The notes beneath the pieces were generated by a model. That model had not been told where the DNA came from and did no database searches. It saw only the letters and a list, made by a program, of their open reading frames with translations. Below are positions 1-42,651 of a stretch of DNA of 42,651 bases, one piece after another; the first letter of the stretch is position 1, and every line of letters begins with the position of its first letter. This DNA is from Bacteroidales bacterium. GTDB lineage: Bacteria; Bacteroidota; Bacteroidia; Bacteroidales; P3. Both the position numbers and the translations under genes were made by a program. Where the stretch lies: the NCBI GenBank assembly GCA_017633985.1, contig JAGBOF010000015.1, forward strand, positions 1 through 42,651. Direction: 5' to 3'.

Positions 1-282
1 ATGAACATCGTAGAAGATTGCGGCGAGAGCGGTATAGAAGATGTCAACGGAAACGCTTCAATAAATATCTATCCTAACCCGGCAAAAGACGTTATTACAT
101 TGGATATTGAACATTTGACATTGAATAATGCTGACGCAGTTACTATTTTTAATAGCAACGGACAGGTAGTTTACAGGTTCAATATCACATCTCAAAAATT
201 CAATATAGATGTCAGCGGATTGGAAAGCGGAGTTTATTATATTAAGGCAGGTAAATTCACGCAAAAATTGATTATTGAATAA
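1..282 (+). CDS. C-terminal end of a T9SS-secreted protein (5' truncated by window)
   Basis: The visible 93 residues look like a type IX secretion sorting domain (type A CTD): an IYPNPAKD motif near residue 23, a GQVVYRF strand, the SGLESGVYYIKA turn and a final KFTQKLIIE. This domain directs proteins through the outer membrane of Bacteroidota and is cleaved or attached to the surface. The frame is open to the left edge, so the ATG at base 1 is most likely an internal Met and the functional domains lie outside the window. The cargo function is therefore unknown. A hairpin terminator follows the stop. Confidence 0.85.
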   Translation: MNIVEDCGESGIEDVNGNASINIYPNPAKDVITLDIEHLTLNNADAVTIFNSNGQVVYRFNITSQKFNIDVSGLESGVYYIKAGKFTQKLIIE

Positions 283-302
283 CGTAAGTAATTCATTTAT
301 TA

Positions 303-335
303 AGCGGGAACGCAAAATTTGCGTCCCCGCTTTTC
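303..335 (+). terminator. Intrinsic terminator after the T9SS protein
   Basis: Stem of AGCGGG (303-308) with CCCGCT (326-331), continued inside by ACGC/GCGT after one mismatch, followed by a T-rich run. It separates the secreted protein gene from the toxin-antitoxin promoter. Confidence 0.85.
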
Positions 336-365
336 TTTGTAATTAAATAAATATTTGTATCTTTG
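336..365 (+). promoter_or_regulatory. Bacteroidota promoter of the first toxin-antitoxin pair
   Basis: A TTTG box (336-339) lies 18 nt upstream of TATCTTTG (358-365), matching the known Bacteroidota -33/-7 pattern. Its position means the antitoxin must start downstream of 365, so the ATG at 391 is preferred over the longer open frame from 355. Confidence 0.7.
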
Positions 366-390
366 CACAGTAAATATAAATCATACAACT

Positions 391-603
391 ATGATGACAA
401 GCGATGCATTAATGCAAGGGGTTTATTTGGACGTACCCGTAAAAGACTGGAATTTCTTTAAAGAATTAATTGTCAAGATGGGGTGGAAAGCTCAAACAAA
501 GGAAGAATTATTGGACGGATTTATATCTTCCCGCAATGATGTCTCCCCATTGACAGACGAAGAAATACTAAATGAAGTCAGAGCCGTAAGATACGCAAAA
601 TGA
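391..603 (+). CDS. Putative antitoxin of a PIN toxin-antitoxin pair
   Basis: A 70-residue protein whose stop overlaps the start of a PIN-domain toxin by four bases (ATGA), the usual arrangement of type II antitoxin-toxin operons. The middle reads VPVKDWNFFKELIVKMGW and the end is acidic (DEEILNEVRAVRY), plausibly the toxin-binding tail. No clear DNA-binding motif is recognised. The in-frame ATG at 355 overlaps the promoter, so the start is placed at 391 (394 is also possible). The antitoxin role is inferred from length and context. Confidence 0.65.
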   Translation: MMTSDALMQGVYLDVPVKDWNFFKELIVKMGWKAQTKEELLDGFISSRNDVSPLTDEEILNEVRAVRYAK

Positions 604-1010
604 AAGTCATTTTAGATTGTAATATTTGGATTTCTTTCTTGTTATCAAAACAAAACGGCTTATTAAAACGCATTTTAACGGATATGCGTTTTGATGTCTG
701 TGTTTGCAAAGAATTGATAAATGAAATACAGGATGTTTCCGCACGAAATAAGATAAGAAAATATGTAAGTGATAATGATGTAAACTCATTACTTGAGATT
801 ATTAATGCATTCTGTCAATACGACATTATAACCTCACGGGCCGAAAGCAAAATAAGAGATGAAAAAGATTTGTATTTATTATCATTAGCAGAAAGCATAG
901 ATGCCTTTTATATAGTTTCGGGCGATAAAGATTTGACGGAGTTGCAACAACACGGTAATACAAAGATAATTACTTTAGCGGAATTCAAGAAACAAATGAT
1001 GCTGACATAG
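600..1010 (+). CDS. PIN-domain toxin (putative ribonuclease, COG1569-like)
   Basis: A 136-residue PIN-fold protein. The expected acidic metal-binding residues are visible: D6 in MKVILDCNIW, E38/E42, D87-D90 in RDEKDLYLL, and D109/D111 in VSGDKDL near the C-terminus. PIN toxins cleave RNA using Mg2+/Mn2+. The start overlaps the antitoxin stop, indicating translational coupling. The length fits a full-length toxin, and the next gene (riboflavin synthase) begins 40 bp downstream with no visible terminator between. Specific RNA target is unknown. Confidence 0.8.
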   Translation: MKVILDCNIWISFLLSKQNGLLKRILTDMRFDVCVCKELINEIQDVSARNKIRKYVSDNDVNSLLEIINAFCQYDIITSRAESKIRDEKDLYLLSLAESIDAFYIVSGDKDLTELQQHGNTKIITLAEFKKQMMLT

Positions 1011-1050
1011 AAAATATTAATCTTAATTATAATATAAAAATCTTATAATC

Positions 1051-1659
1051 ATGTTTACAGGAATAATAGAACAGACTGCAAAAGTCGTAAAGATAGATCA
1101 GGAAGGTACGAACTTCCATTTCACTTTGGAATGCGTAATTGCCGACGAGTTGCACATTGACCAAAGTTTTGCACACGACGGTTGCTGCCTTACGGTGGTA
1201 AAACTTGACAAAGAAAAGAAACAATACGTCGTTACGGCAATGAAAGAAACCATGGACAGGACAAATCTGGGACATTGGCAGGTAGGAACGGAAGTTAATG
1301 TCGAAAGAAGCATGCTTCAGGACGGCAGATTTGACGGACATATCGTTCAAGGACACGTTGATAACACTGCGACATGCACTAAAGTCGTTGACGAAAACGG
1401 TTCATGGCGTTATTATTTTACTTTTAACGACAAAGAACATGTACATGCCACGGTAGAAAAAGGCAGTATCTGCGTAAACGGTGTTTCTTTAACCGTTGTG
1501 GACAGCAATGACAACGATTTCTCGGTGTCTATCATCCCTTACACCCAAGAGCACACCAATTTCCACAACTTCAAAACGGGTACTGTAGTGAATATTGAGT
1601 TTGACGTAATAGGTAAATATATAGAGAAAATGTTGCAGCAATATTTGCCTCAAAAATAA
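1051..1659 (+). CDS. ribE: Riboflavin synthase, alpha subunit
   Basis: Converts two 6,7-dimethyl-8-ribityllumazine molecules into riboflavin plus a pyrimidinedione in the cytoplasm. The diagnostic N-terminus MFTGIIEQ is present. The protein has the two tandem lumazine-binding barrels of the family: the first includes DGCCLTVV and ends near residue 90; the second includes GHIVQGHVD and the paralogous KGSICVNGVSLTVV. The length, 202 residues, is normal. No other rib genes and no FMN riboswitch-like leader are seen, so the gene stands apart from the rest of its pathway. It follows the toxin by 40 bp and ends in a repeat-type terminator. Confidence 0.95.
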   Translation: MFTGIIEQTAKVVKIDQEGTNFHFTLECVIADELHIDQSFAHDGCCLTVVKLDKEKKQYVVTAMKETMDRTNLGHWQVGTEVNVERSMLQDGRFDGHIVQGHVDNTATCTKVVDENGSWRYYFTFNDKEHVHATVEKGSICVNGVSLTVVDSNDNDFSVSIIPYTQEHTNFHNFKTGTVVNIEFDVIGKYIEKMLQQYLPQK

Positions 1660-1660
1660 T

Positions 1661-1738
1661 CAGGCTGATTAATAAAATAATCAAGCTGATTATTTTACTG
1701 AAACGGCGTTTTAATTTCTTAAAACGCCGTCTTTTTGT
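1661..1738 (+). repeat. 21-bp-phased repeat array A, also a terminator
   Basis: Cores CAGGCTG (1661), CAAGCTG (1682), ACGGCGT (1703) and ACGCCGT (1724) lie exactly 21 bp apart, each followed by a 14-nt A/T-rich spacer. The last two cores form a perfect 12-bp hairpin (1703-1714 with 1719-1730, loop TTTC) followed by CTTTTTG, an intrinsic terminator for ribE. Member of the dispersed family also seen at 6463, 22464, 25978, 32149 and 38463. Confidence 0.85.
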
Positions 1739-1857
1739 TACGCATTGATTATCCGTCATATAGACATCGGTTTTTGCTCACATATAAACCCGCACAAATA
1801 ATACAACATTGCATTACAATTCCTCCTTTTTGCCCAACGGGACATTTTTGTCACTTA

Positions 1858-1886
1858 TTGAATTATGGGCAATAAGGCTAATTTTG
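1858..1886 (+). promoter_or_regulatory. Likely promoter of the RND pump operon
   Basis: TAATTTTG (1879-1886) matches the Bacteroidota -7 box; the -33 element is weak (TTG at 1858-1860). The longest open frame of the pump begins at 1865, upstream of this box, so the ATG at 1931 is chosen instead. The rest of 1739-1930 shows no other clear feature. Confidence 0.5.
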
Positions 1887-1930
1887 CGAATTTTGCAACC
1901 GAAAATCTTTTTAACTCAATATTACTTACA

Positions 1931-4900
1931 ATGAAGGTAACAAAATTTTTTATGAACCGGACCGTACTGTTCTGGTCTTTGATGATAGGGATTTTAATTG
2001 CGGGAGTGTTGGCTTTTGTTCAGATGCCTAAATTGGAAGACCCCGAGGTAACGATAAAGCAAGCAATGGTAGTCGTCCCTTATCCGGGTGCGACAACTCA
2101 CGAAGCAGAATTGAAGGTTGCAATTCCTATGGAGGATGCCCTAAGGACGCTTCCTAAGGTAACCAAGATTAAATCAGAATGTCAGAATGATATGGTTATG
2201 ATAACCGTTGAGTTTGATATGGCAGTGCCTTTGGATGAAATTGAGCAGTACTTTGATTTATTAAGACGCAAAGTTAATGACGTTAAAACAATATTGCCAC
2301 AAGAATGCTATGATCCTGTAGTGCTTGACGATATGATGGATGTCTATGGAATATTTTATGCATTGACAGGCGAAGGTTATGACTATACAGAATTGGAACA
2401 ATATGCCAAATACATAAGGCGGGAATTACTTACAGTCAAAGGTGTAAAACGTGTAACTATTGCAGGTACCAGAAGCGAGGTTATAGATATTATTATCCCA
2501 AAAGATAAGATTGCTTCCAACGGCATTATTCCTACTCAGATAATGATGTGTTTGAATTCCGCAGGTAAAGTAGTCAATGCAGGCAATTTGCAAATCGGTG
2601 ATACACGGTTAAAACTTATTGTCAGCGATGCAGTAAAGAATGAAGAAGATATAAGAAATCTGAAAATAAATACTACTGACGGTTCGGTAATACGCCTTGG
2701 CGATATAGCAAAAGTTAAACGTACTTACTCCGAACCGCAACGCAACGGATTTTTTGTACATGGTAAACCTGCACTTGCCGTTTGTGTTTCGCTGAATAAT
2801 GATGTTGTAGTTCCCGATGTAGGCAAGGATGTGGATAAGAAACTAAACGAAATAATGAAAAATGTTCCTGTCGGCATGCAGACGGAAAAGATTTTTTTCC
2901 AACCTGACAAGGTTTCCTCAGCTGTTAATTCCTTTATGATAAATTTGCTGGAATCCGTTTTGATTGTAATCCTTATTCTAATATTTACGATGGGTATCCG
3001 CAGCGGAGTAATAATCGGTTTCGGCTTATTGCTTACCATTGCCCTGTCTTTCCCAATTCTGCTGAATTTAGGTACAACGCTTCAAAGGATTTCACTTGGT
3101 GCTTTCATCGTTGCAATGGGTATGCTCGTGGATAATGCAATCGTTATTATGGACGGCATATTGGTTGATAAGAATAAAGGTTTTGCCCCAAAGAAATACC
3201 TCTACCGTATAGGCAAACAAACAGCTATGCCGTTATTGGGGGCAACCGTTATAGCGGCATCCACATTCATCGCAATATATATGTCACCGGGTACGGTAGG
3301 AGAATATGCGGGCGACTTGTTCTTGGTATTGTGTGTAAGTTTGCTCGCATCCTGGGTATTGGCATTGGTACAAGTGCCCGTGTGTGCGAAATCCTGGCTG
3401 CCGCCGCGTGCAGATAAGCGGATAAAGTCGACAGACAATCAGATGAACAGCAAACTGCACAGATTTTTCCGCCGTATCATCGCTTGGATGATAGACAATA
3501 AAACAATCGCTGTGACATGTGCGGTTATTGTTTTGGCAGTTTGCGGAGCGGGATTCACTAAAGTAAAGAATCTTTTCTTCCCTGATTTCGATTATAAACA
3601 GTTTATAGTGGAATATTCTCTGCCGTCGGGGACATCACCTGACAAAGTAAAGCAGGATTTGATAACAATATCACAGCAATTGGAGAAAAACAAAGACATA
3701 GAGCGCATTGCAGCTTCGCAGGGTTCCGCTCCCGCAAGATATTGTTTGGTAAGACCGATGACAAACGGCGGAGACAGTTATGGGGAATTTATTATTGATT
3801 GCAAGGATTATAAAACCGTTTGCAAGGTTATCCCTCAGGTTCGGCAGATGTTAAGAGAGAATTACCCCGATGCTTACATAAGAATACGCAAGTATAACTT
3901 CTCGGTAAGCACTTCCCATCCCGTTGAGGCGGAATTCTCGGGTGCCGACCCTGCGGTGTTGAAAGATTTGTGCGAAAAGGCACAGCAGATTATGAAACAA
4001 AGCCCTTACATTGACAAATACTCAGTTCAAAGTAATTGGAAGCCTATGGACAAAACTCTTGTTGCACAATATATCCAACAAGACGCACTCCGTAGCGGTA
4101 TTCAGCGTAATGATGTCGGCAATGCCTTACTTGCAGCCACTGACGGCACAACTGTAGGAGTTTTGAACGATAATGACAAACAGGTTTTGATAAATCTTAA
4201 ACTTGAAACCGCAAATTACAACGCCAATGACATAAAAAATATTCCTGTTTGGAGTACTCTGAACGTTAATATCAATAAAGAAGACATCTCAAAAGTGATG
4301 ACAGGAGCAAAAAGTGCAAGTCAAATCCAACAAGAAATGTTTTCATCTTCTCCGCTTAGCAATGTAATACAGGATTTACACCTTTCGTGGAACGAACCTG
4401 TCGTTTACAGAGTCAATGGTGTAAGAAGTATTGAAGCGGAGTGTGATTTCAATGCAGACAACAGTGACGCTACAGCAGCAAAAGCACTTGCCAGCGTACA
4501 GAAACAAATAGAGGATATTCCGTTACCTGAAGGCTATAAACTAAGGTGGGTAGGTGAGATAGAATTACAGTCAGATGCTATTATGGGACTTATGAAATAC
4601 GTTCCTCTTATGTTATTTCTTATACTTGGTGTATTACTTCTTTTGTTTAACTCTTGGAAACAAGTTTTTCTTATCTTTATTTGCTTCCCGTTTGTTATAT
4701 GCGGAATAGTTCCTTCTCTGCTTTTAACTGGACAGGCTTTCACTTTTATGGCTATAATAGGAGTTATGGGACTTATGGGTATGATGGTAAAGAACTCAAT
4801 AGTATTAATAGATGAAGTAAATAGGCTTATCAAAGAAGAAAAACTTGATTCTTACTCGGCAATAGTTAATGCTACTGTATCAAGGGTACGTCCTGTTATA

Positions 4901-5074
4901 ATGGCATCTGCAACCACTATTGTAGGTATGCTTCCGCTTCTGACAGATCCTATGTACTGCTCCATGGCTATAGTTATTATGGGAGGCTTAGCAGTAGGCA
5001 CGTTTATAACTCTTATTCTTCTGCCGACATTTTATAGTCTTTTTTATAGGGTGTCTAAAAAGGATTTGGTTTGA
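1931..5074 (+). CDS. RND-family efflux permease (AcrB/HAE-like)
   Basis: Inner-membrane proton-driven drug/solute exporter of the AcrB-like HAE group, 1047 residues from the chosen start. It begins MKVTKFFMNRTVLFWSLMIG, the typical first membrane helix, followed by a periplasmic porter domain, a central helix bundle (about 335-510), a second porter domain and a C-terminal bundle ending near the stop. The proton-relay segment in the fourth helix reads GMLVDNAIV: D401 is kept but the second Asp of AcrB is Asn, as in many HAE relatives. The partner Lys is K954 in MMVKNSIVLIDE. The next gene, 55 bp on, is its TolC partner. No membrane-fusion protein or TetR regulator is adjacent. Substrate unknown. 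Confidence 0.9.
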   Translation: MKVTKFFMNRTVLFWSLMIGILIAGVLAFVQMPKLEDPEVTIKQAMVVVPYPGATTHEAELKVAIPMEDALRTLPKVTKIKSECQNDMVMITVEFDMAVPLDEIEQYFDLLRRKVNDVKTILPQECYDPVVLDDMMDVYGIFYALTGEGYDYTELEQYAKYIRRELLTVKGVKRVTIAGTRSEVIDIIIPKDKIASNGIIPTQIMMCLNSAGKVVNAGNLQIGDTRLKLIVSDAVKNEEDIRNLKINTTDGSVIRLGDIAKVKRTYSEPQRNGFFVHGKPALAVCVSLNNDVVVPDVGKDVDKKLNEIMKNVPVGMQTEKIFFQPDKVSSAVNSFMINLLESVLIVILILIFTMGIRSGVIIGFGLLLTIALSFPILLNLGTTLQRISLGAFIVAMGMLVDNAIVIMDGILVDKNKGFAPKKYLYRIGKQTAMPLLGATVIAASTFIAIYMSPGTVGEYAGDLFLVLCVSLLASWVLALVQVPVCAKSWLPPRADKRIKSTDNQMNSKLHRFFRRIIAWMIDNKTIAVTCAVIVLAVCGAGFTKVKNLFFPDFDYKQFIVEYSLPSGTSPDKVKQDLITISQQLEKNKDIERIAASQGSAPARYCLVRPMTNGGDSYGEFIIDCKDYKTVCKVIPQVRQMLRENYPDAYIRIRKYNFSVSTSHPVEAEFSGADPAVLKDLCEKAQQIMKQSPYIDKYSVQSNWKPMDKTLVAQYIQQDALRSGIQRNDVGNALLAATDGTTVGVLNDNDKQVLINLKLETANYNANDIKNIPVWSTLNVNINKEDISKVMTGAKSASQIQQEMFSSSPLSNVIQDLHLSWNEPVVYRVNGVRSIEAECDFNADNSDATAAKALASVQKQIEDIPLPEGYKLRWVGEIELQSDAIMGLMKYVPLMLFLILGVLLLLFNSWKQVFLIFICFPFVICGIVPSLLLTGQAFTFMAIIGVMGLMGMMVKNSIVLIDEVNRLIKEEKLDSYSAIVNATVSRVRPVIMASATTIVGMLPLLTDPMYCSMAIVIMGGLAVGTFITLILLPTFYSLFYRVSKKDLV

Positions 5075-5129
5075 TGTTTTCAAAGTTCAATGTAATAATG
5101 GAATTGAATTATAAAATAGATTTATAAAG

Positions 5130-6443
5130 ATGAGAAACACAATCATAATATCATTAATGATTTTAATAACTTGTGCAAATAATACATTGGATGCACAAGA
5201 GGAAATAATACTTTCCTTAGATAAGTGCAGGCAGATGGCACTTGAAAACAGTGAGGATATAAAACAGTCTGACAATGCCGTACTTACGGCCAAATTATCT
5301 AAACAAGAGGCTTTTGCTTCTTATCTTCCAAAAATTGAAGGCTCATTTTCGGGTCTTTATATGACACCTGACATTGATGCAATGGGAATGAATTTGATTT
5401 TAAAGGGAGTTTATTTGGCAGGAATTTCATTACAACAACCTATTTATGCAGGAGGAAAAATTTATCAGGCAAATAAAATGGCTCAAATCGGTAAAGAATG
5501 TGCCGAAATCCAAAAAAAACAAATACGTAGTGAGATAATAACACAGGCAGATAACGCTTATTGGACTTATATAGCCGTTTTACAGAAAGTAAAGATGATG
5601 GAAACGTATTTAGATTACATTCAAACACTGTATGATAATGTTTCAGTAAGCGTTGATGCCCAAATGGCGACGCGTAATGACCTACTACGTATACAAACCA
5701 AGCAAAGCGAACTGCAATATAACTTACAAAAAGCACAAACAGGCAAAGAATTGTGCCGAATTGCCCTTTGCAATACAATAGGTGTTGATTTTGCTTCCGA
5801 GATTATACCGATAGATACAATAATAAGCGTAGATATTGAACGCAGTTATGATGTTACAATAGATTCTTTGCCTGAAATTTTGTTGATGCAGAAAAACATT
5901 GAAGTAAAACAACGGCAGCAGAAAATAGCTTTCGCAGATTATCTTCCGACAGTGGGAATAGGTGCAGGCTATTCTTATGCGGGCAACATAAAAACGGAAG
6001 GCACTACCGAATATGAAGGACAGACGGTACCGTTTTCGCAAACTTATAAACAGGGTCAAGGTTACGCTATGTTAAGTGTAAGTATCCCTATCTGGAATTG
6101 GGGTGCTACTTCGGCAAAGTATAAGAAAGCCAAAATAGAAACCGAAAATGCCGAATCGGAATTGGATAAAAACTCCAAACTGTTACAAATACGTGCAATA
6201 CAATCGCAGAAGAATCTTGAAAACTCGTATTCTATGATAACCACGGCTGACTTGGGAGTAAAACAAGCGGAAGAAAACCTGCGTATGATGCAGGATAAAT
6301 TTGACGCTTCGCTGTGTACGCTTACCGATTTGCTGGATGCCCAATCGCAATGGCAACAGGCACAAAGTAACCTCATAGAAGCCCAAACTCAATACATGAT
6401 TTACAAGACTGAACACCTAAAAAATACGGGCAGATTACAGTAA
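5130..6443 (+). CDS. TolC-family outer-membrane efflux protein
   Basis: Outer-membrane channel and periplasmic tunnel that completes an RND efflux complex, 437 residues. A signal peptide (MRNTIIISLMILITCANNTLDA) precedes two related halves of long amphipathic helices, with the typical opening LSLDKCRQMALENSEDIKQSD and the later repeat VKQAEENLRMMQDKFDASLCTLTDLLDAQ. The OEP signature is clear. It lies 55 bp after the permease on the same strand and is probably cotranscribed; both are bounded downstream by repeat array B. In most systems a membrane-fusion protein is encoded first, and it is absent here. Confidence 0.9.
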   Translation: MRNTIIISLMILITCANNTLDAQEEIILSLDKCRQMALENSEDIKQSDNAVLTAKLSKQEAFASYLPKIEGSFSGLYMTPDIDAMGMNLILKGVYLAGISLQQPIYAGGKIYQANKMAQIGKECAEIQKKQIRSEIITQADNAYWTYIAVLQKVKMMETYLDYIQTLYDNVSVSVDAQMATRNDLLRIQTKQSELQYNLQKAQTGKELCRIALCNTIGVDFASEIIPIDTIISVDIERSYDVTIDSLPEILLMQKNIEVKQRQQKIAFADYLPTVGIGAGYSYAGNIKTEGTTEYEGQTVPFSQTYKQGQGYAMLSVSIPIWNWGATSAKYKKAKIETENAESELDKNSKLLQIRAIQSQKNLENSYSMITTADLGVKQAEENLRMMQDKFDASLCTLTDLLDAQSQWQQAQSNLIEAQTQYMIYKTEHLKNTGRLQ

Positions 6444-6462
6444 GAATATCAGCATATTACAA

Positions 6463-6567
6463 AAGGCAAAAATAAAACGCCGTTTCAGTAAATTATTCTG
6501 CGTGATTAATAAATTATTCTGCGATAAAAATTTATTAAAACGGCGTTTTAATATTTTTTTACGCCGT
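6463..6567. repeat. 21-bp-phased repeat array B between convergent genes
   Basis: Read on the minus strand, cores ACGGCGT (6567), ACGCCGT (6546), ATCGCAG (6525), CACGCAG (6504) and ACGGCGT (6483) start exactly 21 bp apart. The inverted ACGGCGT/ACGCCGT pair at 6540-6567 can form a hairpin with a T-run and probably terminates transcription between tolC (+) and the flavoprotein gene (-), whose stop is only 2 bp away. Confidence 0.85.
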
Positions 6568-6568
6568 C

Positions 6569-7198
6569 TTATTTTCCTGTCATGAAATCCGTATAAACTG
6601 TCGGCTCGTATTCGGGTCTTGTGATGCCGTTTTGTTTGCCCGATTCAATAAGTTTTAGCAAATATGACATATTCTGACCAAGCGTTCTCATTGTCTGCAA
6701 ACCCTCTTTGTCCTTTCTTACGTCGTCAGGTGTGTATCCGTGAACGCTGTTCCAGTATTGCGAAGACACAATAGGCATATTGGATATGGTAAAATATTGA
6801 TTCAATTGCTCAAATGTAGCACTTGCTCCTCCCCTGCGGCAACTTACAACTGCACAACCGGGTTTCCCTTGCATCATTGCCTGAAATCCGCCGAAGAATA
6901 AGCGATCCAAAAACGATATTATCTGACCTGTCGGTCCCGAATAATAGACAGGTGAGCCTACAATCAGTCCGTCAAACTCCGCAGCACGTTTTTGCAGCTC
7001 CTGAACTGCATCCTGTTGAAAACAATGTCCGTGTTCTTTGCAATAAAAACATGCTATACAACCTGCAACCGGCTTTTTACCCAAATAAACCCACTCCGTT
7101 TCAATATTATTTGCGTTTAAAACTCCTTCAATCTCCTTTAAAGCCGTATAAGTGCAGCCTTCTTTGTTCGGAGATCCGTTAATAATCAATACTTTCAT
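6569..7198 (-). CDS. NADPH-dependent FMN reductase / flavodoxin-fold protein
   Basis: A 209-residue flavodoxin-fold oxidoreductase. The N-terminus MKVLIINGSPNKEGCTYTAL contains the FMN phosphate-binding loop GSPNKEGCT, and GSPVYYSGPTGQIISFLDR is the second flavin-contacting segment typical of the family. Between them a cysteine cluster, GCIACFYCKEHGHC (about residues 46-59), resembles iron-sulfur flavoprotein relatives, although here it may only hold structural cysteines. The gene is monocistronic, divergent from the lipoprotein at 7342, with its own promoter box. The physiological substrate cannot be told from sequence. Confidence 0.85.
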   Translation of the reverse strand: MKVLIINGSPNKEGCTYTALKEIEGVLNANNIETEWVYLGKKPVAGCIACFYCKEHGHCFQQDAVQELQKRAAEFDGLIVGSPVYYSGPTGQIISFLDRLFFGGFQAMMQGKPGCAVVSCRRGGASATFEQLNQYFTISNMPIVSSQYWNSVHGYTPDDVRKDKEGLQTMRTLGQNMSYLLKLIESGKQNGITRPEYEPTVYTDFMTGK

Positions 7199-7233
7199 TA
7201 TATTGTTCCTTAAAATAGTTATGTTTCAATATG

Positions 7234-7241
7234 CAAAGGTA
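7234..7241 (-). promoter_or_regulatory. -7 box of the FMN reductase gene
   Basis: TACCTTTG on the minus strand, 36 bp upstream of the start codon; no convincing -33 partner. Confidence 0.5.
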
Positions 7242-7329
7242 GTAATATTTAAGTAAATAACTGTCCGTCCGATACCTTATACAATACAGATTCCATAATT
7301 TTGGTAGAAATGTCTTTAAGATTTTGTAT

Positions 7330-7337
7330 TAACTTTG
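7330..7337 (+). promoter_or_regulatory. -7 box of the small lipoprotein gene
   Basis: TAACTTTG ends only 4 nt before the ATG at 7342, so a transcript from this box would have almost no leader. Confidence 0.5.
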
Positions 7338-7341
7338 CATA

Positions 7342-7794
7342 ATGAAACAATATGTTTTTATTTTGTTGAGTTGCATCAATTTTATTGCATGTTCCCAAAA
7401 CAAAACGTTTAATAATGCGGACAATATGACGGATAAAGAGATTATTTTGCAGAACTATAAAGATATGTACTCGTATATGATTGCCAAAGACACGGTTAAT
7501 TTGGGCAAGTTGATGAGCGATAATTTCGTTTTGATACATATGACGGGTATGAAGCAGGATAAACAGACTTATTTGCGTTGTATTGCCGACGGAACGCTTA
7601 ACTATTACAGTGCCGAGCATGAAAATCTTGATGTTTCAATAAACGCCGACAGTGCAGTCCTAACAGGACAAAGCAAAGTAACGGCTGCCGTTTTCGGCGG
7701 CGGAAGACATACTTGGAATTTGCAATTAAGGTTTTGGCTTATCAAACAAGACGGCATTTGGTTGCAATACAAATCCCAAGCATCAACCTATTAA
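7342..7794 (+). CDS. Lipoprotein with NTF2/SnoaL-like (DUF4440-type) domain
   Basis: A 150-residue exported protein. Residues 1-16 form a lipoprotein signal ending in FIAC, so Cys17 or so would be lipidated. The remainder resembles the NTF2-like cone fold of DUF4440 proteins: a first helix (EIILQNYKDMYSYMIAKD), then LGKLMSDNFVLIHMTGMKQDKQTYL, and C-terminal strands ending WNLQLRFWLIKQDGIWLQYKSQASTY. Related proteins bind small molecules or are of unknown function; no catalytic residues can be assigned. The lipobox fixes the start at 7342 in spite of its closeness to the promoter. Confidence 0.7.
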   Translation: MKQYVFILLSCINFIACSQNKTFNNADNMTDKEIILQNYKDMYSYMIAKDTVNLGKLMSDNFVLIHMTGMKQDKQTYLRCIADGTLNYYSAEHENLDVSINADSAVLTGQSKVTAAVFGGGRHTWNLQLRFWLIKQDGIWLQYKSQASTY

Positions 7795-7821
7795 AACAAT
7801 AACTCCCCGCCACTAATTACC

Positions 7822-7917
7822 AAACTGCAATACTTCCCAAGTTTTTTCATTCCAAAGTGCAATACTTTCCGCAAATTTTGTCTGCAAACTGCGATACTTT
7901 TCAAGTTTTTTCTCTTA
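7822..7917. repeat. Left 32-bp tandem array beside the ATPase gene (3 units)
   Basis: Three contiguous 32-bp units start at 7822, 7854 and 7886, alternating between an A type (AAACTGCRATACTT, then CAAGTTTTTT) and a B type (AAAGTGCAATACTTTCC, then CAAATTTTGT). There are no unique spacers, so this is not CRISPR. The same units recur on the other side of the ATPase gene. Confidence 0.9.
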
Positions 7918-7931
7918 ATAAAGGCATAATA

Positions 7932-9206
7932 TTAAATATTATCTTGCAAAAACCACCTCTCGGCGTTGACAATTTTGATTTTATGTCCGTTAAGTTCAAC
8001 TTCCGAGGCTTTATCCATAGTTATAAGCAACAAATTTTCGCAATGATACTTTTCAGCTCCCTTTATAAGTGCATTTATTTCTCTGTTATAAGTCTTTTTC
8101 GAAGAAAGTGACCAGCTAACTTGAATTAAATGTTCAACATGTCCCGATTGAGTCAAAAGAAAATCAATCTCAAATCTGTCTTTTGCGTAAAAAATGTCCA
8201 AAGATAACGGATTACAACGGCGAAGTAGTTCAATATAGACCGCATTTTCCAATCTCCAACCCCAATTCTCTGCAGAAAAACTGTCCTGCCGCTGTGCAAC
8301 GAATGCTAAATCCACAACGTAGGTTTTTTCATTATATATACGCTCACGGCTTTTGAAAGAAAATTTTTTCAGTCCCAAAAGCAAATACGCCTCTTTCAGA
8401 TACGAGTAATAATTTTCGGCGGTATGGGACGAACCAAAGGAAAAAATATCTTTAAGAGTGTTGATAACAACCTCTTGAGAGAAATTATTTATCAGATGAT
8501 TCGCCATATTGTTAAGAGATTCGGTATAACGGATTTTAAATCTCTGCGAAATATCTTTTTTTATGATAGAGTTTAAAAGACTCATAACATACTTGCGTTG
8601 ATTTGTCACATTAAGCGTTTCAGGTAAGCCGCCGTAAGTAAGATATTCGTTAAAAGTTTTGGTAAGTAAGGCTTCAGCTTTGGTAGTTCGACTTTCAGTG
8701 TCTGTATTTTTCACATAACAGTATTCTGCAAAGGAAAAAGGAAAAAGAACTATCTCATTATATCGTCCTGTTAAGAAGGTACTCAATTCTCCGCTTAAAA
8801 GTTTGGCGTTCGATCCCGTTATAAACAAATGAATCTTCTGACGTAGTAAGCGGTTTATAAAAAGATGCCACTGAGGTATGTTTTGAATTTCATCAAAAAA
8901 CATATAATCGGTATCCCCGTATACAATATAAGCCGCTTCCAACAAGACATTCAAATCTTCTCTCGTTAGGGAAGATAATCTTTCGTCATCAAAGTTTATA
9001 TATATGAAATTAATACCTTTTTGTTTCAAAACTTTAATGCATAATGTAGATTTACCGCAACGTCTCACCCCTATAACAATTTGAGCTAAAGAGCTGTCAA
9101 ATTCAATTTGTTCCTCCTCTCTACGGGTGCAATACTTGTTTATATCTATTGCCTCTATTTCTGACTTTTGATCAGATAATATTTTTACAAAATCTTCTTT
9201 TTGCAT
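7932..9206 (-). CDS. AAA-type ATPase with C-terminal DUF4143 domain
   Basis: A 424-residue ATP-binding protein of the AAA_14/DUF4143 class, common and often multi-copy in Bacteroidota. Walker A is GVRRCGKST (residues 46-54), Walker B is YMFFDEIQN (101-109), and the sensor segment FITGSNAKLL follows at about 128-137. The C-terminal half (about 200-424) is DUF4143-like, with FEIDFLL and LIQVSW resembling a degenerate PD-(D/E)xK nuclease-type core. Its biological role is not established. It is sandwiched between two arrays of the same 32-bp repeat, suggesting movement or duplication as a cassette. The start at 9206 lies just downstream of a -7 box. Confidence 0.85.
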   Translation of the reverse strand: MQKEDFVKILSDQKSEIEAIDINKYCTRREEEQIEFDSSLAQIVIGVRRCGKSTLCIKVLKQKGINFIYINFDDERLSSLTREDLNVLLEAAYIVYGDTDYMFFDEIQNIPQWHLFINRLLRQKIHLFITGSNAKLLSGELSTFLTGRYNEIVLFPFSFAEYCYVKNTDTESRTTKAEALLTKTFNEYLTYGGLPETLNVTNQRKYVMSLLNSIIKKDISQRFKIRYTESLNNMANHLINNFSQEVVINTLKDIFSFGSSHTAENYYSYLKEAYLLLGLKKFSFKSRERIYNEKTYVVDLAFVAQRQDSFSAENWGWRLENAVYIELLRRCNPLSLDIFYAKDRFEIDFLLTQSGHVEHLIQVSWSLSSKKTYNREINALIKGAEKYHCENLLLITMDKASEVELNGHKIKIVNAERWFLQDNI

Positions 9207-9226
9207 AATCTTATTGATTTTGAATG

Positions 9227-9234
9227 CAAAATTA
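9227..9234 (-). promoter_or_regulatory. -7 box of the ATPase gene
   Basis: TAATTTTG on the minus strand 20 bp upstream of the start; the right-hand repeat array begins 18 bp further upstream, where the -33 region would lie. Confidence 0.45.
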
Positions 9235-9251
9235 TGAAAATTTATCTAAAT

Positions 9252-9379
9252 AAACTGCAATACTTTTCAAGTTTTTTCATTTCAAAGTGCAATACTTTCC
9301 ATAAATTTTATCCGTAAACTGCGATACTTTTCAAGTTTTTCCTCTCCAAAGTGCAATACTTTCCGCAAATCTTGTATCC
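9252..9379. repeat. Right 32-bp tandem array beside the ATPase gene (4 units)
   Basis: Four contiguous 32-bp units start at 9252, 9284, 9316 and 9348 in the order A-B-A-B, nearly identical to the left array at 7822-7917 and in the same orientation. The array ends 5 bp before the stop of the acyltransferase gene. Confidence 0.9.
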
Positions 9380-9384
9380 TTTTC

Positions 9385-10482
9385 TTATCTGCCGCCAGTT
9401 ATTATTGCTGTAAATTTCGGAAACCGTTTTTTCAAGAAATTATATACCCATACCGAAATAACGGCAATTAGAGGCACGGAAAGCAAATATATAATAAAGA
9501 AAGTAAAATCATTATGCGACAGAACCATTGCAGGTAATTTGTTGAGAATTTGACTTAACGGTAACGGATGTACTGCAAACAAAAAGAAAGAAGCATTAGC
9601 CAGTTGTTTATTTACATTTTTCAGTTTACCAACTCTAAAACACTCCGAAATAATACTCAACACAGTAGCTATACCTAATAATATAAATACATTATGTACA
9701 TAAATGTTATTTGTTACTACATGAACTGTTGTTGCAGGTTGTTCATTCAGTAGTAAATCTGCAATCATAAATACGCCAGTCAGCAAATACAACGGATATT
9801 TAGGCAACCTTGCTATATCCTTAATTATATTTCTGCCGTTGATACTGAAAAACGCTCCCAAGGAAAAGAAAAATACGGCAACTTTAGAAAACGGAAATAA
9901 TTCTAGCGGAGACATCCATAAAACTAAAAGAAGTAATAACGTCAGCAACTTACCTTTCTTTAAAAGAAAATAAAGTATCGGAGAAATAATGCACACAATC
10001 ATCAAATCCCTTATGAACCAAAATTGAAATGCTATCGTAGCATTAGTTCCTTTATAGTAACAAAATGCTGATAATACCTGTATGGGCGACATCCAAGTGT
10101 GTCTAACGAACAGGTAACCCGCAAAATATATGCACAAGACTACAAAATTCCAGAATAAATAGGGAATTAACAGGGTGCGGATACGTTTTTTGAGTTTTAA
10201 AATATAGATTTCCTTGTTGAAAATGCACTCTTGAGAGTTTTTGTTATAGAAAAAGTAATAGCCACTTATAATAAAGAACAAAGGAACCGCTAATCTGGCT
10301 AAAATCTGTGTAATAAGAAAGAAAATGCTGTGTGCTGCAACTGACGGATGCATATCTATAAGAACTTGTTGATGCACATGAATAAAACAAACCGCTATCA
10401 TAAGCGGGAAACGCAGCCAATCCATCGTTTTGGATTGTAGGTCATCATAATTGATAACCGAAAGATTTTTGTCTTTTGTCAT
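9385..10482 (-). CDS. Membrane acyltransferase (acyltransferase_3 / OafA-like)
   Basis: A 365-residue polytopic membrane protein of the acyltransferase-3 family, which transfers acyl groups onto sugars or other surface molecules. The family opening is visible: an N-terminal DWLRFPLMIAVCFIHVHQQV with the conserved R and H, then VPLFFIISGYYFF in the third helix, and an internal FWFIRDLMIV segment. About ten hydrophobic helices follow, and it ends in a basic tail. The length is normal for the stand-alone transmembrane form. It appears to be a single-gene unit. A near-perfect 30-bp palindrome lies four bases upstream of the start. Acceptor substrate unknown. Confidence 0.85.
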   Translation of the reverse strand: MTKDKNLSVINYDDLQSKTMDWLRFPLMIAVCFIHVHQQVLIDMHPSVAAHSIFFLITQILARLAVPLFFIISGYYFFYNKNSQECIFNKEIYILKLKKRIRTLLIPYLFWNFVVLCIYFAGYLFVRHTWMSPIQVLSAFCYYKGTNATIAFQFWFIRDLMIVCIISPILYFLLKKGKLLTLLLLLVLWMSPLELFPFSKVAVFFFSLGAFFSINGRNIIKDIARLPKYPLYLLTGVFMIADLLLNEQPATTVHVVTNNIYVHNVFILLGIATVLSIISECFRVGKLKNVNKQLANASFFLFAVHPLPLSQILNKLPAMVLSHNDFTFFIIYLLSVPLIAVISVWVYNFLKKRFPKFTAIITGGR

Positions 10483-10486
10483 TTTT

Positions 10487-10516
10487 GATTGATAATTTTT
10501 GCAAAAACTATCAATC
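10487..10516. promoter_or_regulatory. 30-bp palindrome upstream of the acyltransferase
   Basis: GATTGATA (10487-10494) and TATCAATC (10509-10516) flank the inner palindrome TTTTTGCAAAAA, with one mismatched pair. It could be an operator or a leader hairpin of the minus-strand gene that starts at 10482. Confidence 0.6.
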
Positions 10517-10558
10517 GTTTATGAAATGACTAAAATAAATAAGGTGTTTAACTTCTCT

Positions 10559-10729
10559 ATTCGTGTTCAGGTAAAGCCTCGGAGAATACCCATCCTCTAA
10601 TAGATTAATTTAACACCATTAAAGTGTTAAAATGTAATAAAGAGGATTATAATAAACCTTATACTTTATCCTGAACTGCTATTTCATTCTTCTAAAATAA
10701 GTTTCCGAGGCTTATTTCGAACACGAAAT
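10559..10729. repeat. Folded inverted-repeat element (MITE-like or structured RNA)
   Basis: Outer arms ATTCGTGTTC (10559-10568) and GAACACGAAAT (10719-10729), second arms GCCTCGGA (10576-10583) and TCCGAGGC (10704-10711), a third pair CCTCT/AGAGG (10594-10598, 10641-10645) and an inner hairpin TTAACAC/GTGTTAA (10610-10616, 10624-10630). The interval between the acyltransferase and the SDR gene (10483-10914) holds this element, the 30-bp palindrome and a promoter box, but no credible gene. Confidence 0.65.
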
Positions 10730-10872
10730 AATAGTTATTGCTTGTTATGTTGCACTATTGCATTAATTTGTTTTGCAAAAGTACGAATATTTTCCGTATA
10801 TGCAATTGAATAAACTGCGAAAATTGTAAAAGAAAGGTGAATTTTGGTAAACAATATTTTGTTTTTATATTG

Positions 10873-10880
10873 TAATTTTG
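10873..10880 (+). promoter_or_regulatory. -7 box of the SDR-flavodoxin-acetyltransferase operon
   Basis: TAATTTTG, 34 bp before the SDR start codon; no -33 box at the usual spacing. Confidence 0.5.
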
Positions 10881-10914
10881 CAAAAACAGAATTTCAATAA
10901 CACTTATCACAAAT

Positions 10915-11751
10915 ATGAATAAAGAAGTTGTTGTATTAAGCGGTGCAGGCAGCATAGGCATTGCTATTGTCAGAAGAATAAGTACGGGAAAGCATATCGT
11001 CATTGCGGATTACAGTGAAAAAAGTCTTGATAATGCAAAAATCACATTGGAACAAGCAGGTTTTGAAGTATCAACTTTGAAATTTGATTTGTCCTCACGG
11101 CAGTCTATAAAGGAGCTTGTGGAGTTTGCGACCTCTAAAGGTGAAGTTAAATATGTTATTAATGCAGCGGGAGTCTCCCCTTCGCAAGCCCCGATAGAGA
11201 AGATATTGCAGGTAGATATGTACGGAACGGCGGTATTTATGGAAGAATTCGGCAAAGTCATATCAAACGGCGGTTCAGGTGTGATAATATCTTCGCAAAG
11301 CGGTCACAGATTGGGAACGATTCCGCAAGAGGACAGCGACTTATTGGCAACTACTGATACGGAATCACTTTTAAATTTGCCGATTGTTAAGAATATTGCC
11401 GATACATTGAAAGCCTACCAATACTCCAAGCGTTGTAATGTTTTGAAAGTTATGTTTGAGGCTACCCGTTGGGCAAAACGCGGTGCTACTATCAATTCTA
11501 TATCTCCCGGAATCATAATTACGCCGCTTGCAGCCGATGAATTGAAAGGTCCGAGGGGTGCAGGTTACCGCAAAATGATAGAGGCCTCACCTGCAATGCG
11601 TGCAGGAACTCCCGATGAGGTAGGAGATTTGGCACAATTCCTAATGTCCGATAAGGGACGCTTTATTACGGGAGCGGATTTCTTGATTGACGGCGGCACA
11701 ACGGCATCGTATTTCTACGGAGACTTACAATACCTTAAGCAAACGCATTAA
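10915..11751 (+). CDS. Short-chain dehydrogenase/reductase (SDR) family oxidoreductase
   Basis: A 278-residue NAD(P)-dependent SDR enzyme with a Rossmann fold. The cofactor-binding loop is GAGSIGIAI (about residues 10-18), a variant of the usual TGxxxGxG in which the first Gly-rich turn is GAG. NAAG follows at about 83-86, catalytic Ser in SSQSG (about 124-128), and the active-site YxxxK is YQYSK. SPGIIITPL and the C-terminal TGADFLIDGG are classical SDR segments. It leads an apparent operon with a flavodoxin-like lipoprotein (33 bp gap) and two acetyltransferases. Its substrate cannot be assigned. Confidence 0.9.
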   Translation: MNKEVVVLSGAGSIGIAIVRRISTGKHIVIADYSEKSLDNAKITLEQAGFEVSTLKFDLSSRQSIKELVEFATSKGEVKYVINAAGVSPSQAPIEKILQVDMYGTAVFMEEFGKVISNGGSGVIISSQSGHRLGTIPQEDSDLLATTDTESLLNLPIVKNIADTLKAYQYSKRCNVLKVMFEATRWAKRGATINSISPGIIITPLAADELKGPRGAGYRKMIEASPAMRAGTPDEVGDLAQFLMSDKGRFITGADFLIDGGTTASYFYGDLQYLKQTH

Positions 11752-11784
11752 CAGAATAGTAACATCCAATATAAATCAAACAAA

Positions 11785-12441
11785 ATGAAGAAAAGAGTAA
11801 GCTTATTAGGTATTTTATCAGCATTGTTTTGCTTTTCGTGTTCGCAGGGCAATGCAAAGAGTGAAATAAACAGCGACGAAAATAAAATAAACAGCGATAT
11901 GAATAAAATAATCACGCAGATTAATACGGCAAAAGATAAAGTCCTTGTCGTTTATTTCTCACAAGCAGGAGAACAATACTCGGTAGGAGTAATCAAAGAG
12001 GGAAACACCAAGATTGTTGCAGATTATATCTGCAATTACATCGGATGCGACCGCTTCGAAATCAAGGCAGAAAAAAATTACAACATGTCTTACAACGACC
12101 TTATCAAGGTTGCAAAAGAAGAAGCTAACAAAGGCGAACTCCCTGCGTTTAAAGGCAAAATAGAAAACATCGATCAGTACAGTACCGTGTTTATCGGCGG
12201 TCCTGTTTGGTGGGGTACCTATCCGCAGGTAATGTTTACATTCTTTAAAGAATATGACTTAAACGGCAAGACGATAATTCCGTTTACTACCCACGAGGGC
12301 AGCGGTCTTGCCTCATGTGTTGAAGACGTCAAAGAAGCTTATCCGAATGCCAATGTGTTAAACGGTTTTTCTATGTACGGGCACGATGTCCGCACGGGTG
12401 AGAAAAAAGTCATTGATTGGCTGAAAGGCTTAGGTTTCTAA
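11785..12441 (+). CDS. Flavodoxin-domain lipoprotein
   Basis: A 218-residue protein with a lipoprotein signal (MKKRVSLLGILSALFCFSC), a short Asn/Lys/Asp-rich linker (about 24-48) in which NSDENKINSDMNKI is an imperfect repeat, and then a flavodoxin_4-type domain starting VLVVYFSQAGEQYS. GGPVWWGTYPQVM and PFTTHEGSG are the isoalloxazine-contacting loops of that family. It is predicted to bind FMN on the periplasmic side of the envelope. It follows the SDR gene by 33 bp and precedes two acetyltransferases. Export of a flavodoxin-like domain is known in Bacteroidota, but the partner here is unknown. Confidence 0.85.
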   Translation: MKKRVSLLGILSALFCFSCSQGNAKSEINSDENKINSDMNKIITQINTAKDKVLVVYFSQAGEQYSVGVIKEGNTKIVADYICNYIGCDRFEIKAEKNYNMSYNDLIKVAKEEANKGELPAFKGKIENIDQYSTVFIGGPVWWGTYPQVMFTFFKEYDLNGKTIIPFTTHEGSGLASCVEDVKEAYPNANVLNGFSMYGHDVRTGEKKVIDWLKGLGF

Positions 12442-12475
12442 AGGTTTGCAACCTATATTTAAGGTTTTAAATACA

Positions 12476-12507
12476 GTACTGATAGTTTATAATCAAGCTA
12501 TCAGTAC
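12476..12507 (+). promoter_or_regulatory. Hairpin between flavodoxin and acetyltransferase genes
   Basis: Ten-bp inverted repeat GTACTGATAG (12476-12485) and CTATCAGTAC (12498-12507) with a 12-nt loop, 17 nt before the next start codon. No T-run follows, so it is more likely a processing or attenuation element, or an operator, than a terminator. Confidence 0.5.
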
Positions 12508-12524
12508 ACAAAAAGTACAGAGAT

Positions 12525-13058
12525 ATGACAGCAGGCGAAGAATATGTCGGCAGTGATGGTCTTTATGCCGATGTGCACCTTACAATGCAGTTAACAGCCG
12601 AATTAAACAACGGTTACAAAACAGAAGATGAAGTAAGGGAATATTTGAGAAAGATAACGGGCAAAGAAATTGACAACACAACACGCATTTTCCCACCTTT
12701 CAATATAAATTACGGCAAAGGATTGGCGATAGGTAAAGGTGCGTTTGTAAATTTTAGTTGCACATTCCTGTCTTTAGGCGGAATAACCGTTGAAGATGAT
12801 GTCTTTATCGGACCTCATTGTGTATTGTCAACTGAATATCACCCTGAAAAACCGGAAATCCGCCATTCGCTTTTGACCAAACCGATAGTCATAAAGCGCA
12901 ATGCTTGGATAGGTGCAAATGTTACGGTATTGGCAGGTGTAACGATAGGAGAGAATTCTATTATTGCAGCAGGCAGCGTTGTTACAAAGGATATTCCGGA
13001 TAATGTTGTCGCATTGGGCAGCCCCGCAAAAGTATTACGCCCGATAAAAACAGAATAA
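12525..13058 (+). CDS. Hexapeptide-repeat O-acetyltransferase (LacA/Maa-like)
   Basis: A 177-residue left-handed beta-helix acetyltransferase that uses acetyl-CoA, similar to galactoside and maltose acetyltransferases. Helix-rich residues 1-55 resemble the LacA/Maa N-terminal domain. Hexapeptide coils run from IGKGAFVNFSC to the end, with IGANVTVLAGVTIGENSIIAAG and the terminal VTKDIPDNVVALGSPAKVLR. The probable catalytic His is in the loop STEYHPEKPEIRH. It is followed 12 bp later by a paralogue. The acceptor sugar or metabolite is unknown. Confidence 0.88.
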   Translation: MTAGEEYVGSDGLYADVHLTMQLTAELNNGYKTEDEVREYLRKITGKEIDNTTRIFPPFNINYGKGLAIGKGAFVNFSCTFLSLGGITVEDDVFIGPHCVLSTEYHPEKPEIRHSLLTKPIVIKRNAWIGANVTVLAGVTIGENSIIAAGSVVTKDIPDNVVALGSPAKVLRPIKTE

Positions 13059-13070
13059 AACTACAATGAT

Positions 13071-13598
13071 ATGGAAGAGATAAGAATTGATTTGCGTCAG
13101 GCAACTAAACAAGAGGTAGAAGAAGGTGTTAAAGACGCACAACTTTGTTTTAAGATCAATCACACAATGCCTTATACCGATGAGTATAATTCACTGATTA
13201 ATGAATTATTTTCACAAGGTATAGGTGAGAACTCCAGAATTATGCCTCCGCTGAATGTAGTGCGGGCTAAAAATGTGAAGATCGGAAAAAATGTTGTCAT
13301 TATGAACAACTGTCTTATGATGAGTGCGGGTGGCATAACGATAGAAGACGATGTGTTGGTGGCGGCTAACAGCCAGCTTATTTCAAATAATCACGATTTG
13401 CAGGAACATCAGATTATTACCTGTAAACCTGTGCATTTGAAAAGAAATTGTTGGATAGGTGCCGGAGCAACAATTCTTCCCGGGGTAACAATCGGTCAGA
13501 ACAGTGTGGTAGGTGCAGGCAGTGTCGTGACAAAAGATGTTCCTGACAACTGCATAGCCGTAGGCAATCCCGCAAAAGTTGTAAAAAATATTTTGTAG
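13071..13598 (+). CDS. Second hexapeptide-repeat acetyltransferase
   Basis: A 175-residue paralogue of the preceding gene and of the same fold. Its N-terminal region ([31 protein letters not shown]) differs from gene one. The helix coils run from [13 protein letters not shown] to [22 protein letters not shown] and [19 protein letters not shown]. The candidate catalytic His is in [11 protein letters not shown]. The 12-bp gap indicates cotranscription. Two divergent transferases together could form a heteromer or act on different substrates; the sequence does not decide. A strong hairpin closes the operon. Confidence 0.85.
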
Positions 13599-13639
13599 TC
13601 AGTAGTTTTTGAACTCAAGGCTGGGTGCTGTATGTTATG

Positions 13640-13675
13640 TTAAAGGTTTAAAGTCATAAAACTTTAAACCTTTAA
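13640..13675. terminator. Bidirectional terminator after the acetyltransferase operon
   Basis: A 15-bp perfect stem (TTAAAGGTTTAAAGT at 13640-13654 with ACTTTAAACCTTTAA at 13661-13675) and a 6-nt loop, flanked by A/T runs. It lies between the plus-strand acetyltransferases and the convergent J-domain operon. Confidence 0.8.
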
Positions 13676-13759
13676 TTATTTACAAACAGAAGTAACGACA
13701 CTGCTTATTAAACTGTGATGATACAGTCTATAGCAAAAATCTATATTTGTACATTTCAA

Positions 13760-14206
13760 TTATCTTAACAATGCAATAATAATACCTATTATCGTAAAGA
13801 TAATCAATGCATATACATAACCTTTGGCAGCACTCCATGCTGCATTACCCGCAATAAGCGTCTGTTTTTTCAACTCGTCCATAAACTCTTTGACATATTC
13901 TGCCGCATCTTTGCGGGCAGTATATATGTCATTATTTAAATCCTCGTCATGAACTTGATAATCATTCTTACGGTTGTAAGTTTCATTGATGTATATGACG
14001 TATTCTCTGTCATATCGTTGCTTGGCAACCGGATTTTTCAAAATATTATACGCTTCGTTAATATCTTGCATAATTGAAGTAACATCCTGATTGGGATTTT
14101 TATCAGGATGCCACTTCATAGCCTGCCTTTTGTATGCAGTTTTTATATCTTCTGCATTTGCACCGAAAGAAATTTCAAGGATTTTATAATAATCTTTAAA
14201 CATCAT
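13760..14206 (-). CDS. Membrane-anchored J-domain (DnaJ-like) protein
   Basis: A 148-residue protein from the chosen start. Residues 3-70 are a J domain (DYYKILEISFGANAEDIKTAY) with the essential HPD at 33-35 in WHPDKNP and the closing helix AYNILKNPVAKQRYDREY. A charged linker follows (about 75-115) and a single C-terminal membrane helix (YVYALIIFTIIGIIIALLR). J domains stimulate Hsp70 (DnaK), so this one would recruit DnaK to the inner membrane. The open frame extends upstream, but the ATG at 14206 begins the J-domain homology and overlaps the previous stop by about 11 bp. Last gene of the TerB-VWA operon. Confidence 0.8.
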   Translation of the reverse strand: MMFKDYYKILEISFGANAEDIKTAYKRQAMKWHPDKNPNQDVTSIMQDINEAYNILKNPVAKQRYDREYVIYINETYNRKNDYQVHDEDLNNDIYTARKDAAEYVKEFMDELKKQTLIAGNAAWSAAKGYVYALIIFTIIGIIIALLR

Positions 14207-14402
14207 TCTGTTTATTTTTATCACCCTTATCTTTCTTCCAAACAGCACGTACTGCAGCAATCGTTGCGATAAACAAAATTGTCGCTATAAATCCGGGAGT
14301 ATGAAAACCGTTTGATTGTCTTACTCCGACAATAACGGCGAACAATATAATCCATACTATAATAATTCCTGTTGTTACTAGTATTTTAGCTGATTTTTTC
14401 AT
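14196..14402 (-). CDS. Small two-helix membrane protein
   Basis: A 68-residue hydrophobic protein with two predicted membrane helices (about 8-27 and 37-53) and a basic, charged C-terminal tail (KKDKGDKNKQND). It is not recognised as a named family. It starts 3 bp after the VWA-like lipoprotein stop and overlaps the J-domain start, so it is very likely translated as part of the six-gene operon, perhaps as a membrane partner of the J-domain or coiled-coil protein. Confidence 0.7.
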   Translation of the reverse strand: MKKSAKILVTTGIIIVWIILFAVIVGVRQSNGFHTPGFIATILFIATIAAVRAVWKKDKGDKNKQNDV

Positions 14403-14405
14403 AGG

Positions 14406-15254
14406 TTAATCTCCGTTTAAAAAGTTGTCAATTACTTGTTTACTCTTATTCGGCAATGCCACTTTTTTGATAATAACTCTCTGACAGTCCATATCTTTAA
14501 ACCAATTCTCCAAAATAGATTTCATTTTTGAGAAATCCTTATTTGCTTTAGGATTAACTTCAAGCATCAATACTTCCAAATTCTCCAAGTCCTGATTGCA
14601 AGGTGTAAGTTTCTCTATATATGAATAATTCTTTGCCTCCATATAATTATATTCTTTGATAACAGTAGAAGGAGTCTCTGGTCTTTGGTCATATTCGTAG
14701 AAAATATAACCGTCAGTAAGGATAATAATCACATTTCTATAATCCTTTTTAATATATTCGTCTATCTCGGTATCAAAGAACCCCCAAATATCTGAACCAG
14801 GAAAATCTTCCAACTTTTTGCAGGTAGATAAGATATTCGAATATATTGAATTCAATGACGTATTCCAGACAGTAGGCATACTAATCAGTTTTTGCTTGTT
14901 TAATGCAATGGATTTCTTGCCTGTCATTGTCATATCCAAGGCAAGATTCTTTGACAAACTGTCTATATTCGGAATACCGTCTTCAGGATGAAATACAATC
15001 TGTATCTTATCTGCAACACCGAGTTTATTTTTTACCTGCCTATTTATAAACCAATCTCTGACAAAACCTATTAAGGCTGTGTCTTTCTCCATCTGCTGCA
15101 TACCGTTGCTTTGCTTTTCGGGCATAATTCTATCAGACAAATCCAAGAAGATTGTAATATTGATAGGTTTTTCTTTTAGTGGCGGCGGAGTTTTTGATCC
15201 GCAAGAAACAAATAGTACAAAAACACCTAATGCTAATAATAATTTTGCCTTCAT
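14406..15254 (-). CDS. VWA-like lipoprotein
   Basis: A 282-residue exported protein. The N-terminus MKAKLLLALGVFVLFVSCGS is a lipoprotein signal with lipobox FVSC (Cys18). The body resembles a von Willebrand A fold: INITIFLDLSDRI supplies a first strand and a partial MIDAS motif (D38, S40, with the second Ser replaced by Arg42), and NVIIILTDGYIFY (T180-D181-G182) is the later TDG strand typical of VWA. Metal binding is therefore plausible but may be altered. It overlaps the coiled-coil membrane protein gene by 4 bp and is followed by the small membrane protein. The VWA call is by motif only. Confidence 0.65.
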   Translation of the reverse strand: MKAKLLLALGVFVLFVSCGSKTPPPLKEKPINITIFLDLSDRIMPEKQSNGMQQMEKDTALIGFVRDWFINRQVKNKLGVADKIQIVFHPEDGIPNIDSLSKNLALDMTMTGKKSIALNKQKLISMPTVWNTSLNSIYSNILSTCKKLEDFPGSDIWGFFDTEIDEYIKKDYRNVIIILTDGYIFYEYDQRPETPSTVIKEYNYMEAKNYSYIEKLTPCNQDLENLEVLMLEVNPKANKDFSKMKSILENWFKDMDCQRVIIKKVALPNKSKQVIDNFLNGD

Positions 15255-16558
15255 TGTTTATCCTCCCCGTTTGAATTGTTTTCAGATTTTTTAAACTTAC
15301 TTTTTATTCCGTACATCCAAGTATTAACAGATTCCATCTCCTTGTCGTAACTCTTTGCTAATTCATCTGTATGTCCTCCGAATAAAGCAATATATGATAC
15401 CCATCCTTGATAATAATTTGCAAGGTATTGTAACATTGATTGAAAATCATATCTGACGGAATTATTCAATTCAGATGTTTTTTGTTTGATTTTGGCTTCC
15501 AGGTTATTGATAATATTTTTTAATTGTGTTACTTCTTTCTGTATATCTGCACGCTTAAACTGCAATTTTTTAAGTTCGTTTTGCAGAGTTTCCAAAAGAA
15601 ATTTACTACTTGTCATCTTGTCATAATTTTGCATAACAAAGCTAAACACAAGTCCCCAAATAATGTACGCAACAAAGCCACAGAATATCACAATCCAAAA
15701 GTCCATATCCGCAAAAGCAATTTTCAAAGAAAAAGGCGGCATCGGAGTTAACGAAGTCATAACTTGAATGTCATATATTGCTTTACTGATTTTGTACGCA
15801 AGCAAAAAATCAAAAACAAATGTCAAGGCATACAATACGAATGTCTTTATATACCGTTCTTTCCCCTTGGAATTGACACTGAATTGATGAACAACAAAAC
15901 CAAGTCCCATAAATAAGACAGGTAAAAAGATTATAAAAAATCCTTCAAAGATTCCGTCGTCAAAAGCTTGCGGAATAGCACGGCCATAAAACATAGCGGT
16001 TTGAATAGATGCGCTTGTAGTGTCAAAATCTCTGAAAAACGCAGAATACCCTGTTGAACTGTAAAAAATAAACAGATATAAGGTCATAAACAATAGTATA
16101 ACCGCTCCGATAACAAAGTTAGCTACAATGGTTTTGTCTTTATTTGCCTTACCGTCTTTAACTTTTGCTATTTCGTCTTCTTTATCCGAAATTTGGGATT
16201 CAATGGATTTTAAACTACTTTCTTCAACCTCCAACTTGGTTTTATTATTGTCTCTCTCGGCTTCCAAGTTTATTATATCTGCCTGCAAATCCTCTCTCAT
16301 TTTCTTTTGTAACTCCTGATCTAATTCTTGAGACCGTTTGATTCTTGCATACGCAGAATTAAAACCTGCAGAAAAAGCATTAATATCTCCTTTTGCAGAA
16401 CCAGCATCATTAACTCCTTCTTTTTTCCAATCAATTTTTGATGCAACTATAATACTGCCACCCATAGTTACACCTTTAATTGTTATTTCGTCGGTGGCTT
16501 GTTGCTGGTTGCCGTCGCTTGTTTTCTTTCCGAAAATATTTTTTAGATTAAGTGCCAT
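15251..16558 (-). CDS. Coiled-coil polytopic membrane protein
   Basis: A 435-residue protein of unrecognised family. After a polar N-terminus (1-72) comes a long charged coiled coil (about 75-137), then four predicted membrane helices (about 145-166, 204-226, 238-258, 287-309), a second coiled coil (about 315-366), and a soluble tail containing LQYLANYYQGWVSYIALFGG. The layout, with coils at both ends projecting from the same side, suggests a membrane scaffold. The gene starts 20 bp after the TerB-like gene and overlaps the VWA-like gene by 4 bp. It is central to the proposed envelope system. Confidence 0.75.
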   Translation of the reverse strand: MALNLKNIFGKKTSDGNQQQATDEITIKGVTMGGSIIVASKIDWKKEGVNDAGSAKGDINAFSAGFNSAYARIKRSQELDQELQKKMREDLQADIINLEAERDNNKTKLEVEESSLKSIESQISDKEDEIAKVKDGKANKDKTIVANFVIGAVILLFMTLYLFIFYSSTGYSAFFRDFDTTSASIQTAMFYGRAIPQAFDDGIFEGFFIIFLPVLFMGLGFVVHQFSVNSKGKERYIKTFVLYALTFVFDFLLAYKISKAIYDIQVMTSLTPMPPFSLKIAFADMDFWIVIFCGFVAYIIWGLVFSFVMQNYDKMTSSKFLLETLQNELKKLQFKRADIQKEVTQLKNIINNLEAKIKQKTSELNNSVRYDFQSMLQYLANYYQGWVSYIALFGGHTDELAKSYDKEMESVNTWMYGIKSKFKKSENNSNGEDKQ

Positions 16559-16578
16559 ATCTCACCTTTCTTTAATAG

Positions 16579-16971
16579 TTAATTACTAAACTCCTTTAAT
16601 AATTCTTCGTGGGAAAGTTTGCTTTGTGCTTTCTCCAACAAGAAATTTATTAATTCTTCCGTTTCTGTTTTCAATACTCCAAACTTCTTGGCATACGTTG
16701 ATAACAAATGCCTTTCATCGTCCGTTATCTTACCGTCTGCCCATGCTATCAAAGCTAAATCGTATAAATATAGGATTTTGTCTTCCAAAGTTTCGGGAAT
16801 ATAGAAGACAATGTCGTCAGTAAAAATTAATTTATTGATCTCATCTTCCGTTACTCCGTAAAGATCTCTGCCAATACGATACAATTCTGTTTTCTCCTTT
16901 GGAGAAATTTCTCCGTCTGCAACTACCATGCAGTACAGATTCAACAAATGTGATTTTAAACTCTCTTTCAT
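16579..16971 (-). CDS. TerB-like (DjlA N-terminal family) protein
   Basis: A 130-residue all-helical protein of the TerB family. The two diagnostic acidic turns are visible: VVADGEISPKEK (about residues 16-27) and IAWADGKITDDE (about 74-85), each preceded by a hydrophobic helix, as in TerB and the N-terminal domain of DjlA, where they are thought to bind metal. Soluble, no signal peptide. In DjlA this domain is fused to a J domain; here the two are separate genes of one operon. It lies 16 bp after the TPR-protease gene and 20 bp before the coiled-coil gene. Confidence 0.8.
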   Translation of the reverse strand: MKESLKSHLLNLYCMVVADGEISPKEKTELYRIGRDLYGVTEDEINKLIFTDDIVFYIPETLEDKILYLYDLALIAWADGKITDDERHLLSTYAKKFGVLKTETEELINFLLEKAQSKLSHEELLKEFSN

Positions 16972-16987
16972 TTTGATTTATGTGTTT

Positions 16988-19351
16988 TTAATTATCATTA
17001 TTTAAACTGAAGTTTACAGGCAGATTAAATTGTTGCCTTACATACTTACCATCTTTCTTTGCAGGTTCCCATTTCGGCATAAGTTTAACAACTCTGACCG
17101 CTTCTTCTCCGCAACCCGATCCTATATCACGCAAAACCTTTATATCGGTAATTGAACCGTCTTTCTCAACAACAAAAGTTAGAAATACCTTACCTTGTGT
17201 TCCCGTTTCACGGGCTTTTTGAGGATATTTTATATTTTGAGATAGAAAATTTATTAAAGCATTAAGACCTCCTGGAAATTCTGCTTGTTCATCAACTTTA
17301 TCAAAAATCAAATTACTACTTTCCTGTTCAGTTTTCCTTGTTATCTTCAAAACTTTGTTTTCATTATCGATTTCTATCTTACCGAATTTCTCCAATACGG
17401 ACTGACCGAGAAGTAACGGCGCTTTTTGATTCTTTACTACCGAAGCACGGATATTGTTAAGTGTAACATCTTCTAATGAAACACTCCGTAAATTAATCAC
17501 CGTACCCTCGTTAATATTACCGTTTGCATCTTTGAAATATTGTGTTCCGATAATATCTTTATCATTTATATACCCGTTCTTATACATAAATGTAGCCTCA
17601 ACCATTGATAAAGAAACATCACTTGCTCCTGTATCAAATATAAGATTCAGTGGTAAATCGTTTATCTTACATTTTACTTTGAAAATCTTTACTTCTCTTG
17701 TAAAAGGAACTTCAGTTGTTTTTTCTATATATTCAGATATTTCAGAATCTTCTTCAGTATTCTCTTCTTCAGCAATAGCCTTATATTTCTTTATCAAATC
17801 TTTAAACTCTTGCATATTGCGGATATTATCCAAATCCCTGTCCCGTTCTATATGAGCAAAACGTCTATAACCTTTCCGTAAAGCATTCTCTAAATAATTA
17901 ACCGCTTTTTGCTTTTCTCCCATGATAGAATAAAGACATGCTGCATCGTAATAACTGCTATCATCACTGTGTGCCATAACACTGTCCATAAATTCTTTTG
18001 CTTTATTTGTTTGTCCTAAATAGAAATAGGCATACATTGCACAAGAATTATCTTCAGGGATACTATCCAATTCAATAGTTTTCTTAAAATCTTTTTCAGC
18101 TAGATCTTTCATTCCTTTATCTAAATACATTTTACCTCTGCTTGCATATGAATATACATAATTAGGTTCTAATATAATTGCCGTAGTGTAATCTTCTATT
18201 GCTCCGTCAATGTCTTTAATTTCTTCCTTAAACCAACCGCGTCTGTAATAGCCCCAATAATTTTCAGGGTCTGCAGCAATATATCTATCTAATGTTTTTA
18301 TTGCCTCTTTTGTTCTTTCCATTTCATTAAGAATATTGGCTTTCGTCATAACTGCACCCATATCTAAAGTATCTGCTTCTATTACTTCATCTATACATTG
18401 CAATGCCTTACTATAGTTACCCAATTCCATGTAACAGGTTGCAATACGTTTATAGAATGATAGCGAATTATCTATTTGATATGCTTTTGTATAATATTCA
18501 ATAGCCTGTTGATAATTATTCACACTCTGAAACATTGCTCCTATAACATAAGGCCAATATGCTTGATTTGGTTCTTTATTAGACTTAATTTTTAGCCTGG
18601 TTTTCATTATTTGAAAAGGTTCGCTATCCAAAGTAGTCATCAAGCGAAAAGCATAGTCATTTCCATCCAAGTCCAATGCAGTAATTAAATCATCAACTGC
18701 TTCGTTATACTTATTAAGTTTGAGATAAGTGTTAGCTCTGAACACATATATATTGGATGCTTCAGGTTTTAATTTTAATGCATAACTATATTGTTCAAGA
18801 GCTTCATTGTAACGTTCTTGCTGAAAATAAACTCCAGCTAATCCATAATATCCGATTGCGTCTGTTTTATCTATAGCAACTATCTTCTTAAAGTTTTCTT
18901 CTGCCATTTTATAATCTCCTTTATCTCTGTAGATATTCCCTAACCATTGATAGGAAGGAGTATATTCCTTATTTTGCTTTAATGCTTTTTCAAAATCTGA
19001 AACAGCATTAACTGTATCCTTTAAACTAAGATAAGAAAATGCTCTGCATCCGTATGCACCTGCCAACATTGTTTTATCTTTCTTTGGTACAGTGCTGATT
19101 GCTTTTGTTGCATAAGACAATGCATCGGAATACATTTCACTTTGTAGATACATATTAGAAAGATATGCGTAACAATATCCTGCATTTTTGGGATTATCCT
19201 TGATTTCTTTATCAAGATATTCCGCTGCATCTGCAAATTGTCCGTTGTTATATAATTCCATTGCTCTTTGGAAATTATATGTCTGTTCCTGTGCTTTTGC
19301 ACCTGCTACTGTTAAGCATAACAATGCTAAAACTACTAATGTCTTTCTCAT
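16988..19351 (-). CDS. TPR repeat - retropepsin-like protease - TonB C-terminal domain protein
   Basis: A 787-residue exported protein (signal MRKTLVVLALLCLTVAGAKAQ). Residues about 25-530 are tandem TPR repeats with the usual W/G/Y/A/P positions (for example YCYAYLSNMYLQSEMYSDAL). Then comes a single retropepsin-like aspartic protease domain (about 545-675) with the motif DTGAS (D573) and the second hydrophobic element LLLGQSVLEKFG. From about 690 a TonB-type C-terminal domain follows: FPGGLNALINFL, YPQKARETGTQGKVFLTFVV, and the closing PVNFSL. It is the first gene of the operon and lies 16 bp before TerB. Such a three-part combination is unusual. Confidence 0.85.
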   Translation of the reverse strand: MRKTLVVLALLCLTVAGAKAQEQTYNFQRAMELYNNGQFADAAEYLDKEIKDNPKNAGYCYAYLSNMYLQSEMYSDALSYATKAISTVPKKDKTMLAGAYGCRAFSYLSLKDTVNAVSDFEKALKQNKEYTPSYQWLGNIYRDKGDYKMAEENFKKIVAIDKTDAIGYYGLAGVYFQQERYNEALEQYSYALKLKPEASNIYVFRANTYLKLNKYNEAVDDLITALDLDGNDYAFRLMTTLDSEPFQIMKTRLKIKSNKEPNQAYWPYVIGAMFQSVNNYQQAIEYYTKAYQIDNSLSFYKRIATCYMELGNYSKALQCIDEVIEADTLDMGAVMTKANILNEMERTKEAIKTLDRYIAADPENYWGYYRRGWFKEEIKDIDGAIEDYTTAIILEPNYVYSYASRGKMYLDKGMKDLAEKDFKKTIELDSIPEDNSCAMYAYFYLGQTNKAKEFMDSVMAHSDDSSYYDAACLYSIMGEKQKAVNYLENALRKGYRRFAHIERDRDLDNIRNMQEFKDLIKKYKAIAEEENTEEDSEISEYIEKTTEVPFTREVKIFKVKCKINDLPLNLIFDTGASDVSLSMVEATFMYKNGYINDKDIIGTQYFKDANGNINEGTVINLRSVSLEDVTLNNIRASVVKNQKAPLLLGQSVLEKFGKIEIDNENKVLKITRKTEQESSNLIFDKVDEQAEFPGGLNALINFLSQNIKYPQKARETGTQGKVFLTFVVEKDGSITDIKVLRDIGSGCGEEAVRVVKLMPKWEPAKKDGKYVRQQFNLPVNFSLNNDN

Positions 19352-19446
19352 TTTATTTATGTGTTTTTAATTTTATTAATATCCGTTATTCTGTATATAT
19401 GTTTGCTATTGTGTATTCAGAGAAACAAATAGAAATAGGCTTTACT

Positions 19447-19562
19447 CATTTGATTAGAGGTATCGCCAAACACCGAGAGACTCATAAGTAAAACCCACAA
19501 AAGGCATTACACTTATTGTAAAATTTGAGTCTCGTAAAATTTTGGCGAAATTTCTAATCTCA
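19447..19562. repeat. Large imperfect palindrome in the leader of the TPR-TerB-DnaJ operon
   Basis: Nested arms GATTAGA/TCTAATC (19452-19458 and 19553-19559), TCGCCAAA/TTTGGCGA (19463-19470 and 19541-19548) and GAGACTCA/TGAGTCTC (19477-19484 and 19526-19533). It lies between the predicted promoter (19616-19648) and the first start codon (19351), so it would be transcribed in a leader of about 260 nt. The remainder of 19352-19797 is AT-rich without a credible gene. Confidence 0.65.
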
Positions 19563-19615
19563 AATAACAACAGCAAAAATGCTATATCTATCCTGTAATC
19601 TGTCACAAGACTTTG

Positions 19616-19648
19616 CAAAAATACAAAATTTTGCAATTTTAATGCAAA
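19616..19648 (-). promoter_or_regulatory. Promoter of the TPR-TerB-DnaJ operon
   Basis: On the minus strand TTTG (19645-19648) precedes TATTTTTG (19616-19623) by 21 nt, fitting the Bacteroidota -33/-7 pattern. Confidence 0.55.
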
Positions 19649-19797
19649 ACACAATTACTTTTTTTGAAAAAATATATCTGTCTTTTATATGAATAAAGCA
19701 ATATGGAATTATCAAAAAGAATATGCGGATATTTTACCGCTGCATCATAACGGCAAAATATCCTGAAGACTAACTAATTTAAAACTCTTATAAAAAA

Positions 19798-20130
19798 CTA
19801 TCTAATCTCGGGAACGACGGCAAAAAACATTATCTCTTCATCGGTATCGTTGATAAGGTTGTGCGAGTGTCCTTTAGGGCAATACAATGCCTGACCGCTT
19901 TTAAGTCTCTCCTCCGTCTGGTCGTAAGTCACCATAGCAGAACCTTTTATCATGAAAATTATTTCGCAATTGTCTTCATGTTTATGATAACCTATTGACG
20001 CACCGGGCTTCAATACCGAAAGCATTATTTTGTTTGACTCATCGGTATACATCTTTGTAAAAATCTCCTTATCTCCACCCTTAAAGTTATCAATCTTCGT
20101 AACCTCTATTTTCGAAAAATCCAAAATCAT
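19798..20130 (-). CDS. Cupin-domain protein
   Basis: A 110-residue single-domain cupin, a small beta-barrel that typically holds a divalent metal. The first cupin motif is visible in GASIGYHKHEDNCEIIFMIKG and the second in CPKGHSHNLIN, giving four candidate ligands (the two His of YHKH, a Glu, and the His of GHSH). The open frame continues upstream to 20166, but MILDFSKIEV at 20130 is the better start because the extra residues are not cupin-like. It starts 45 bp after the CsaA-like gene and is probably cotranscribed. Substrate unknown. Confidence 0.8.
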   Translation of the reverse strand: MILDFSKIEVTKIDNFKGGDKEIFTKMYTDESNKIMLSVLKPGASIGYHKHEDNCEIIFMIKGSAMVTYDQTEERLKSGQALYCPKGHSHNLINDTDEEIMFFAVVPEIR

Positions 20131-20175
20131 TTTATCTGTTATTTTATTTATCAAACTTCTACACACCGCAGTTAT

Positions 20176-20505
20176 TTAAAACACTCTACTGCCGTTTTCC
20201 ACTTGTCTTTCAGGTTGAAGCAATACGACACCTTCATCGGTATTGCAACCCAATATAAGCACCTCACTTTTTACCGATGCTATGTGAAGCGGCGGAAAAT
20301 TCGTCACACAAACAACCTGTCTGCCAATTAATTTCTCTGCCGTATACAAAGAGGTTATTTGTGCCGATGACGTTTTTATCCCTATTTCCTCACCGAAATC
20401 TACGGTCACCTTGTATGCAGGTTTTCTGGCTTTGGCATTCAATTCCACGTTGATAACCGTTCCTGCATGTATTTCTATCTTATCAAAATCTTCTTTTGTT
20501 ATCAT
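20176..20505 (-). CDS. csaA: CsaA-family tRNA-binding-domain protein
   Basis: A 109-residue OB-fold protein of the CsaA family, the short stand-alone form of the tRNA-binding domain also found in methionyl- and phenylalanyl-tRNA synthetases. Typical segments are DFDKIEIHAGTVINVE, ARKPAYKVTVDFGEEIGIKTSSAQIT, GRQVVCVTNFPP and the ending SEVLILG. CsaA has been described as an export-related chaperone and binds tRNA-like or unfolded ligands. The length is normal. It has a -7-type box (TAATTTTG, minus strand, 20533-20540) and precedes the cupin gene. Confidence 0.88.
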   Translation of the reverse strand: MITKEDFDKIEIHAGTVINVELNAKARKPAYKVTVDFGEEIGIKTSSAQITSLYTAEKLIGRQVVCVTNFPPLHIASVKSEVLILGCNTDEGVVLLQPERQVENGSRVF

Positions 20506-20552
20506 AATATCTGATGTTTAATCTACAATTTGCAAAATTACTAAAAATAAAT

Positions 20553-20588
20553 AAAAAAAAGAAACTGCCTTCAGAATGAAAGCAGTTT
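20553..20588 (-). terminator. Terminator of the tRNA-Lys transcript
   Basis: On the minus strand AAACTGC (20588-20582) pairs with GCAGTTT (20568-20562), with TTC/GAA extending the stem, followed by C and eight T residues. Confidence 0.8.
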
Positions 20589-20630
20589 TAAAAACCTAAT
20601 TATTATGAAACTTTAAAATAAATCCTTTGT

Positions 20631-20702
20631 GACTAATCTGGGATTCGAACCCAGGACCCCATCCTTAAAAGGGATGTGCTCTACCTGCTGAGCTAATTAG
20701 TC
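20631..20702 (-). tRNA. tRNA-Lys (TTT anticodon)
   Basis: A 72-nt cloverleaf on the minus strand: acceptor GACTAAT/ATTAGTC, D arm GCTC...GAGC, anticodon stem CATCC/GGATG with loop CTTTTAA (anticodon TTT at positions 34-36), and T arm CTGGG TTCGAAT CCCAG. CCA is not encoded. It has its own promoter and terminator. Confidence 0.95.
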
Positions 20703-20714
20703 GTTTTGTGAGTG

Positions 20715-20746
20715 CAAAAGTACTACCTTTTTTATTATCCGCCAAA
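20715..20746 (-). promoter_or_regulatory. Promoter of tRNA-Lys
   Basis: On the minus strand TTTG (20743-20746) precedes TACTTTTG (20715-20722) by 20 nt; transcription would start a few bases before the mature tRNA 5' end. Confidence 0.65.
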
Positions 20747-20828
20747 TTTTTTTATAACTTTTTTCGGAGCGTAGCCCTAACGTTATTAATTATCAACAAT
20801 ATAAATTTTATTTTATATCACACAAAAA

Positions 20829-23800
20829 CTACCTAACAACCGTAAATTTTGCTGTTTTTTTATTGTTTTTTGCATCGGTAACCACAATTTTCATCTCATT
20901 TTTGCCTTTTTTCAATTTTTCATCAATATTATAAATCAACGTCGCACGTCTGCCGTCAAATTCAAGTAAAACCCATTCACCGTTCAAGTACCCGTTGTAA
21001 GTATCCACACCCGACAAATTATCTGATACCGAAAACTTTAAAGTCTTTTGATTTTTATGGATAATCTTATTCTCTTTAAAATTCGAAGGCTTGACATTAG
21101 GTGCAATCGTATCAATCCATACGGCGAAATTGCCGAAATCTCCCGTCACCGTCTCCACAAAACCGTTTTTCAATTCTCCGCCTACGCTTTTCTTACCACC
21201 TTTGGAATTTATCTTAACCACCAAATATTTGTCCTTCAGCGTATTGTCCGTCTTATAAGGCTTTATCCTGACGGTAAACTTCTTTTTTACGGGCTCGGTA
21301 ACCGTATGCAATCTGTGCACATCCGAATACGTACCTTTTGATGAAGAATATTTAAAATCTATATCCTCATACAATGAGTTTTTAGGAAAAACAAACTGGC
21401 TGCCGTCTTTTGCCGTAAAATTATTTTCCTGATTATAACGGAAATATTGCTGACCTTCCCTTGTATATGTACGGCTATATGCTGCAGAATCAAAAACGCC
21501 TTTAATATAATAAGTATACGTCATACTGTTGTCACTCAAATCCGTCAGTTTCCACTGTATCTTATAAACGCTGTCAGGCTTTACGTTCAAAATTCCTTTA
21601 TTCCTGTATTTATTAAACGGCAACAAACCATTATCCTTCTGCCTGGAGCAAAGCATACGTTTATTGGTCTTAATATAAAGCGGATAATTGATTGTAGCAT
21701 CCACGAATCCGTAATCGGTGAAAGAGAATTTTTCTATATGATGCGAAAATATCAGCACACTGTCGGCAAATAATTCCGTCTTCCACACTCCGTTACGCAT
21801 CGAAGAACGCATTGACGGGTCGTATGCCAAAACGGAAAAATATATATTGCCGTAACACTCAATAGTATCGCCCTGCTTGAAATCACTGTTTTTATTTATC
21901 CCGATTATCTTATCTGCAGGCTTACCCTCTACGGAAGAATTTTTCATAGGCGACAAAGCCATGGAAACTATATAAGGTTCAACCGTGTCTTTTATGTTTA
22001 TCCCGAAAAGTATCGGATTAATAGGTTGTTCGGTTTTGCTGTCCCTTATCTCAAAATGCAGATGCGGCCCCTGCACCATTCCCGTTTCTCCGCTTATTGC
22101 AATGGTATCGCCTTGTTTGACATAGATTTGCGGAGTTTTGAAGTAGTAATCAAAAGTATAGCATTTGTTTCGGTATTGATAACTTTTGACAAACTCCCCT
22201 ATCTTCCCGCTATAAGAATCCAAATGCATATAAACCGTCGTATAACCGTTAGGATGAGTGATATACAGGTTCTTTCCACCGCCGTAAGCCTGTATCTTAA
22301 TACGGGATACATATCCGTCGGCAGGAGCAATAACGGCATAACCCGTTCTTTCATTGGTTCTTATATCCAAACCAGAATGAAAATGCGAACCTCTTAATTC
22401 GGCAAACGTACCTGCCAAAGTCAAAGGTATTTTTAACGGAGATATAAAATAGTTCTGCGGATATTGCTTAAAATAAGACGCCGTTTTATTAAATTCTTCT
22501 GCGATATCATTTTCCTCAAACGCCGTATTATTTTCCTGTTGCGCCTTCGAATTGCAGGCGAAAAGAGACAAAATAACCGCAAACAAACAAGATAACTTTT
22601 TAACCGTTGATTTCATCTGCCATTTATCTGATTTAAAGATTACAATATAAATAACCACTCCCGTAAGCCATGCAACCGGTGCTCCCAACCATATACCCAA
22701 TGTTCCGTAATGTAAACTCAAAACATAGGATACCGGCCAGCGCACAATCCACAGCGAAAGTATACTTATCACCATGGTTACCGTTGCTTTGCCCGCACCT
22801 CTGAAAAACGCCGTATACATCATCTGCCAACAAAACAAAAACCAAAATATGCCCGATACTGCCAAATAGCCGTTGCCTATATTGATAACCTCTTTGTTGT
22901 CGGTAAACAGTTTCATCAAAAAAGTATTGCCAAAGGTAAATATCAGCAACGTTATAGCCGAAAGGCAAGCCATTATCTTCAACGATGAATAAAATCCACG
23001 TTTGGCTCTTTGCATTTGACCAGCTCCGACGTTCATTCCCACAAAGGAAGTCAATGCCTGCGAAATATTAAGCACGAACAAAAGGGCTATGGATTCTATT
23101 CTCATGGCAGAGGAATAAGCCGCCGTAGCATTGGTTCCGAAGCGCACGACAAGCGAAAGTATAAGAATTTGTGTTAATGACACTACGCTTTGTTGCACAC
23201 CCGTCGGTATGCCGATAGACACTATTTGTTTGAGATACTGTCGGTTAAACTTCAAGTTCTTATACGGCAGATGCACAAAATCATGACGCCAATGCAGATA
23301 TATGAAAAAACTTACAAAAGCCAGAAATTGGGATATAAGACTTGCAACTGCGGAAGCTTCCACGCCCAGGTGCATAACCCCGATAAAGATATACGAGAGG
23401 ATCATATTAAGGATATTGGCGGGGATAAGGAAATACAACTGCGTAACCGAATCACCCAACCCCCTTAACATACTTACCGCCGAGTGAAACAAGACCGAAA
23501 AAAACATTCCCAGCATATATATGCGGAAATATTCCACGGCAAGGTTCTTGACACCTTCTTCCATATTGAGGAACGAAAATATAAAATCGGCGGACAATAT
23601 GCTTAATCCGCAAACTGCAATACCCAATGCAATAAAGAATATATAAAACGTAGAAATTACCGTATGGATTTGATCGTATTGTTTGGCACCGAAATAATGG
23701 GACACGACCACCGATCCGCCTGAACCTATACCCAACACCATAGAGGTTATGAAAAACACAACAGGATAGCAACTGCCTACAGCCGCCAATGCATCCACCG

Positions 23801-23924
23801 AAAGCCATTTGCCAACAAATGCACTGTTTACAAAAGTATACATCTGTTGGAAAAAGTTTCCCAAAATAAGCGGGATGCTGAATAAAAGTATATTCTTACC
23901 TATTTTCCCTGCCGTAAAATCCAT
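20829..23924 (-). CDS. MATE transporter fused in frame to an M23 (LytM-type) metallopeptidase
   Basis: One open frame of 1031 residues. Residues 1-436 are a complete MATE exporter with about 12 membrane helices, starting MDFTAGKIGKNILLFSIPLI. At residue 437 an internal Met begins what looks like a separate lipoprotein: signal KKLSCLFAVILSLFAC, a short linker, then an M23 peptidase domain with HFHSGLD and HLHFEI zinc-ligand motifs, followed by a long C-terminal region (about 680-1031) with no recognised function. M23 enzymes usually cleave peptidoglycan cross-links or act as inactive activators. The MATE part ends at its usual length, so this may be a true fusion, a lost stop codon, or two genes with an internal start at 22616. 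The DNA linker carries a 21-bp repeat insertion (22464-22526). Confidence 0.85.
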   Translation of the reverse strand: MDFTAGKIGKNILLFSIPLILGNFFQQMYTFVNSAFVGKWLSVDALAAVGSCYPVVFFITSMVLGIGSGGSVVVSHYFGAKQYDQIHTVISTFYIFFIALGIAVCGLSILSADFIFSFLNMEEGVKNLAVEYFRIYMLGMFFSVLFHSAVSMLRGLGDSVTQLYFLIPANILNMILSYIFIGVMHLGVEASAVASLISQFLAFVSFFIYLHWRHDFVHLPYKNLKFNRQYLKQIVSIGIPTGVQQSVVSLTQILILSLVVRFGTNATAAYSSAMRIESIALLFVLNISQALTSFVGMNVGAGQMQRAKRGFYSSLKIMACLSAITLLIFTFGNTFLMKLFTDNKEVINIGNGYLAVSGIFWFLFCWQMMYTAFFRGAGKATVTMVISILSLWIVRWPVSYVLSLHYGTLGIWLGAPVAWLTGVVIYIVIFKSDKWQMKSTVKKLSCLFAVILSLFACNSKAQQENNTAFEENDIAEEFNKTASYFKQYPQNYFISPLKIPLTLAGTFAELRGSHFHSGLDIRTNERTGYAVIAPADGYVSRIKIQAYGGGKNLYITHPNGYTTVYMHLDSYSGKIGEFVKSYQYRNKCYTFDYYFKTPQIYVKQGDTIAISGETGMVQGPHLHFEIRDSKTEQPINPILFGINIKDTVEPYIVSMALSPMKNSSVEGKPADKIIGINKNSDFKQGDTIECYGNIYFSVLAYDPSMRSSMRNGVWKTELFADSVLIFSHHIEKFSFTDYGFVDATINYPLYIKTNKRMLCSRQKDNGLLPFNKYRNKGILNVKPDSVYKIQWKLTDLSDNSMTYTYYIKGVFDSAAYSRTYTREGQQYFRYNQENNFTAKDGSQFVFPKNSLYEDIDFKYSSSKGTYSDVHRLHTVTEPVKKKFTVRIKPYKTDNTLKDKYLVVKINSKGGKKSVGGELKNGFVETVTGDFGNFAVWIDTIAPNVKPSNFKENKIIHKNQKTLKFSVSDNLSGVDTYNGYLNGEWVLLEFDGRRATLIYNIDEKLKKGKNEMKIVVTDAKNNKKTAKFTVVR
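22464..22526. repeat. 21-bp-phased repeat array F, in frame within the M23 linker
   Basis: On the minus strand cores ACGGCGT (22526), ATCGCAG (22505) and ACGGCGT (22484) start 21 bp apart, as in the intergenic arrays. They encode seven-residue steps (TAFEEND, IAEEFNK, TAS...) just after the lipobox cysteine of the M23 segment. Confidence 0.7.
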
Positions 23925-23934
23925 ACTTTTCTTT

Positions 23935-24091
23935 CTATATTGGATTTTTTATATTGGACATTGTACATTGGATATTGGATATTTTATATTGCATATTTTA
24001 TATTGGATTTATAATTCAATACATTCCGTATATTAATCAGTAATGCCGTCAGGCTACATCCAATGTCCAATATTCAATATAAAATGTCAAA
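23935..24091. repeat. ATATTGGA-rich low-complexity segment with inverted copies
   Basis: Degenerate repeats of ATATTGGA and ACATTGG on one side (about 23935-24010) and their complements (TCCAATGTCCAATATTCAAT, 24058-24077) on the other. It fills the gap between the MATE-M23 and hydrolase genes; no gene is seen. Confidence 0.55.
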
Positions 24092-24890
24092 CATTAAAGC
24101 ACATATTTGTAAAATCCCTCAAACGTATCTTCACTTTCAACTCATCTTCAATTAACGACATGTGTCCTGTAGGAAGAATCATCGTTTCGCTGTGGGCAGG
24201 AAAACATGCCTGCGCATAAAGCGTTTCCGTATCTATACGTATATCCTCTTTACCCGAAATAAACAAAACGGGACATGTGCTTTGTGCCAATACATTGCAT
24301 CTGTCCTTACGGTGAATCATACCTTTTTGTGCCGCAATAATCCCTTGCTTCGGAGTGTTCAATGCAATGGATTTCAATTCCTCTATTTCGGAAGAATACT
24401 TTATGCGGTTTTCCTTTGCGAACAAATTAGGTATAAAATCAACAATAAACTTTATTCTGTCATTATCAATAAGTTCGCATGCACGCAGACGGTTATTCTT
24501 TCCTTTTTCATTATCCGCCAATGCCTGTGAATTCATAAGGCAATAACCTTTTAACATCTGCGGATAATATTCTGCAAAAGCCAATGTAATCATACCGCCC
24601 ATGCTGTGCCCGCACATAACACAATGCTTAACGCCCAGCTTATCGAGCAACGATTTTACCATCTGTGCCTGCAATTCCATCGTTGAGATTTCTTCCACTA
24701 TCTGGCTTTCGCCGTGTCCTATCAAATCCACCGCAATAACCCTCATGGAATTCATATACTCCATAACAAAATACTTCCAAACCTCCAAGGAATTCATATA
24801 ACCGTGCAAAAGAACCAATGTAACCTCGCCGCTGCCTTCGTCCTGATAGTTAATTGTCTTTCCTTTAAACTCAAATGTATGATGTATCAT
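24087..24890 (-). CDS. Alpha/beta-fold hydrolase
   Basis: A 267-residue soluble alpha/beta hydrolase. The oxyanion region is LLHGYMNS (about 27-34), the nucleophile elbow is GHSMGG with Ser96, and the acid and histidine of the triad are likely in SGKEDIRID (about 216-224) and PTGHMSLIED (about 244-253). No signal peptide. Substrates of the family range from esters to C-C bonded metabolites, so no reaction can be assigned. A TATCTTTG box (24923-24930, minus strand) lies 33 bp upstream, with a possible -33 TTTG at a slightly short spacing. Confidence 0.88.
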   Translation of the reverse strand: MIHHTFEFKGKTINYQDEGSGEVTLVLLHGYMNSLEVWKYFVMEYMNSMRVIAVDLIGHGESQIVEEISTMELQAQMVKSLLDKLGVKHCVMCGHSMGGMITLAFAEYYPQMLKGYCLMNSQALADNEKGKNNRLRACELIDNDRIKFIVDFIPNLFAKENRIKYSSEIEELKSIALNTPKQGIIAAQKGMIHRKDRCNVLAQSTCPVLFISGKEDIRIDTETLYAQACFPAHSETMILPTGHMSLIEDELKVKIRLRDFTNMCFNV

Positions 24891-25040
24891 AACCTAAAAT
24901 ACAATTATTTTTTAATAATTTGCAAAGATACAAAAAATAGTTCAAACAAAGTTTTTAAGATTGCCGAAGTCTTCACGTTCTTTAAAAATCTTAACAGCCG
25001 CAATACTCATAACAACCATAAAAGCCCTGTTATTGCAATA

Positions 25041-25079
25041 AAAAACGGCGGATAAAGCCCGTAATTTCTTCATCCGCCG
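25041..25079 (-). terminator. Terminator of the second toxin-antitoxin operon
   Basis: On the minus strand CGGCGGAT (25079-25072) pairs with ATCCGCCG (25053-25046) across an 18-nt loop, followed by a T run. It lies 22 bp beyond the PIN toxin stop. The rest of 24931-25045 shows no feature. Confidence 0.7.
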
Positions 25080-25100
25080 AGAACTTAAGTCATTGTATTC

Positions 25101-25511
25101 TTATTTACTGAAAAACTCATCAGGAGTTAATATATTTATATCCGAAAGTACAAAATCTTGCTTATTTCTTGTAATCAAAACATCACAACCATTATTCAAT
25201 GCTGAAAAATATTGTAAAGCATCTTCAAAATCTCCGAACGTTGAATTCAAAGACTGTTTAACAATAGTATCGTCAACATTTGTTGCTTTACAAATTCTAT
25301 TCAGTGCCTTTAGTTTGAATATAATTTCTTCTGAAGGAAGTTTTTGTCTATGCAATAAATAGCATACAGTACCGTATGTTAAAGAAGAACAATACAAATC
25401 TATAACTTTTTCGTATGCTAATGAAAAAAGATAAGCAGCTTTTGTATGTTCCTGTCTTTTTTCATCCAAGAAATCCATTACAATATTAGTGTCTAAAAAC
25501 AGTTTAAGCAT
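25101..25511 (-). CDS. PIN-domain toxin of the second toxin-antitoxin pair
   Basis: A 136-residue PIN-fold putative ribonuclease. The signature N-terminus KLFLDTNIVMDFLD supplies the first catalytic Asp (D7); a middle acidic pair is in FGDFEDALQYF (about 92-102), and the last conserved position is in VLITRNKQDF. It overlaps the preceding antitoxin by 8 bp, indicating coupled translation. It belongs to a different PIN subgroup from the toxin at 600-1010, so the two loci are not simple duplicates. RNA target unknown. Confidence 0.85.
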   Translation of the reverse strand: MLKLFLDTNIVMDFLDEKRQEHTKAAYLFSLAYEKVIDLYCSSLTYGTVCYLLHRQKLPSEEIIFKLKALNRICKATNVDDTIVKQSLNSTFGDFEDALQYFSALNNGCDVLITRNKQDFVLSDINILTPDEFFSK

Positions 25512-25854
25512 ATTTTTCTTCTAAATATTGTGAAACCTCATCCTTGTAATCAATTCCGTCGGGAAGATGCACTCCTTTACTGATTTGCTGTAATTCCTGC
25601 GGTATCTGATAATGCCCGGTATTCATCAGATTTATCAATTTAATCATATCTTTTGCGCCATCGGTACTGTAGATTTTGCTTTGCCTAATATCTTCTTCAG
25701 AATCTATGTAAGCCGATGTTTTTGTGATATCGCCATCCGAATCAATGTTTGTAAATGTAACATCCCTAACACCTTGCAATCTTGTAAGGAGATATTTTAG
25801 GTTATCAATAATACTGTTACTTTCGGCATTTAATTGTATTTGAACCGTAGTCAT
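25504..25854 (-). CDS. Putative antitoxin of the second toxin-antitoxin pair
   Basis: A 116-residue protein preceding and overlapping a PIN toxin by 8 bp. The N-terminus TTVQIQLNAESNSIIDNLKYLL could be a short ribbon-helix-type segment, and the C-terminus KDEVSQYLEEKYA is acidic and helical, as expected for a toxin-binding tail. No named family is recognised with certainty. A well-formed promoter (25878-25908) lies just upstream, so this gene is first in its operon. Function inferred from context. Confidence 0.7.
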   Translation of the reverse strand: MTTVQIQLNAESNSIIDNLKYLLTRLQGVRDVTFTNIDSDGDITKTSAYIDSEEDIRQSKIYSTDGAKDMIKLINLMNTGHYQIPQELQQISKGVHLPDGIDYKDEVSQYLEEKYA

Positions 25855-25877
25855 TTTTGTTAAAATTTTATTCTCTG

Positions 25878-25908
25878 CAAAGGTACAAATATTTTTTTAA
25901 TTGACAAA
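25878..25908 (-). promoter_or_regulatory. Promoter of the second toxin-antitoxin operon
   Basis: TTTG (25905-25908) and TACCTTTG (25878-25885) on the minus strand, spaced by exactly 19 nt, a textbook Bacteroidota promoter. It overlaps no gene but sits 14 bp beyond the stop of the zinc-ribbon gene. Confidence 0.75.
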
Positions 25909-25921
25909 CTGAACAACGGAT

Positions 25922-26308
25922 TTATCTGCCAAACTTGTCGGCAAACTCCCTGCAATTGCGGTAACTGTCGGCAAAGGACGGCGTTTTGTAAAAATTTAAC
26001 GGCGTTTTAATATTTTTTAACGGCGTTTCAGTAAATTTTGACGGCGTAAAAATATTTTTTAACGGCGTTAAATTTTTGCTGTAATTCTGCGGTCGTAAAA
26101 AATTGTAACTGAATCGGTTATTTTGGAAGAACTCCCTCGGCGGAAGATGGTATCCGCATGAATTTTTATGGTCGCACATTCCGACCGTCTCGTCGATAAT
26201 TTCCTGTGTATCAACGTCTATGTACGGTGTGAAGCAGTGATGCCTGCCGCATGACGGACATGTCAATTTGCTTTCAATGCCGTTATATTTCCTCAAAATG
26301 TATTTCAT
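25922..26308 (-). CDS. Zinc-ribbon protein, N-terminal part of a PG0870/DUF6371-like family
   Basis: A 128-residue protein. Residues 1-62 resemble the N-terminal zinc ribbon of PG0870/DUF6371-type proteins found in Bacteroidota mobile elements, with TCPSCGRHHCF (C17, C20) and MCDHKNSCGYH (C45, C51). The expected toprim-like C-terminal part is absent. Instead residues 81-113 are five seven-residue steps, each beginning Thr-Pro, encoded by a 21-bp tandem repeat; after them only 15 residues remain. It is best read as a truncated relic or a rebuilt short gene, and the family call is by motif memory. Confidence 0.65.
   Translation of the reverse strand: MKYILRKYNGIESKLTCPSCGRHHCFTPYIDVDTQEIIDETVGMCDHKNSCGYHLPPREFFQNNRFSYNFLRPQNYSKNLTPLKNIFTPSKFTETPLKNIKTPLNFYKTPSFADSYRNCREFADKFGR
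25978..26082. repeat. 21-bp-phased repeat array C, in frame within the zinc-ribbon gene
   Basis: On the plus strand ACGGCGT cores start at 25978, 25999, 26020, 26041 and 26062, exactly 21 bp apart, with A/T-rich spacers. On the coding strand each unit gives a Thr-Pro heptad. This is the most regular member of the dispersed family. Confidence 0.92.
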
Positions 26309-26351
26309 TGTGTTTTAGGTTTTTAGCGTTTTTTTGTCTTGTTTCCAAAAT

Positions 26352-26392
26352 CGGACGGACGTCCAACTATATATGTATGGACGGACGGACGG
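26352..26392. repeat. GGAC tandem/inverted repeat
   Basis: Tandem GGAC tetramers (CGGACGGACGTCC then TGGACGGACGGACGG) with a dyad GTCCA (26361-26365)/TGGAC (26378-26382). It lies 44 bp upstream of the zinc-ribbon start and could be a binding site. Confidence 0.6.
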
Positions 26393-26402
26393 AATTTTAA
26401 CA

Positions 26403-26450
26403 GGAGATGGAAGTAGTATATTTGAATATATATACTACTCCCACTCCCTC
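26403..26450. terminator. Hairpin after the helix-turn-helix gene
   Basis: Long stem: AGTAGTATAT and ATATACTACT, extended outward by near-complementary GGAGATGG/CCACTCCCTC. It starts 6 bp beyond the HTH stop. No strong T-run, so it could be a terminator or a protein-binding dyad. Confidence 0.5.
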
Positions 26451-26455
26451 AACTG

Positions 26456-26698
26456 TTAATTTCCCGTCCCTACTGTACGATTTTCTTCAAATAGGAATTG
26501 TTCCTTGAAATTTTCCAATTTTGTTTCGTACCGTCTGACTTTGTGTCTGACACCTGATTCGCTTAAACCGAATTTGCTGCCGATTTCTTTGAACGTAAAT
26601 CCTTCGTCACGCAATTGCATGATGTCGTTGTAATCGCGTTCCTGTTCGCTTAAATCGCTGCCTGCTCTTGAAATGTTTTCAAACGGCGTTAGCGTCAA
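26456..26698 (-). CDS. Small helix-turn-helix protein
   Basis: An 80-residue protein with a resolvase/sigma-4-like helix-turn-helix (about 28-53): MQLRDEGFTFKEIGSKFGLS then SGVRHKVRRYE, followed by an acidic tail. It probably binds DNA. The open frame begins at a TTG codon that overlaps the stop of the glycosyltransferase (TTGA), hinting at coupled translation; an ATG inside the HTH (codon 28) is unlikely because it would remove the first helix. A single ACGCCGT core of the repeat family lies at codons 5-7 of the frame. With the zinc-ribbon gene it resembles a piece of a mobile replication module. Confidence 0.65.
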   Translation of the reverse strand: MTLTPFENISRAGSDLSEQERDYNDIMQLRDEGFTFKEIGSKFGLSESGVRHKVRRYETKLENFKEQFLFEENRTVGTGN

Positions 26699-27420
26699 TA
26701 TTGTTTCCAGTTCCTGAATTTCAGCTTGAATACGCCGAAAAACGCCTCCTTGAAGATTTTCATGCTCATTTTGCTTTGTCCCAATACACGGTCGGTAAAA
26801 ACAATAGGCACTTCCTGGATTTTAAATCCCAACTTGTATGCCGTGTATTTCATCTCTATCTGGAACGCATATCCGACAAATTGTATCTTGTTAAAATCGA
26901 TTCTTTCCAAAACTTTACGGCTGTAACACACAAAACCTGCCGTGGCATCGCAAATCTTCACTCCGAGCACCAACCTGACAAACCAGGAAGCATAATAAGA
27001 CATTATCACACGTCCTATTGGCCAATTGACCACCGATATTTTTCCGTCCAAATAACGTGAACCTACGGCAAGATCGTTTCCGCCTTTGGCACAGGCATTG
27101 TACATTTCAATAAGTTTTTTGGGCGGATGTGAGAAATCGGCATCCATTTCAAAGACATATTGGTAATCTCTGTTCAATGCCCAACGGAATCCGTGTATAT
27201 AGGCAGTTCCCAATCCCAATTTGCCCTGTCTTTGCTCCAAAAACAATCTTTGAGGAAATTCTTTAATAAGTTTTTTGACTATATCGGCAGTTTCGTCCGG
27301 TGATCCGTCGTCAATAATAAGAATATCGAATTCTTTCTTCAGTTTTAATGTGTAACGGATAATATTCTCTATATTTTCCTTTTCGTTATAAGTTGGTATA
27401 ATAACTAAACTGTCCGACAT
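26695..27420 (-). CDS. Polyprenol-phosphate glycosyltransferase (DPM1-like, GT2)
   Basis: A 241-residue family 2 glycosyltransferase similar to dolichyl/polyprenol-phosphate mannosyltransferase, which loads a sugar from a nucleotide donor onto a lipid carrier at the cytoplasmic face. It has the N-terminal IIPTYNEKENIENII, the IIDDGS motif (36-41), the metal-binding DAD (93-95) in FEMDADFSHPP, and later RYLDGKISVVNWPIGRV and DATAGFVCYSRKVL. No C-terminal membrane helix pair, so it is the soluble DPM1 form. It begins 6 bp after the thioredoxin-like gene, probably in one operon. Donor sugar not determined. Confidence 0.9.
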   Translation of the reverse strand: MSDSLVIIPTYNEKENIENIIRYTLKLKKEFDILIIDDGSPDETADIVKKLIKEFPQRLFLEQRQGKLGLGTAYIHGFRWALNRDYQYVFEMDADFSHPPKKLIEMYNACAKGGNDLAVGSRYLDGKISVVNWPIGRVIMSYYASWFVRLVLGVKICDATAGFVCYSRKVLERIDFNKIQFVGYAFQIEMKYTAYKLGFKIQEVPIVFTDRVLGQSKMSMKIFKEAFFGVFKLKFRNWKQY

Positions 27421-27426
27421 ATTATT

Positions 27427-28818
27427 CTATTGTTTTTTATTCATAAATTGTTTCAACGACCCCCGTGAAGGAGAATCCATAGGATTGCGGGCAACGGTTC
27501 CGTCAGTGTTTAAAAGCACAAAGGCAGGGAAGAAATGCAGTTTAAATTCTTCGGCAAGTTCCCAATTACGGTCAAAATACAAAAAATCAAATTTATATTT
27601 ACTTCCCACTCGGGTATTGTTTACAAAATTGTACATCTTTTCAAACGAATTATCAAAACAAACCACCGCCACATTGCAGTTTTCTTTAATACTGTCATAA
27701 TAAAAATGCACGGTCTCAAGTTCTTTCAAACATGCGGTGCAATCAAGCTGCACAAAGCACAATACAAGCGGTCTGTCATTGTAATCGGATAGCGTAACAA
27801 CCTCGGAATTAATGTTTTTAACCTTCAAATCCGTTGTCTTACCGCCTTTAAAATCCTTCTTGGATAAATATTCCTTCAAATTAGCCGCAATTTGTTTATG
27901 TTCAGGGAATTTAGTGGAAGAGGCAAATTTATCAATCATCTTCAAGATTCTGTCTCTTGGGAAAACGCCTTCGGTAAATGCGTCCCTCATACCTTTAAGG
28001 AACACCATTTCCCTGAATATTTCGTTCTCAAGTATCTTATCCCGTCCCAAAGCGTCGTTAAAGGCGTTGTAATTCACTCCGTCCAACCAGTTTTCAATAT
28101 CATTGCGGCCTATAAACTTATAACCCTGCGAGAAATAATGACTGAAAACCGTATTAAAGCAATCCATATAACCGATATTGTCATACAGTACTGGAGAATT
28201 TTTAAACAATTCTTCTTTTATTTTCAGTCTTGAAGTCAATGACAAGCCATATCTTACCGATGCGAACTCATATTTGATATAAGAAAGCATGTATTCATTA
28301 TCCTTATACTTTTTCATGAGTTGTTTTTCAAACTTATCAAAGTCAGCAACAACCGAAGAATCCTTTATACTCAACAATCGGTAATTTTCCGCAAGAAAAC
28401 CGTTAAGCAGCGTATCGGCATCTTCCGTTTGGCGGTTTATTCCATCGTCTTTTTCCGAGAAAAACCTTACGGGTAAGACTTCTTTAACGGAAAACAAAAA
28501 CACGGAATCATTGTAAGGCAATACTTCAATGGAATATTTATTACCCGGACGGGCAAGAAAATGATATTCGTGCATATTGATTTTCAATATCATTTCTTTT
28601 ATACCGTCAAGCGTCACGTTCAAATCGGCATTCAATTCATCTTCAGTGCATAATACAGTTTTCAGATTCTTTTCGCACAAAGATATCCTGTCATCAATAC
28701 AAGCCAGTCTTATTTGTTTGTCCTGCATGTTTCCGCCTTTTACGTTTACATAAACATTCTGGGCAAACATACATACCGTAAAGGCTGTTGAGAATATAAA
28801 TAATATTAGTTTTTTCAT
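27427..28818 (-). CDS. Exported thioredoxin-like (TlpA/DUF5106-type) protein
   Basis: A 463-residue exported protein with signal peptide MKKLILFIFSTAFTVCMFAQ. The N-terminal and middle parts (about 20-320) resemble the uncharacterised helical region that precedes TlpA-like domains in Bacteroidota. The C-terminal 130 residues are thioredoxin-like, with the active-site CTAC (C360, C363) in FVQLDCTACLKEL and the cis-Pro region in FFPAFVLLNTDG. It would act as a thiol-disulfide oxidoreductase in the periplasm. A TATCTTTG box (28853-28860, minus) lies 34 bp upstream. The glycosyltransferase follows by 6 bp. Confidence 0.82.
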   Translation of the reverse strand: MKKLILFIFSTAFTVCMFAQNVYVNVKGGNMQDKQIRLACIDDRISLCEKNLKTVLCTEDELNADLNVTLDGIKEMILKINMHEYHFLARPGNKYSIEVLPYNDSVFLFSVKEVLPVRFFSEKDDGINRQTEDADTLLNGFLAENYRLLSIKDSSVVADFDKFEKQLMKKYKDNEYMLSYIKYEFASVRYGLSLTSRLKIKEELFKNSPVLYDNIGYMDCFNTVFSHYFSQGYKFIGRNDIENWLDGVNYNAFNDALGRDKILENEIFREMVFLKGMRDAFTEGVFPRDRILKMIDKFASSTKFPEHKQIAANLKEYLSKKDFKGGKTTDLKVKNINSEVVTLSDYNDRPLVLCFVQLDCTACLKELETVHFYYDSIKENCNVAVVCFDNSFEKMYNFVNNTRVGSKYKFDFLYFDRNWELAEEFKLHFFPAFVLLNTDGTVARNPMDSPSRGSLKQFMNKKQ

Positions 28819-28852
28819 CAGTTCTGTGTACTGCTGTTAAAAAATCACGCTG

Positions 28853-28860
28853 CAAAGATA
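28853..28860 (-). promoter_or_regulatory. -7 box of the thioredoxin-like gene
   Basis: TATCTTTG on the minus strand, 34 bp upstream of the start; it lies just after the terminator of the M16 gene, so the operon is independently transcribed. Confidence 0.5.
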
Positions 28861-28894
28861 ATATTTTTATTCCAATAAACGGTGTTATACCGTA

Positions 28895-28938
28895 TAAAAA
28901 AACAAACGGTCGGAGTCAGTTTTCTCTCAACCGTTTGT
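28895..28938 (-). terminator. Terminator of the M16 peptidase gene
   Basis: On the minus strand ACAAACGGT (28938-28930) pairs with ACCGTTTGT (28910-28902), followed by seven T residues. Stem 9 bp, loop 19 nt. Confidence 0.8.
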
Positions 28939-28984
28939 CTCAAGGCATCAAGCGTAAAACCAAAATGCCTTCGGATTTAATGCA

Positions 28985-31894
28985 TTAATATCCGAATATC
29001 TCGTCCAAAGAAAGTTCGGTAACTTTACCGTATTTCTCCAAACCTTTCATATCAACTTCGTTCTTATTACCCAAAACGATAACGTTGCGTTTTTGGTTCT
29101 TGACATATTTCTTGTTGAAATCCACAACGTCCTGCAAAGTCATCTTCTTAATTGCATTGTATTCGTCTTTGGCAGGAGATTGTTTCAATCCCAAACGTTC
29201 GCAATTCAAATAAGAATTGATGATTGACATTTTGCGGGTTCTTTGTGTACGGTAGGAAGATTCCAATGCTTGTTTTGCTATATCAAAATTCTGCTGTGAA
29301 ACAGGCATACCGTCCAACAATTCGGTGAATGCACCCAAAGCATCGATAAGTTTATCGTTCTGTGTACCTATATGGGTAAGGTTCAAATTGTGCATACCCT
29401 TTTCGTTTGCGGATTGATATACAGATGCTGCGGAATAAGCCAACGAACGTTTTTCCCTTATTTCCTGGAAAACGATGGAGTTCATGCTTCCGCCGAAATA
29501 TTCGTTATACATGCTTATCTGCGGAACCATCTTCAAATCGAACTCAACCGAAGTGGTCAATTGGCGGCAAAGAGACTGTTTTGCATCGTAATGAGTGAAA
29601 TAAACACGGTTGTCCTTTGTAGGAAGTTTGTCATATTCCTTATTTTGCTTCAAAGCTTTCTTTGCAGGATGCACACTGTGTTTGGATGCAATTGTATTTT
29701 CTATTTGTGCCAAAGATTTGTCGCCGTAATACAATATACGCTGCGGTTGGGAAGTCATGGTTTTGATTTGTCCGATAACATCTTCGGCAGTAATATTCTT
29801 CACCTCATCATTGGTTACGAAATATTTTCTCACGTTGTCCTTACCGTAAATAACGTATGATGCCATACGCTGGAAGATTGCATTTTGACGTGATTTATTG
29901 TCGTTACGTGATTTCAAAACATTGTTAACGGAGTTCTGAACTGCTTGCGCGGAGATTTTAGGATTGTTCAATATGTCTTCCACTATCTCAATGGCTTTGT
30001 CCATATTCTCACTCAAACCTGAAATGTTTACCGTTGCATGTTTTTCACCGAATCCTATCGAATACTGACATGCAATGTCATACATCTGTCTGCTTATTTG
30101 TGCAAGCGAACGGCTTGTGCTTTCCAACTGATCCAAGAAAGAGTTTGTTATTCCCGCTCTTTTGTCATAAAGCGAACCGTAATCATATCTGTAAACCAAT
30201 TGGAAACGTCCGTTCTGATCGTTTTTCACATAAAGGATTTCATTACCGTTTGCTTTGCCTTTTTGCATATCTTTGTTGAAATCAACGAATACAGGCTCAA
30301 TAGGATCAACCTTCATATTCTTTATTTCGGTCAAGAAAGAACTTTCAACGTCGCGGTTCATCACAACAGGAGTTATTTCAGGTTTATCAACCTTCTGAAC
30401 ATCACGTTTTTCTCCCTGACGCTTGTAAACAACCACATAATTATTGTCACCGAATATACGTTTTGCGAAATTGATTACTTCATCCTTTGTAACCTTACTC
30501 ATATTCTCCGTTTCGTTGATTACGTCCTGCCAATTACGGTGTGCAAGATATGCCATACACATACTCATTGCACGGTTCTGATTGCTTTCCAATGATTGCA
30601 TTTCACGCAATTTAAGATTGTTGATTGCAGCCTTCAATAAATCTTCGTCCCAATCTCCGCTCTTAAGTATCTCAATCTGTTTAAGCATCAAATCCTTCAA
30701 TTCTTCCAATGACTGTCCCTGTTTAGGCGTACCTCTTAACATAAAACATGAATAGTCGTTCAAATCGTCCACACCGCTTGATACATGTTGCGCTAATTGC
30801 TTTTGATTGATATTCTCGTCCATCAAACCGCACGAACCGTTCATCAAAACGGCATCAACCATCTGTGCCAACAACACGTCACGGCTTCCCGTTCCTGCGT
30901 CGATACGGAAAGCAACGGTAACGTTTTCTGCTTCCAATCCGTTAACCTCAACAACTTTCACCTGCTCTATCGGATTTTCGTGAACGAATGTAAAGTCAGG
31001 AACATAACGCGGCTGTATTTTACCGAAATATTTGTTGATCAATTTTATTGCCTGATCGGGATCAAAGTCTCCCGACATTGAAATGCAATAGTTGTTAGGA
31101 ACGTAATAGTTGTAGAAATGTTTGTTGATGTTTGCTAAAGAAGGATTCTTCAAATGTTCAATCGTTCCTATCGTAGTTTGCGTTCCGTAAGGGTGATTAG
31201 GGAACAAAGCCTCGTAAAGTTTCTCGTAAACCGTACGTGCATCGTTTGCCATACCCATATTCTTTTCCTCATAAACGGCTTCCAACTCCGTATGGAACAA
31301 ACGGAACACAGGATCGGCGAAACGCTCACCCTCTATTTTCAACCATCTTTCCAATTCGTTGGAAGGAATATTCTCCTGATACACCGTCATATCGTTGGAA
31401 GTAAACGCATTGGTCCCCGAAGCACCTATAAGCGACATCATTTTGTCGTATTCGTTAGGAATAGCGTATTTACTTGCTTCGTATGACACACTGTCTATCT
31501 GATGATAGATTTCTTTACGCTTTTGGGCATCGGTAGTCTTGTTATAAACCTCGTACAAAGCCTCAATTTTCTTCAATTGTTCGCTTTCTTTTGCCCAATC
31601 AAGCGTTCCGAATGTGGTTGTTCCCTTGAAAAGCAAATGCTCCAAATAATGGGACAATCCCGTAGATTCACTCGGATCGTTTTTACTTCCCACGCGGACG
31701 GCAATATAGGTTTGAATTCTCGGTTCGTCCTTATTAACCGAAAGGAAAACCTGCAAACCGTTGTCAAGCGTGTAATGAATGACATTCATAGGGTCATTCT
31801 TATAAGTCTGTTTTCTGAAATTTTGGGCAAAGGCAGATGATACAATAACCATCAATGCCAAAAACAGTAAGCCCTTAAGTTTTAACTTGTTCAT
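28985..31894 (-). CDS. M16-family zinc metallopeptidase (two-domain, pitrilysin/PqqL-like)
   Basis: A 969-residue exported peptidase. Signal peptide MNKLKLKGLLFLALMVIVSSAFAQ. The inverted zinc motif HYLEH lies at 82-86 in GLSHYLEHLLFKGTTTFG; the distal Glu ligand is probably in LEAVYEEKNM. A second M16 domain from about 540 lacks HxxEH and is the usual inactive half that closes the chamber. The C-terminal EIREKRSLAYSAASVYQ is the typical R/Y substrate-binding motif. The length is normal for the two-domain form. Single-gene unit with its own -7 box (TAACTTTG at 31933-31940, minus) and terminator. Likely a periplasmic peptide-degrading enzyme. Confidence 0.92.
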   Translation of the reverse strand: MNKLKLKGLLFLALMVIVSSAFAQNFRKQTYKNDPMNVIHYTLDNGLQVFLSVNKDEPRIQTYIAVRVGSKNDPSESTGLSHYLEHLLFKGTTTFGTLDWAKESEQLKKIEALYEVYNKTTDAQKRKEIYHQIDSVSYEASKYAIPNEYDKMMSLIGASGTNAFTSNDMTVYQENIPSNELERWLKIEGERFADPVFRLFHTELEAVYEEKNMGMANDARTVYEKLYEALFPNHPYGTQTTIGTIEHLKNPSLANINKHFYNYYVPNNYCISMSGDFDPDQAIKLINKYFGKIQPRYVPDFTFVHENPIEQVKVVEVNGLEAENVTVAFRIDAGTGSRDVLLAQMVDAVLMNGSCGLMDENINQKQLAQHVSSGVDDLNDYSCFMLRGTPKQGQSLEELKDLMLKQIEILKSGDWDEDLLKAAINNLKLREMQSLESNQNRAMSMCMAYLAHRNWQDVINETENMSKVTKDEVINFAKRIFGDNNYVVVYKRQGEKRDVQKVDKPEITPVVMNRDVESSFLTEIKNMKVDPIEPVFVDFNKDMQKGKANGNEILYVKNDQNGRFQLVYRYDYGSLYDKRAGITNSFLDQLESTSRSLAQISRQMYDIACQYSIGFGEKHATVNISGLSENMDKAIEIVEDILNNPKISAQAVQNSVNNVLKSRNDNKSRQNAIFQRMASYVIYGKDNVRKYFVTNDEVKNITAEDVIGQIKTMTSQPQRILYYGDKSLAQIENTIASKHSVHPAKKALKQNKEYDKLPTKDNRVYFTHYDAKQSLCRQLTTSVEFDLKMVPQISMYNEYFGGSMNSIVFQEIREKRSLAYSAASVYQSANEKGMHNLNLTHIGTQNDKLIDALGAFTELLDGMPVSQQNFDIAKQALESSYRTQRTRKMSIINSYLNCERLGLKQSPAKDEYNAIKKMTLQDVVDFNKKYVKNQKRNVIVLGNKNEVDMKGLEKYGKVTELSLDEIFGY

Positions 31895-31932
31895 CGTATT
31901 GATTGTTTTAATTTAATTTTGCATTAAAGGTG

Positions 31933-31940
31933 CAAAGTTA
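31933..31940 (-). promoter_or_regulatory. -7 box of the M16 peptidase gene
   Basis: TAACTTTG on the minus strand 38 bp upstream of the start codon; no good -33 partner. Confidence 0.5.
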
Positions 31941-32123
31941 TGAATTTTTTGCGTGAAATCTATATTTTTTACTGATTTTTTGACAAATAAGCCCGCTGAA
32001 GTGTATTGCTGCAACGGTAGAAGCATTGTTTTTATCCGCAACAAACACTCTCGGACAAATAACGCTGCAAAATATTATAATCTTTTTACATAAAAACATA
32101 TTCGGCGGGGTGGAAAAACATCC

Positions 32124-32131
32124 TAATTTTG
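32124..32131 (+). promoter_or_regulatory. -7 box of the Cu/Zn permease gene
   Basis: TAATTTTG, followed by repeat array D within the presumed leader (about 150 nt). Confidence 0.45.
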
Positions 32132-32148
32132 CATACGGAAAAATTAAG

Positions 32149-32232
32149 ACGGCGTTATTTAAAAATAATACGGCGTTTTAAAAAATTAATCACGCTGATT
32201 ATTTTAACGAAAAGGCGTTTTATTTTAGGGTT
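32149..32232. repeat. 21-bp-phased repeat array D upstream of the permease
   Basis: On the plus strand cores ACGGCGT (32149), ACGGCGT (32170), CACGCTG (32191) and AAGGCGT (32212) start exactly 21 bp apart. Sits between the divergent M16 and permease genes; 31941-32123 otherwise shows no feature. Confidence 0.85.
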
Positions 32233-32285
32233 TTGCTACATGTTAGAAATCAAGCATATACAAAGGCATAAAAACAGGGTAAAAA

Positions 32286-33608
32286 ATGGGTTTAAATGAG
32301 TTTTTTTCATCGTTTTTGATAATCGTAAATGAAATGAGTCCCTTTTTATTGTTGGGATTCTTGATTGCGGGCGTATTACATGTATTCGTACCGAAATCTT
32401 TTTACAGAAAATATCTGTCAAAAGACAATAAGTTTTCCGTACTTTGGGCTGCCCTTTTGGGAATACCGCTTCCGCTTTGTTCATGCGGTGTAATCCCCAC
32501 GGCAATAGGGCTTAAGAACGAAAAAGCATCTGACGGAGCTGTGGCATCTTTCCTTATCGCCACTCCGCAAACAGGTATAGATTCCATATTGGCGACATTT
32601 TCTTTGATGGGACTGGGATTTGCGGTTTTGCGTCCCGTTGCGGCTTTGGTAACAGGTATATGCGGAGGAATTTTAATCAACAGATATGCAGCGCGTAAGA
32701 CGGCAGATATAACATGTGCGGCTGAAACTAACGTAAATACCGCAAATGACAAGCCTGACATAATGAAAAGAATAAAAAACGTCCTGCATTATGCGTTTGT
32801 GGAAATGTTTCAAAGCATAGGCTTAAGGTTGTTGGTCGGTTTGTTGTTGGCGGCTTTAATCAATGTGGCTGTTCCCGATGATTTTTTCTTAAAATTCGGT
32901 TCGCAGCCGTTGCTTCAAATGCTGGTAATCCTCATCATAGCCATACCGATGTACATCTGCTCAACTGGAAGTATCCCCATAGCGGCGGCATTGATAATAA
33001 AAGGGCTTTCTCCCGGTGCGGCATTGGTTATGTTAATGGCGGGACCTGCCGTAAATTTGGCATCAATACTTGTAGTCAAGAAATCGCTTGGCGGAAAATT
33101 CACGTTAATTTATTTGTCTACGATTATAATCGGCTCGATACTGTTCGGATTTTTGACAAATGCCTTACCGTTGTTTAATAATACCGAATCATTGGTTAAT
33201 GTTCACAGTACGGTTGCCTCGTGTTGTGCTCCTGCAGAAAATTGTTGCAATGCAGTACAGTCATGTTGCAATACCGAAACCGCTGCAGACACTCACGCAT
33301 CACTGTTTAACATCATTTGTTCCGTAATTCTTGTAATACTTATAATAAATGCAATAGTTATGAATCTTTTCAGTAAATTCAAAAAACCGCAGATAAGTGA
33401 AGGTTCGGCGGTTTATACGGTTGAGGGAATGAATTGTTCCCACTGTAAAGCGGCTGTGGAAAAAGCTGCAATGAATACACACGGCGTTCAAACGGCTACA
33501 GCTGATGTCGCCGCAAAGAGCCTTACAGTTACAGGCAATCCTGATGAGAAACAATTGAAAAACAATATTGAGCAGGCAGGATTTTGTTTCAAAGGCAAAA
33601 GAAACTGA
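32286..33608 (+). CDS. SO_0444-family Cu/Zn efflux permease with C-terminal HMA domain
   Basis: A 440-residue inner-membrane permease. Two homologous halves each carry four to five helices; the family motif PLCSCGVIPTA (Cys65, Cys67) occurs in the first half and the related MYICSTGSIPIA in the second. Between the permease and the tail is a Cys-rich linker with three CC pairs at 313-314, 320-321 and 327-328. After a single helix (about 340-360) comes a heavy-metal-associated domain with GMNCSHC (C384, C387). It is predicted to export soft metal ions such as Cu or Zn. No ArsR or CopY-like regulator is adjacent; the gene appears monocistronic and is closed by a terminator. Confidence 0.85.
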   Translation: MGLNEFFSSFLIIVNEMSPFLLLGFLIAGVLHVFVPKSFYRKYLSKDNKFSVLWAALLGIPLPLCSCGVIPTAIGLKNEKASDGAVASFLIATPQTGIDSILATFSLMGLGFAVLRPVAALVTGICGGILINRYAARKTADITCAAETNVNTANDKPDIMKRIKNVLHYAFVEMFQSIGLRLLVGLLLAALINVAVPDDFFLKFGSQPLLQMLVILIIAIPMYICSTGSIPIAAALIIKGLSPGAALVMLMAGPAVNLASILVVKKSLGGKFTLIYLSTIIIGSILFGFLTNALPLFNNTESLVNVHSTVASCCAPAENCCNAVQSCCNTETAADTHASLFNIICSVILVILIINAIVMNLFSKFKKPQISEGSAVYTVEGMNCSHCKAAVEKAAMNTHGVQTATADVAAKSLTVTGNPDEKQLKNNIEQAGFCFKGKRN

Positions 33609-33696
33609 CGCAGCAATTGCTTATCAGCAACATAATCCTTTACAAAGACTGATAGCAGGTCTATTACACCAACACTGTATCTTATATCACTAAAAC

Positions 33697-33724
33697 AAAA
33701 AGACACCTGCAAAAGGTGTCTTTT
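33697..33724. terminator. Bidirectional terminator between permease and hydrogenase genes
   Basis: Stem AAAAGACACCT (33697-33707) with AGGTGTCTTTT (33714-33724), loop GCAAAA, A/T tracts on both sides. It can serve both the permease (+) and the convergent hydC (-). Confidence 0.88.
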
Positions 33725-33782
33725 CTTGGTTATATCATCAAAAAAAATTACTTATTTCCTTTGTTTTGTTGTAAAGACAAAT

Positions 33783-34262
33783 TTAGTTCTGATATTCAGC
33801 CAAAATGTCTTTAACCTGATCGGTTGTAATTCTTCCGTAAACCTTATCACCAATCAATGCAACAGGAGCAAGTCCACAAGCACCTACGCAACGCAGGCAA
33901 TTGATGGAGAATTTTCCGTCAGGAGTTGTTTCACCTATATTAATACCCAACTGACGTTTGAATTCGTCAAGGATTTTCTCGCTTCCGCGTACATAACATG
34001 CTGTTCCCAAACATACGCTTATAGGATGCTCGCCCTTAGGTAGCATTGTGAAGAATGAATAAAAGGTAACGATTCCGTAGATATGGGCTGCACTGACATG
34101 TATCTGCTCTGCGATTAACTCTTGAACCTCTGCAGGTAAATATCCGAAAGTATTTTGAACCTCGTGTAAGATATTGATGGCTTCTCCCGCTTTATTGCCG
34201 TGAGCGGCACATATATCCTTTATTTTTTGTATCTTATTGTCGTCTAATTTTACTTTTGCCAT
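33783..34262 (-). CDS. hydC: [FeFe]-hydrogenase subunit HydC (NuoE-like)
   Basis: A 159-residue thioredoxin-like [2Fe-2S] protein homologous to NuoE. The four ligand cysteines are visible: CLGTACYVRG (about 84-89) and NCLRCVGACGLAP (about 121-127). The N-terminal helical bundle (to about 75) contains the NuoE-like IYGIVTFYSFF. In Thermotoga-type trimeric enzymes HydC passes electrons between NADH and the flavin of HydB. It follows hydA by 30 bp and is the last gene of the operon; a bidirectional terminator lies beyond. The length is normal. Confidence 0.92.
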   Translation of the reverse strand: MAKVKLDDNKIQKIKDICAAHGNKAGEAINILHEVQNTFGYLPAEVQELIAEQIHVSAAHIYGIVTFYSFFTMLPKGEHPISVCLGTACYVRGSEKILDEFKRQLGINIGETTPDGKFSINCLRCVGACGLAPVALIGDKVYGRITTDQVKDILAEYQN

Positions 34263-34292
34263 TTTTGTAAATGTATTAAAAGTTAAACAAAA

Positions 34293-36077
34293 TTATTCCT
34301 TAACAAATTCAACTTTATCCGACTTGTCGAAATAATGCGTGTGAAGTAAATGATGTGACTTCTCACCGCAAGGTTCGCCCAAGTATTCTTTGTAAAGTTG
34401 CTGGATGTAAGGATTTTCATGAGATTTACGCAAAGGTTTGTCCTTATCTTCTTCGTAAATTGCAGCAAAACGTCTTTCAACCTTTGTAAAGTCGCCGTGA
34501 TGGTAAGGTTGACCTGCACCTCCTACGCATCCGCCCGGACAAGCCATAACTTCTATTGCGTGGAAGAACTCTTTGCCTTCTTTAACCTTATCAAGAAGTT
34601 TGCGGGCATTACCCAAACCATGTGCAATACCTATATGGATAGGTGTTCCGTTGAAATCAACCGTTGCTTCCCTTACTCCGTCCATACCTCTTAATTCATT
34701 GAAGTCTACTTTCTCCAATGTTTTGCCCGTAAACAATTCGTAAGCGGTACGCGTTGCAGCTTCAATAACACCGCCCGTTGCTCCGAAGATAACAGCAGCA
34801 CCTGTAGATGCTCCTAACGGATTGTCAAAGTCTTCATCAGGCAATGAGTTGAAATCAATATTGAACTGTTTGATAAGTTCCGCCAATTCACGGGTTGTAA
34901 GTGAGTAATCAACGTCAGGATTGCCGTCAGTTTTGAATTCATCTCTCTGGCATTCGAACTTCTTTGCCACACAAGGCATGATACTTACAACTACCATGTC
35001 CTCACGTTTTATTCCTAGTTTCTCAACCCAATAACTCTTTGCCACAGCTCCGAACATTTGCATCGGAGATTTAGCCGTAGAAGGAATATCCAACATATCA
35101 GGGTAGTAAGTCTCAAAGAAGTTTACCCAACCAGGACAACAAGAAGTCATAATAGGCAATTTCACTGATTTATCACCTTTCATATACTTGTCAATACGTC
35201 CTAACATTTCCGTACCTTCTTCCATTATGGTAAGGTCTGCCGCAAAGTCTGTATCAAATACGTAATCAAAGCCAATTCTTCTCAATGCTGCAGCCATCTT
35301 ACCGGTAACTCTCGTTCCCGGAGTCAAACCGAATTCTTCTCCTATAGCCACACGTACGGCCGGAGCAGTCTGCACGACAACCGTTTTCTTAGGATCGTTC
35401 AATGCATTTATAACCTGACGGGTGTGATCTACCTCTGCCAAAGCACCAACCGGGCAAGCCTGAACGCATTGTCCGCACATAACGCAAGGTGATTTTGCAA
35501 GGTCTTGCTCAAATGCCGTGGCAACAACTGCCATAAAGCCTCTGTTAACTGCAGACAAAGCGCCTACGGTCTGTAATTTGTTACATACCGTCTCACAGCG
35601 GCGGCACATTATACACTTATTAACGTCCCTGATAATAGCAGGCGACAAATCTTTTCTGTATGTGGATTGTTCGCCCTTGAAAGTAATGTCTCTTATGCCT
35701 AATTCCTGTGCCAATGTCTGCAATTCGCATTTTCCGCTCTTTGCACAAGTAAGACATGATGCAGGATGGTCACTTAACATAAGCTCCACAACAGTTCTTC
35801 TTGCATTTACTACTTTTAATGAATGTGTTTTAACAACCATTCCTTCGGATACATTGGTTGCGCAGGCAGGAGCTAAATTACCTTTACCCTCTACTTCAAC
35901 CACACAAACACGGCAACATCCCGGTTTATTTTCTATGCCTTGTCCTTTAAGTTCATAATAACATAATGTAGGGATTTTAATTCCTATTGATGCGGCTGCT
36001 TTTAATATAGTAGTGCCTTTAGCAACCTGTACTTGTTTGTTATCTATCGTTAAATTTACTAATTGTTCCATTTCCAT
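34293..36077 (-). CDS. hydA: [FeFe]-hydrogenase catalytic subunit HydA
   Basis: A 594-residue H-cluster hydrogenase, group A, reducing protons or oxidising H2. In order: an N-terminal [2Fe-2S] domain (C39, C54, C58, C72), a His/Cys [4Fe-4S] site (H104, C108, C111, C117), two ferredoxin-like 4Fe clusters (C155, C158, C161, C165 and C198, C201, C204, C208), then the H-cluster motifs L1 TSCCPGW (311-317), L2 MPCVAKKFE (366-374) and L3 EVMACPGGCVGGAGQP with C512 and C516. A small-subunit-like C-terminal tail follows (PYIQQLYKEYLGEP). The domain layout fits the trimeric, NAD-linked, electron-bifurcating type. Maturases HydE, HydF and HydG are not in the window. Confidence 0.96.
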   Translation of the reverse strand: MEMEQLVNLTIDNKQVQVAKGTTILKAAASIGIKIPTLCYYELKGQGIENKPGCCRVCVVEVEGKGNLAPACATNVSEGMVVKTHSLKVVNARRTVVELMLSDHPASCLTCAKSGKCELQTLAQELGIRDITFKGEQSTYRKDLSPAIIRDVNKCIMCRRCETVCNKLQTVGALSAVNRGFMAVVATAFEQDLAKSPCVMCGQCVQACPVGALAEVDHTRQVINALNDPKKTVVVQTAPAVRVAIGEEFGLTPGTRVTGKMAAALRRIGFDYVFDTDFAADLTIMEEGTEMLGRIDKYMKGDKSVKLPIMTSCCPGWVNFFETYYPDMLDIPSTAKSPMQMFGAVAKSYWVEKLGIKREDMVVVSIMPCVAKKFECQRDEFKTDGNPDVDYSLTTRELAELIKQFNIDFNSLPDEDFDNPLGASTGAAVIFGATGGVIEAATRTAYELFTGKTLEKVDFNELRGMDGVREATVDFNGTPIHIGIAHGLGNARKLLDKVKEGKEFFHAIEVMACPGGCVGGAGQPYHHGDFTKVERRFAAIYEEDKDKPLRKSHENPYIQQLYKEYLGEPCGEKSHHLLHTHYFDKSDKVEFVKE

Positions 36078-36088
36078 ATCCTCCTACA

Positions 36089-37882
36089 TTATTTTACACT
36101 GATTGCACCGAATTTACATTTTTCCATACAAGTACCGCATTTTATGCAGGCTTCTTGGTTTATTTGGTGTGCTTGCTTCTTTTCTCCCTTAATTGCATTT
36201 ACCGGACAATTTCTTGCACAAGCCGTACAACCTACGCAAACCTCCGGATTTATTTCATATTTCATCAAAGCCTTACAAACACCGGCGCGGCATTTGTGTT
36301 CCTTTACGTGTTCTACGTATTCATCCCAGAAATTATCCAATGTGGACAGTACAGGATTAGGAGAACTTTGTCCAAGTCCGCAAAGAGAGGTATCTTTTAT
36401 AACATGGGAAAGATTTCTTAAGTTATCCAAATCTTCCATTGTGCCTTTGCCTTGTGTAATCTTGTCCAAAAGTTCGTATAAACGCTTATTTCCTATACGG
36501 CAAGGAGTACATTTTCCGCAAGATTCCTCAACAGTGAAATCTAAATAGAATTTAGCGATGGAAACCATACAAGAACTTTCGTCCATTATAACCATACCGC
36601 CAGAACCCATCATACTGCCTGCATCCGATAAGCTCTTATAATCAATAGGTATGTCAAGATGTTTTTCCGTCAAGCATCCGCCCGAAGGACCTCCCGTTTG
36701 AATGGCCTTAAATTTCTTTCCGCCTTTCATTCCTCCGCCTATTTCATATATAATTTCGCGAAGGGTTATTCCCATAGGTACTTCAATCAAACCTACATTC
36801 TTTATCTGGCCTGCAAGTGCAAAAACCTTTGTACCTTTGGAATTTTCAGTACCTATTGACGAGAACCAATCAGCACCTTTCAATATAATAGCAGGAACAT
36901 TGGCGTAAGTTTCCACGTTATTTACGTTTGTAGGCATTCCTAAATAACCTTTATCGCTTGTACGCGGCGGTTTCATGGTAGGTTCTCCCCTCAAACCTTC
37001 CATTGAATGGATAAGAGCCGTTGCTTCTCCGCAAACAAACGCTCCTGCTCCGTAACGAAGTTCTATATCAAAGTTAAATCCGGTTGAAAATATATCTTTA
37101 CCTAAAAGACCTTTTTCTCTGGCTTGGTCAAGCGCTATTTGCAAGCGGTGAATTGCAAGCGGATACTCGGCACGTATGTAAATAAGCCCCTTATCTGCAC
37201 CTACAGCATAACCGGCTATGGCCATAGCCTCCAATACCGAATGCGGGTCACCCTCAAGTATGCTTCTGTCCATAAAAGCTCCCGGATCACCTTCGTCTGC
37301 ATTGCAGACTATGTATTTCTGTTCCGCTTTGGATTTAGCCGTTGCCGCCCATTTTCTTCCTGTAGGGAATCCGGCGCCGCCTCTACCGCTTAAACCCGAT
37401 GCAGATACAATCTCAATAACTTTCTCCGGTGTATAATCAGTCAGACATGTTGCAAGGGCTTTGTAACCGTCCAATGCAATATATTCCTCTATATTTTCAG
37501 GGTCTATCAGTCCGCAGTTACGTAATGCTATGCGCACTTGCTTTTTATAAAAGTCCGTATCCGTATCAAGCGGAGTCTTTTGACCGTTGGAAGGTTCCGT
37601 ATAAAGCAAACGTTCAACCATTCTGCCTTTGATAATATGCTCATTGACTATTTCTTTGGCATCTTCCGGCTGAACTTTCACGTAAAACACGTTATCAGGC
37701 ATTATCTTAATAATCGGACCTGCCTCACAAAAACCGAAACATCCCGTCAAAACTACATTAACTTCCTTTTCCAAACCTTCCTGTTGCAAATGGCTGCGAA
37801 GATTAGCCGCTATTTGCTCACTTTTTGAGGCGGAACATCCCGGTCCTCCGCAGACAAGGATGTGCATCTTATATTTAGTCAT
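36089..37882 (-). CDS. hydB: [FeFe]-hydrogenase subunit HydB (NuoF-like flavoprotein)
   Basis: A 597-residue flavin and iron-sulfur subunit that exchanges electrons with NAD(H). Domains in order: an N-terminal thioredoxin-like [2Fe-2S] site (C11, C16, C48, C52), a NuoF core with the FMN/NADH glycine loop GRGGAGFPTGRKW (166-178) and NADEGDPGAFMDR, the [4Fe-4S] motif SCGKCTPC (C455, C458, C461, with C501), a Cys pair at 531/536, and two C-terminal ferredoxin-like 4Fe-4S clusters (C549-C559 and C579-C589). This matches HydB of bifurcating hydrogenases. It starts 39 bp after the small Cys-less gene and is followed by hydA after 11 bp. Confidence 0.95.
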   Translation of the reverse strand: MTKYKMHILVCGGPGCSASKSEQIAANLRSHLQQEGLEKEVNVVLTGCFGFCEAGPIIKIMPDNVFYVKVQPEDAKEIVNEHIIKGRMVERLLYTEPSNGQKTPLDTDTDFYKKQVRIALRNCGLIDPENIEEYIALDGYKALATCLTDYTPEKVIEIVSASGLSGRGGAGFPTGRKWAATAKSKAEQKYIVCNADEGDPGAFMDRSILEGDPHSVLEAMAIAGYAVGADKGLIYIRAEYPLAIHRLQIALDQAREKGLLGKDIFSTGFNFDIELRYGAGAFVCGEATALIHSMEGLRGEPTMKPPRTSDKGYLGMPTNVNNVETYANVPAIILKGADWFSSIGTENSKGTKVFALAGQIKNVGLIEVPMGITLREIIYEIGGGMKGGKKFKAIQTGGPSGGCLTEKHLDIPIDYKSLSDAGSMMGSGGMVIMDESSCMVSIAKFYLDFTVEESCGKCTPCRIGNKRLYELLDKITQGKGTMEDLDNLRNLSHVIKDTSLCGLGQSSPNPVLSTLDNFWDEYVEHVKEHKCRAGVCKALMKYEINPEVCVGCTACARNCPVNAIKGEKKQAHQINQEACIKCGTCMEKCKFGAISVK

Positions 37883-37921
37883 ATAATTGTTGTATTTAGA
37901 TTAATAACTCGCTAAGAAATT

Positions 37922-38263
37922 TTACGCTTTAAGGCTGTCCATAATAGCGTCTGCAGACTTCTTGTCTACATTTTCATATATCTTTGATTGTCCGTCAGGC
38001 ATTACCACTTCAACAACCACAGGTTGGTTGTTACCTTCTGCAATAACTCCCGTCTGTGTGATAACTGCCTTAATCTGCCGTTCATCCGTTTTTTCAATCA
38101 TGTAATCAAAGATTTCTTTTGCGCCGGCTGATATTCCAGATGTCGCCATCGCAATTCTGATTTGCGATAAACTTTTATCAAAAGCCTCAACACGTGTTTT
38201 CATTGTTGCATATACACGCTCTTTTACTGCCTGCAAATCAGCTAATGTTTTGATTTGTGCCAT
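37922..38263 (-). CDS. Cys-less homologue of a thioredoxin-like [2Fe-2S] hydrogenase subunit
   Basis: A 113-residue protein and the first gene of the hydrogenase operon. Its order of elements (LADLQAVKERVY, MATSGISAGAKEIFDY, AVITQTGVIAEGN, PVVVEVVMPDG, KKSADAIMDS) follows the small thioredoxin-like ferredoxins found with NAD-linked hydrogenases. In those proteins the corresponding segments carry the cluster cysteines; here they read S, S and V/A, and the whole protein contains no cysteine. It therefore cannot bind that [2Fe-2S] cluster and may be structural or regulatory. A TAAATTTG box (38325-38332, minus) lies upstream. Confidence 0.75.
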   Translation of the reverse strand: MAQIKTLADLQAVKERVYATMKTRVEAFDKSLSQIRIAMATSGISAGAKEIFDYMIEKTDERQIKAVITQTGVIAEGNNQPVVVEVVMPDGQSKIYENVDKKSADAIMDSLKA

Positions 38264-38324
38264 ATAAGTCAGTATTAATTTTGTTATATCTATGTTCCTT
38301 TAATTTTCTTTACAATTCAATGTG

Positions 38325-38332
38325 CAAATTTA
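38325..38332 (-). promoter_or_regulatory. -7 box of the hydrogenase operon
   Basis: TAAATTTG on the minus strand 61 bp upstream of the first start codon; no obvious -33 box. Confidence 0.45.
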
Positions 38333-38462
38333 GCAATTATTTTTCATATCTGTATAAAATATCCCATATTTTTTATAAAAAAATAACTGCGCATGCAATT
38401 TTATCACCGTAAAGACGGATATAAAATCCCCGAAACAATATCAAATTACCTTCGAATTACAC

Positions 38463-38546
38463 ACCGATGAAAAAAGACGCCGTTTTACGAAATTAATCTG
38501 CGTGATTAATAAAATAAAACGCCGTAAAAATTTCGTAAAACGGCGT
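38463..38546. repeat. 21-bp-phased repeat array E
   Basis: On the minus strand cores ACGCCGT (38546), ACGGCGT (38525), CACGCAG (38504) and ACGGCGT (38483) start exactly 21 bp apart. The array lies between the DUF5723 stop and the hydrogenase promoter; its inverted cores could form a hairpin. The rest of 38333-38618 shows no other feature. Confidence 0.85.
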
Positions 38547-38618
38547 TTTATTTTTGCAAAATATAACTATGTGTATTTCTTTTGCTTACAAACCAAGAAA
38601 AATATGCCTAAAAAAAGG

Positions 38619-40010
38619 CTAATCAACCCTGTTTACGGTACGTTTTTGCTGCTTATTTTTCAATGCAAGTATGTTAAATCCTAAATATGCAGTAATTCCG
38701 TTGGTTTTTGCAAGGTTTAAGGATGAGTTATAGCTTAATCCCAAATAGAACTTGTTGCCTAAACCTATGTATATGTCAGGATTAAAGAATTTGGAACGTA
38801 TGGTATTGCCTACTGACAACTGTAAAAATCCCGGATCAAACGTAAAATTCACCGTCAATGCGTTTTCCATACCTCCGTTAATCATACGGCCGCTGTACAA
38901 TGCCTGCAAAAACAGATATTTTGAAAATTCCCATGAATATCCCAAATAAATTTTCATAGGAACACCCGTAGAATATCCCGTCAAACTGTTAACCTCCAAA
39001 TCAAATGCGTTTTTAAGGCTGTCGGTCATATCATCGATGAAATCATCTATGTCATCATCTATTGTATTATATGTTGTGGACAATCCGCTGAATACAACTT
39101 CCTGTTTAGGATTCTTACTGCGGATATTGGTTGCGTGGGTTTTCCATTTTATACGGCCGATATCAACCAAAGATGCGGAAAACGTCATTTTTTCATTCAG
39201 TTTGTAAGTAGCACCTACATCCATACCGAAACCTCTGTTGTTTTTGATTCTCTTGATTCCGTCCATTACGCTACCGTCTTTCTCAAATTTGAAATCCTCA
39301 TCATCGTCAAACAAACTACCTGCATGTGCTACTTCACCGAAAGGTATTGCAGCCCTTATGTCAACGTCAGCGTAAGCACGTATTTCCTCTTCATCAAATT
39401 CCAAATTAACGGATGTCTTTTTGGAACGGATGTTTGCCACACCGTTATAAATCTTAAATTTCGCTCCTATGGTTAATTGGTCGTTTATTTCGCGTGCATA
39501 ACCGAATGCGGTTGTCAGATAAACTGTTGCATCCAATAAATTGTCGTTGAACAAACTTACGGTATTGGACGACATACCTGTTCCATGAACCAAAAAGTCA
39601 AACAGATTTTTGGAAAATCCCGTCTTAACCTCGGTATTGAGCGTCATTGAGAATGAGAAATAATTCTCTTTTACCTTAAAACCGAATCCCAATAAATCAT
39701 TGTTGGTAGACAAAGAAAAACTGTTGTGTGATTTCAATTGTTTTAGGAATCCTTCGAAATCTATACGCAAAGAATCCGAGTCCAGAACCTTGGTTACCAA
39801 ATCTCCGTATGCCAATCCCGATGTGTGGAAGTCAAAAGCAAAACGTCCGATAAGATTTACATACATTCTGTTATGTGTTAAAAATGCAGGATTGTAATTT
39901 GCAGCCTGCGGCATTGAAGAAAAATACAATGCTGAATTCTCTTGGGCATATAATGTTACCGACAAAGACAATATAAGTGCCGATATCAATATTTTTACTA
40001 TTGTTTTCAT
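38619..40010 (-). CDS. DUF5723-type outer-membrane beta-barrel protein
   Basis: A 463-residue exported protein (signal MKTIVKILISALILSLSVTLYAQ). The opening LYFSSMPQAANYNPAF and the many alternating polar/hydrophobic strands, for example FSFSMTLNTEVKTGF and MTFSASLVDIGRIKW, match DUF5723 proteins, which are predicted outer-membrane barrels related to the PorV/FadL type and restricted to Bacteroidota. The function is not known. It begins 43 bp after the lipoprotein gene at 40054-41751 on the same strand and is probably in one operon with it. Confidence 0.82.
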   Translation of the reverse strand: MKTIVKILISALILSLSVTLYAQENSALYFSSMPQAANYNPAFLTHNRMYVNLIGRFAFDFHTSGLAYGDLVTKVLDSDSLRIDFEGFLKQLKSHNSFSLSTNNDLLGFGFKVKENYFSFSMTLNTEVKTGFSKNLFDFLVHGTGMSSNTVSLFNDNLLDATVYLTTAFGYAREINDQLTIGAKFKIYNGVANIRSKKTSVNLEFDEEEIRAYADVDIRAAIPFGEVAHAGSLFDDDEDFKFEKDGSVMDGIKRIKNNRGFGMDVGATYKLNEKMTFSASLVDIGRIKWKTHATNIRSKNPKQEVVFSGLSTTYNTIDDDIDDFIDDMTDSLKNAFDLEVNSLTGYSTGVPMKIYLGYSWEFSKYLFLQALYSGRMINGGMENALTVNFTFDPGFLQLSVGNTIRSKFFNPDIYIGLGNKFYLGLSYNSSLNLAKTNGITAYLGFNILALKNKQQKRTVNRVD

Positions 40011-40053
40011 TTTCTGTTCTCTGTTTTTAATTAACTAATATTTTATTTGACCG

Positions 40054-41751
40054 TCAGAAAGTAATTTTGGAATGAACCCTTGCTCCGACTTTAACTCTTA
40101 ATTTAGAATCCGAGCGGAATTTTACTTTGACTTTGTCTTGAGAACGCGATGTATTGAATTTGACAAACAATATTATTTTTTCGGCTTGTCTCAAACGTTC
40201 GTATTGAACCGAAGAAATATTTACTTCGGTCTTCTGTTTATGCGGTATTAACTGATTCTTTGCATCCGTTAGAATATTGCCGTTATCATCTACTTCGGCA
40301 CCTTCGGCAATTATAGGTTTGCTTAACAACTGGCTTCTTACACCGTAAGCATCCATTGTGTATATATCCACCGTCATTTCGGCAGGGAAAGTATTTTCAA
40401 GGTAAAGTTTCAGAGCTGCGGAATCTATATAATCACCCACTCCGTCTTCGTCTTGAAGGAAATCAAGTGTACCGGTTTCTTTTTCCGATGTAAAATCGGT
40501 AACGGAACATATTATAGGAACTCTTACGTCACCGTGTATATCCAGATATTTGCCATTCGGTCGGATAAAGCCCTTTTGCATACCGTCTCCGAAGATGGAT
40601 TTGATACTGTAAAGAAACTCACTCGGCAAAATTGTTATTGCCCTTTCGTTTACATCGTAAGGAGACAATGCCGTTACTTTAGGAGTTATAACCCCGTTCT
40701 TGTCTATGCTTGCTCTGGCAATTGTATCCGTAATTTTGTCTTCAAACAAGGATTGTTCGAAACCGTTGTAAGTTCTTGTTCTCAATCCTTCAAGTTTAAG
40801 ATACAGATTGATACCCGTATAGTTCGTAAGTGTCAATTGCATGGTTGTACCTTCCACATCCAGAGTGTTACTTCTTACAGTACTGTCTGAGAAGTAATCA
40901 ATATTCAGAACTTCGTCATCGATAGGAATTGTAGGGTTTCCGATAAGTCCCCATGCCAAATCAATATTCAATTCCCTGCCGTTAATTTTGAAATACAAAT
41001 CATAGTTACCTTCCTTTACCTGTTGACCAGCAGTTCTGACTACTATTTCGTAACTGAATGTCAAGGTAGATTTATTGGCTTCGGCTGCAGCAAGTTTCAA
41101 TTTGCGTTTTGCAAGATCGACCGTGTTTACTTTTTCTCCTGGAGTAACTTTAATTGTTTCGGAAAGAGGTTGTCCGTCTTCACCGACAATGCTCGGACTC
41201 TTTAAAATAAAATCCAATTCATACGGAACGGAAGATTTGGTTTCAAAAACCAATGCTCCCGAAGACAATAAGACACTGTCAAGGATTCGGTCCTGTTCTT
41301 CATCACTGGTTTGGTCATACTTATTAAATTCGGAAATTGTCGCCTCAAAACTTTCGCCGGATAATTCTATATCATTCGTAAAAGTTGTTTCATAGAATCC
41401 TATAATAGGAATGGTTAAAGGACTTTTAGGCTCATAAACTTCGAAATTAACGTCTTTATTGAAGTAATCGTTCACGAAATCACTTCCGTTTAAAGCCGTA
41501 TCAATCACAAACTTTAATAAAAGCGTTGAATCCGGACGGTTGTATTCGACTTCAATACTTCCTGTAGTGTCCATAATCTGATCAAACAAATCCCTCGCGG
41601 TGAAATCCATGGTAAGCAGATTAGCTTCTAATTGAGGATTTATTGTTGTATCCGTGAGTTTGTCAAATTTAAAGTCTTCTTCATTGAAACAAGCGCTGAA
41701 CAAAAGCACGGAAGCAAAAATCAGCACATAAAAAATTCTTCTTGGTTGCAT
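40054..41751 (-). CDS. Large lipoprotein of unknown function
   Basis: A 565-residue exported protein. The N-terminus MQPRRIFYVLIFASVLLFSAC is a lipoprotein signal (lipobox FSAC, Cys21), followed by an acidic stretch (FNEEDFKFDKL), consistent with surface-exposed lipoproteins in Bacteroidota. The rest is beta-rich with no recognised enzymatic motif; duplicated-looking strands such as LLLKFVIDTALNGS and YDLYFKINGRELNI suggest beta-sandwich domains. It shares an operon with the DUF5723 barrel, so the two may form an envelope pair. A clear promoter (41791-41823) precedes it. The fold is not identified. Confidence 0.75.
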   Translation of the reverse strand: MQPRRIFYVLIFASVLLFSACFNEEDFKFDKLTDTTINPQLEANLLTMDFTARDLFDQIMDTTGSIEVEYNRPDSTLLLKFVIDTALNGSDFVNDYFNKDVNFEVYEPKSPLTIPIIGFYETTFTNDIELSGESFEATISEFNKYDQTSDEEQDRILDSVLLSSGALVFETKSSVPYELDFILKSPSIVGEDGQPLSETIKVTPGEKVNTVDLAKRKLKLAAAEANKSTLTFSYEIVVRTAGQQVKEGNYDLYFKINGRELNIDLAWGLIGNPTIPIDDEVLNIDYFSDSTVRSNTLDVEGTTMQLTLTNYTGINLYLKLEGLRTRTYNGFEQSLFEDKITDTIARASIDKNGVITPKVTALSPYDVNERAITILPSEFLYSIKSIFGDGMQKGFIRPNGKYLDIHGDVRVPIICSVTDFTSEKETGTLDFLQDEDGVGDYIDSAALKLYLENTFPAEMTVDIYTMDAYGVRSQLLSKPIIAEGAEVDDNGNILTDAKNQLIPHKQKTEVNISSVQYERLRQAEKIILFVKFNTSRSQDKVKVKFRSDSKLRVKVGARVHSKITF

Positions 41752-41790
41752 AGAATTAACATTTTAATATTAATAAATATTTTAACACTG

Positions 41791-41823
41791 CAAAGATACA
41801 GTATTTTTCTTTAAAACCGCAAA
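41791..41823 (-). promoter_or_regulatory. Promoter of the lipoprotein-DUF5723 operon
   Basis: On the minus strand TTTG (41820-41823) precedes TATCTTTG (41791-41798) by 21 nt; about 40 bp from the start codon. Confidence 0.7.
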
Positions 41824-41976
41824 TTTTTTATATCTTTTTTTGCTATAATTTAAAATCTGTGTATAAATATTATAGAAATAACTAATGGACAAATATTACA
41901 CTTTTTTGCATGTGCTTCTTAAAAATCTTTGAAAAGATAATATTTTTAATTAATTATAGCCTTTTGAGTCTTTCAC

Positions 41977-42236
41977 TTTGTCCATTAAGTCACCTGTTTA
42001 GCCTCTTTTTTGTCAATTAAGCATAAAATCTCTCTTTGTTGCGGTTTTGTTTCAGTAAAAAGCGATGCTGAATCATTCATATGCGACAACACTTTCACAA
42101 ACAATGTTGATACGGTCATAATCTCATACACCGCTTAACTTCTGACATCATCTCAACCGCCTATTTTGTCTATAAAAACATTAAACTACATTCATAATTA
42201 ATTACAGTCGTTTCAGGTTCCTATTTTGTCCATTAA
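41977..42236. repeat. Repeated TTTTGTCCATTAAG-like motifs
   Basis: Copies: TTTGTCCATTAAGT (41977), TTTTTGTCAATTAAGC (42007), CTATTTTGTC (42161) and CTATTTTGTCCATTAAGC (42221); an inverted relative, AATGGACAAATATT, begins near 41885. Irregular spacing. Between the lipoprotein promoter and the tRNA-Ile terminator (41824-42285) there is no credible gene. Confidence 0.55.
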
Positions 42237-42285
42237 GCTACAAGCTTTATATCTTTACAAAAGAATAAACATAATCAATATAAAA

Positions 42286-42321
42286 CAAAAAGAGCATGCA
42301 ATCTAAAAAAGATGCATGCTC
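42286..42321 (-). terminator. Terminator immediately after tRNA-Ile
   Basis: On the minus strand GAGCATGCA (42321-42313) pairs with TGCATGCTC (42300-42292) across a 12-nt loop, followed by TTTTTG and more T. It lies 28 nt past the tRNA 3' end, so the 16S-tRNA-Ile transcript should stop here. Confidence 0.85.
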
Positions 42322-42349
42322 CTAATATAACGCTATTTAATAATTTTGT

Positions 42350-42422
42350 AGTCGCGGGCAGACTTGAACTGCCGACCCCTACATTATCAGTGTAGTGCTC
42401 TAACCAACTGAGCTACGCGACT
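42350..42422 (-). tRNA. tRNA-Ile (GAT anticodon)
   Basis: A 73-nt cloverleaf on the minus strand: acceptor AGTCGCG/CGCGACT, D arm GCTC...GAGC, anticodon stem CTACA/TGTAG with loop CTGATAA (anticodon GAT), and T arm GGCAG TTCAAGT CTGCC. CCA is not encoded. This tRNA is typical of the spacer after 16S rRNA. Confidence 0.95.
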
Positions 42423-42642
42423 ATGTTTTTTATATAAAAAACGGAAAAATATAAATTACAAAGTAACACCAACACATCTTCTTCTCTCCACTCACTCAAC
42501 TCATCTTACTCTTCTCTCTTTATCTCTTACCAAAACCTTCCCAAGTAGCGTGCAATTCTGCACATATCTTCTCTTTTCTTCTTTACATCCTTATCACACC
42601 TTCTTATCTCCCTCCCCCTCTATTCTTCTTTTCTCTATCTCT
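42423..42642 (-). other. 16S-tRNA spacer (purine-rich on the transcribed strand)
   Basis: About 220 bp between the presumed 16S 3' end and tRNA-Ile. From about 42475 it is almost pure C/T on the plus strand, that is, G/A-rich in the transcript, unlike the rest of the window. A short dyad (TGCAATTCTGCA) lies near 42561. Confidence 0.6.
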
Positions 42643-42651
42643 AGAAAGGAG
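42643..42651 (-). rRNA. 3' tip of a 16S rRNA gene (window edge)
   Basis: The last bases, read on the minus strand, are CTCCTTTCT, matching the 3' end of 16S rRNA including most of the anti-Shine-Dalgarno site. Only nine bases are visible, but the tRNA-Ile(GAT) 220 bp downstream supports the call. Confidence 0.7.

What the first reader, a model, noticed from the sequence alone, without database searches (positions are those of the whole stretch)
1661..38546. Dispersed repeat family with strict 21-bp phasing
Six loci (1661, 6463, 22464, 25978, 32149, 38463) carry three to five 7-nt GC-containing cores (ACGGCGT, ACGCCGT, CACGCAG, CACGCTG, ATCGCAG, CAGGCTG, CAAGCTG, AAGGCGT). Consecutive cores start exactly 21 bp apart and the 14-nt spacers are nearly pure A/T. 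I checked the phase position by position at every locus. Twenty-one bp is two helical turns, so all cores face one side of the DNA and the A/T tracts may bend it. Cores are mixed and reused as modules rather than copied as one unit, unlike REP or MITE elements. Possible roles: binding array for a repeat-type DNA-binding protein or nucleoid protein, modular terminators, or an expanding selfish repeat.
Basis: seen in the sequence. Interest (0 to 1): 0.87.

Follow-up and report, generated by a model that had tools for sequence, protein, structure and literature searches.

The report
Two-turn phased dyad repeat elements
This uncultured gut bacterium carries many short scattered repeat elements built from small mirror-symmetric DNA motifs set two helix turns apart; related species have elements of the same build with different motif letters, which points to an undescribed kind of dispersed repeat, perhaps read by an unknown DNA-binding protein.

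Summary
In the window, core pairs lie 21 bp apart 20 times; 100 shuffles average 0.04. In 440 kb of this genome, 55 arrays give 155 core pairs at 21 bp and 107 at 42, against 0-3 at any other distance from 8 to 44. Tandem Repeats Finder, given no motif, finds period 21 or 22 commonest here and in five of six same-family samples. Core centres vary freely while half-sites are kept. Spacers differ by 4.6 of 14 bases yet keep their length. Arrays often follow gene ends and are lineage-specific: at four of four comparable sites a relative has none or one core. A second family (22-bp, three A7-NNN-T7 units in 20 of 20 copies) is abundant otherwise only in two close relatives. RNA pairing is not clearly selected, A-tract bending is not supported, and no REP transposase was found (0 of 13 genomes). 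Best reading: MITE/REP-like non-coding elements whose working part is a short row of dimer-binding sites on one helix face. Reader protein and mover remain unidentified.

The parts
1661..1730 (.). array of 4 dyads (CAGGCTG, CAAGCTG, ACGGCGT, ACGCCGT), 1 bp after the stop of a lumazine-binding (RibE-like) gene; last two units also form a terminator-like hairpin 1703-1730
   Evidence: Pfam
6477..6567 (.). array of 5 dyads (ACGCCGT, CTGCGTG, CTGCGAT, ACGGCGT, ACGCCGT) between convergent genes (OEP gene ending at 6443 + and 6569-7198 -)
   Evidence: Pfam
   Evidence: Pfam Flavodoxin_4
22478..22526 (.). array of 3 dyads (ACGCCGT, CTGCGAT, ACGCCGT), in frame upstream of an M23-peptidase domain, just after a lipobox-like stretch (by eye)
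   Evidence: Pfam
25978..26068 (.). array of 5 co-oriented ACGGCGT dyads, in frame in the C-terminal tail of the ORF 25922-26308 (-) with a Zn_ribbon_16 domain; encodes 7-residue repeats beginning TP
   Evidence: Pfam
32149..32218 (.). array of 4 dyads (ACGGCGT, ACGGCGT, CACGCTG, AAGGCGT) between divergent genes; 88% identical over 69 bp to the inverted array at L050:16940
38477..38546 (.). array of 4 dyads (ACGCCGT, CTGCGTG, ACGCCGT, ACGGCGT), 72 bp after the 3' end of a DUF5723 gene; 93% identical over 90 bp to an array at L064:10973

Best explanation
These are members of a class of dispersed, non-coding repeat elements, roughly 90-150 bp long, whose working part is a short row (commonly 3 or 4) of dyad motifs set two helical turns apart. 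Shown: the strict 21-bp phase here and 21-22 bp in relatives, half-sites kept around a variable centre, a preferred number of units, whole-array copies at different sites, lineage-specific presence, and families of the same build but other letters in related species. Inferred: each dyad is bound by a protein dimer and the row assembles on one face of the helix; this complex copies or moves the element in trans (MITE/REP-like); the frequent in-place inversion of the dyad centre comes from hairpin (template-switch) events at near-palindromes. Elements that land after genes, or in frame in flexible linkers, are tolerated; some may serve as two-way terminators.
For: Phase: 155 pairs at 21 and 107 at 42 against 0-3 elsewhere; window shuffles. 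Spacing held while sequence drifts: 157 spacers, 99 distinct, mean pairwise 4.63 mismatches of 14, with only 2 pairs at 20 bp and 1 at 22. Two turns recur with unrelated cores in TRF counts: G013 22:138 and 21:52; G004 21:36; G034 21:27; G008 21:18 and 22:12; G001 21:16. Controls: order-level G055+G057, 80 kb, one array each at 21 and 23. Half-sites kept, centre free: in 29 array pairs at least 80% identical (not independent of each other), mismatch is 0.41 at the centre, 0.04-0.12 in the rest of the core, 0.17 in spacers. Unit number: 29 of 55 arrays have 4; 10 of 11 G013 ACCGTC arrays of three or more units have 4; 20 of 20 own triads have 3. Copying: 16 of 49 arrays in clusters; G016 holds a multi-copy element, one copy longer by exactly 21 bp. 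Lineage-specific presence: no array at C6:12191 in G013, at C6:60032 in G008 and G013, at C1:5404 in G004; one core at C6:254944 in G013. Placement: 32 of 52 neighbouring gene 3' ends lie within 51 bp of the array, 0 of 40 5' ends do.
Against: No target-site duplication was seen, though I only looked by eye, and end conservation of the 21-bp family is weak beyond the A-tract. No mover found: Y1_Tnp in 0 of 13 genomes (other transposase families were not searched); no triad arms outside triads except inside genes in 440 kb. No binding protein identified. The two comparable triad sites are occupied in both species with changed letters, which fits maintained function or concerted change better than hopping. 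33 of 49 arrays have no close copy in the sample. 3'-end placement is weaker by TRF arrays and in relatives (G000 median 62.5 to 3' ends against 133.5 to 5' ends; G013 148.5 against 175.5), and triads do not show it clearly (G000 137 against 160). G010 has no TRF array of period 21-23 in 100 kb. Unit number is not fixed everywhere: G013 triad-like clusters have 3 units in 29 of 49.
Confidence: 0.45

Rival explanations
1. The arrays are host-maintained binding sites of a chromosome-structuring or regulatory protein with a fast-evolving recognition dialect, not mobile elements.
For: Strict two-turn phase with kept half-sites; at 15 comparable intergenic regions without a 21-bp array, this genome and G013 both have a triad in the same 2 and neither has one in the other 13; triad core sets differ between the three species.
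Against: Arrays of the 21-bp family are not kept in place: 4 of 4 comparable sites empty or reduced in a relative; arrays lie inside protein-coding linkers; whole-array copies at different sites.
Confidence: 0.25
2. The arrays are RNA-level devices: bidirectional intrinsic terminators or 3'-end hairpins of mRNAs.
For: Fold z-scores average -4.8 on both strands (44 and 42 of 49 below -2); 3'-end placement and 12 arrays at convergent gene pairs (36 such intergenic regions of 60 bp or more); neighbouring ACGSCGT cores are complementary in 21 of 31 pairs; real arrays fold somewhat better than with cores reassorted from the pool (mean z -0.53, 37 of 49); 1703-1730 is a terminator-like hairpin.
Against: Real arrays fold no better than the same arrays with cores flipped at random (mean z -0.07, 28 of 49 lower). 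Over all cores, neighbours are less complementary than under random flips (3.80 against 4.07 of 7). The distal pair is no better than the proximal (13 against 17 of 50 fully complementary). Six arrays lie between divergent genes.
Confidence: 0.12
3. A purely mutational product: slippage and hairpin template-switching at near-palindromes multiply and flip units; period 21 is simply inherited.
For: Inverted cores in place (28 of 108 core comparisons; for ACGGCGT/ACGCCGT this cannot be told from a single centre change), a spacer found in both orientations in G016 copies, one comparable site with 1 unit against 4.
Against: Unrelated core families in several genomes share 21-22 bp; unit numbers are preferred (3 in 20 of 20 triads); spacing shows almost no indels although about a third of spacer bases differ.
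Confidence: 0.15

Closest known systems
BrickBuilt minisatellite-containing MITE of Porphyromonas gingivalis (PMC4596501; abstract, search passages and the two sections on identification and on predicted structure read)
   Same: Bacteroidales; dispersed, intergenic, tandem units near two turns (23 nt), inverted-repeat ends, unit number varies, no transposase inside.
   Different: Copies of one 23-nt unit with leader and tail, 19 elements, 1 to 22.8 units, always intergenic, up to 6% indels within elements; here 21 or 22 bp, interchangeable dyad cores, commonly 3-4 units, about 300 copies by extrapolation from 55 in 440 kb, some in frame in genes.
REP/REPIN/BIME elements with RAYT (TnpA-REP) (search listing and abstract starts only; otherwise recalled)
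   Same: Short palindromic, high-copy, mostly extragenic, lineage-specific sequence.
   Different: No Y1 transposase in 13 genomes; units are phased dyads at 21 bp; core orientation close to random.
Rickettsia palindromic elements (recalled; the search listed no such paper)
   Same: Repeat element inserted in frame into protein-coding genes.
   Different: Here a 21-bp unit gives 7-codon repeats and arrays are mostly intergenic.
LIMP palindromes of Lobosphaera mitochondria (PMC4524435; passages read)
   Same: Lineage-specific repetitive palindromes whose central loop occurs in either orientation; authors note repeat units matching the helix pitch in the related HyLIMP.
   Different: Organelle; 5-nt units forming one long stem; not two-turn dyad arrays.

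Membership tests
REP/RAYT | cognate Y1 (RAYT) transposase in the genome | tested here: not met
   PF01797: 0 of 13 genomes; rings in 5 of 14 control genomes
REP/RAYT | hairpin as the recognised, selected unit | tested here: inconclusive
   strong fold potential but arrangement no better than with flipped cores
MITE | terminal inverted repeats | tested here: inconclusive
   21-bp family: AAAATAA + core at both ends, G at -11, weak TTACA. Triads: mirrored arms of about 45 bp with a consensus; 15-26 of about 30 positions match between the two arms of each element
MITE | target-site duplication | tested here: inconclusive
   none visible by eye in the flank listing or the G016 alignment; no close empty site available
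MITE | cognate autonomous transposon | tested here: inconclusive
   no triad arms outside triads except in genes, in 440 kb of 2.39 Mb; rest of genome not read; transposase families other than Y1 not searched
MITE | presence/absence at orthologous sites and whole-copy dispersal | tested here: met
   21-bp family: 4 of 4 comparable sites differ; copy clusters. Triads: not met at 2 of 2 sites, both occupied
BrickBuilt | 23-nt tandem copies of one unit with leader and tail | tested here: not met
   units 21 or 22 bp with mixed cores
Intrinsic terminator | GC hairpin plus T tract downstream of genes in sense orientation | tested here: inconclusive
   one locus of the window fits in the 1-20,000 scan (1703-1730); distal pair not preferentially complementary
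Known Rfam RNA | match above gathering score | tested here: not met
   only two tRNAs in the window
Phage- or virus-borne repeat | same arrays in viral contigs | tested here: not met
   exact patterns: 0, 2 and 0 stretches in IMG/VR; the two were not examined

The most novel reading that the evidence does not exclude
A family of gut Bacteroidales carries a previously undescribed class of chromosomal element: rows of a set number of two-turn-spaced dyads, more than one family per genome, read by a fast-evolving DNA-binding assembly whose recognition letters change in step across the genome from species to species (a DNA dialect), while the geometry is kept.
Probability: 0.3. Interest if true: 0.85.

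Novelty: new variant of a known kind. Interest (0 to 1): 0.72.

Why it matters
Bacterial repeats are usually explained as transposase-bound hairpins (REP), transposon relics (MITE) or slippage products. Here the conserved thing is a geometry (two helix turns, commonly three or four units) while the letters change between close relatives, and two families of this build coexist in one genome. If a protein assembly reads that geometry, it would be a new way for DNA repeats to spread or to organise a chromosome. Because the arrays are short, numerous and species-specific, the binding partner could be sought with a simple DNA pull-down. The arrays also show a route by which repeats add in-frame 7-residue units to protein linkers.

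Tried and rejected
A-tract bending: not supported for the 21-bp family (not tested for triads). RNA hairpins as the selected feature: disfavoured by the flip test although raw fold z-scores are strongly negative. RAYT/REP: no Y1 transposase. Phage origin: no support (the two contigs were not examined). BrickBuilt: related in spirit, not the same. Composition-only period scans (and the pair scan) were uninformative because short periods win by chance; replaced by core-word and TRF scans. A 4-unit GC-phase detector gives 62, 55 and 35 at 20, 21 and 22 bp in this genome because it tolerates slop; not relied on. Gene calling failed for the G004 stretch (all 38 arrays came out as 'edge'), so G004 has no placement data. 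TRF arrays of period 21 also include ordinary coding repeats (16 of 47 own GC-type arrays inside genes).

Orthology attempts that gave nothing usable: ribE 3' side (synteny broken; G013 has an array of another family there), the gene at L046:10683 (no match), C6:111738 and the array after a RecA-like gene (named by me) at C6:173781 (flanking genes not syntenic), OEP gene (only distant paralogues). Sites were called comparable only if both flanking genes had hits next to each other in the relative (gap under 1,500 bases); arrays at C6:25264, C6:107317, C1:42356 and C1:94753 failed that and are not counted.

ACGSCGT pair counts: 38 of 61 genomes have a match, but in many the reversed control is as high; I took as carriers those well above it (G004, G006, G010, G016, G024, G034; and G025 at 22 bp). 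In G034 and G004, spacing of off-centre hexamers and heptamers spreads over 19-22 bp, partly because words are off-centre, so phase there is less sharply shown than here. Its loci were used only as labelled groups: pooled stretches of 27 mixed non-Bacteroidales loci (215 kb) gave 9 arrays at period 21 (12, 15 and 18 bp: 27, 14, 13) and none at 22, and some of the 9 are the very pairs that selected the loci.

Papers: searches listed no title or abstract start describing two-turn dyad arrays in Bacteroidales; brought BrickBuilt and REP papers. That is absence in this library by these terms, not proof of absence in print.
Full report
What was checked. The window is contig C14 of a 2,390,692-base, 36-contig genome.

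The phasing is real. Around the 178 ACGSCGT cores of the sample, G+C content peaks about every 21 bp on both sides, out to three units. With a list of 32 core words (compiled from what lies near ACGSCGT, so partly self-selected), 155 core pairs lie at distance 21 and 107 at 42, against 0-3 at each other distance from 8 to 44. In the window alone the figures are 20 and 13, with a shuffle mean of 0.04. A motif-free count agrees: TRF arrays of at least two copies in the sample have period 21 in 49 cases and 22 in 18; other periods from 14 to 41 have at most 5, 42 has 9, and 10-13 bp repeats are common (9-20 each).

Anatomy of the 21-bp family. There are 55 arrays: 29 with four units, 10 with three, 8 with five, 6 with two, one with six, one with eight. 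Nearly all cores read nnnGCnn in one orientation (inspection of the list). Halves pair by a grammar: ACG with ACG 97 of 212 (expected 51.5), CAC with CTG 27 (4.4), ATC with CTG 25 (6.9), ATC with CAG 22 (5.1); dyad symmetry above shuffled pairing is confined to positions 2-4 from the centre. Outer ends share AAAATAA before the first core and its mirror after the last. Between similar arrays the core centre differs in 41% of comparisons, the rest of the core in 4-12%, spacers in 17%: the half-sites are what is kept. Spacers differ by 4.63 of 14 bases on average, yet only 2 pairs are at 20 bp and 1 at 22. I read this as double-stranded recognition at a fixed distance.

What it is probably not. 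Raw folding energies are far below shuffles on both strands (mean z -4.8), but flipping cores at random changes nothing (z -0.07), so I take fold strength as a by-product of dyads; weaker signs the other way are 21 of 31 neighbouring ACGSCGT cores complementary and z -0.53 against cores reassorted from the pool. AA/TT power at 10.5 bp is not raised, so bending is not supported for this family. Y1 transposases are absent from 13 genomes. Rfam finds only tRNAs in the window.

Where it sits. By my own simple gene calls, after merging, 54 arrays split into 28 tandem, 12 convergent, 6 divergent, 7 inside genes and 1 at an edge; 32 of 52 neighbouring gene 3' ends are within 51 bp and none of 40 neighbouring 5' ends is. 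My caller missed the ORF 25922-26308, which has a Zn_ribbon_16 hit, so at least 8 arrays are in genes. With TRF arrays the 3' preference is weaker here and weak in G013. In-gene arrays that I translated are in frame: 7-residue repeats in lipoprotein-like linkers (window 11871, 22478), in a protein I take for Lnt where both G013 and G010 have a gap, and in an epimerase-like protein where G013 has a shorter stretch with other repeats at the same place (protein names mine unless from Pfam).

Presence and copying. At the four sites I could compare, a relative differs: C6:12191 is empty in G013, the ybeY-mnmG gap (C6:60032; names mine) is empty in G008 and G013, C1:5404 is empty in G004, and C6:254944 (four units) is a single core in G013. 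Sixteen of 49 arrays belong to clusters at least 85% identical over at least 60 bp; all 31 alignments at 80% or more are in register at multiples of 21; the left flanks of the six best pairs look unrelated by eye. In G016 a multi-copy element (homology over roughly 400 bp in the eight copies aligned; a ninth was dropped because my motif did not find it) contains such an array; one copy has exactly one more 21-bp unit, and one spacer occurs in both orientations.

The same build with other letters. G034 uses AAGGCTG/CAGCCTT at 21 bp. G013 and G008 use ACCGTCC at 22 bp; 10 of 11 G013 arrays of three or more have four units, mostly bracketed by TTTTCWGAAAA dyads by eye. G014 and G025 use CCCAACGSCGTTGGG at 22 bp. 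G010 gave no TRF array of period 21-23 in 100 kb, one by a 6-mer scan, and ACGSCGT pairs elsewhere (8 against 0 control). Named counterparts by equal contig lengths: G004 is JABUUQ (MAG69), G034 JAISGN (Hm464_bin103), G010 OMWJ (RUG034), G016 JAGCJW (RGIG9858), titled Bacteroidales MAGs.

A second family in the same genome. TRF period 22 led to a triad: A7-NNN-T7 three times, flanked by mirrored arms with consensus GCCGCCCCGTGGC; 20 of 20 copies in the sample have exactly three units, centre spacing 21.5-22.5 bp in 38 of 40 steps, core triplets mostly CCC, CAG, CTA, CAC in either orientation. A pair pattern has 261 matches here, 89 in G008, 78 in G013 (reversed control 0 in all three), none in the other 11 same-genus relatives, and 1-2 in G022, G025 and G040; G046, low-complexity, has 32 against 37 control. 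RibE of G008 and G013 is 95% identical to that of this genome. G013 triad-like clusters have other cores (CCAC, CCTA, CCTGC and others) and three units in 29 of 49. Of 15 comparable intergenic regions without a 21-bp array, both genomes have a triad in the same two, with different triplets, and neither in the other 13. So triads seem to keep their place while their letters change, unlike the 21-bp arrays.

Interpretation. Geometry kept, letters free between species, a preferred unit number, half-sites kept within a species: I infer a dimeric protein reading each dyad and an assembly on one helix face. Dispersal and lineage-specific presence make a MITE/REP-like element the likeliest host of that assembly (0.45); a chromosome-structuring protein is the main rival (0.25).

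Limits. One genome per species, so no strain comparison; gene calls are mine; only two order-level genomes (80 kb) serve as outgroup in the period test; flanking proteins at comparable sites are 63-92% identical, too far to see junctions.

Noticed in passing
L046 10548-10608 (C6 30548-30608), C6 5157, 43525, 72311, 103758 and others; C1 22065, 52176; C2a 17873: Second dispersed family: 22-bp triads of A7-NNN-T7 with mirrored GC-rich arms, 20 of 20 with exactly three units; 261 pair-pattern matches in this genome, otherwise abundant above control only in G008 and G013.
   Followed up: yes
window 7822-7915 and 9252-9380: An AAA_14/DUF4143 gene (7932-9206, -) is flanked on both sides by direct copies (90% identical) of an array of TGCRATACTT units spaced exactly 32 bp (three helical turns), three units on one side and four on the other; within 80 bp the only spacings in the 440-kb sample are 32 (5 pairs) and 64 (3 pairs). 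Possibly a mobile cassette with three-turn phased ends.
   Followed up: partly
window 20829-23924 (-): One open frame joins a MatE transporter and an M23-peptidase domain; the array 22478-22526 lies between them, after what looks like a second protein start with a lipobox.
   Followed up: no
L119, L141, L190, L204, L223 and others (JAGAYH, RGIG8884): A MAG titled Bacteroidaceae has many copies of a CAGAAACGGCGTTTC hairpin pair beside a similar GAGGTC...TTCGG block (by eye), perhaps a two-dyad relative; the 21-bp spacing there was imposed by the search pattern.
   Followed up: no
G013:C4 and G013:C7: Two contigs give matches with equal scores and lengths for two queries, probably a duplicated stretch in the assembly (9% contamination listed).
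   Followed up: no
L231 2190-2290 (G013, 3' of ribE): After ribE, where this genome has the 1661 array, G013 has a four-unit 22-bp array of AAAAAACC(TGC/CAT)TTTTT type.
   Followed up: partly
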